40,935 nucleotides of DNA from Desulfobacteraceae bacterium (GTDB lineage Bacteria; Desulfobacterota; Desulfobacteria; Desulfobacterales; ETH-SRB1), in NCBI GenBank assembly GCA_014237365.1, contig JABZFQ010000286.1, positions 1-40,935 on the forward strand, given 5' to 3'. A program made the translations under genes and the position numbers. This document shows, in pieces, positions 1 through 40,935 of this stretch. A model generated the notes under the pieces. It made no database searches and had not been told where the DNA came from. It saw only the letters and a list, made by a program, of their open reading frames with translations. The stretch's first letter is position 1. The number at the start of each line of letters is the position of its first letter.

Positions 1-81
1 CCGTAGGGGCAGGCCCCTGTGCCTGCCCTGATAATATGCAACCACAGGGCGGAAGGGCAACCACAGGCGTTGCCCCTACGT
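1..81. repeat. GC-rich imperfect palindrome (CGTAGGGGCAGGCCCCTGTGCCTGCCCT ... AGGGCAACCACAGGCGTTGCCCCTACG)
   Basis: Left arm ~2-29 pairs imperfectly with right arm ~54-80; resembles dispersed GTAGGGGC...GCCCCTAC repeats known in other bacteria. Confidence 0.7.
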
Positions 82-160
82 TATTTGAAAACGAATTGTA
101 TCACATAATAGGGAACCATATCATTCATCAAGATGGCATTGTTTTATTTTGGTTACACTC

Positions 161-344
161 AAATAACTTCCCCAAGGAGGCGCATAGATTTGGGTCGAAT
201 TTGTTCGATCTCAAATCACAAAAGTTGATGGAATAGCTTACCTATTTCAATATTTTTGGGATTTGAGCCTGGATTTGAGATTTGGCAAAGGCGGCCTGAA
301 GCTGTGATGCATAGTTGTGGAAATTGTTTCGTCCACGTTCCTTA
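161..344 (-). repeat. 184-bp palindromic family copy (outer left terminus missing)
   Basis: Starts AAATAACTTCCCCAAGGAGGCGCATAG, ends GTTTCGTCCACGTTCCTTA; carries the GAGCCTGGATTTGAG insertion subtype. Confidence 0.9.
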
Positions 345-518
345 GTTAAGGGTTATGGTTACAAAATTTCTTGCTATTTTTTAATTGCAATGGTAAATAT
401 TTATTATTTACCTCAAAAGGACAAAAGGACTTGCGATTTTTCTCTGGCCATGAACATCAATAGCTGTGTTGCTCAGGCTTGAAATAGCATAAACCCGTAA
501 AAAATAAATTTGTGAGCT

Positions 519-1322
519 ATGAAAAACTGGAAAATAATAATAATTTCATTAAACTATGTAAGTATAATTTTTATAGGTTTCGTTATACTTGCAAACCATT
601 CAAGAGCAGATACTGCTGCTGAAGTACCTCCTTTAACAAATGATATCTGTATCAAGTGCCATTCTCAGCAACCTGCAACTATTGATGGCCGGGGTGGAAA
701 GCACAAAACTAAGGTCAATTGTATTGACTGTCACTTAGAACACCCTCCACGAGGAGCCAGAGCTATTCCTCAATGCAGTATGTGCCACAATGCAGCGCCA
801 CACTACAAACTCAAGCATTGCTCCGACTGCCATTTCAATACACATGCTCCTCTTGATTTAAAAATGGAAGGCGACATTACAGATCCATGCCTGACATGCC
901 ATCAGCAGCAGGGAAACGAGCTTAAAAAGCACCCCAGCGCTCATACAAATCTGCCCTGTACTGAATGCCATGAAATTCACAGGGCAATTCCTGAATGCAT
1001 GGAATGTCATAAAAAACACACAAAGGATATGGATTTTGAGGCATGCAAGAGCTGCCATCCAGTTCATATGCCTCTTAAAATAACTTGCATCCGCGAGACT
1101 CCATCAAGTTATTGCGGAAGTTGCCATAAAGAAGCCGCAGACTTGCTCAAAAAAAATATCAGCAAACACCATGATCTTGCCTGTGTTTACTGTCACAGGG
1201 ATAAACATAAAACGATTCCGCCTTGTTTGTCTTGCCACGGTCATCCACATCCGGATAACATAATAAAAAATTATCCAAAATGTGCGGACTGCCACAAAAC
1301 AGCACATGATTTAAGGAAATAA
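519..1322 (+). CDS. Dodecahaem c-type cytochrome (12 CXXCH in 267 aa), exported
   Basis: N-terminal hydrophobic signal/anchor; 12 CXXCH motifs counted (CIKCH, CIDCH, CSMCH, CSDCH, CLTCH, CTECH, CMECH, CKSCH, CGSCH, CVYCH, CLSCH, CADCH). Confidence 0.93.
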   Translation: MKNWKIIIISLNYVSIIFIGFVILANHSRADTAAEVPPLTNDICIKCHSQQPATIDGRGGKHKTKVNCIDCHLEHPPRGARAIPQCSMCHNAAPHYKLKHCSDCHFNTHAPLDLKMEGDITDPCLTCHQQQGNELKKHPSAHTNLPCTECHEIHRAIPECMECHKKHTKDMDFEACKSCHPVHMPLKITCIRETPSSYCGSCHKEAADLLKKNISKHHDLACVYCHRDKHKTIPPCLSCHGHPHPDNIIKNYPKCADCHKTAHDLRK

Positions 1323-1327
1323 AAATG

Positions 1328-1415
1328 GTTCAGGGTTCAGGGATTCAGAGTTCAGGGATTCAGAGTTCAGGGGTTCAGGGATTCAGAGTTCAGGGGTTCA
1401 GGGTTCGGGGTTACA
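1328..1415. repeat. Degenerate tandem GGTTCAGG/GATTCAGAGTTCAGG array
   Basis: 7/8-mer units GGTTCAGG with a higher-order 15-mer GATTCAGAGTTCAGG seen three times. Confidence 0.9.
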
Positions 1416-1559
1416 GAAAAGGTAATAATCGGGCATATAAATTGCTTATTAATTTTGACGTTTGGAACTTAAAATTTTATGTAAAAGTTCACCACAAAAC
1501 TACACGGAGACTCACTGAAAATTGGTAAACAATAAGTTCAGATATCGTCAAATGAAATT

Positions 1560-2441
1560 ATGAATAAGGACTTGAACAATATTAGAAATCATGACTATTG
1601 TAGAAAAGCTGGTTTCATGCTTTTTATTTTTTGGGCAGCCATATCTTTTATCGCCATGGTTTCTTCTATTGGATCCGCGCGTCTAAATACAGAAAGCTGT
1701 ATTGACTGTCACGTTGTTCACGCGTGGCAGGATAAAAAAGAAAAAGATTCAAAACCGATGTATGCATCAATTCTTGAAAAAACCTGTGAAGAATGCCACA
1801 CAAGTCATGACAGCAGAACACTTGTCAAGTTTGGCCAGAACATCATACCTATTGTAAAATCTGCAATAAAACCGGAAGCTCCTTTGGCCGGCGGAAATTT
1901 CTATTACACTTCAGGGCAGATACATTTAAAAAAAGCAGGTTATTGCACCTCGTGCCACGTGGATGTCAGGCACCATGCAACCAATGCCGGATATCGTTTT
2001 CTTGGAGAAGACATTGAGGGTATTGGGGACCCAATGTACGAATTTGGTGATGATGGTCACAATATATACAAAAGCGGCGACCAGTACTGTATTGCATGTC
2101 ATGCCAATTTTTGCGGTTCTAAAAACCAGGAATTCGGCGCTGGATGGATCCGCCATCCTACGAATATCACACTTCCCATGCTCGGCGAATATTCAGGATA
2201 CAAGGTTTACAGAAAAGATGTCCCTGTATGTTATCCAAATCCGGAAAAACCTGAAAGATCTACTGCCCGTGTTATGTGCATGTCATGCCATCGTCCACAT
2301 GGAACACCGTATCATTTTTTGCTGAGGTGGGACTATAATACCATGTTAGCCGGAAATGGTAATAATTCAACAGGATGCTTTGCCTGCCATACAACAAAGG
2401 ATACAGGGACCATTGTTCAGGAGGCAGAAATCGGGGAATGA
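1560..2441 (+). CDS. Hexahaem c-type cytochrome, OmcS-like motif layout
   Basis: Signal/TM N-terminus; 6 CXXCH (CIDCH, CEECH, CTSCH, CIACH, CMSCH, CFACH); shares GGNFY, CHxDVxHH, YRFL, WxRHPxxxTxPxxGEY, CxSCHRPHG, LLRWxY, GCFxCHxTKD with ORF 2617-3765. Confidence 0.92.
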   Translation: MNKDLNNIRNHDYCRKAGFMLFIFWAAISFIAMVSSIGSARLNTESCIDCHVVHAWQDKKEKDSKPMYASILEKTCEECHTSHDSRTLVKFGQNIIPIVKSAIKPEAPLAGGNFYYTSGQIHLKKAGYCTSCHVDVRHHATNAGYRFLGEDIEGIGDPMYEFGDDGHNIYKSGDQYCIACHANFCGSKNQEFGAGWIRHPTNITLPMLGEYSGYKVYRKDVPVCYPNPEKPERSTARVMCMSCHRPHGTPYHFLLRWDYNTMLAGNGNNSTGCFACHTTKDTGTIVQEAEIGE

Positions 2442-2453
2442 GGTTCAGGTTTG

Positions 2454-2481
2454 TAAGGAACGTGGACGAAATAACTTCCAC
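2454..2481. repeat. Terminus remnant of the 184-bp palindromic family
   Basis: TAAGGAACGTGGACGAAATAACTTCCAC then unrelated sequence. Confidence 0.8.
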
Positions 2482-2616
2482 TTTCAGTGAAACTCCGTAT
2501 CGTTCCGTTGTGAATTTTTACGCCGGTTTCAATAAAAATTATTGACTACTATTTTCAGGTTGTGTTAAGTTTTGTATCTTGAATTATTTTTTAAAAAAAG
2601 GAGGTAACCCAAGTTT

Positions 2617-3765
2617 ATGAAAAGAAAAAAAATATTACTGTGGTGTTCGGTATTTGTGATGACTCTTTTCCTATGTGGAGTAGGGACGGGAAATGCAGTG
2701 GTAACAGGGGAGTGTTTTAATTGCCATACAATGCATAATAGTCAAAATGGCTCTTATTATTTAACTGGACCTCACGAACACCTCCTGCTCAGTGCAGATG
2801 GCTGTGTGGGCTGCCATTCTAGCAGCAGTTCTTCCACAACATATACATTGGGTTCTTCTACGGTCCCTGTCGTAAACTTCACAGGCGGCATAGAGCCATC
2901 TGCCTACCTGTCTGGCGGCAATTTTTACTGGGTGGCCCAGGGCGGCGCGGCGAATGATCCCAAGGGACATAATGTCTTTGGCATAGCAAGCCAGGATTCA
3001 CTAATTGCCGCGGGTGTAGGTGCCCCTGGAGATTCTAATGGTAGTGGTTGCGGCCCAGGCAGTTGTCACGCCACTCTAGCGATAGATACCGTCACTACCG
3101 GCACTTATCTTGCGCCAAATGGCTGTCAGGGTTGCCATCTTGACGTACAACACCATACTGATGATACTGGCGGCGCTAATGGTCCAAATTCGAAGTATGT
3201 GGGCAGTTCACCATGGTATCGGTTTCTTGTCGGCCATCAGTCAGGCCCACCTGACGGAACATACGGTGTTGAAGGGATTGAACATAATAGCTGGGGGCCC
3301 AGCGACGTAAGCCCAGGCAGTGACCATCATAATGAATACAAAGGTGAAACAGGGGAAGGATCCGGAACTCTGGTCCTTGGCTTCGGCACTATGACTGCCT
3401 TTTGCTCGGGCTGCCACGGAGATTTCCACGAACAACAGGATACCGGTACCGCTGGACAATGGACCAGACACCCCTCTGATTTAACTATACCAGTTACCGG
3501 AGAATATGCAAGTATAAACGACTATAATTTTGACACTCTTACCCCTGTTGCCAGAACTGACGCCGCCATTACCACCCTTTCCGGCACGTCGAGCGGTACG
3601 GTTAGCGCTGGTTCAGATATGGTCATGTGTTTATCATGCCACAGGCCCCACGGAAGCAAAAATGATGATCTTTTGAGGTGGAATTATGACGACATGGTGG
3701 CCGGTAGCGCCGGCGCCTTGGAGAATAGGGGCTGTTTTTACTGTCATAGCACAAAAGATGATTAA
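2617..3765 (+). CDS. Multihaem c-type cytochrome (6 CXXCH + 1 CX4CH), OmcS-like motif layout
   Basis: Signal peptide; strong SD AAGGAGG; CFNCHTMHNS, CVGCH, CGPGSCH, CQGCH, CSGCH, CLSCHRPHG, CFYCH near the C-terminus. Confidence 0.93.
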   Translation: MKRKKILLWCSVFVMTLFLCGVGTGNAVVTGECFNCHTMHNSQNGSYYLTGPHEHLLLSADGCVGCHSSSSSSTTYTLGSSTVPVVNFTGGIEPSAYLSGGNFYWVAQGGAANDPKGHNVFGIASQDSLIAAGVGAPGDSNGSGCGPGSCHATLAIDTVTTGTYLAPNGCQGCHLDVQHHTDDTGGANGPNSKYVGSSPWYRFLVGHQSGPPDGTYGVEGIEHNSWGPSDVSPGSDHHNEYKGETGEGSGTLVLGFGTMTAFCSGCHGDFHEQQDTGTAGQWTRHPSDLTIPVTGEYASINDYNFDTLTPVARTDAAITTLSGTSSGTVSAGSDMVMCLSCHRPHGSKNDDLLRWNYDDMVAGSAGALENRGCFYCHSTKDD

Positions 3766-3794
3766 TAAAGGTGAATAGAGAAGCTAAAGGCTGA

Positions 3795-3837
3795 AAAAAA
3801 CAGGGCTCGGGAAGTTAAATCCTGAGTCCTGTTTTTT
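3795..3837 (+). terminator. Intrinsic terminator downstream of cytochrome gene
   Basis: AAAAAACAGGGCTCGGG - AAGTTAAAT - CCTGAGTCCTGTTTTTT stem-loop with T tract. Confidence 0.85.
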
Positions 3838-4026
3838 ATGCGTGTTAACGCTAATAATAAGCCATTCTTCCAGATAATATTCCGTTGGCAGGTAAAAAAA
3901 ACTTTCCACCCATATGTCAACACAAGACACAGGAGCGATAAGCACCACCAACTCAATCCAGCGAAGAGTTATCGGGTTTATCTGGTTTTGGGGAAGTTCA
4001 TCAGGGATGTTTTCTGCTCTTTGTTA

Positions 4027-4221
4027 AGAAACGTGGACGAAATAATTTCCCCAAGTAGGCGCATAGATTTGGGTCAAATTTGTTCGATCTCAAATCACAA
4101 AAGTTGATGGAATAACTTACCTATTTCGATATTTTTGGGATTTGAGCCTGGATTTGAGATTTGGCAAAGGTGGCCTGAATCTGTGATGCATAATTGGGGA
4201 AGTTATTTCGTCCCCGTTCCT
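4027..4221 (-). repeat. 184-bp palindromic family copy (long subtype with internal insertion)
   Basis: AGAAACGTGGACGAAATAATTTCCCC ... GGGGAAGTTATTTCGTCCCCGTTCCT. Confidence 0.95.
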
Positions 4222-5024
4222 AATTGTTCATTGGCGTAAGACAGATTTTTTAGTGTTATAGGATCATCCGGTTTTATCCATAGGGACTGCTCAAAATATT
4301 CAATAGCCTGTTCCAATAACCCCATACGCCCATAGATTATACCGAGATTAGAAAGGGCTTCATGATAATCAGATTTTATATTCAATGCCTTTCTGTAATA
4401 GTGTATTGCCTTCTCTGAGAGTTCTTTTTCATCATTGATCACACCAAGATTATAATAAGCCTGAGCCATATCAGGAGCTATTTTAAGAGCTTGTTTGAAT
4501 TTATCCAGCGCTGCTGCTGTTAATTTTTTTTTGTGCAAAGCAGATCCAAGACTGACCAATAGTAACGGGCTGTCAGGCCTTAACGCAAGAGCCTTTTTAT
4601 AATAATAAATAGCTGTATCAAATCGCCTGTTTTTTGCATATACATTTCCCATAAAATGACTAACTTCAACAGATTGCGGCGCTATCTTTAAGGCATTCCC
4701 ATATTGTTCAATTGCATCCCTGATTCTTCCTTTTTCCTCATAAATTCGTCCTATATTAAGATATGCTTTTTCTGCGCGTGGATTTAACCTTAGCGCCTGC
4801 CTGAATTCTATTAGCGCTTTATCAAAATCTTTATTATTAAAAAGGGCAAAGCCACGATTATTATGTGTTCTATATTTATAAGAGGATTTGTTTAAACAAT
4901 CGGTCCAAAGAGTAAGATTATCTTTCCAGATAAAATTGCGCTGATACCCAGCAGTACCAAACACCGCCACAAGACCCGCAACCACCAGAAACTCAATATG
5001 CAGATTTAGTCTCAGTTGTTTCAT
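4203..5024 (-). CDS. TM-anchored TPR protein (C-terminal module of TMTC type)
   Basis: N-terminal TM then YQRNFIWKDNLTLWTDCLNKSSYKYRTHNNRG followed by multiple TPRs; C-terminal LGTGTK-stop encoded by repeat terminus. Confidence 0.85.
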   Translation of the reverse strand: MKQLRLNLHIEFLVVAGLVAVFGTAGYQRNFIWKDNLTLWTDCLNKSSYKYRTHNNRGFALFNNKDFDKALIEFRQALRLNPRAEKAYLNIGRIYEEKGRIRDAIEQYGNALKIAPQSVEVSHFMGNVYAKNRRFDTAIYYYKKALALRPDSPLLLVSLGSALHKKKLTAAALDKFKQALKIAPDMAQAYYNLGVINDEKELSEKAIHYYRKALNIKSDYHEALSNLGIIYGRMGLLEQAIEYFEQSLWIKPDDPITLKNLSYANEQLGTGTK

Positions 5025-5045
5025 TTAAACTCTCCATTCTACGCT

Positions 5046-5561
5046 CTACGGATGACCGGGAATTGATGGCATTGTTCCTTTTATGCCCTTAACAAGCTTC
5101 TTCCATTGTTGGCCAGAACCAAGCATCCTGGCAATCCTCATCTCTTTGAAGGCCATATCATATAGTCCTTTTGAGCCATAGGCAATGCCAAGGTTGTAGT
5201 GGGCATCCGCGTTGCGGGGGCTCAACTGAATGGCATGCTTGAATTGGGTTATGGCGCTGTCCACATTTCCTTTGTCAAAATAACATATACCGAGATTGAC
5301 ATAGGGGTAAGGATATGCAGGATCAATGTTGATAGCAAGTTGATGATGCTTTACGGCGTCGTTGATAAGTCTGCTTTTATATTTGGCAATTCCCATATAA
5401 TCATGAGCCCTGGCCTTGCCCGGAGATTTTTTTACAACATCCGACCAGAGGGAAAGATTATCTTTCCATGCAAAATTCCGCTGATATGTGGCACCAGTGA
5501 ATAACAGCACAAGACTTACCAGTACGACGGATTCTATATATATTAATCGTTTTTGTGTCAT
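5046..5561 (-). CDS. TM-anchored TPR protein, paralog of neighbours
   Basis: MTQKRLIYIESVVLVSLVLLFTGATYQRNFAWKDNLSLWSD + TPRs. Confidence 0.85.
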   Translation of the reverse strand: MTQKRLIYIESVVLVSLVLLFTGATYQRNFAWKDNLSLWSDVVKKSPGKARAHDYMGIAKYKSRLINDAVKHHQLAINIDPAYPYPYVNLGICYFDKGNVDSAITQFKHAIQLSPRNADAHYNLGIAYGSKGLYDMAFKEMRIARMLGSGQQWKKLVKGIKGTMPSIPGHP

Positions 5562-5706
5562 GGTCTATAGCATGAAATCTTCTATAAATTTTTCGTAATC
5601 GTTCACCACAGAAACTGCAGTACACAGAGCAAACTATTTTATTTGTCACTTAATTTCTGCTGAAGAACCGTATTTGCAGATCTTCGCTCTCAATTATGAA
5701 GTTTGC

Positions 5707-6330
5707 TTACTCTTTCCGGCTTGCATGTATTTGAAAGAGCAGGTTGCCAATTTTGGCCCGGGCCTGAGCATCATCCGGCCTTAAGTGCAGATATTTTTGA
5801 AATTCAAAAATCGCTTTATCAAATATCCTTTTTCGTTCATAAGCCATGCCCAAATTCCAGTGTGGCTCCGGCGAATCCGGCTTAATGCTCATGGCCATTT
5901 TGTATTTTTCTATAGCCTTGTTTATGTGGCCCATTTTAAGATAGGTATTGCCCAGATTATCAAGAGCTTCTAAAAAGCCAGGCTTGATGGTAAGCGCCTG
6001 TTGGTAAGCGTCTGTTGCGTCATTGAACATGCCTTTTTTTTCATAAACTACACCCAGATTATAATATGTCTTTGCATAGGGATGTACAGGATTGATTTTA
6101 ACAGCCATCTTGTATTCAACCATGGCTTGATCCAAAAGGCCCTTTTTGAAATAAGAATTGCCTATATTCACATGTGGCCGATCCTTATTAGTGGATTTTA
6201 TGACCGCGTCCGACCACAGGGTTTCTTCTGTTTTCCATACGAAATTCCGCTGATACGCAACAGTACCAAATAACAGCACAAGACTTGCCAGTACGACAGA
6301 TTCTATATATATTAATCGATTTTGCATCAT
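5707..6330 (-). CDS. TM-anchored TPR protein, paralog of neighbours
   Basis: MMQNRLIYIESVVLASLVLLFGTVAYQRNFVWKTEETLWSD + TPRs. Confidence 0.85.
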   Translation of the reverse strand: MMQNRLIYIESVVLASLVLLFGTVAYQRNFVWKTEETLWSDAVIKSTNKDRPHVNIGNSYFKKGLLDQAMVEYKMAVKINPVHPYAKTYYNLGVVYEKKGMFNDATDAYQQALTIKPGFLEALDNLGNTYLKMGHINKAIEKYKMAMSIKPDSPEPHWNLGMAYERKRIFDKAIFEFQKYLHLRPDDAQARAKIGNLLFQIHASRKE

Positions 6331-6390
6331 AATTTATAGCAGGAAATTTTTTACCTTCACCCTCACCTCGACTCTCTCCCCTTTTCGCGC

Positions 6391-7569
6391 TTACGTTTCT
6401 GTCCCGGCCGTGTTTCCGTCCCGCTTCAAACTGGATATTTTACTGACAAGCAACGCCGCAAAAATGGCAAAACCTATTGATGGAAGATAAAGGCGATGTT
6501 CAAAGATCACATCATAAATTACTATAAAGCTGGATGTAACTGAAATGGTAACAAAAAACCAGATAATGGCGAATGAAAGCAGCTTTGCCCGGCGATATGC
6601 CCGGAGGCCAAACCCTGCGATGGCGGTAAGAAGGATGAAAAAAAGAACTGTTGTAAAATTCAGATGCATTGTAATTGGCCAGTCATAGTCCAGGTTGAGA
6701 TTTACAGGGATAAATAACAGCTTAATATAGTATGGAATAACATGCAATTGTGTCATAAAATACTGAAAAGAGGTAATAGATTCACCAAAGGGCATCTGTA
6801 CCCCTTTGGCATAATCAAATGAAACAAACTTTTGCAGCCCGGATGCGCTCAGGTAAATGGCGATACCTATGGTGCAGAACATAGCCAGATGGACATTGCA
6901 GTGGCCTTTCAGGATCTTCCAATCCCCATCCGATATAAAGTAAAAATCGTAGATCAAAAGCATTAAAGGTAGAGTGGCAACTATCTGTTTGGTTGCCATC
7001 CCAAGGCATGATGCGAAAAAAGCTCCAACAAAGAGCGCTAAGGTCTCAGCTCCCTGCTCTCTTATCTTTGTCTCAAAGGCTTTAATAAAAAGAAATAGTG
7101 AAAGCAAATAAAAGGTTGTAGCCAGTACTGAAGATCGACTGATAATATACGTAACAGCCTGGGTTTGAACAGGATGTGCAATGAAAATTAAAGACGCATA
7201 AAGAGCAATCCTGTAAGCACGTTCTCCGTATTTTTCTTTAACCGAGGTGAAGTTGGCTGTCTTAAAAAGGATAAAATAGAGCATGATGCCATTTGAGATA
7301 TGCAGCAGCAGGTTGACAAGATGATAACCAAAAACATTTAGTTTTCCAAAATAATAATTAACCGCCAATGTAATGTCTAATATCGGACGATTAGAGGAAG
7401 AAAAAATTTCTTTTAAGTCAAATCTATGGATAGCGTAGTTTTCAACAATAGCATGCTGGTCGTCAAAGTGAAAAGAGCAGTCAAAGCTGTTAGAGTAAAT
7501 AACACCGGCTATGGCGGAAATCAAAAAAATTGCAAGAAAATGTTTTTGGATATTTGACAAACCGACCAT
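6391..7569 (-). CDS. Polytopic membrane protein, TMTC/DUF1736-like glycosyltransferase-type N-terminal module
   Basis: Many hydrophobic segments; FHFDDQHAIVEN near N-terminus, HPVQTQAVTYIISRSSVLATTFYLLSLFLFIK, and terminal EHRLYLPSIGF motif typical of TMTC-like proteins. Confidence 0.75.
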   Translation of the reverse strand: MVGLSNIQKHFLAIFLISAIAGVIYSNSFDCSFHFDDQHAIVENYAIHRFDLKEIFSSSNRPILDITLAVNYYFGKLNVFGYHLVNLLLHISNGIMLYFILFKTANFTSVKEKYGERAYRIALYASLIFIAHPVQTQAVTYIISRSSVLATTFYLLSLFLFIKAFETKIREQGAETLALFVGAFFASCLGMATKQIVATLPLMLLIYDFYFISDGDWKILKGHCNVHLAMFCTIGIAIYLSASGLQKFVSFDYAKGVQMPFGESITSFQYFMTQLHVIPYYIKLLFIPVNLNLDYDWPITMHLNFTTVLFFILLTAIAGFGLRAYRRAKLLSFAIIWFFVTISVTSSFIVIYDVIFEHRLYLPSIGFAIFAALLVSKISSLKRDGNTAGTET

Positions 7570-7588
7570 GTGCGAAATCTCCTTTGGT

Positions 7589-7686
7589 TAGGTAAGCTAT
7601 TCCTTCAACTTTTGTGATCTGAGATCAAACAAATTCGACCCAAATCTGTGCGCCTGCTTGGTGAAGTTAATTCGTCCACGTTCCTA
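7589..7686 (+). repeat. 184-bp palindromic family, right half only
   Basis: TAGGTAAGCTATTCCTTCAACTTTTGTGATCTGAGATC...GTTAATTCGTCCACGTTCCT. Confidence 0.9.
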
Positions 7687-7730
7687 ATTCAGTGTAATTT
7701 AAGTGAAAATCCGTGGTGAACTATTACGGT

Positions 7731-8435
7731 TTATCCAAAAAAAGTTAATAAATACATTTTGTTTGATATAAGAAACAGGCCGACAAGAATAAGAAAAATA
7801 CCTGCAAAAATATTTATATAATTTAAAATCTTAGATGCTTTTTTGATAAATTTAAGCATAAAATTAACAAATATAGACACCAAAACAAAGGGCATTGCCA
7901 ATCCCGCAGAATATGCTGCAAGAAGAATAACTCCCTGCCATACATTCTCCTGATTGCCGGCAAGAACAAGTATTGACCCTAGTAAAGGACCTACACAAGG
8001 GCTCCAGCCAGCGGCAAAAGCCATACCAATTATAAAAGGCCCCAGAAAATGCAGTGGTTTTTTAACTATGTGAATCCGTTTATCATGATAAAGACGACGG
8101 ATGCGAATTAAGCCGGTTAAATGCATCCCAAATATTATTATTAAAATACCACCCGTTATTCTTATAAAATTACTGTACTTGTATATGATATTTCCAAGCA
8201 ACGACGCCGAAGCTCCCATAAGAACAAAAACAAAAGAAAAACCTAAAACATATGATACAGTAGATAAAAAAACTTTTCTTCTAATTTCTGCATTACAGTC
8301 TGTGGTCAACTCTTCTATGGAGAAACCCGTTATAAAAGTAAAATACGATGGAATAATTGGCAGAATACAAGGAGAAAAAAAAGAAAGAAGTCCTGCAAAA
8401 AAAGCTGCCGGATATGTTATCGTCTCAACAAACAT
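7731..8435 (-). CDS. ccdA: Cytochrome c biogenesis protein CcdA (DsbD transmembrane family)
   Basis: YPAAFFAGLLSFFSPCILPIIPSYFTFITG and AFAAGWSPCVGPLLGSIL motifs. Confidence 0.93.
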   Translation of the reverse strand: MFVETITYPAAFFAGLLSFFSPCILPIIPSYFTFITGFSIEELTTDCNAEIRRKVFLSTVSYVLGFSFVFVLMGASASLLGNIIYKYSNFIRITGGILIIIFGMHLTGLIRIRRLYHDKRIHIVKKPLHFLGPFIIGMAFAAGWSPCVGPLLGSILVLAGNQENVWQGVILLAAYSAGLAMPFVLVSIFVNFMLKFIKKASKILNYINIFAGIFLILVGLFLISNKMYLLTFFG

Positions 8436-8451
8436 AGTTTAATCCCCTCAA

Positions 8452-9303
8452 CTACTGACTTAATTCTTTTGAGCGCCTTGCGGCTGCAGCTATAGCTTCT
8501 ATTAAATTTTGTTTAACCCTGTTTTTTTCTAAAACCTTGAAAGCCGCTTCAGTGGTTCCTCCGGGAGAAGTCACCTTCCGGCGCAAAATTCCAGGCGATT
8601 CATTGCTTTCTTCCATGAGTTTAATGGCCCCCTGTATAGTTGATAGTGTAAGCATGGCGGCTTTATCCGGCTCCAGTCCGACTTTGATACCTCCCTCTAT
8701 CATAGCTTCAGCAATATAAAAAACATATGCGGGACCAGATCCGGAAAGAGCGGTAACTGCATCCAGATCTTCTTCTTTAAATTCAACTACTTTGCCTGTG
8801 GCCTCCAAGATTATCTTTATTTTTTCAATATCTTCCGGTCTGGCATATTTGTTGGCACTCATTCCGGACATTCCTGCTAAAACCAGGGCTGGTGTGTTTG
8901 GCATTACTCTTATTATCGGCAATCTTTCTATGGACCCATTATCAAGAGAATTGTAAAGTAAATTTTCAATTTTACGCAAAGTAATTCCTGCTGCAATAGA
9001 AACAACTATTTTTCGATTTGATATCCGGTATCCTTTATGCTCTGAAATTTGTGAAAGAACCTGATATATATGTTGAGGTTTAACTGCAATAACTATAATT
9101 TCGCATTCTGAAAAAACTTTAAAATTATTTTGCATTACAGAAATACCATAAGTCTTTTTAAGAACATCAAGCCGTTTTTCACTGATATCACTGGCATCAA
9201 TCATTGACGGAGAAAAAATTCCAGTTCGAATAAGAGCTCCCACAAAAGCCTCCCCCATGTTTCCGGCACCAATAAAACCAATTTTCTTGTTAATTATCGA
9301 CAC
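8452..9303 (-). CDS. proC: Pyrroline-5-carboxylate reductase
   Basis: KIGFIGAGNMGEAF, IRVMPNTPALV, ALSGSGPAYVF, VTSPGGTTEAA. Confidence 0.96.
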   Translation of the reverse strand: MSIINKKIGFIGAGNMGEAFVGALIRTGIFSPSMIDASDISEKRLDVLKKTYGISVMQNNFKVFSECEIIVIAVKPQHIYQVLSQISEHKGYRISNRKIVVSIAAGITLRKIENLLYNSLDNGSIERLPIIRVMPNTPALVLAGMSGMSANKYARPEDIEKIKIILEATGKVVEFKEEDLDAVTALSGSGPAYVFYIAEAMIEGGIKVGLEPDKAAMLTLSTIQGAIKLMEESNESPGILRRKVTSPGGTTEAAFKVLEKNRVKQNLIEAIAAAARRSKELSQ

Positions 9304-9330
9304 ACTGCCTCCTTAAATTTTAAAGACCGT

Positions 9331-9413
9331 TCACAGTTAACAGTTCAAGGGTTCAAGGTTTAGCAAGCAATGAAAGTGTTCAAGGCAACCATCCGCGAAC
9401 CGTGAACCGTTAC
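9331..9413. repeat. GGTTCAA / ACCGTGAA heptamer hairpin with conserved loop AGCAATGAA...GGCAACCA
   Basis: TTCAAGGGTTCAAGG ... AGCAATGAAAGTGTTCAAGGCAACCA ... GAACCGTGAACCGTTA; same layout at 18652-18752. Confidence 0.7.
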
Positions 9414-9415
9414 TT

Positions 9416-9598
9416 AGGAACGTGGACGAAATAACTTCACCAACTATGCATCACAGCTTCAGGCCGCCTTTGTCCGATCTCAGATCACAAAAATATTGAA
9501 ATAGCTCGCTATTCCTTCAATTTTTGTGATCTGAGATCGAACAAATTCGACCCAAATCTGTGCGCCTACTTGGGGAAGTTAATTCGTCCACGTTCCTT
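9416..9598 (+). repeat. 184-bp palindromic family, full-length
   Basis: AGGAACGTGGACGAAATAACTTCACC...TTGGGGAAGTTAATTCGTCCACGTTCCT; GCTCGC centre. Confidence 0.97.
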
Positions 9599-9774
9599 AT
9601 TTTTTGATATTGTCTATAGTAATCTACTTCACTTATACTTTTCTACGACCGCACCTTTGATGTGTCAATGATTTTGCTTGAAATTTCTTGACTTAATCTT
9701 TAAGAATATATTTGATTTTTTATATATTTTCTTGATATAAATCTGATAAACTTGTCAAAAGTCGAAAATTGGGA

Positions 9775-9835
9775 GAAATTAAAATAGAAATTGGGAAAAA
9801 CAGTAAAAAGCATGAAGGCCAAATTTCTAATTTCA
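9775..9835 (-). repeat. Second palindromic family (GAAATTAGAAAATAGAAATTGG... type), partial
   Basis: Contains AAAATAGAAATTGGGAAAAACAGTAAAAAGCATGAAGGCCAAATTTCTAATTTC, matching the reverse complement of 34086-34169. Confidence 0.75.
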
Positions 9836-9864
9836 ATATTCCATGAACGCTTACATTAATAATT

Positions 9865-9965
9865 ATCAGAAATTTACAAACTCATTTTTACGTGACATTA
9901 ACTGGCTGTGCGTGAGCGGATAATCTTTAAAAAGCTAAAGTGTTACGAGTTTGTAAATTTCTGAT
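9865..9965. repeat. 101-bp element with perfect 19-bp terminal inverted repeats
   Basis: ATCAGAAATTTACAAACTC (9865-9883) / GAGTTTGTAAATTTCTGAT (9947-9965). Confidence 0.88.
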
Positions 9966-10149
9966 TAGGAACATGGACGAATTAACTTCCCCAAACAGGC
10001 GCACAGATTTGGGTCGAATTTGTTTGATATCAGATCACAAAAGTTGAAGGAATAGCTTACCTATTTCAATATTTTTGTGATTTGAGATCGGACAAAGGCG
10101 GCCTGAAGCTGTGATACATAGTTGGTGAAGTTATTTCGTCCACGTTCCT
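9966..10149 (-). repeat. 184-bp palindromic family, full-length
   Basis: AGGAACATGGACGAATTAACTTCCCC...GTGAAGTTATTTCGTCCACGTTCCT. Confidence 0.97.
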
Positions 10150-10176
10150 TATAGTAAATGAAAGGCTCCTGCATTT

Positions 10177-10476
10177 ATGTATATAATTGGATATCTGTTA
10201 ATGGCAATCGCAAAGGTTTTTGACCTTGTTTTACTTCTATTCATGTGGATTGTTATAGCAAGAGCAGTGCTGTCCTGGGTCAATCCGGATCCTTTCAATC
10301 CTATTGTTCGTTTTATCCATAATGTTACAGAGCCTGCTTTATATCGCGTTCGCGCATTCATACCCGTTAGTTTCGGAGGTATTGATTTCTCTCCAATTAT
10401 TGTCTTGCTCGGAGTGATCTTCTTGCGAACCTTTGTTATAAGCAGCTTAATAAGACTGTCTGCTAATTTATTATAA
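10177..10476 (+). CDS. YggT family membrane protein
   Basis: MYIIGYLLMAIAKVFDLVLLLFMWIVIARAVLSWVNPDPFNPIVRFIHNVTEPALYRVRAFIP. Confidence 0.92.
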   Translation: MYIIGYLLMAIAKVFDLVLLLFMWIVIARAVLSWVNPDPFNPIVRFIHNVTEPALYRVRAFIPVSFGGIDFSPIIVLLGVIFLRTFVISSLIRLSANLL

Positions 10477-10478
10477 TA

Positions 10479-10792
10479 TGAGACCTTTGAAAAATGTTCA
10501 ATTTTGTTCAAGTTCAACCTAAGTTGAGTGATTTTTTACGAAGATATGTGCTGAGATCTTGATGCATAAGGATTTGCAAAAACCGCAGGCATACCCGTGG
10601 ATATGTCGAGGATTTTTGCGAAGCCTTTATGCACAAGAGATCGGCGCAGATCAAGTAAAAAACCGCTCAATTTAAGTCAAGGAAGGCGAAAATTTTAAAT
10701 GCGGGAATACAGCTTATCAGCTCAGCAGCTTAACAGCTAACATAGCCTGACGCTGAAATTGGGCAAAAGGGGGGTGTTTTGCAAAGGTCTCA
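10479..10792. repeat. ~314-bp non-coding palindromic element with TGAGACCTTTG/CAAAGGTCTCA ends
   Basis: 11-bp perfect terminal IR; internal ~62-bp imperfect IR (AAGTTGAGTGATTTTTTAC...GCAAAAA vs TTTTTGCG...GTAAAAAACCGCTCAATTT). Confidence 0.8.
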
Positions 10793-10808
10793 ATATAGGT
10801 GGGATATA

Positions 10809-11321
10809 ATGAAAACTACATCACTTGATATTCAACAACAACAGTTCAAGGTTAAATTTAGAGGATTTGATATCCGTGAGGTAGATAGATTCCTTGAACA
10901 AATTGCCGATTCTTTTGCTTCATTGCAGCAGAAAAATGAGAAGCTGCATGAGGAAATTAGAAGGCTAAAGCTTGAAAGCCAGGGGTATAAGGAACGCGAA
11001 GAAACCTTTAAGCGCGTTATGCTTAATTCTCAGAAAGTTCTTGAGCAGATGAAGCAAAATGCTCAAAAATCAGCTGAATTAGTCATAGCTGACTCAGAAG
11101 TCAGAGCGGAAAAAATACTCAACAGAGCACATAGCAGACTGGCGCAGTTGCATGAAGATATAGCTGAACTTAAAAGACAGCGCATGCAAATCGAAGTTCA
11201 AATCCGTTCTGTAATAGAGGCTCATTCAAAACTTCTTGAAATAGGCAAAGAGAGCATGGAAACATCGGATGAAGAAGACTCTAAGTTGAAATTACTAAAA
11301 AAACGTAATTCTTTTTCATAA
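10809..11321 (+). CDS. DivIVA domain-containing protein
   Basis: ORF opens at 10779 inside the repeat; ATG at 10809 gives MKTTSLDIQQQQFKVKFRGFDIREVDRFLEQIADSF + coiled coil. Confidence 0.92.
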   Translation: MKTTSLDIQQQQFKVKFRGFDIREVDRFLEQIADSFASLQQKNEKLHEEIRRLKLESQGYKEREETFKRVMLNSQKVLEQMKQNAQKSAELVIADSEVRAEKILNRAHSRLAQLHEDIAELKRQRMQIEVQIRSVIEAHSKLLEIGKESMETSDEEDSKLKLLKKRNSFS

Positions 11322-11334
11322 ACTGGAATAGCAA

Positions 11335-12417
11335 ATGGCAAAAATAGACGCATTTTTCAAGTTGATGCATGATCAGGGCGCTTCAGATCTTCATCTTGTT
11401 GCAGGACAACCGCCAGCTCTCAGGATAAGGGGTGATATAGAAAGGGTCAAATATAAGGTACTGAATACTGATGAGCTGAAAAGTATGCTCTATGAGATTG
11501 CGCCCGAAGACAAGGTCAAGATATTTGAAGAGACTGGAGATGTTGACTTTGGCTATGAAATACCTGGCCTTGCCAGATACAGGGCAAATTTCTTTATGCA
11601 AAAAAATGGCGCTGCTGCAGTTTTCAGGGAAATTCCAGCTACAATATTAACCGCTGAACAACTGGGCATTCCTCCTGTAATACCCAAGCTGGCATTACTT
11701 CCAAGAGGTCTCGTCGTAGTAACAGGCCCTACAGGTAGCGGCAAATCGACCACATTGGCAGCCATCATTGATGTAGCAAACCATAGCCGTAAGGATCATA
11801 TCATTACTGTCGAAGATCCAGTCGAATTTGTTCATGAAAGCAAGTCTTGTATTGTAAACCACCGTGAGGTCGGTCTTCATACCAGGTCATTTAGCGCAGC
11901 CCTGCGCGGCGCTCTACGTGAGGATCCGGATATTATTCTGGTTGGCGAAATGAGGGACCTTGAAACTATATCACTTGCCATAGAAGCCGCATCTACAGGA
12001 CATCTTGTTTTCGGCACATTACATACTTCCAGCGCTGCTAAAACAGTTGATCGTATTATTGAGGTCTTTCCTGCAAGCGAACAGTCACAGATACGTTCCA
12101 CGCTTTCTGACGGACTTAGAGCTATCATAGCACAGGTACTGTTCAAGAGAATTGACAAAAAGGGGCGTTGTGCCGCTCTTGAAATATTGATCGCAACTCC
12201 TGCGGTCAGAAATCTGATAAGAGAAGCAAAAACCTATCAAATTGCTTCAATGATTCAGACAGGAAAGAAATTCGGCATGAAGCTTTTAGATGACGCTATA
12301 ATGGAAATGTGTAACAAAAAGATGATAAGTTCTGAAGAAGCTTACTCCAAAGCTAATGATAAGTCAAAATTCAGGTCTCTATTGAAAATTCCGCCTGCAG
12401 ACTTCACCGAAGCATAA
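11335..12417 (+). CDS. pilT: Type IV pilus retraction ATPase PilT
   Basis: ASDLHLVAGQPPALRIRGD, VVTGPTGSGKSTTLAA, ALREDPDIILVGEMRDLETI, GHLVFGTLHTSSA. Confidence 0.93.
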   Translation: MAKIDAFFKLMHDQGASDLHLVAGQPPALRIRGDIERVKYKVLNTDELKSMLYEIAPEDKVKIFEETGDVDFGYEIPGLARYRANFFMQKNGAAAVFREIPATILTAEQLGIPPVIPKLALLPRGLVVVTGPTGSGKSTTLAAIIDVANHSRKDHIITVEDPVEFVHESKSCIVNHREVGLHTRSFSAALRGALREDPDIILVGEMRDLETISLAIEAASTGHLVFGTLHTSSAAKTVDRIIEVFPASEQSQIRSTLSDGLRAIIAQVLFKRIDKKGRCAALEILIATPAVRNLIREAKTYQIASMIQTGKKFGMKLLDDAIMEMCNKKMISSEEAYSKANDKSKFRSLLKIPPADFTEA

Positions 12418-12423
12418 TTGTAG

Positions 12424-12458
12424 CCGTTCACGGTTCACGGTTCACGGTTAACGGTTGA
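12424..12458. repeat. CGGTTCA heptamer array
   Basis: CCGTTCACGGTTCACGGTTCACGGTTAACGGTTGAT. Confidence 0.8.
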
Positions 12459-12524
12459 TTGAAACATAAAAGTAAGAGGTTCTATAATCATTAAAAAACT
12501 CATTTAAAAAAATTGTGAATCGTA

Positions 12525-12708
12525 AGGAACGTGGACGAATTAACTTCCCCCACTATGCATCACAGCTTCAGGCCGTTAAAGTCCGATCTCAAATCCCAAA
12601 AATATCAAAATAGGTAAGCTATTCCATCAACTTTTGTGATCTGAGATCAAACAAATTCGACCCAAATCTATGCGCCTGCTTGGGGAAGTTAATTCGTCCA
12701 CGTTCCTT
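12525..12708 (+). repeat. 184-bp palindromic family, full-length
   Basis: AGGAACGTGGACGAATTAACTTCCCCCACTATGC...GGGGAAGTTAATTCGTCCACGTTCCT. Confidence 0.97.
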
Positions 12709-12735
12709 ACGTATAATCTCAGGATAGGTTATTTC

Positions 12736-13965
12736 ATGAAAAAACAGGAAATTGACCATATACTTACCAAGATGCTTGATGCATTCGGCAATGTCTCAGA
12801 TCTTAACATCACTGTCGGCAAATCGTTTCAGGTAGAGAATTCGGGCGAGCTTACCATGGTAGAAATGGATCCTCCTTTTCATGAACTCACACCGTTTCAG
12901 ACTGAAATTTTCGCTCTTAATCTGATCAACCAGGACAGACGTCTTACAGATATCCTCCTGAGAGAAGGATCGTGCGATCTGTCTTATGGACTTCCAGGCA
13001 AAGCACGTTTCAGGGTAAATATCTTTTCCCAGCAAAGCAACTACTCCATTGTCCTCCGAAAACTCGAAACCAAAATTCCAACCTGCAAGGAATTGGCACT
13101 TCCCGAGGCATTCTACAAGCTGGCCCAGGAAAAAAACGGGATTATTCTGGTGACAGGTTCCACAGGAAGCGGAAAATCTACTTCTCTGGCTGCAGTACTT
13201 AATGAAATTAACAAAAACAAATCAGTCCACATACTAACGCTCGAAGACCCTGTGGAATTTCAGCATCCGCACAAAAAGGCTACTTTCAACCAGAGGGAGA
13301 TGGGAACTGATTTCGACAGTTTTGCCAGCGGTTTAAGGGCAGCTCTCCGCCAGGCCCCAAAGGTAATACTGGTCGGCGAGATGCGTGATAGAGAAACTGT
13401 TGAGATTGGTCTCAGCGCAGCCGAGACAGGCCATCTGGTAGTAAGCACTCTCCATACAGTAGACGCTGGGCAGACTATTAACCGTTTTCTAGGTATGTTC
13501 AATACTGAGGAAGAAAAGCAGATTCGCATCCGGCTTGCCGATACGGTCCGCTGGATCGTGTGCCAAAGACTTCTTCCCAAAGTAGGCGGCGGTCGCGTGG
13601 CTGCTTTTGAGATCATGGGTTCCAACCTCCGAACTAAAGATACGATTTTGCACGGAGAATCCGAGGGAAAAACGTTTTACGAAATCATACAGGCAGGAAA
13701 AGCCTTTGGTATGATCACTTTTGATGATTACATCGTAAATCTGTATGAAAAGGGCAGCATTACCGAAGAGACAGCCTTGGCTTATGCTTCCCGTAAGGGT
13801 ATAGTAGGCCGTGGAATCGACTCGGTAAAAAGCGCACGCGGAGAGGCTACTACCGATATTGAGGAACTGGAAGTGGACATTGATTATAGAAAAACCGTAA
13901 AAGTTACCGATGGAACGACACGGTGGGCAAAACAAGGCAATAAAAAAGATAACAAATCAGAATAA
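12736..13965 (+). CDS. PilT/PilU-family twitching ATPase
   Basis: VTGSTGSGKSTSLAA, LRQAPKVILVGEMRDRETVEIGLSAAETGHLVVSTLHT; ORF call at 12670 opens inside the repeat, ATG 12736 preferred. Confidence 0.9.
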   Translation: MKKQEIDHILTKMLDAFGNVSDLNITVGKSFQVENSGELTMVEMDPPFHELTPFQTEIFALNLINQDRRLTDILLREGSCDLSYGLPGKARFRVNIFSQQSNYSIVLRKLETKIPTCKELALPEAFYKLAQEKNGIILVTGSTGSGKSTSLAAVLNEINKNKSVHILTLEDPVEFQHPHKKATFNQREMGTDFDSFASGLRAALRQAPKVILVGEMRDRETVEIGLSAAETGHLVVSTLHTVDAGQTINRFLGMFNTEEEKQIRIRLADTVRWIVCQRLLPKVGGGRVAAFEIMGSNLRTKDTILHGESEGKTFYEIIQAGKAFGMITFDDYIVNLYEKGSITEETALAYASRKGIVGRGIDSVKSARGEATTDIEELEVDIDYRKTVKVTDGTTRWAKQGNKKDNKSE

Positions 13966-13995
13966 GGGCTCGTTCAAAAGCCAAATTGATCAATT

Positions 13996-14178
13996 AGGAA
14001 CGTGGACGAATTAACTTCCCCAAGTAGGCGCATAGATTTGGGTCGAATTTGTTTGATCTCAGATCACAAAAGTTGAAGGAATAGCGAGCTATTTCAATAT
14101 TTTTGTGATTTGAGATCGGACAAAGGTGGCCTGAAGCTGTGATGCATAGTTGGGGAAGTTATTTCGTCCACGTTCCTT
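13996..14178 (-). repeat. 184-bp palindromic family, full-length
   Basis: AGGAACGTGGACGAATTAACTTCCCC...GGGGAAGTTATTTCGTCCACGTTCCT; GCGAGC centre. Confidence 0.97.
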
Positions 14179-14200
14179 AGGAACGTGGACGAATTAACTC
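14179..14200. repeat. Abutting terminus fragment of a second 184-bp family copy
   Basis: TAGGAACGTGGACGAATTAACT directly after the previous copy, then unrelated sequence. Confidence 0.85.
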
Positions 14201-14289
14201 GCTTTAGGGTGTAACTATTGATAATTCAGTATAATTATGTGAAAATCCGTGGTGAACTATTACAAAAAACCAAATAACAGGCAAAAATT

Positions 14290-14982
14290 ATGGAAGTTAT
14301 ATGCAAACAGTGTCAGAGCAAATTCAAAATTCCGAATGAAAAGATCCCAAAAGGAAAAATTTTTTCGCTTACCTGCCCAAAGTGCAATAATAAAATTTCC
14401 ATAGACACCCGGCCAGTTGCTTCTCCATCACCCGAAAAGACCCCTGCCGTATCCGCAAAACCAAAACCTGGCCGGGAAAAGACAATATTCGACGAGGTAG
14501 TTTCCGGCACTTATAACGCTTCCGAAAAGCCTTTTGATTTTGTGGAAGAGGGTGTAAAAACAGCACTTTTGTGCGAATCTGACCCAGACATCAGAGCTAA
14601 GATCAGAATGGCTTTGGAAAAAATTAAATATAATACCATAGAACCAAAGTCGGCCGTTGAGGCTCTCAAGCAGATGCGCTTTCATGTTTTTGATCTGGTG
14701 ATGCTAAACGAATTGTTCGACACTCAGGATCCTGATAAGAATGATGTCCTTAAATACATGGCTCAACTTGCTATGGACACGAGGCGCAATATCTTTTTGG
14801 CCCTTGTCACCAACCGCTTTCGCACCATGGACAGCATGATGGCCTTCAACAAAAGTGTCAATATCATTGTCAACGTAAATAATGTTGATGAAATGCAAAA
14901 AATCCTCAAGAGTGGTGTAGCCGATAATACTGAATTTTATTACGTATTTAAGGAGTTGATAGCCAAAACCGGCAATGTCTGA
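14290..14982 (+). CDS. MJ0042-type zinc-ribbon protein with degenerate receiver-like domain
   Basis: MEVICKQCQSKFKIPNEKIPKGKIFSLTCPKCNNKISID; C-terminal REC-like fold pattern (ALLCESDPDIRAKIRMAL ... VFDLVMLNELFD). Confidence 0.7.
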   Translation: MEVICKQCQSKFKIPNEKIPKGKIFSLTCPKCNNKISIDTRPVASPSPEKTPAVSAKPKPGREKTIFDEVVSGTYNASEKPFDFVEEGVKTALLCESDPDIRAKIRMALEKIKYNTIEPKSAVEALKQMRFHVFDLVMLNELFDTQDPDKNDVLKYMAQLAMDTRRNIFLALVTNRFRTMDSMMAFNKSVNIIVNVNNVDEMQKILKSGVADNTEFYYVFKELIAKTGNV

Positions 14983-15008
14983 TCTTGTTTTTTATACCGG
15001 CAGTGAAA

Positions 15009-15791
15009 TTATTTGTCTGAAAGTCTATAGCACTTTTCGTATATAATGCGCAGCCCTTCAATGGTCAGTGAGGGCTCAACCTCTTCTATGCTGTCACAAA
15101 CATCAGACATAAGATCTGATACCCCCCCTGTAGCAACCACCTTGGGAGCAGTGCCCATTTCACTCTTCATCCTCCTTACTATTCCATCCACAAGACCAGC
15201 ATATCCATAAATAATACCAGCTTTTATGCTGCTTGCCGTATCTTTACCTATAACTTTTCCAGGGTGAGAAAATATTTCAACTCTTGGAAGTTTGGATGCC
15301 TTTAAAAACAAAGCTTCAGCAGAAATCATGATTCCAGGGCATATTGCTCCCCCAAGATATCCACCATCTTCTGAAACTGCATCAAAGGTTGTTGCTGTAC
15401 CAAAATCAACTACAATCAGACTGGTTTTATACTTTTCAAATGCAGCAATTGAGTTGGCAATTCTGTCTGCCCCCACCTCCTCAGGATTATTGTAAAGTAT
15501 CGGCATTATATTAACAGACTTGGCATCTACCCATAATGGATACCGCGCCAAGTATTTACGGCAAAAAGAATCAAGAACTCTTACCAGGGGCGGAACAACG
15601 CAGGAAATGACAATGCTGCTGATATATTTAGATTGTATATCACTTCCTGTGAAAAGATTGGCTGCGATAACATTGAATTCATCTTCCGTTATTGTTTTTA
15701 CAGTTCTTATTCTCCAGTCTTTTACCAGTTCATTGCCATTGTAAATACCAATTACGGTGTTTGTATTTCCAACATCTATAACAAGAAGCAT
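15009..15791 (-). CDS. coaX: Type III pantothenate kinase
   Basis: MLLVIDVGNTNTVIGIY, GADRIANSIAAF, VVDFGTATTFDAVSEDGGYLGGAICPGI. Confidence 0.95.
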   Translation of the reverse strand: MLLVIDVGNTNTVIGIYNGNELVKDWRIRTVKTITEDEFNVIAANLFTGSDIQSKYISSIVISCVVPPLVRVLDSFCRKYLARYPLWVDAKSVNIMPILYNNPEEVGADRIANSIAAFEKYKTSLIVVDFGTATTFDAVSEDGGYLGGAICPGIMISAEALFLKASKLPRVEIFSHPGKVIGKDTASSIKAGIIYGYAGLVDGIVRRMKSEMGTAPKVVATGGVSDLMSDVCDSIEEVEPSLTIEGLRIIYEKCYRLSDK

Positions 15792-15854
15792 TATAACCAC
15801 ATAGGTTGTTTACAGTTCACGGTTTTTTTATTGAATTATGCAAGCCTAAAGCTA

Positions 15855-15870
15855 AGGAACGTGAACGATT
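15855..15870. repeat. Possible terminus remnant of 184-bp family overlapping folP stop
   Basis: AGGAACGTGAACGATTA, one substitution in core; weak. Confidence 0.4.
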
Positions 15871-16759
15871 ACGATTTGTCATAGCGAACGCTTCTAATTG
15901 AATCAATCAGTTCCAATGTCGAACGTGCCTTAGCAACGTCATGAACCCTTACAATGTGAGCGCCGTTTAAAACCGCAGCGGCAATCACTGCCTGAGTTCC
16001 TGTTTCAAGCTCCGGCATTTCAAGCATGGCATCACCGTCATGACTGCCTTCAAGAATATTTCGAATAAATGATTTTCTTGAAGGCCCTATCAAAATAGGA
16101 TTATTCAGTGTTTTAAATTTATATAAATACTTAATTATAAGAAGATTATGTTCGACTGTTTTGCCGAACCCAATTCCAGGATCTATTATTATTTTAGATC
16201 TTGCAATTCCGTTTTTTTCAGCTCTGTAAATTGCTTTTTCAAGAAATTCTTTGATCTCTTCTATAAGATGGTCATAGTGAGGAGAAACCTGCATTGTTTT
16301 TGGAGCGCCCTTCATATGCATAATGACTACCGGAACTCCATATTTTGCTGCAATGCCCATCATATCAGGGTCACTGTACATAGCGCTTATATCGTTGATA
16401 ATAGAGGCACCGGATTCAATAGCCTCTCTCGCTATACTTGCCTTTGTTGTATCAATTGAGATAGGAATTGAAACACGTTTCGCAAGTTTTTCAATAACAG
16501 GCAAAACACGCCGGCCTTCCTCTTCAATAGATACAGACTCGGAAAACGGCCGTGTAGATTCGCCTCCTATGTCAATTATATCAGCGCCGGCCTCAGCCAG
16601 TTTTTCGCCGTGAGCCACCGCTGCATCACATGAAAAAAAAAGCCCTCCATCTGAAAAAGAATCAGGGGTCACATTTAAAATGCCCATAATACACGTACGA
16701 TTACCAAGCGAAAGGCTATGAGATCCCCATGAAAGTTTATATGATTTATAACCGTTCAA
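15869..16759 (-). CDS. folP: Dihydropteroate synthase
   Basis: CIMGILNVTPDSFSDGGLF, DIIDIGGESTRPFS, IIIDPGIGFGKTVEHN, GPSRKSFI. Confidence 0.96.
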   Translation of the reverse strand: MNGYKSYKLSWGSHSLSLGNRTCIMGILNVTPDSFSDGGLFFSCDAAVAHGEKLAEAGADIIDIGGESTRPFSESVSIEEEGRRVLPVIEKLAKRVSIPISIDTTKASIAREAIESGASIINDISAMYSDPDMMGIAAKYGVPVVIMHMKGAPKTMQVSPHYDHLIEEIKEFLEKAIYRAEKNGIARSKIIIDPGIGFGKTVEHNLLIIKYLYKFKTLNNPILIGPSRKSFIRNILEGSHDGDAMLEMPELETGTQAVIAAAVLNGAHIVRVHDVAKARSTLELIDSIRSVRYDKS

Positions 16760-16776
16760 TCTTCATCTCTCTATCT

Positions 16777-16822
16777 CTGAATCCCTGATCCCTGATCCCT
16801 GATTCCTGATTCCTGATTCCTG
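16777..16822. repeat. CCTGATC/T heptamer tandem repeat (~6.5 units)
   Basis: CTGAATCCCTGATCCCTGATCCCTGATTCCTGATTCCTGATTCCTG between ftsH and folP. Confidence 0.92.
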
Positions 16823-16824
16823 TA

Positions 16825-18630
16825 TTATGAAAGCTCAATATCCGGTCGCATGGAACGAATTAAATCATCAAGCTCATTTCCTTTGACAGTTTCCTTTTCA
16901 AGCAGAAGTTCTGCCAACTTATGAAGGATATCTATATTCTCATTCAGAATTTTCTTTGCACGTTTGTATGAATTCTTTATCAGAATAGTTACTTCTTCAT
17001 CAATTTTTCTGGCTGTTTCTTCGGAATAATCTCTTGGGTGTGATATTTCACGACCCAAAAAAATCTGCTCTTCACTCTTGCCATAAGAAAGCGGTCCCAG
17101 CTCTTCACTCATGCCCCATGACCGCACCATTTTCTGAGCAAGATCCGTCGCCTGTTTGATATCGTTGGCTGCCCCTGTACTTATACGGTTAAAAATAATA
17201 TCTTCTGCAACTCTTCCTCCAAAGGAAACGGTCAAATCGTTTTCTAGCTGATCCTTAAATTTAAAATCTCTCTCTTCTGGTAAAAACCAGGTAATGCCTG
17301 CAGCACGTCCCCTTGGAATAATTGTAATTTTGTTAACCGGATCCGCTCCCGGCAGGAAACGAGATACAAGAGCATGGCCGCCTTCGTGATATGCCGTTAC
17401 TTTCCTGTCCTCCTCCCTTACTACTTTAGATTTGCGCTCAAGTCCCATAAAAACCTTGTCTTTTGCATCTTCAAAATCGGCCATATCAACCTTTTCTTTA
17501 TTTCTTTTAGCGCCAAGCAGAGCAGCTTCATTGACAAGGTTTTCCAGATCAGCTCCGGAAAATCCCGGTGTTCCTTTTGAAAGAATAATTGGGGACACAT
17601 CGGATGCAATTGGTGTTTTCTTCATGTGAACCTTAAGAATTTCTTCACGGCCTTTAATATCCGGAAGTGAAACAAAGACCTGTCGGTCAAAACGGCCGGG
17701 ACGCAATAGAGCAGGATCAAGAACATCAGGCCTGTTTGTAGCGGATATTAATATGACGCCTTCGTTTGATTCAAATCCATCCATCTCAACCAGAAGTTGA
17801 TTTAAAGTCTGTTCCCTTTCGTCATGTCCTCCACCGAGACCGGCCCCTCTATGCCTTCCGACGGCATCTATCTCATCAATAAAGATAATGCACGGAGCGT
17901 TCTTTTTACCCTGGACAAAAAGATCTCTTACACGAGATGCCCCTACTCCAACAAACATCTCAACAAAATCGGAACCGCTTATACTAAAAAAAGGAACCCC
18001 GGCTTCGCCGGCAATAGCTCGCGCCAAAAGAGTTTTTCCTGTTCCCGGTGATCCCATAAGAAGAACCCCTTTAGGTATTCGTCCTCCAAGACGTGTAAAT
18101 TTCTTGGGTTCTTTGAGAAAATCAATAATTTCTCCCAATTCTTCCTTTGCTTCATCAATTCCGGCAACATCTTCAAAGGTTACTTTAGGAGCCTGGTCTG
18201 ATTGAAGACGAGCACGACTCTTTCCAAATGAAAGAGCCTTGCCGCCGCCAGCCTGCATTTGACGCATAAAAAATATCCAAATTCCTATGAGTACAATCAT
18301 AGGAAGCCATGAAACAAGAAGAGACATATACCAGGGTGACTCTGATAGTGGTTTTGCATTAATAGCTACACCCTTTTGCCTGAGTATTTTAATAAGATCG
18401 CTGTCCTGAGGCGCAAACACTTTAAAACGATTATGGTTTATATCTGTTACAAAAAGTTCCTGGCCTTGAATAACGACTCCTTCAATTCGCTCTTCATCGA
18501 CCATTGCAAGAAATTCTGTATAGATAATCTTTCCTTCAGGCAATTGCTGCTGATTAAAAAGATTATAAAGCATTATCATCAGCAGCGTAATGACAAGCCA
18601 TAAAGCAATGTTTTTATAAAATGGGTTCAA
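16825..18630 (-). CDS. ftsH: ATP-dependent zinc metalloprotease FtsH
   Basis: [60 protein letters not shown]. Confidence 0.98.
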
Positions 18631-18651
18631 AAGATATTTCCTCCAACAATT

Positions 18652-18752
18652 TAGGGTTCAAGGTTCAGAGTTCAAAGGTTCAGGGATTCAAGGGTTGAAG
18701 AGCAATGAAGATTGAGCGGCAACCAACCGTGAACTGTGAACCTGAGTAGTTT
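18652..18752. repeat. GGTTCAA / ACCGTGAA heptamer hairpin
   Basis: TTAGGGTTCAAGGTTCAGAG...AGCAATGAAGATTGAGCGGCAACCAACCGTGAACTGTGAACCTGAGTAGTTT. Confidence 0.7.
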
Positions 18753-18776
18753 ACTCATATTAATCATAATTGTATA

Positions 18777-20285
18777 TTAGGCAAGAAAAACTTCCATTTT
18801 AAGTATATTTCTTGTCGATTGTTTTACTTTAAAAAAATCATCTATTCTGTAGCCAACAACACACATTATTTTTTCACGACTAAGCAGTATCGGGCATTTA
18901 GCGCGCTGAGCTCTTGTAACCTTATTATTAATAAAATATTTTTTTACCTTCTGTGTCCCCTGCATACCAAATGGTTGGAACCTGTCACCAGGTTGAAAGT
19001 TTCTTAAAACCAAAGGGAAGCAAAGTTTATCCATATCAAAAAAAGCAACATTATGTCCAGCACGATGGATATCTGACAAATTTTCAATGTCAATCTTAAA
19101 AAATTCAATATTTAAACCAAGTTCCTTAATTAATAAGGAGGCAGGAAATATCTCTTTTTTGAAGCCGGCTTCAGGTTTTAATATCCTGTATTCAAATAAA
19201 AGTTTATTCTCATCTCTTAATTTCTTATCCAGGTCACGTAATATCATTTTTCCCCTTGAAAAAGAAAGAATATCTCCATCTCGTTCAATCCAAATACGAT
19301 CGGGAAGGTCGATATGGCCAAAAGCATGTCCGCTATTTAAAAGGGAACTAACAGAATCTATGTGCAAAAAGTTAATGCGCCTCAAATTTCCTTTTATTTC
19401 TGCAATTGCTTTTCTTATAATCCTCCTCCGGGCCGCAATATGCAATTCATTAATTGAAGAAATTGAAAGGGTAACTGAATTATTCTCGGCAGCTAAAACA
19501 GATTTATTGAATATGGGCTTTATTAAATCATCTATCCATTCCTCTTCAGATCTTATAATTGATGCAAAACGGTTAATAGTTTCCACGATCCTTTTATTAT
19601 AAGAAGATTTTAAATGTGGTATTAAATGATGACGGATTCTGTTCCGAAGGTATCTCTGGTCATTATTAGACTTGTCTAAAACAAACTTTAATTCATTAAT
19701 CGCCAGGAATTCAAGTAGTTCAGATTTGGTTAATTTTATTAAAGGACGAATAATTTCTCCATTTCTTACCGGTGGTATTCCTGAAATACCAACGGGACCG
19801 CTTCCCCTCAATAAATGCATTATTACAAGCTCAGCATTATCATCAGCATTATGACCGAGAGCAATCTTGTTGAACCTGTATTTCTCTGCGATACTTTCAA
19901 AAAATTTGTAGCGAACAATTCTTGCTGCTTCTTCCAAAGACAACTTTTTTTCATGTCGATACTTACGAACATCTTCCTTTTTAATATAACAAGGCAAATC
20001 AAGTTTGCATGCAAGAAATGCAACAAACTCAGCATCATCGTCTGAATCTTTTTGCCTGAGACAGTGATTTAAGTGAGCAACACCAACTCTAAGGGAAAAT
20101 CGTTGAGTCAATGAGAGTATAATATAAAGCAGAGCTACAGAATCAGGCCCGCCTGACACACCAACCAGAACTGAATCCCCTATATCAATCATACTGTGAG
20201 CTTTAATGGTTGCCTCTACAGTTTTTATTAATTTATTTTTGTAATCTTTGAGTGGTGATAGCATGAAGCAGTTCTTAATATCCAA
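18777..20285 (-). CDS. tilS: tRNA(Ile)-lysidine synthase (ATG start may be 20264)
   Basis: VLVGVSGGPDSVALLYIL, ALGHNADDNAELVIMHLLRGSG, GDRFQPFGMQGTQKVKKYFIN. Confidence 0.95.
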   Translation of the reverse strand: MDIKNCFMLSPLKDYKNKLIKTVEATIKAHSMIDIGDSVLVGVSGGPDSVALLYIILSLTQRFSLRVGVAHLNHCLRQKDSDDDAEFVAFLACKLDLPCYIKKEDVRKYRHEKKLSLEEAARIVRYKFFESIAEKYRFNKIALGHNADDNAELVIMHLLRGSGPVGISGIPPVRNGEIIRPLIKLTKSELLEFLAINELKFVLDKSNNDQRYLRNRIRHHLIPHLKSSYNKRIVETINRFASIIRSEEEWIDDLIKPIFNKSVLAAENNSVTLSISSINELHIAARRRIIRKAIAEIKGNLRRINFLHIDSVSSLLNSGHAFGHIDLPDRIWIERDGDILSFSRGKMILRDLDKKLRDENKLLFEYRILKPEAGFKKEIFPASLLIKELGLNIEFFKIDIENLSDIHRAGHNVAFFDMDKLCFPLVLRNFQPGDRFQPFGMQGTQKVKKYFINNKVTRAQRAKCPILLSREKIMCVVGYRIDDFFKVKQSTRNILKMEVFLA

Positions 20286-20297
20286 GTATATCAGCTA

Positions 20298-20491
20298 AGG
20301 AACGGCGACGAAACAACTTCCCCAACTATGCATCACAGCTTCAGGCCGCCTTTGCCAAATCTCAAATCCAGGCTCAAATCACAAAAATATTGAAATAGGT
20401 AAGCTATTCCATCAACTTTTGTGATCTGAGATCGAACAAATTCGACCCAAATCTGTGCGCCTACTTGGGGAAGTTAATTCGTCCACGTTCT
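20298..20491 (+). repeat. 184-bp palindromic family, long subtype
   Basis: AGGAACGGCGACGAAACAACTTCCCC...TCAAATCCAGGCTCAAATCAC...GTTAATTCGTCCACGTTCTT. Confidence 0.95.
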
Positions 20492-20600
20492 TAATCATAT
20501 ATATAAATATTACCTAATATAACGCATAATTAATATTTTTCAAATTATTATAATTGTTTGCCCTTGAAAAAATTATTTTATGAATTATTTTTATAAACAT

Positions 20601-20854
20601 GGTTGTGCTAGGTGGGGAGCTAGCGGTGCCCTATTCCCGAAATCCGCTTAATGCGGGGCTGAATTCCCTCTAAAGGGTTTTTATCCTGGACATTTTAGAG
20701 TCATCCTGACCGGCCGCTACGTAACAGACAATCACGAACCTCGTCAGGTCCGGAAGGAAGCAGCGATAAGTGATACAGTCTGTGTCGTGGATTGATCCCG
20801 GTCAAGTTTTGACTTAAATGTTTCAGAAAAATATTCGATAGAGGGTGCACAACC
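20601..20854 (+). ncRNA. ffs: Signal recognition particle RNA (extended form)
   Basis: Conserved CGTCAGGTCCGGAAGGAAGCAGCGATAAG core, upstream GCTAGGTGGGGAGCTAGCGGTGCCC block, closing stem GGTTGTGC/GCACAACC; ends approximate. Confidence 0.85.
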
Positions 20855-21041
20855 ATACCACCAGCCCTTTCAATAAACACCTTGACATGCTTACATATAG
20901 CATTATTTTTTGTTCAAACTTCCGGCCCTGAAAAAGTGTGAAAATAACATATAGATTTTCAGATAATTAATTTCACAAGGCCAGAAGGAGGAAGGCGTAT
21001 TAGTTATACATCAAGAACTGATAACTCAGTGAAATTATTTA

Positions 21042-21177
21042 GTAACGTGGACGAATTAACTTCCACAAGTAGGCGCACAGATTTGGGTCAGATTTGTTTG
21101 ATCTCAGATCACAAAAGTTGAAGGTGGCCTGAAGCTGTGATGCATAGTTGGGGAAATTATTTCGTCCACGTTCCTTA
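21042..21177 (-). repeat. 184-bp palindromic family with internal deletion of the tip
   Basis: AGTAACGTGGACGAATTAACTTCCAC...GTTGAAGGTGGCCTGAAG...CGTCCACGTTCCT; central hairpin missing. Confidence 0.95.
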
Positions 21178-21207
21178 TCTGAAAATATAGAGGAGTAACT
21201 CTATCTG

Positions 21208-21801
21208 ATGACCGACGACAAAAAGAAAATACAAAAAAAAGCTGAAACTGATAAGCACGGTACAGATAATAAAATACCCGCAAAAAAAGATTTAGACAAA
21301 GAAAAAAAAGACAAGGCCGCAGATCCTTTAAAGGAGATGGAAACAAAGATCAAATCCTTAGAAGAGGATGCCCAAAAAACATATGATCGCTTCTTAAGAG
21401 TTTCTGCTGAATTCGAAAATTATAAAAAACGATCTGCTCGCGAAATGTCTGAATTCAAAAAGTTCGCGAATGAATCCTTAATTAAGGAATTGCTTTTAGT
21501 CGTTGACAATATGGAACGGGCAATAAATTCGTCAAAAAATGAAGGGATCTCAAATAATGGTTTAGTTGAAGGTATTGATATGACCCTTAAAGAATTACTT
21601 AAAATTTTTGAGAAATTTAGTGTAAAACAACTTGAATCATTGGGAAAACCTTTTGATCCAAATTTTCATCAGGCTGTTATGCAAGAGGAGACTGATGAAC
21701 ACCCACACAATACAGTCATAAATGAGCTTCAAAAAGGATATATAATAAATGAAAGATTACTAAGACCGGCAACGGTTGTAGTCTCTAAGAAAAAAATGTA
21801 A
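21208..21801 (+). CDS. grpE: Nucleotide exchange factor GrpE
   Basis: DRFLRVSAEFENYKKRSAREMSEFKKFANESLIKELLLVVDNMERAI, PNFHQAVMQEE. Confidence 0.95.
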   Translation: MTDDKKKIQKKAETDKHGTDNKIPAKKDLDKEKKDKAADPLKEMETKIKSLEEDAQKTYDRFLRVSAEFENYKKRSAREMSEFKKFANESLIKELLLVVDNMERAINSSKNEGISNNGLVEGIDMTLKELLKIFEKFSVKQLESLGKPFDPNFHQAVMQEETDEHPHNTVINELQKGYIINERLLRPATVVVSKKKM

Positions 21802-21882
21802 CTACTCAGGTTCACGGTTCCACGGTTCAGGGTTCACGGTTAAAAGCCGACTAACCCTGAACCCTGAACCTTGAACCGTTAC
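21799..21882. repeat. GGTTCACGG / AACCCTGAACC heptamer hairpin with AACTACTCAGG end
   Basis: GTAACTACTCAGGTTCACGGTTCCACGGTTCAGGGTTCACGGTT-AAAAGCCGACT-AACCCTGAACCCTGAACCTTGAACCGTTAC. Confidence 0.8.
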
Positions 21883-21884
21883 TT

Positions 21885-22067
21885 AGGAACGTGGACGAAA
21901 TAACTTCCCCAAGTAGACGCATAGATTTGGGTCAAATTTGTTCGATTTCAAATCACAAAAGTTGAAGGAATAGCAAGCTATTTCAATATTTTTGTGATTT
22001 GAGATCGGGCAAAAGTGGCCTGAAGCTGTGATACATAGTTGGGGAAGTTATTTCGTCCCCGTTCCTT
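21885..22067 (-). repeat. 184-bp palindromic family, full-length
   Basis: AGGAACGTGGACGAAATAACTTCCCC...GGGGAAGTTATTTCGTCCCCGTTCCT; GCAAGC centre. Confidence 0.97.
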
Positions 22068-22092
22068 ATATATAATTACAAGGAGGAGAACA

Positions 22093-24021
22093 ATGGGCAA
22101 GATAATAGGAATAGATCTTGGCACCACAAATTCATGTGTAGCTATAATGGACGGGGGGGAAGCAAAGGTGATAACCAACCCCGAGGGAGGGCGTACAACT
22201 CCTTCTATTGTTGCTGTTACAGAAAGTGGTGAAAGATTGGTAGGCCAGGTTGCAAAGAGGCAGTCAATCACAAATCCGGAGAATACGGTCTTTGCTGTGA
22301 AGAGACTTATAGGGCGGAAGTTTGCCTCATTTGAAGTACAAAATGATATTAAGATACTTCCTTATAAACTTGAGCAGGCAAGCAATGGTGATATACGAAT
22401 AAATCTTCGTGGGAAGCAACATAGCCCTGCAGAAATATCGTCTTTTATACTGGCAAATATAAAGAAAACAGCGGAGGAATTTCTCGGAGAAACAGTATCT
22501 GATGCAGTAATTACCGTGCCTGCCTATTTTAATGACAGCCAGCGCCAGGCAACCAAGGACGCAGGAAGAGTTGCAGGTCTGAATGTTTTAAGGATTATAA
22601 ATGAACCGACCGCTGCATCACTTGCTTATGGTATGGATAAAAAAAAGGAAGAAAAAATTGGCGTTTTTGATCTTGGCGGCGGTACATTTGATATATCCAT
22701 ACTTGAAATTGGAGAAGGTGTCTTTGAAGTAAAGTCTACAAATGGTGATACCCATCTTGGTGGAGAAGATTTCGACCTTCGACTTATTGATTATATAGCA
22801 GATGAATTCAAAAAAGACCAGGGTATTGATATAAGAAATGACAAAATGGCTCTGCAGCGTCTGAAAGAAGCTGCGGAAAAAGCTAAGATGGAACTATCCA
22901 CATCAATGGAAACAGATGTAAATCTTCCATTCATAACCGCCGATGCCAGCGGGCCAAAGCACCTTAACATAAAAATAACAAGAGCCAAACTTGAAGCGCT
23001 TGTAAGTAATTTGCTCAACAAACTGGATAAACCATGCCAGGTTGCACTTAAAGATGCAGGCCTCTCTCCAAAAGATATTGATGAGATTATACTTGTTGGC
23101 GGCATGACTCGTATGCCGGCTGTTCAGGAAAGAGTTAAAAGACTATTTGCTAAAGAACCTAACAAAGGCGTTAACCCTGACGAAGTTGTTGCGGTGGGGG
23201 CAGCCATTCAAGGAGGCGTGCTTAAAGGAGATGTTAAGGACGTTCTCCTCCTTGATGTTACGCCCCTTTCTCTTGGAATTGAGACACTGGGCGGCGTTAT
23301 GACAAGGCTAATCGAAAAAAACACAACAATTCCTACTAAAAAAAGCCAGATTTTCTCAACTGCTGCAGACAGCCAGCCTGCAGTTTCTATTCATGTCATG
23401 CAGGGAGAAAGGGAAATGGCGGCCGGCAACAAGACTCTGGGACGATTTGAACTCGTTGGGATTCCACCAGCACCAAGGGGTGTGCCTCAAATAGAAGTAA
23501 CCTTCGACATTGATGCCAACGGTATTGTAAATGTATCTGCAAAGGATCAGGCTACAGGCAAGGAGCAATCAATCCAGATTACTACATCTTCCGGTTTGTC
23601 AAAGGAAGAAATAAACAACCTTGTCAAAGATGCGGAACTTCATGCAGAGGAAGACAAAAAGAAAAGATCTTTGGTAGATGCCCGCAATACTGCAGACACT
23701 TTGATCTATTCAACTGAAAAATCCTTAAAAGACCTTGGAGACAAGGTTGACAGTACTACTAAGACTAAGGTTGAGGATGCAATAAGCCAGCTTAAAAAAG
23801 CAATGGAAGGGGATGATGAAGCGGAGATTAAGCGATTGAGCGATGAATTAACCCAGTCTTCACATAAACTGGCTGAAGCCATGTATCAGCAGGCATCTCA
23901 GGCAGGAGAACAGCAAACTGGTGCCGGCGCTGAAAGTACACAACACGCAGGGGCTTCTTCATCCACAGATGAAGACGTGGTAGATGCCGATTTTGAGGAA
24001 GTAAAAGACGAAAAAAAATAA
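22093..24021 (+). CDS. dnaK: Molecular chaperone DnaK
   Basis: [30 protein letters not shown] call at 22039 opens inside the repeat, ATG 22093 follows AAGGAGGAG. Confidence 0.98.
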
Positions 24022-24066
24022 TGTGACGGTTTACAGTTTTATGTTTTGATCAACCGTAAACTGTAA

Positions 24067-24249
24067 AGGAACGTGGACGAATTAACTTCCCCAACTATGC
24101 ATCACAGCTTCCGGCCGCCTTTGTTCGATCTCAAATCTCAAAAATATTGAAATAGGTAAGCTATTCCATCAACTTTTGTGATCTGAGATCAAACAAATTC
24201 GACCCAAATCTGTGCCCCTACTTGTGGAAGTTAATTCGTCCACGTTCCT
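24067..24249 (+). repeat. 184-bp palindromic family, full-length
   Basis: AGGAACGTGGACGAATTAACTTCCCC...GTGGAAGTTAATTCGTCCACGTTCCT. Confidence 0.97.
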
Positions 24250-24321
24250 AACCGTAAACCGTTAAAAAGCAATAAAAATAGTCGAATGGTTGATTACTCA
24301 ACCATTTCCCCTCTCGACCAA

Positions 24322-26301
24322 TCAACCAAGCTCCAAATTCCAATTCCAATGCCCGGGTCTTTTTTTCATCTTAACCTCTTTGGGCAAAGGTTCTATAATA
24401 TGTACAAAAAAACTGTAACCAGCTTTTTTAAGCCTTTCCTTTTTATTGACCAGATCCAACTCCCAATTTGGATATACCCAAAAGTCTGATTCGTATTTTT
24501 TTACCCAGGCATGTTCTCCCTTTGGGCTACTGAATAAATGGTCTGTTTTAACATGTTCCGACAAAAAGCGTGAGATGCTAAGAGGCCAATTGCCGGATAT
24601 TACAATACCCAAAGGAAGAGGACTGTGATCCGGTAATTGCAAATAATCTTTTCGGCCTAACTCAGGGCTTATAATAACTCCGGCAAAGCCCAAATTTGCC
24701 AGAGAATCTATGGCCAGCGTATTTGTTATATTGCAAAATGGCCCTGCCCATAGATTTAAATTTTTCTGTTCCTTAAAAAAGGCCATCTGCCAGGGAATAT
24801 TCAGGACAAAATTACGGCCGCCTTGTTTTAATATAAATTCGATTGTCTTTTTATATTTTTCCTCATGTTCAGGCCATATAACCGGCAGAAGCCACCACCA
24901 AATACTAGACGCAAAGCCGCTATGAAGCTTTCTCTGAAATTCATCATGCAGCCAGATTCCAGACTGATCATAAGATTTTGTCTTGTTCATTTTTCTGAAT
25001 ACATGAATTTCAAATACCCTCTGCTTTTTGTTATATCTCTTTGAAAGTCCGGCATTAAACGTCGAGGAATCAACTCTAACCTCTTGCGGTTTGGACAGCT
25101 TATTCTCAACTTTGGCCATCATCTCTCCAAGAACCTTTTCCCGTCTGTCTATCAGGAAAACAGGGGCTTCTGACGAAACATTTTTTCCTGAAACCGGTTT
25201 AAGATAAAAGCGTCCCCTTTTAGGCACGTATTTACCGACCCTGTTTACACTATGCCAATGATCATCTTCATATCCTATGCGCAGAACATCGCCGGGCAAA
25301 AGTTCCTCTATAGGAATAAAATAAGGTTTGTTTTTATGGCCCTTCATTTTTCCTATATAAAGGCCTGAAGCGGTTTGACCATTTACATTTACAGGATTAT
25401 AAGGCCGTTGTGACAAAAAATTAAAATGTGTGCTTCCCCTGCCAAGAGCCCTTGATATCAATTGAATAGCTGTTTTCTTCATCTGCGGATCGCTTCCATG
25501 ATCTCTTAACATTTGATAGGCCTTGACTGTGTAATAAACATAATGTGGACCTTTTTTGCGACCTTCAATCTTCCAAACCTTCACTTCAGGGACTGGCAAC
25601 AAAATCTTGACAAGCACATCAAGGCTTAAGTCCTGACACGAAAAAAATCTTTTTATGGTGTTTCCCTGAGTATAAAACCTGCGGCATGGCTGAACACATC
25701 TGCCCCTGAGCCCGCTTTTGCCGCCCATATAACTGCTCCAGTAGCACCTGCCTGAAACCCCGTAACAAAGAGCCCCATTGACAAACACTTCAAGACCAAG
25801 GCCTCTTGGACAGGCCTTAGCCATAGCCTTGATTTCATCTATACTCAGCTCCCTTGGAACAACTACCAGGTTGACTCCGGGTTGTTCGCGGACAAGCTTC
25901 AAAGCCATTGGAAAGCTTATATTCGCAAGTGTAGAAAAATGGATTTCTCCAGTGAAACCTGTTTGCCTGATTAACTCTATAAGTGACAGATCCTGTATTA
26001 TAAGGGCATCAGGTTTAGTAAGCCTATTCAACTGTTCGAGAAGCCTTCCCGCTGTATTAAGATCATCCTGCTTTAAAAGGGAGTTGAATGCTACATAAAC
26101 TTTCGTTCCCATATCATGGGCAAGCTGAATAAGAGGGATCATCTCTTCAATAGAAAAGTTTTTTGCCTCCATTCTAGCGGATAATATTTTAAGACCGCAA
26201 TATATAGCATCTGCACCTGCTGCAAGAGCGGCTAAAAATGAGGCTTTATTCCCGGCCGGAGCTAAAATATTGGGGACAGGTTTTGTTTCTTTTTCTGTCA
26301 T
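24322..26301 (-). CDS. Peptidase U32 family protein
   Basis: NILAPAGNKASFLAALAAGADAIYCGLK, NGALCYGVSGRCYWSSYMGGKSGLRGRCVQPCRR. Confidence 0.92.
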   Translation of the reverse strand: MTEKETKPVPNILAPAGNKASFLAALAAGADAIYCGLKILSARMEAKNFSIEEMIPLIQLAHDMGTKVYVAFNSLLKQDDLNTAGRLLEQLNRLTKPDALIIQDLSLIELIRQTGFTGEIHFSTLANISFPMALKLVREQPGVNLVVVPRELSIDEIKAMAKACPRGLGLEVFVNGALCYGVSGRCYWSSYMGGKSGLRGRCVQPCRRFYTQGNTIKRFFSCQDLSLDVLVKILLPVPEVKVWKIEGRKKGPHYVYYTVKAYQMLRDHGSDPQMKKTAIQLISRALGRGSTHFNFLSQRPYNPVNVNGQTASGLYIGKMKGHKNKPYFIPIEELLPGDVLRIGYEDDHWHSVNRVGKYVPKRGRFYLKPVSGKNVSSEAPVFLIDRREKVLGEMMAKVENKLSKPQEVRVDSSTFNAGLSKRYNKKQRVFEIHVFRKMNKTKSYDQSGIWLHDEFQRKLHSGFASSIWWWLLPVIWPEHEEKYKKTIEFILKQGGRNFVLNIPWQMAFFKEQKNLNLWAGPFCNITNTLAIDSLANLGFAGVIISPELGRKDYLQLPDHSPLPLGIVISGNWPLSISRFLSEHVKTDHLFSSPKGEHAWVKKYESDFWVYPNWELDLVNKKERLKKAGYSFFVHIIEPLPKEVKMKKRPGHWNWNLELG

Positions 26302-26363
26302 TTAACCTAAATTGGGTTGGATAAAGAAGTGTTTTATGAAAATTTATTGTTTAGGGTTCGGTA

Positions 26364-26547
26364 GAAACGTGGACGAATTAACTTCCACAAGTAGGCGCAT
26401 AGATTTGGGTCAGATTTGTTCGATCTCAGATCACAAAAGTTGATAGAATAGCTTACCTATTTCAATATTTTTGTGATCTGAGATCGGGCAAAGGTGGCCG
26501 GAAGCTGTGATGCCTAATTGGGGAAGTTATTTCGTCCACGTTTCTTA
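26364..26547 (-). repeat. 184-bp palindromic family, full-length
   Basis: AGAAACGTGGACGAATTAACTTCCAC...GGGGAAGTTATTTCGTCCACGTTTCT. Confidence 0.96.
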
Positions 26548-27542
26548 GGTTTAGAAAGAATTTCGTACTTGACAATACCTTTATGAATTCCACATAACCA
26601 ACCGCTAAGACCAAATTTGGCTTTGATAAGATACCATGAATTAATAGAGGTATTGTTGGGAGCTTCCCTGATTATTTGGAATTCTGAACCTTCAGCAAGC
26701 TTGCCAATAATTTTACTGTTTATAGAATGGCTTTTTCGGACATTCATTTTTGAGACCAGAATATACCATTTATCTTTTTTTTCTGGAAGCGATAATGTTT
26801 TGATATTGGATGGTTTCTCGTCAGGATAAAGTTTTGTTAAAAAAATGCCCGCAATTTCATTAGAGCTTGAAAGTATGTTTTCATAAGCTGATAAAGCTGC
26901 CTCTCTATTTTTGTTATTTAAATAAATAATGCCTGCCTGATAGTAATGATCAGCAGCCAAAATATGTTTTTCTGTTTCTTTATATGCTTGTCCAAGGTCG
27001 CAGTGAATAACCGGATAGTCTGGTTCGATTTCCAAAGCCTTTTTAAGTATCGGAATTGCTTGATTAAACATCTTTTTCTCTATGTAAACCATTCCTAACA
27101 TATGATATGAGGGTGCGAATTTAGAATCCAAAGCAATAGATTTTTTAAATTCCTCAATTGCATTATCATACATCCCGTTTTTATACAAAGAGAATCCAAG
27201 GTCATGATGCATACGTATATCATTGGGATTTATAGCAATGCCCTTTTTGTAGGCTTTGATTGCTTCATCCCACATCTCTTTAATATTATAAATATAACCT
27301 AAATTACTATAACTTGACACATTATCAGGATAAAGAGCGATAGTTTTATTAAAACAGTAGATGGCATTTTCATAATTTTTTTCTTCAACACTTTTAATTC
27401 CCTTTTTGAACCATTCCTCTGCGCTTTCCTCAGCCCATACCAAATTGGTTAGAAAGAACAGTGCAATCAAAATAATTAGACTATGTGTTCTCAATTTTTC
27501 CTCATTTGTGTTATGTCTTTTTCGAGTATTAAAATTTGGCAT
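26514..27542 (-). CDS. Exported TPR protein with C-terminal SH3-like domain
   Basis: Signal peptide-like LIILIALFFLTNLVWA; TPRs; KWYILVSKMNVRKSHSINSKIIGKLAEGSEFQIIRE; C-terminus [10 protein letters not shown] encoded by repeat. Confidence 0.85.
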   Translation of the reverse strand: MPNFNTRKRHNTNEEKLRTHSLIILIALFFLTNLVWAEESAEEWFKKGIKSVEEKNYENAIYCFNKTIALYPDNVSSYSNLGYIYNIKEMWDEAIKAYKKGIAINPNDIRMHHDLGFSLYKNGMYDNAIEEFKKSIALDSKFAPSYHMLGMVYIEKKMFNQAIPILKKALEIEPDYPVIHCDLGQAYKETEKHILAADHYYQAGIIYLNNKNREAALSAYENILSSSNEIAGIFLTKLYPDEKPSNIKTLSLPEKKDKWYILVSKMNVRKSHSINSKIIGKLAEGSEFQIIREAPNNTSINSWYLIKAKFGLSGWLCGIHKGIVKYEILSKPKKRGRNNFPN

Positions 27543-27739
27543 CCTTCACGACAAGTCAAAAGTAGTTTACACTTTGTTGATCTTGTGTTTTGGCAGTGAA
27601 ATTTGAAAATAGAAATTGGAAAAATACAAAGATGTAGATGCGTTACCTAATTTCCAGTTTCGATATCGGCATTCAATTCGATAATACACGCTTTTTCGAA
27701 AAAAGTGTAAACTGGTAAATTAAGGATGCCTAAAATTTT
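27531..27739. repeat. ~209-bp element with imperfect long terminal inverted repeats
   Basis: AAAATTTGGCATCCTT...AGTTTACACTTT vs AAAGTGTAAACT...AAGGATGCCTAAAATTTT. Confidence 0.7.
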
Positions 27740-27836
27740 AATGTTTATTTATCATCACTTATATTAAGTTGCAAGATAATATACAGGAAAACAGCAATTA
27801 ATACCTCAAACGCATTTTGTTTCCGACAGGCAGGTA

Positions 27837-27855
27837 AGGAACGAGGACGAAATAA
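27837..27855. repeat. Terminus remnant of 184-bp palindromic family
   Basis: AGGAACGAGGACGAAATAA. Confidence 0.7.
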
Positions 27856-27874
27856 TGAAAAACTTTATTAAACT

Positions 27875-28023
27875 AAAAGTTTCCCAAATGACTTAATGTC
27901 TTGTAATTGTGTAAATTAACACGCAGAAGGCGTACCACCAATATTCACTTTTCAATAGTCAATTTTCAATCTTAAGCTTAACCAATTAAAATTATAGCAC
28001 AATGATTCATTTGGGAAACTTTT
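27875..28023. mobile_element. 149-bp MITE-like element with 17-bp perfect TIRs and 8-bp direct flanks
   Basis: AAAAGTTTCCCAAATGA (27875-27891) / TCATTTGGGAAACTTTT (28007-28023), flanked by ATTAAACT at 27867-27874 and 28024-28031. Confidence 0.85.
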
Positions 28024-28092
28024 ATTAAACTTCATAATTCGACATTCGTTATTTGCATTTTACTAAAATCCCTGAACCGTAAACTGTGAACC

Positions 28093-29499
28093 GTGAGCCG
28101 TAAACCATTAGGAACGTGGACGAAACAACTTCCACAACTATGCATCACAGCTTCAGGCCGCCTTTGTTCGATCTCAGATCACAAAAATATTGAAATAGCT
28201 CGCTATTCCATCAACTTTTGTGATCTGAGATCAAACAAATTCGACCCAAATCTGTGCGCCTACTTGCGGAAGTTATTTCGTCCACGTTCCTTACCAATAT
28301 ATTTATATTTCGTTCCGCTATGCTGGTTTTTGCTGACCTTTCAAATTCAAAATCTCCATGCTGAAAACCTGTGTAGTGTGGCAAATCTTATTGGCAATCA
28401 GGATGCTATTTTTGTCGCGGATCACCAGGGCAGAATTATGGTTTCCAAAAATGCCGACAAAAAGCTCATTCCTGCTTCAACTCTAAAAATCCTTACCTCT
28501 TTAGTAGCAATGCACTATCTGGGTAAGGATTACAGATTTACTACTGAATTCTACCTGGATAACGATTCAAATCTTAAAATAAAAGGATATGGAGATCCGC
28601 TGCTGACATCTGAAATTTTGGAGGAAATATCCAAAGCACTTGGCTCAAGGCTTGATGCAGAGCATAAAAAGATTAAAGATATTATTTTAGATGATTCATA
28701 TTTCAAGCAACCCATTATAATTCCTGGAATCAGCCCATCATCACAGCCCTATGATGCACCAAATGGGGCGCTTTGCGCCAACTTCAATACTGTTTACTTC
28801 AAGTGCCTTGAAAACGGCAAATATGTCAGCGCAGAAGAACAAACGCCCCTGCTGCCGTTCGCATTAAGAAAAGTTAAAAAATCAAAACTAACCATGGGAA
28901 GAATAGTGTTCTCCCATAAAAAAAGTGAAAACACACTTTACTTCGGTCATCTCTTTAAATACTTCCTTGAAAAACAAGGCATTAAATCTAATGGCAGTAT
29001 AAGACTTGGAAGAGTTAATAAAGAAAATGACAGACTGGTATTTAAGTATGTATCCGGTTTTTCAATAAAGAAAATCATATCAAAACTTCTAGAGCACTCA
29101 AATAATTTCATAGCTAATCAACTACTCATTTCCTCTGGTACAAAACTTTACGGCCCGCCCGGCACCCTTGATAAAGGTGTTCTTGCAGCATTAAATTACA
29201 CAAAAAACGTACTTAACATTGACAACCTCTCCATTATTGAGGGCTCAGGGATATCAAGACAAAACAGGATCTCTACAAATAGCCTGCATAAAATTCTTAA
29301 AAAATTCGAGCCTTACCATGAGCTGATGCACAAATCGAGCAGAGAGTTTTATAAAACAGGAACTCTTGACGGCATCAGTACAAGGGCTGGATATATAAGA
29401 AACGAAAAAGGTGGATTGTATCGTTTTGTTGTGCTGATAAATACACATGGAAAATCAGCGGAACTTATAATGAATAGGCTCTTGAAGGTATTAAAATAG
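28093..29499 (+). CDS. D-alanyl-D-alanine carboxypeptidase / PBP4 (DacB-like); start uncertain
   Basis: KKLIPASTLKILTSLVAMHYLG, NNFIANQLL, FYKTGTLDGISTRAGYIRNEKG; first ~65 codons are repeat sequence. Confidence 0.85.
   Translation: MSRKPLGTWTKQLPQLCITASGRLCSISDHKNIEIARYSINFCDLRSNKFDPNLCAYLRKLFRPRSLPIYLYFVPLCWFLLTFQIQNLHAENLCSVANLIGNQDAIFVADHQGRIMVSKNADKKLIPASTLKILTSLVAMHYLGKDYRFTTEFYLDNDSNLKIKGYGDPLLTSEILEEISKALGSRLDAEHKKIKDIILDDSYFKQPIIIPGISPSSQPYDAPNGALCANFNTVYFKCLENGKYVSAEEQTPLLPFALRKVKKSKLTMGRIVFSHKKSENTLYFGHLFKYFLEKQGIKSNGSIRLGRVNKENDRLVFKYVSGFSIKKIISKLLEHSNNFIANQLLISSGTKLYGPPGTLDKGVLAALNYTKNVLNIDNLSIIEGSGISRQNRISTNSLHKILKKFEPYHELMHKSSREFYKTGTLDGISTRAGYIRNEKGGLYRFVVLINTHGKSAELIMNRLLKVLK
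28110..28292 (+). repeat. 184-bp palindromic family, full-length, read through by dacB-like ORF
   Basis: AGGAACGTGGACGAAACAACTTCCAC...GCGGAAGTTATTTCGTCCACGTTCCT. Confidence 0.97.
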
Positions 29500-29513
29500 C
29501 TGTAACAAAGATC

Positions 29514-30284
29514 TCAACCGCTTGCAATGTGAGCATATGCACTGTGGTTGTGGATGGACTCAAAATTTTCAGCACTTACGGAAAACCAGGTTACATTATC
29601 GTCTTCTTTAAGTTTTATGGCTATATCCCTTACAATATCTTCAACAAACTTAGGATTATTGAACCCGTACTCTGTTATATACTTTTCGTCAACCCGCTTT
29701 AGGACAGAATATACTTCGCTTGATCCGGACTTCTCAACAAGTTTGATCATATCTTCTATCCATATAAATTTTTTGAATCTGATGCTAAGCCTGACTTCAC
29801 CGCGCTGATTGTGAGCTCCGGCCTCACTTATTTCCTTTGAGCAAGGACACACAGAAGAAACAGGAACAATCACTTCAGACACAAAATCAATCTTACCATC
29901 AGGTCCACTTGATCCCGTAAGCTTGCAGGTATAGTCCATAAGACCCGGTGATCTGCTAACCGGAGCCTTTTTTTCAATGAAATAAGGAAAAGTTACTTCA
30001 ATGTGAGAAGAAGCAGCATTTAAATGTTTTTTCATCTGCTCAAGAGCATCTGATATTTTTTTTAAAGAAACTTCCGGACACAAAAGGTTGAGAATTTCCA
30101 CAAAACGGCTCATATGTGTGCCCTTGCATTCGTGGGGCAAATCAACATACATATTTATCGTAGCAACTGTATTCTGGCAACCGTTTCTCCGATCAAGAAC
30201 AGTTATGGGATATCGAAGATTCTTTATTCCTACTTTGTCTATTGTTATGTTGCGGTAATCTCTCTGATTCTGGGTATCTTTCAT
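29514..30284 (-). CDS. folE2: GTP cyclohydrolase FolE2 (type IB)
   Basis: VGIKNLRYPITVLDR, HECKGTHMSRFVEIL, VPVSSVCPCSKEISEAGAHNQRGEV. Confidence 0.95.
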   Translation of the reverse strand: MKDTQNQRDYRNITIDKVGIKNLRYPITVLDRRNGCQNTVATINMYVDLPHECKGTHMSRFVEILNLLCPEVSLKKISDALEQMKKHLNAASSHIEVTFPYFIEKKAPVSRSPGLMDYTCKLTGSSGPDGKIDFVSEVIVPVSSVCPCSKEISEAGAHNQRGEVRLSIRFKKFIWIEDMIKLVEKSGSSEVYSVLKRVDEKYITEYGFNNPKFVEDIVRDIAIKLKEDDNVTWFSVSAENFESIHNHSAYAHIASG

Positions 30285-30390
30285 GCTTCAAGCATGTACT
30301 TCTTTTATATGGCTCATTGTACATAGCTTTGCCAGCAGCTCTGTTTCAATTAGGGTATATAGATTTTCATACAATTAATTTCACTGCGTT

Positions 30391-30573
30391 AGGAACATGG
30401 ACGAATTAACTTCCCCAAGTAGGCGCACAGATTTGGGTCGAATTTGTTTGATCTCAGATCACAAAAGTTGATGGAATAGCTTACCTATTTCAATGTTTTT
30501 GGGATTTGAGATCGAACAAAGGCGGCCTGAAGCTGTGATGCATAGTTGTGGAAGTTGTTTCGTCCACGTTCCT
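30391..30573 (-). repeat. 184-bp palindromic family, full-length
   Basis: AGGAACATGGACGAATTAACTTCCCC...GTGGAAGTTGTTTCGTCCACGTTCCT. Confidence 0.97.
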
Positions 30574-30695
30574 TATCAGTCAAAATCCTCGACGACGTAC
30601 AAATCAGCATGACTTACTCGAATTTTTCCTTCTATCCTTATGAAATTAATTATCTTAAAATCTATAGCTGTATCTGGGCAAAACAAGATGCTTTC

Positions 30696-30905
30696 TTAAC
30701 TATTTTCTTTATTTTCTTTTTCCTTTAAAATTATTTTACCTGCCGCAATTTCTCTCAGAGAAACAACGATATCTTCATTTTTCGCTGAACTTACTAAGTA
30801 TTCAGATCCATCACGGACCTGTTTTACTCGTTTAGCAACCATGTTGCATAGCAAGAAACGATTTGATACGCGTTTCATGCAGTCCTCAATTGTAATACGT
30901 GCCAA
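30696..30905 (-). CDS. rpoZ: DNA-directed RNA polymerase omega subunit (TTG start)
   Basis: (M)ARITIEDCMKRVSNRFLLCNMVAKRVKQV; GGAGG upstream of TTG at 30905; longer ORF call runs into repeat. Confidence 0.92.
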   Translation of the reverse strand: MARITIEDCMKRVSNRFLLCNMVAKRVKQVRDGSEYLVSSAKNEDIVVSLREIAAGKIILKEKENKENS

Positions 30906-30928
30906 AATAAAACCTCCATTATAAACTA

Positions 30929-31111
30929 AGGAACGTGGACGAAATAACTTCCCCAACTATGCATCACAGATTCTGGCCGCCTTTGTCCAGTCTCAAATCC
31001 CAAAAATATTGAAATAGGTAAGCTATTCCATCAACTTTTGTGATCTGAGATCAAACAAATTCGACCCAAATCTGTGCGCCTGCTTGCGGAAGTTAATTCG
31101 TCCACGTTCCT
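30929..31111 (+). repeat. 184-bp palindromic family, full-length
   Basis: AGGAACGTGGACGAAATAACTTCCCC...GCGGAAGTTAATTCGTCCACGTTCCT. Confidence 0.97.
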
Positions 31112-31146
31112 AACTACTCGACTAAAGTTGCAAAAATTCAGATACG

Positions 31147-31614
31147 CTACAATATATCCACCAATTCATAATATCTTTTTCCACCTGGAGCCTGCAATAT
31201 AATTTCTTCGCCCGGCTTCTTCCCTATAATTGATTTTCCGAGCGGCGAAGTAATAGATATTCTGCCTTTTTCTATATCAGACTCATTTGGTCCTACAAGC
31301 TGATATTCAAATGTTTCAGCCGTGTCAATATTTTCAAGAACAACCGTGCTGGCAAATACAGCACGATCCTTTGGGAGCATGCCGGGATCAATTATATCCG
31401 CATTGGCCAGCCTGTACCCTATTTCCATCAATCGACCGTCAATGAATGCCTGTCTGTCTTTGGCTGCTTCAAATTCCGCATTTTCACTAAGATCTCCATG
31501 GGCACGGGCATCTTCAATTGCTTTTATGTTCATGGGCCGATCAATCTTTTTTATCTTTTCTATTTCTTTCTTCAGGGCTTCATAGCCCTCTCTTGTTATA
31601 GGTACTCTATCCAA
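31147..31614 (-). CDS. greA: Transcription elongation factor GreA (TTG start)
   Basis: (M)DRVPITREGYEALKKEIEKIKKIDRPMNIKAIEDARAHGDLSENAEFEAAKD; longer ORF call is repeat-derived N-terminus. Confidence 0.94.
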   Translation of the reverse strand: MDRVPITREGYEALKKEIEKIKKIDRPMNIKAIEDARAHGDLSENAEFEAAKDRQAFIDGRLMEIGYRLANADIIDPGMLPKDRAVFASTVVLENIDTAETFEYQLVGPNESDIEKGRISITSPLGKSIIGKKPGEEIILQAPGGKRYYELVDIL

Positions 31615-31698
31615 ATCTAAACTCCTCAAAAACTTACGTAACAGTTCGCAGTTCACATTTCGGTTTACAATTTTTTCAATAAACCATGCAACGACTGA

Positions 31699-31816
31699 AG
31701 GAACGTGGACGAAATAACTTCCCCAACTATGCATCACAGCTTCAGGCCGCCTTTGTCCGATCTCAAATCCCAAAAATATTGAAATAGGTAAGCTATTCCA
31801 TCAACTTTTGTGATCT
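31699..31816 (+). repeat. 184-bp palindromic family, right third deleted at asd stop
   Basis: AGGAACGTGGACGAAATAACTTCCCC...CATCAACTTTTGTGATCT then asd 3' end. Confidence 0.95.
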
Positions 31817-31817
31817 C

Positions 31818-32840
31818 TTATAAATATTTGTCTGCCAAAATTTCTGCTATCTGAACCGTATTGGTTGCAGCACCTTTTCTGATATTGTCGGCAACTATCC
31901 ATATATTAATGCCGTTTGGAATTGATTCATCATTGCGTATGCGTCCAACCAGCGTTAGATCCTGGCCTGCCGCATCAATAGCAAGAGGGTAGCTATTATT
32001 TACAGGATCATCCACAACTTTAATACCCGGCTCATTTTCAAGAAGAAATTTTACTTCATCCGCTGAAATATGTTCTTTTGTCTCAATATTGACTGACTCG
32101 GAATGGCTATAAAATACAGGGACTCGGACAGTTGTAGCTGTCACTCCTATTAAATCATCTTCGAAAATTTTCCTTGTTTCGTTAACCATCTTCATCTCTT
32201 CTTTAGTATAACCGTTTTCCAAAAATACATCTATATGTGGTAAACAATTAAAAGCAATTCTGTGCGGATAAACATTAATTTCATAATCCAAAAAATTAAT
32301 CATTGACCGGGTCTGATCAAAAAGCTCATCTATTGCCTTCTTTCCTGTTCCAGACACGGCCTGATATGTAGAAACAACAATTCTCTTTATTCCGCACTTT
32401 CTATAAATAGGATTAATAGCGACAACCATCTGAATTGTAGAGCAGTTCGGATTCGCTATTATTCCCTTGTTTGTATAATCCGCAACTGCATGAGGATTTA
32501 CTTCCGGAACAACGAGCGGTATATCAGGATCCATACGCCATGCACTTGAATTGTCAACAACTACACAGCCATCCTTTGCAGCAATAGGAGCAAATTTGCT
32601 ACTTGTGTCCCCACCTGCTGAAAAAAGCGCAATATCAACGCCTTTAAAAGAACTCTCTGTCAATTCCTCAACATCAATCAAATCTCCCCTGAAACGAAGC
32701 TTGCGACCTGCTGAACGGTGAGAGGCTAAAAATCTAACGGAACTTAAGGAAATATTACTTTCCTCAAGGCAGATTATCATCTGATTGCCTACGGCACCTG
32801 TTGCGCCTGCTATGGCAATATTAAATTTTTTACCGGACAT
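31818..32840 (-). CDS. asd: Aspartate-semialdehyde dehydrogenase
   Basis: KFNIAIAGATGAVGNQM, VDNSSAWRMDPDIPLVVPEVN, NPNCSTIQMVVA. Confidence 0.96.
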   Translation of the reverse strand: MSGKKFNIAIAGATGAVGNQMIICLEESNISLSSVRFLASHRSAGRKLRFRGDLIDVEELTESSFKGVDIALFSAGGDTSSKFAPIAAKDGCVVVDNSSAWRMDPDIPLVVPEVNPHAVADYTNKGIIANPNCSTIQMVVAINPIYRKCGIKRIVVSTYQAVSGTGKKAIDELFDQTRSMINFLDYEINVYPHRIAFNCLPHIDVFLENGYTKEEMKMVNETRKIFEDDLIGVTATTVRVPVFYSHSESVNIETKEHISADEVKFLLENEPGIKVVDDPVNNSYPLAIDAAGQDLTLVGRIRNDESIPNGINIWIVADNIRKGAATNTVQIAEILADKYL

Positions 32841-32979
32841 AAAATTTGTCTCCGTTTTTTTATCAGTCTTGGTTCTAACTTCGGCCAATAACAACTCTGC
32901 TTGATATACTCAATTGTTGATTGAAGGTATTCTATTAATTTTATAACAAAAAAACAGAGCGAAGCGATTAAACAAATCA

Positions 32980-34056
32980 TCAGTCATTAATCATCTTTAT
33001 ATAATTTACAACCAGATCTCCGACCTCTTTTGTAGTATATCCCATCCTGCCGGCAGCTACGTCTTTTAAATCATCACGCAACACTTTTATAACGCTCTCT
33101 TCGACTATAGAGGCTGCCTCAAGCTCACCGATTGCGACAAGCATAATATTAGCCGCCATTATGGCTGCTATTGGATTTATTACCTGCTTTCCAGTATACT
33201 TAGGAGCAGAGCCTCCAATAGGTTCGAACATTGAAACGCCATCGGGATTTATATTTCCTCCGGCGGCTATACCCATTCCTCCCTGTATAATTGCCGCCAG
33301 GTCGGTGATTATGTCTCCGAACATGTTATCCGTCACAATAACATCGAACCATTCCGGATTTTTAACCATCCACATACATACTGCATCAACATGTGCATAA
33401 TCCTTTTCTATATCAGGATACTCTTCTCCAATCTCGTTAAAAACTCTTTCCCAAAGATCAAAAGCAAAAGTAAGTACGTTGGTCTTTCCGCAAAGGGTCA
33501 GTCTTTTGGCTTTATTGCGTTTCCTGCAATATTCAAACGCGTATCTGATACATCTTTCGACACCTTTACGTGTATTTATTGACTCCTGCACCGCAACTTC
33601 ATCTGCAGTTCCCCGCTTTAAGCAACCGCCTGCACCGGCATAAAGTCCCTCAGTATTTTCACGAACAACCACGAAATCAATATCCTCAGGGCCTTTGTCT
33701 TTCAAAGGAGTTTTTACTCCTTCATATAACTTGACGGGTCTTAAGTTAATATACTGATCAAAATGAAATCTGAGTTTTAAAAGAATACCTTTTTCAAGAA
33801 TTCCAGGTTTAACATCCGGATGACCTATGGCACCTAAATATATTGCATCAAAGTTTGCCAGTGACTCAAGTACGCTATCCGGCAAAATTTCTCCGGTTGC
33901 CTTGTAATGATCACCGCCTAAATTATAATTGGTAAATTTCAGTCTAAAACCGCATTTGTCTGCCACGGTCTCCATAACCTTGATTCCTTCTGCTACGACT
34001 TCCGGCCCTGTACCATCTCCTGGAATTACAGCTATTTTATATTCTTTTGACATCAC
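32980..34056 (-). CDS. leuB: 3-isopropylmalate dehydrogenase-like isocitrate/isopropylmalate family protein
   Basis: YKIAVIPGDGTGPEVVAEG, VVRENTEGLYAGAGG, DNMFGDIITDLAAIIQGGMGIAAGGNINP. Confidence 0.88.
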   Translation of the reverse strand: MMSKEYKIAVIPGDGTGPEVVAEGIKVMETVADKCGFRLKFTNYNLGGDHYKATGEILPDSVLESLANFDAIYLGAIGHPDVKPGILEKGILLKLRFHFDQYINLRPVKLYEGVKTPLKDKGPEDIDFVVVRENTEGLYAGAGGCLKRGTADEVAVQESINTRKGVERCIRYAFEYCRKRNKAKRLTLCGKTNVLTFAFDLWERVFNEIGEEYPDIEKDYAHVDAVCMWMVKNPEWFDVIVTDNMFGDIITDLAAIIQGGMGIAAGGNINPDGVSMFEPIGGSAPKYTGKQVINPIAAIMAANIMLVAIGELEAASIVEESVIKVLRDDLKDVAAGRMGYTTKEVGDLVVNYIKMIND

Positions 34057-34085
34057 AACTCCTGTATAAATAAATACGGAACATT

Positions 34086-34169
34086 GAAATTAGAAAATAG
34101 AAATTGGAAATTTGGCCTTCATGCTTTTCTACTGTTCTTCCAAATTTCCAATTTCTATTTTCTAATTTC
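34086..34169. repeat. Perfect 30-bp inverted repeat, 24-bp loop (second palindromic family)
   Basis: GAAATTAGAAAATAGAAATTGGAAATTTGG (34086-34115) / CCAAATTTCCAATTTCTATTTTCTAATTTC (34140-34169). Confidence 0.95.
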
Positions 34170-34187
34170 AAGCCGTAAACCGTTACG

Positions 34188-34973
34188 TTATAGAGAATTC
34201 GAAATCTGTTTATCAATTTTGTGGATTTCAGCTTTTTCCTGCTTTGAATGTCTCATAAGCCTTATAGTCTTGAAGGGACCTGAAATTAGATATACAACTC
34301 CTAAAAGGAACAGGGCAATGGATGGCTGTGCTGCTATAAAAATCAAAATCAGTATAATTGCAACAAGAACATTGAAATTCATCTTTCTAAACAGCTCAGG
34401 TTGTTTAAAACAATCGTATTTTATGGTGCTGACCATTAAAAAAGAAAGAATATAAAGCATTATAAGGGGTAATCTACAGTTAGAAGTACCTGCTATGCCG
34501 AATTTATTATAGAACAAAACAGCGGTAGCAGCCATACCGGCAGCAGCCGGTATCGGAAGGCCTGTAAAGTAATCGCTGTGCACTGTATCAACACGTGAAT
34601 TGAAACGTGCCAGGCGAAGAGCCCCGCAAATCATAAATAAAAATGCAGCCAGCCAACCAATCCTTCCCATGGGTTTAAGAGCCCATAAATACATCATCAC
34701 CCCTGGAGCAAGTCCAAAGGATACGAGATCCGCAAGAGAATCGTATTCAACACCAAATTTGCTGGTGGTATTAGTAGCCCTGGCGATTTTGCCATCAAGC
34801 ATATCAAATACCACGGCGATAATAATAGCTATAGCCGATGTAACATATTTACCCTCTATTGAAGCAATAATGGCATAGAATCCGCAGAAAATATTTAAAG
34901 ATGTAAATATGTTAGGCAGAATGTATATTCCGCGCCTCGGCTTGTCTTTATTAGTTCTTTTCTTTCTTTTCAT
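34188..34973 (-). CDS. pssA: CDP-diacylglycerol-serine O-phosphatidyltransferase
   Basis: NIFTSLNIFCGFYAII, FDMLDGKIARATNTTSKFGVEYDSLADLVSFGLAP. Confidence 0.95.
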   Translation of the reverse strand: MKRKKRTNKDKPRRGIYILPNIFTSLNIFCGFYAIIASIEGKYVTSAIAIIIAVVFDMLDGKIARATNTTSKFGVEYDSLADLVSFGLAPGVMMYLWALKPMGRIGWLAAFLFMICGALRLARFNSRVDTVHSDYFTGLPIPAAAGMAATAVLFYNKFGIAGTSNCRLPLIMLYILSFLMVSTIKYDCFKQPELFRKMNFNVLVAIILILIFIAAQPSIALFLLGVVYLISGPFKTIRLMRHSKQEKAEIHKIDKQISNSL

Positions 34974-35643
34974 GTCTTAAATATCCCAAAATAGATGTGC
35001 CGGCTTTAACCTTATCCCCAACTGTAACATTAAGTTCCGCATCATCGGGCAGATAAATATCAAGTCTTGATCCAAAACATATCATACCCAAGCGTTCACC
35101 GCGGGCTACCCTGTCCCCCTTCTGCAACTTGCATATAATACGCCTTGCGATAAGCCCTGCAATCTGAACAACACATATTTCCCGGCCGTCTCCTGTCTTA
35201 ATAAAAATCGCATTATGTTCATTATCCCTTGAGGCCTTATCCAGGTTTGCGGAAAAAAATTTTCCAGGATAATAACTTACTTTTTCAACTTCCCCTTCAT
35301 GCGGGATACGATTTACATGCACATTAAAAACCGACATAAAAACGCTTATCTTCTGACACCTGCCTTCAAAAAAAGGACTGCTGTCCTCTTGCCCGGCTAT
35401 AATAACTTTTCCATCAGCCGGTGATACAATAGCATCGTAATTTTTCGGTATAACCCGGTCAGGATCCCTGAAAAAATAGCAAATGGAAAAAGTAACCGCA
35501 AGACCTGTCAGCGCGGGAACAGTCAGCCCCAAAAGGGCAAAAATACCTGTAGTAAAGGCCGAAGCAAATATCAAAGGATATCCAGCTTTTGCTACAGGAA
35601 ATGCGACTTGACTCGGAGGATCAGACCAGAAGTATTTATTCAT
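34951..35643 (-). CDS. psd: Phosphatidylserine decarboxylase (archaeal/short type)
   Basis: FRDPDRVIPKNYDAIVSPADGKVI, GERLGMICFGSRLDIYLP. Confidence 0.95.
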   Translation of the reverse strand: MNKYFWSDPPSQVAFPVAKAGYPLIFASAFTTGIFALLGLTVPALTGLAVTFSICYFFRDPDRVIPKNYDAIVSPADGKVIIAGQEDSSPFFEGRCQKISVFMSVFNVHVNRIPHEGEVEKVSYYPGKFFSANLDKASRDNEHNAIFIKTGDGREICVVQIAGLIARRIICKLQKGDRVARGERLGMICFGSRLDIYLPDDAELNVTVGDKVKAGTSILGYLRHEKKEKN

Positions 35644-35689
35644 TTGATATATACCTTTCTTAAGTTTATATCAATATCAATTAATAATG

Positions 35690-36364
35690 TCAATGATTAC
35701 AAAATGAGGATTTTCGTATATAATTAGGTGTAAATAAGCTGTTATCATCTGTATCATTTGTATCAAATTTAGCCATACTTATATTAGCCACAGTAGAAGC
35801 CCTGATTGTGTTTTGATAGAGTGGTGCGAAATGTGCCAAATCACCTATCTGATCTTTAATTTTATTTTGATAAATTTTAGCGCCGTCACCAACAAACAAA
35901 CATGGCTCATTTATATCACAAACAGCCTGTACAGGACTAATCGCCTGTTCCCTAAGTTCCTTTTTCAAATGTCCGTTTTCAAACCTGTATCGTGAAAAAT
36001 ACACCTCTTCTTTACGAGCATCTAATAACGGGCTAACGAGATATGAAGAAAAGCAGCACTGCATGGCAAGAGAATCAAGGCTTGAAACACCCACAACAGG
36101 TTTGCCGGATGCCATAGCAAAACCCTTTATCGAACTAATACCTATTCGCAGACCGGTAAAGCTCCCTGGCCCTCTTGTTACCGCAAATCCATCTATTTCA
36201 AATACAGTTAACCCTGACAAATGCAATACTGTATCTATCATCTCCATTAAATGTTTTGAATGGGTTTGTTCGATAAATAGAGTAGTCTCGGCTATAATTG
36301 ATTCTTTCTCAACAATGGCAACGCTACAACTTTTTGTAGCTGTATCTACAGCGAGTATTCTCAT
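35690..36364 (-). CDS. tsaB: tRNA threonylcarbamoyladenosine biosynthesis protein TsaB
   Basis: MRILAVDTATKSCSVAIV, VTRGPGSFTGLRIGISSIKGFA. Confidence 0.94.
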   Translation of the reverse strand: MRILAVDTATKSCSVAIVEKESIIAETTLFIEQTHSKHLMEMIDTVLHLSGLTVFEIDGFAVTRGPGSFTGLRIGISSIKGFAMASGKPVVGVSSLDSLAMQCCFSSYLVSPLLDARKEEVYFSRYRFENGHLKKELREQAISPVQAVCDINEPCLFVGDGAKIYQNKIKDQIGDLAHFAPLYQNTIRASTVANISMAKFDTNDTDDNSLFTPNYIRKSSFCNH

Positions 36365-36472
36365 AATTTATCGCATAAAGCACGGTCGATGCTGCAATGA
36401 AGTTTTGTTAAATTCTCTTTTACTGCAACAAAGCGCTTGAACATGTATACAGATCGATATGTGGTCTTTCCC

Positions 36473-36520
36473 ACTTTCTCACTTTCTCACTTTCTCACTT
36501 TCTCACTTTCTCACTTTCTT
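36473..36520. repeat. 8-bp tandem repeat ACTTTCTC x5 plus one variant unit
   Basis: ACTTTCTCACTTTCTCACTTTCTCACTTTCTCACTTTCTCACTTTCTT; covers lon stop codon. Confidence 0.95.
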
Positions 36521-38914
36521 TGCCCCACTGCCCTTAAGCTTAAAGCCCTCAATTACAACTGGCAGTACCTCATCCATATGTTTTACAGGAATGAATTTGA
36601 TTTTACGCTTTACATTTGAGGGAAGTTCTACAATATCCTTTTTATTCTTTTCAGGAATTAGTACAGTACAAATTCCAGCTCTCAAAGCACCCAAAGCTTT
36701 TTCTTTCAAGCCTCCTATCGGAAGGACTCTTCCTCTAAGCGTAATTTCTCCAGTCATAGCAATATCCTTGCTGACCGGCTTATTGGTCAGAACAGAAATG
36801 AGGGCGGTAGCCATAACAATTCCTGCAGAAGGACCATCTTTTGGTATCGCACCGGCCGGGACATGTATGTGCACATCAAAATTCTCAAGAAAATTTTCTT
36901 TTAATCCAAAAGAAGAAAGATTTGCTCTGGCGTAACTTACAGCAGCGCGGGCAGATTCCTGCATTACCTCCCCGAGCTGCCCGGTAATAATCAAGTCACC
37001 CTTGCCTTGCATTAAAGATGCCTCCACATACAGGACCTCTCCACCGGCATGAGTCCATGCAAGCCCGATAGATACTCCAACCTGACTCTCCTGCTGATCC
37101 ATCTCAGGATAATATTTGTGTACACCTAGATACTTATGCAAATTTGTCCTTGTAATATTAAAAGGACCTTTTTCTTTTTCAGCTATCTTACGTGCCACCT
37201 TGCGACATATTGCCCCAAGCTCACGTTCAAGATTCCTCAAACCTGCCTCAGATGTGTATTCATTTATAATCTGGAGCAATGCATTCGGACTGATGGAAAT
37301 ATTCTTTGGCTTTAAGCCGTTTTCCTTAATCTGACGCGGCAGAAGATGCATCTCAGTAATAACCTTCTTTTCCTCCTCAGTGTATCCTGAAAGATTAATA
37401 ACTTCCATTCTGTCAAGAAGTGCTGAAGGGATTGTATCTGTTAAATTGGCGGTAAGTATAAACATTACCTTGGAAAGATCAAAAGGTAAGTTCAGGTAGT
37501 GATCACTGAATTCAAAGTTTTGCTCCGGATCAAGAGCTTCTAATAAAGCAGAAGAAGGATCGCCTCGAAAATCAGAGCCCACTTTGTCAATCTCATCCAT
37601 CATAAAAACAGGGTTGTTTGAGCCGCATTGCTTCAAACTCTGTAGTATACGACCAGGCATTGACCCTATATATGTGCGGCGATGGCCTCTAATTTCTGCT
37701 TCATCTCGAATTCCACCGAGAGAAATACGGACGAATTTACGCTTCATCGCATTGGCAATAGCTCTCCCCAAAGAAGTCTTCCCCACGCCGGGAGGCCCGA
37801 CAAAACATAGAATAGGACCTTTCATTTTTGGGTTTAGCCTGCGAACACTCAAATATTCAAGTATCCGATCTTTCACCTTGTACAGAGCGTAGTGATTCTT
37901 GTCCAATATTTTTTTCGCATTCAATATATCAATCACATCTTTGGTTTTTTTATCCCATGGCAGATCAACCAGCCAGTCCAGATAACTCCGTACAACTGAA
38001 GCTTCAGCAGAATCAGGATGCATCTGTTCCAGGCGCTTTAACTGCTTTGCAGCCTCTTTCCCAGCCCCCTTGGGCATTCTGGAACTCTTGATCCTTTTCT
38101 TGTAATCATCTATCTCTTCAGCTTTTTCATCATGCTCGCCCAGTTCCTTGTGGATAGCCCTAACCTGCTCTCTTAAAAAATAATCGCGCTGGCTCTTAGA
38201 AATTTCATCCTTGACATCAGATTGAATCCTTGCCTGTATCTCAGAAAGTTCAACTTCACGTGAAAGCAGGTCATTAACTTGTTTAAGACGTTCCACAGGA
38301 TCTACCAGTTCAAGCAGAACCTGTGACTCCTCAATTTTCAGTCTAAGATTAGATGATACAAGATCTGCCAGCTTGCCTGGATCATCTATGCTTTCCAGAA
38401 TGGTACCAACATCGCCGCTTAATTCTCCTCGAAAAGCCAAAATCTTCTCTGAATTCTCTCGTACATTCCTCATCAGAGCTTCAATCTCCATATTGACCGC
38501 TTCCGTCGTATTTTCTTTAATAAGTTCAGTCTTTACGCGATAATAAGCTTTGTTCCTGAGATATGTCACAATTTTTGCCTTGGCTACACCTTGCACAAGG
38601 GCTTTTACACTGCCGTCAGGCAGTTTCAACATCCGCAGAATCCGACCAACTGTTCCAATCGTGTAAATTTCATCCTTTTTAGGATCCTCAACACTCGAAT
38701 TCTTTTGCGTAACCAACAATAAATAGCCGTCTTTTATTACGGCTGCTTCCACCGCTCGCACTGATTTCTCACGACCGACGAAAAGAGGAATAAGCATCCC
38801 TGTAAAAATCACAACATCCCGTATAGGCATTAAAGGAAGAATCCCGGGTATTTTTATATCCCTTTCATCTTCTTCAATAATACTTATCAAATCATCTTTG
38901 TCTGTTTCACCCAT
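36503..38914 (-). CDS. lon: ATP-dependent protease Lon
   Basis: GPILCFVGPPGVGKTSLGRAIANAMKRKFVRISLGG, PKDGPSAGIVMATALIS. Confidence 0.98.
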   Translation of the reverse strand: MGETDKDDLISIIEEDERDIKIPGILPLMPIRDVVIFTGMLIPLFVGREKSVRAVEAAVIKDGYLLLVTQKNSSVEDPKKDEIYTIGTVGRILRMLKLPDGSVKALVQGVAKAKIVTYLRNKAYYRVKTELIKENTTEAVNMEIEALMRNVRENSEKILAFRGELSGDVGTILESIDDPGKLADLVSSNLRLKIEESQVLLELVDPVERLKQVNDLLSREVELSEIQARIQSDVKDEISKSQRDYFLREQVRAIHKELGEHDEKAEEIDDYKKRIKSSRMPKGAGKEAAKQLKRLEQMHPDSAEASVVRSYLDWLVDLPWDKKTKDVIDILNAKKILDKNHYALYKVKDRILEYLSVRRLNPKMKGPILCFVGPPGVGKTSLGRAIANAMKRKFVRISLGGIRDEAEIRGHRRTYIGSMPGRILQSLKQCGSNNPVFMMDEIDKVGSDFRGDPSSALLEALDPEQNFEFSDHYLNLPFDLSKVMFILTANLTDTIPSALLDRMEVINLSGYTEEEKKVITEMHLLPRQIKENGLKPKNISISPNALLQIINEYTSEAGLRNLERELGAICRKVARKIAEKEKGPFNITRTNLHKYLGVHKYYPEMDQQESQVGVSIGLAWTHAGGEVLYVEASLMQGKGDLIITGQLGEVMQESARAAVSYARANLSSFGLKENFLENFDVHIHVPAGAIPKDGPSAGIVMATALISVLTNKPVSKDIAMTGEITLRGRVLPIGGLKEKALGALRAGICTVLIPEKNKKDIVELPSNVKRKIKFIPVKHMDEVLPVVIEGFKLKGSGAKKVRK

Positions 38915-39137
38915 TGTTTCACCTGTTTGACCTTAGTTTCGCTTCGCTCACAATTGATCGAGTAGTTGATTGGTCGAGTCGTTCAAGGACCCTTATAAGT
39001 CGACGACTCAACCATTTTCCCACTCAACTCAGGTTTAACGATATCTGTAAATTATGTTTAAAATGTGTTAATCTAACAATATATAACATTATTTTTCTTT
39101 GACAATATCAACCTTGATTTTTTATAAAACAAACCTA

Positions 39138-39319
39138 AGGAACGTGGACGAAATAACTTCCCCAACTATGCATCACAGCTTCAGGCCGCCTTTGTTTGAT
39201 CTCAGATCACAAAATTATTGAAATAGCTCGCTATTCCTTCAACTTTTGTGATCTGAGATCAAACAAATTCGACCCAAATCTGTGCGCCTACTTGGGGAAG
39301 TTATTTCGTCCACGTTCCT
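39138..39319 (+). repeat. 184-bp palindromic family, full-length
   Basis: AGGAACGTGGACGAAATAACTTCCCC...GGGGAAGTTATTTCGTCCACGTTCCT; GCTCGC centre. Confidence 0.97.
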
Positions 39320-39388
39320 AACAAATTTTACATGACAAAAGACTATGTTTCAGGGTAATATCTCAAAAACAAACAAAGAGGGCTGAAT

Positions 39389-40156
39389 ATGTTAATCTAC
39401 CTAATTGAAATATTAATTTTTATATTTGGAATTTGTATAGGAAGTTTTATGAATGTATGCATATACAGGTTGCCCGCATCAAAATCAATTATAAATCCGG
39501 CCCGTTCTATATGCCCGAACTGCGGAAATATTATAAGATCTTATGACAATATTCCTGTTTTAAGTTATCTGTGGCTTAAAGGAAAATGCCGCCATTGTAA
39601 TTCTCCTATAGTCTTTCGTTACCTTTTGGTTGAATTGACAGGAGGTTTTTTTGCACTTTGTATATATTTCAAGTTTGGAATTACAATTGAAGCATTTGTG
39701 TACTATGCCTTAATTTCATCACTGCTTGTGATTACCTTCATTGATATTGATCATCAGATAATACCGGACGTCATTACACTTCCAAGTATACCGATCTTCT
39801 TTTTTGCATCATTTACCCTTGCAGCAATCACCTGCAAAGACTCTTTGCTGGGAATACTGGCCGGCGGCGGAAGCCTTTTATTAATTGCAGTAACATACAA
39901 CCTTCTTACTAAAAAAGAAGGCATGGGAGGTGGAGACATCAAGCTTCTGGCAATGATAGGAGCTGCCTTAGGATGGAAAGGCGTTCTCTTTACAATATTT
40001 ATTGGTTCCGCCATCGGAACTCTGGTGGGAATAGTTTTAATGTTGCGCACACGCAAAGGTTTAAAACTCGCTATTCCCTTCGGCCCGTTTCTGTCAATGG
40101 GCGCAATTATCTATATCTTCTTTGGTTCCAGTATTATAAACTGGTATCTCAAATGA
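39389..40156 (+). CDS. pilD: Prepilin leader peptidase / N-methyltransferase (A24)
   Basis: GSFMNVCIYRLP, CPNCGNIIRSYDNIPVLSYLWLKGKCRHCNSPI, FIDIDHQIIPDVITLP, GGGDIKLLAMIGAALG. Confidence 0.95.
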   Translation: MLIYLIEILIFIFGICIGSFMNVCIYRLPASKSIINPARSICPNCGNIIRSYDNIPVLSYLWLKGKCRHCNSPIVFRYLLVELTGGFFALCIYFKFGITIEAFVYYALISSLLVITFIDIDHQIIPDVITLPSIPIFFFASFTLAAITCKDSLLGILAGGGSLLLIAVTYNLLTKKEGMGGGDIKLLAMIGAALGWKGVLFTIFIGSAIGTLVGIVLMLRTRKGLKLAIPFGPFLSMGAIIYIFFGSSIINWYLK

Positions 40157-40157
40157 A

Positions 40158-40382
40158 CTACCCTGCGGCAAGCTTCGATGAATGTGCGATATGCGTAATT
40201 TCTTCCGCATGTTCCTTTTCCAGCTCATCAAGTATTTTTTCACCAGCAAATCTGCCGTACAAATTATCAACAGGCATTTTTCTTATGGGGGTAAGAACTA
40301 TATTATTTTTATTGAGGCGAACACGAAAAAAAGTTCCAGGCTCAATTTTCAGCTTGGCCCTTACCTCCTTTGGCACGACCAA
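40158..40382 (-). CDS. AbrB/SpoVT-type antitoxin-like protein, start uncertain
   Basis: VVPKEVRAKLKIEPGTFFRVRLNKNNIVLTPI; upstream in-frame sequence encodes LVTKISSKGQL without an ATG. Confidence 0.75.
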   Translation of the reverse strand: MVVPKEVRAKLKIEPGTFFRVRLNKNNIVLTPIRKMPVDNLYGRFAGEKILDELEKEHAEEITHIAHSSKLAAG

Positions 40383-40538
40383 CTGGCCTTTAGAGGATAT
40401 TTTTGTTACTAATATATCTTACCTCCCATTAGGTTTTACCTAATATAACGTAGGACAGATTTTATATCAACAGCATTTGAAACAGAAATGGAAGTTCATC
40501 GGAAAGCAGGTTTTTCAAGAACAACGATGTAAAGAATT

Positions 40539-40710
40539 GTGACTACTCACGTAGTCAGGCTGAAGCTGTTTAGACTGAAGGCTGAAGGGGTCAGAAGAGC
40601 ACGATTGCCGTACTTTAGCGGAAACATCTGATTCTTGCTCCAAACATGGCTTCAAAATGCGCTTTTTCCTAACAGTCTTCAGCCTTCAGCCTATCCACCT
40701 GAGTAGTTAC
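40539..40710. repeat. Imperfect inverted-repeat element with GTNACTACTCA ends and AGGCTGAAG arms
   Basis: GTGACTACTCACGTAGTCAGGCTGAAG...CTGAAGGCTGAAG vs CTTCAGCCTTCAGCCTATCCACCTGAGTAGTTAC. Confidence 0.65.
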
Positions 40711-40911
40711 ATAATATTTTTCTTGTCGATCTTTTTTATTTTTGGTATTTAAGCGGTCAACCGTATAATTACTTGTTCACGAGTGGGCAGAACTGAAAAG
40801 ATTGGGGTCAAACCTTAGATTGGGGTCAAACCTTGATTATTATAATAAAGGGCTTGGGACTTGCCTTGACTTCCATAATTGGAAATTGTAGGCTCACCTT
40901 TAAGACGTGTA

Positions 40912-40934
40912 GCTGAGGGTTTTTCTCCCTCAGC
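40912..40934. terminator. Stem-loop at window edge (possible terminator)
   Basis: GCTGAGGG-TTTTTCT-CCCTCAGC; following sequence not in window. Confidence 0.45.
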
Positions 40935-40935
40935 C

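Follow-up and report, generated by a model that had tools for sequence, protein, structure and literature searches.

Why does a stretch of Desulfobacteraceae DNA of 40,935 nucleotides (hereafter the window) carry so many copies of one palindromic sequence between its genes, and how do such copies spread? A first-pass annotation had described a dispersed family of about 184 bp that folds into a single hairpin, and had proposed recent amplification, a function in RNA processing or termination, or both.

Copies in the window and structure of the element

BLAST of the consensus and a repeat search recovered 13 full-length copies, four truncated or deleted copies and three isolated termini, exactly the first two numbers announced and the minimum given for the third. 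Copies, damaged copies and loose ends together occupy 7.1% of the window, as the earlier estimate of about 7% had it. Read on the plus strand, 7 full-length copies are in orientation A and 6 in orientation B, in line with the claim of about half and half.

Six full-length copies lie on the plus strand, at 4027–4221 (small internal insertion, strongly folding B strand on plus, 85% identity to the consensus over its length), 9967–10149 (flanks TTA/TTA), 13996–14177 (directly followed by a loose terminus), 21885–22066 (between grpE and dnaK), 26363–26545 (into which the end of a neighbouring TPR ORF runs) and 30391–30573 (flanks TTA/TTA). The seven on the minus strand are found at 9416–9597 (flanks TAA/TAA), 12525–12707, 20298–20490 (small insertion, in the tilS/SRP RNA gene gap), 24067–24249 (flanked by dnaK and a gene for a U32 peptidase), 28110–28291 (flanks TAA/TAA), 30929–31111 (flanks TTA/TTA) and 39138–39319 (flanks TTA/TTA, separating lon from a prepilin peptidase gene). 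The family had been described as beginning at 4027; a damaged copy is already present at 161–342 (+), where another repeat ending in GGTTACACTC replaces the first 13 nt. The other incomplete forms are a half copy at 7589–7685 (−), a copy with an internal deletion upstream of grpE at 21041–21175 (+) and a truncated copy in the greA/asd gap at 31699–31816 (−). Isolated termini occur at 2456–2479 (−, 24 nt), at 14179–14199 (+), adjoining the copy at 13996, and at 27837–27855 (−, 19 nt, weak, E = 0.006).

The repeat unit stood up to analysis while its length was corrected: the element itself spans 181 bp (GGAACG...CGTTCC), and the A and T at the ends of the longer unit belong to a TWA target duplication. 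Most full copies measure 180–181 bp, the terminal inverted repeats span about 24 bp, and nearly the entire element is an imperfect palindrome. Folding z-scores against dinucleotide shuffles (−13 for the B strand, −10 for the A strand) bear out the hairpin, although the strands differ in stability (consensus fold energies of −117.9 kcal/mol for B and −87.8 kcal/mol for A). As RNA, the copy at 30391 folds at −98.4 kcal/mol on its plus strand versus −73.4 kcal/mol on the other. The window ORF calls place no ORF of at least 90 aa within a copy, consistent with the statement that no ORF or transposase is encoded. Only SRP RNA scored above the Rfam gathering score in the window, and the element itself had no match. 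Copies were indeed almost always intergenic (1 of 110 inside an ORF, gene contexts being simple ORF calls).

Target duplication and occurrence across genomes

Insertions are flanked by a 3-bp TWA duplication, with TTA on both sides in 37 cases, TAA on both sides in 33 and mixed triplets in 15 (Fisher p = 1.5e-9). Matched TTG/TTG and TAT/TAT flanks are rare, and ACA/ACA and ATA/ATA flanks were seen in shortened copies. In sister species, the matching sites of three to four window insertions have no copy and a single triplet. The orthologous site of the tilS/SRP RNA copy is empty, as is that of the grpE/dnaK copy in G001 (one TTA), that of the dnaK/U32 peptidase copy in G002 and G006, and that of the deleted copy upstream of grpE in G001 and G006 (TTA).

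About 1,050 termini were counted across the metagenome-assembled genome, as opposed to 0 with a reversed-pattern control, which rules out an assembly artefact confined to the window. Extrapolation gives around 400 full-length copies and around 740 in total, and the element is a major load, making up about 3–7% of the sequence sampled from this host, a sulfate-reducing sediment bacterium related to Eth-SRB1. It is also present, patchily, in other Desulfobacterota, whose distant lineages keep both arms and the 180–181-bp length; viral contigs and phages gave no match. These copy numbers, the empty sites and identities to the consensus that reach 97–99% in the best copies support the proposed recent amplification.

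The element is short and non-coding, has terminal inverted repeats and a duplication of fixed length, and is dispersed and polymorphic for insertion, as MITEs are. From the TWA duplication, the empty sites, the copy number and the patchy recurrence, we therefore conclude that it is a new family of non-autonomous MITEs.

Strand polarity and competing explanations

Compensatory changes conserve the stem. Stem pairs changed on both sides numbered 26, compared with 10.4 in shuffles and 5–11 in slid registers (97.8% of cells were paired in this test), and they fall within the arms, outside the terminal repeats. The conservation appears to act on propagating copies, and conserved mismatches persist in the stem. 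The B strand was the stabler one in 207 of 207 copies, by 27.8 kcal/mol on average.

Changes at paired positions were divided into inherited ones, shared by several copies, and private ones, with ancestral states assigned by parsimony; the tree was itself derived from these short sequences. On the B strand, inherited changes gave 73 G.U and 19 A.C mismatches (p = 1e-8), whereas private changes gave 194 and 168 (p = 0.19; contrast p = 5e-6). The contrast was similar across three seeds and in a smaller copy set (49:15 inherited versus 153:123 private), and four of four base-change classes pointed the same way. Many events shared sites; counted over distinct sites, the ratios were 44:17 and 63:57. 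A tree-free count within the genome, which scores compensated pairs as single changes, gives a weaker signal. Where the neighbouring genes run in the same direction, the strongly folding strand is the sense strand in 28 cases and the antisense strand in 26. This lack of transcriptional bias and the polarity of inherited changes together suggest that the folded strand matters for spreading rather than for a role in the host at individual sites. Mainly those versions with a well-folding single strand seem to have gone on spreading.

We thus consider it probable that the element is a non-autonomous, TWA-inserting MITE moved in trans, whose B-strand fold matters at propagation and not for the host. 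A transposase acting in trans would cut and paste the element with a 3-nt staggered cut, and the B strand, folded either as RNA or as single-stranded DNA, would matter as a copy propagates. Once resident, a copy would have no fold-dependent host role and would decay freely. A classical double-strand DDE reaction offers no reason for strand polarity, a point against this reading. More tentatively, the element may spread via, or aided by, a folded single strand (its RNA or a strand-specific ssDNA hairpin) despite its DDE-like 3-bp duplication, which may also apply to ERIC-like elements.

It is rather unlikely that this is an ordinary DDE-mobilised MITE in which the terminal repeats alone matter, the palindrome is a relic of its origin and the polarity arose by chance in an early ancestor. 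A target duplication and terminal repeats do suffice for a MITE, and there are internally deleted versions of 66–68 bp with matched flanks, which may have been deleted after insertion. However, the 73:19 polarity is found in new inherited changes, beyond the common ancestor, the compensatory changes lie inside the arms, and distantly related lineages within the phylum retain both arms and the length.

The proposed role in RNA processing or termination found no support. A regulatory RNA resident in untranslated regions and maintained by the host, whether as a terminator or as a processing site for RNase III or RNase E, as proposed for Correia and ERIC, would account for a very stable one-strand hairpin in intergenic positions, and precedents have been reviewed (PMC2229807; PMC10969869). 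Yet sense and antisense placements are balanced, convergent, divergent and co-directional gaps are occupied alike, private mutations are near-neutral and copies are absent from sister species, so that we regard this explanation as improbable. Slightly less probable still is that the element is REP/REPIN-like and that a RAYT (Y1, HUH) transposase moves it via strand-specific ssDNA hairpins. The fold is strand-specific, and the genome holds 11 Y1 transposase matches, one of them inside a copy. However, Y1 transposases are not expected to leave matched 3-bp duplications, the RAYT in C270 has different ends of its own (TAGGGGTCAAGTC) and merely interrupts a copy, seven of the 11 loci have no copy in the flanking sequence covered, and no locus has copies placed symmetrically around it. 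Finally, long palindromes are prone to template-switch correction, which copies changes from arm to arm and would yield such two-sided changes without selection, but we give this very little weight, as it predicts drift to perfect symmetry and no strand preference, against the persistent mismatches and the strong polarity of new inherited mismatches in copies of both orientations.

Mobilising partner and comparison with known repeats

A 3-bp TWA or TNA target duplication is typical of IS5-family insertion sequences and of eukaryotic PIF/Harbinger transposons with their Tourist-like MITEs. The element shares this TWA duplication, and the mobilising transposase would most likely be of the IS5/PIF-Harbinger kind. 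No transposase bearing the element's ends turned up in the genome or in related ones, so the mobiliser is only inferred; the first-pass annotation had advised looking for a full-length IS with such termini, and fragmented assemblies lose multicopy insertion sequences. NF033580 and PF13359 were searched in 58 genomes, none of which yielded an IS5-type transposase with the element's ends, and PF01609 and PF13340 in its own genome; no checked NF033580 or own-genome locus has ends on both sides. An IS5 remnant in C148 (L072) adjoins a loose terminus and is not bounded by it. The interiors of loose termini recur in other palindromic repeats and not in a transposase.

Four pairs of convergent ends 260–4,000 bp apart were read in detail as candidate autonomous elements, and all were rejected. 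A gene for a probable secreted protein lies inside the L056 pair; the L171 pair has a pilB-like gene inside, a poor right end and mismatched flanks; the L186 pair is a RAYT within a broken copy; and L255:10080-10636 is a copy plus an insert without a long ORF. Three further pairs (L153, L155, L310) were short. At L255 the element stands after genes of a weakly Rpn-like array, which looks like a tandem duplication. The hupL MITE of Candidatus Thiomargarita nelsonii, with matches on hundreds of contigs, likewise has no parental IS and lies near PD-(D/E)XK genes (PMC4853749), but it carries 10-bp direct and 19-bp inverted repeats. The Rpn-like link looks incidental because our host genome has only two C-terminal fragments of such genes, which also discards them as mobiliser.

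ERIC/IRU (RU-1) of Enterobacteriaceae and Vibrionaceae resembles the element as a short intergenic palindromic MITE that has a target duplication and no known transposase, and it reaches hundreds of copies in certain genomes. Photorhabdus is reported to carry 711 ERIC copies (PMC10969869). In a few E. coli-type ERIC copies (from a set of nine in viral contigs), one strand folds at −51 to −57 kcal/mol and the other at −37 to −40 kcal/mol, with 3–5 G.U pairs on the better-folding strand versus 0–1. The one-strand-stable imperfect palindrome is thus a trait common to both, not a published definition. ERIC nevertheless differs in length, ends and core sequence (127 bp and TA-containing ends, PMC2229807, versus 181 bp and a TWA duplication) and in phylum, and the element is not ERIC. 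Yersinia YPAL/RU-2 (about 168 bp) is also palindromic, intergenic and target-duplicating, with empty sites that attest recent mobility, but has internal inverted repeats and duplications of 3–26 bp (PMC2229807); terminal repeats and a 3-bp duplication rule it out. Correia/NEMIS of Neisseria and RUP of Streptococcus pneumoniae, the latter linked to IS630-Spn1 (PMC2229807), are high-copy palindromic MITEs with terminal inverted repeats, but have a TA motif at their ends and a different sequence and target. Hairpin transcripts are a further trait of these elements. REP/BIME/REPIN sequences with RAYT are intergenic hairpins with strand-specific folding; unlike them, the element has 3-bp target duplications and RAYT loci that it does not systematically flank.

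The movement of small palindromic elements such as ERIC has been called an open question in a review (PMC2229807). By contrasting inherited with private changes, one can tell selection that acts while copies propagate from selection that acts once they are resident. The family supplies hundreds of copies in a single genome and patchy phylum-wide carriage for this test, which is equally applicable to ERIC, Correia and RUP. It offers a clue to the way miniature jumping elements move: if spreading through a folded single strand proves true and extends to ERIC-like elements, a whole group of bacterial MITEs would rely on a step of mobilisation that has not yet been described.

Unit, target duplication and empty sites

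A consensus search of the window and an independent repeat listing both bore out the first-pass annotation's count of 13 full copies in both orientations, along with 4 damaged ones and 3 loose ends (isolated termini), the element occupying 7.1% of the window. The repeat unit described there stood except at its extremities: the outermost A and T belong to a 3-bp target duplication, so the element is GGAACG...CGTTCC, 181 bp, and most full copies measure 180–181 bp. In ~705 kb of the host genome, intact copies were flanked by TTA/TTA (37), TAA/TAA (33) or mixed triplets (15; p = 1.5e-9). The duplication was also seen there with rare matched odd triplets, while ACA/ACA and ATA/ATA flanks belong to shortened copies.

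Sister species, ~80–96% identical in this region, were used to look for empty sites. At 21885-22066, genome G001 reads ACTTATATATAATTAC where the window reads ACTTA-element-TTATATATAATTAC, and is therefore empty. The sites at 21041-21175 and 24067-24249 behaved similarly in sister species; G001 also lacks the copy at 20298-20490, where G003 and G006 align less clearly. The copies are therefore products of transposition, and the identity of the element as a MITE is firm. No Rfam family matched it in a search of the window, and a non-exhaustive literature search found no earlier description. Internally deleted forms of 66–68 bp occur at different sites (L015, L045, L051, L156 and other stretches outside the window), several with the same joint CCCCAAATCTGTGCGCC; they were either remobilised or arose by recurrent deletion at CCCAA microhomology.

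Abundance, mobiliser and neighbours

The dispersed copies seen in the window recur genome-wide. Allowing ≤1 mismatch, the 23-nt end was found 572 + 482 times in the 3.49-Mb MAG; the reversed control gave no hit. Scaling by sampled contigs gives ~400 full-length and ~740 total copies, with a coverage of 2.9% in 20 contigs chosen regardless of the repeat, or 4.1% when the full, copy-enriched sample is taken. The end is carried by 27 of 390 genomes of the order, in ~ten families (1 to 250 hits per non-host carrier), and a phylum-wide draw yielded 3 more carriers beyond the order; the named carriers comprise MAGs of Desulfobacterales and Deltaproteobacteria, Eth-SRB1 genomes included. That one 180-bp design is carried so patchily and at such high copy number suggests that it spread horizontally and then multiplied in bursts.

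The full-length insertion sequence with the same termini envisaged in the first-pass annotation did not emerge: in these fragmented MAGs, no transposase gene was found between the ends by PF01609, PF13340, NF033580 and PF13359 searches, loose-end inspection or a scan for convergent ends. An insertion sequence with a TWA duplication would point to the IS5/PIF-Harbinger group. On the Desulfosarcina sp. BuS5 plasmid NZ_CP087953.1 (~101274-102176; L224:2148-3047), a DUF1638 gene lies between element-related ends; this single 903-bp segment, flanked by TAA/TAA, may be a transposase-free passenger cassette. At L186:8500-9760 (host contig C270), an apparent RAYT gene is broken by an element copy, and that copy is in turn split by another RAYT element, which has ends of its own, TAGGGGTCAAGTC...GACTTGACCCTA.

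Other repeats adjoin the element. A second palindrome, GAGTGTAACCAAAATAGAACAAAG ... CTTTGTTCTATTTTGGTTACACTC, adjoins or replaces its ends at several places (window 141-161; L183:1-119; L058:14346-14700; L170:8915-9063). In two genomes, a third palindrome family, TATAGACCTTCACATAAATAATTGCACGG..., begins immediately beyond a loose 24-nt terminus, as though it aimed at element ends (L057:5355-5550, L096:1-125, L126:5974-6170, L132:4109-4200). The three window copies of the 56-nt repeat TTAWGTGAAAATCCGTGGTGAACTATTAC (2493-2548, 7699-7754, 14235-14290) all lie within ~40 nt of an element end; its core occurs at 12 genomic sites, 4 of them ≤60 nt from an element, against 6% of random positions. Among genes, three multihaem cytochrome c genes stand side by side at window 519-3765, and at L056:14820-15632 a copy inside a PDDEXK_9-type nuclease gene contributes part of the reading frame ahead of a stop. 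At L255:8622-16517 (G064, another carrier genome), five elements alternate with tandemly repeated, weakly Rpn-like nuclease genes that vary in their number of QQGMQQG repeats, each element beginning a few nt 3' of a stop codon.

Conserved stem and strand polarity

Both strands form much more stable folds than shuffled versions do (z = -13 and -10). Across 50 copies drawn from many genomes and 66 pairs, 97.8% of cells hold standard pairs. The compensatory changes that the annotation had proposed to look for were present: 26 pairs are altered on both sides, against 10.4 in shuffles and 5–11 in slid registers, with a covariation score of 0.190 vs 0.121. The arms covary, beyond mere conservation: the host-lineage arms TCTCAGATCAC with GTGATTTGAGA are replaced in G064 by TCTAAAAGTAT with ATACTTTTATA.

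All 8 transition mismatches of the consensus arms are G.U on strand B, the strongly folding strand, and none is A.C; in all 207 copies strand B folds the more stably, and both energy sets, RNA and DNA, prefer the same strand. Genome mutational bias cannot produce this polarity, because copies lie in both orientations. Changes were mapped by parsimony on a tree of these short sequences, where an internal-branch change must stem from a copy that was later multiplied or inherited. Watson-Crick pairs became G.U 73 times and A.C 19 times on internal branches (p = 1e-8), against 194 and 168 on terminal branches (p = 0.19), and the two ratios differ (p = 5e-6). A first, smaller set gave 49:15 and 153:123; the initial copies had been picked by similarity to the annotation's consensus. 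All four kinds of base change agreed on the G.U preference, and a tree-free count in the host genome, which scores the two sides of a compensated pair separately, went in the same direction more weakly.

Host function or propagation

A role in termination or RNA processing had been put forward. Using a simple ORF caller on MAG assemblies, we found strand B sense in 28 co-directional gaps and antisense in 26, and 1 of 110 copies within an ORF, which makes it unlikely that the main driver is a function served for the host at every site, termination for example. Statistically, the fold appears to matter little to the decay of resident copies, while copies that became parents of others seem to have retained the strand B fold. 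The simplest account of these counts would be that the folded strand, as RNA or single-stranded DNA, acts in propagation. Bacterial MITEs of like style, namely Correia, ERIC, RUP and YPAL (PMC2229807, PMC10969869), all differ from the element in sequence, length, target and host. One strand also folds better in nine ERIC copies, which represent about three distinct sequences; by this analogy, strand polarity may be a trait of the MITE class.
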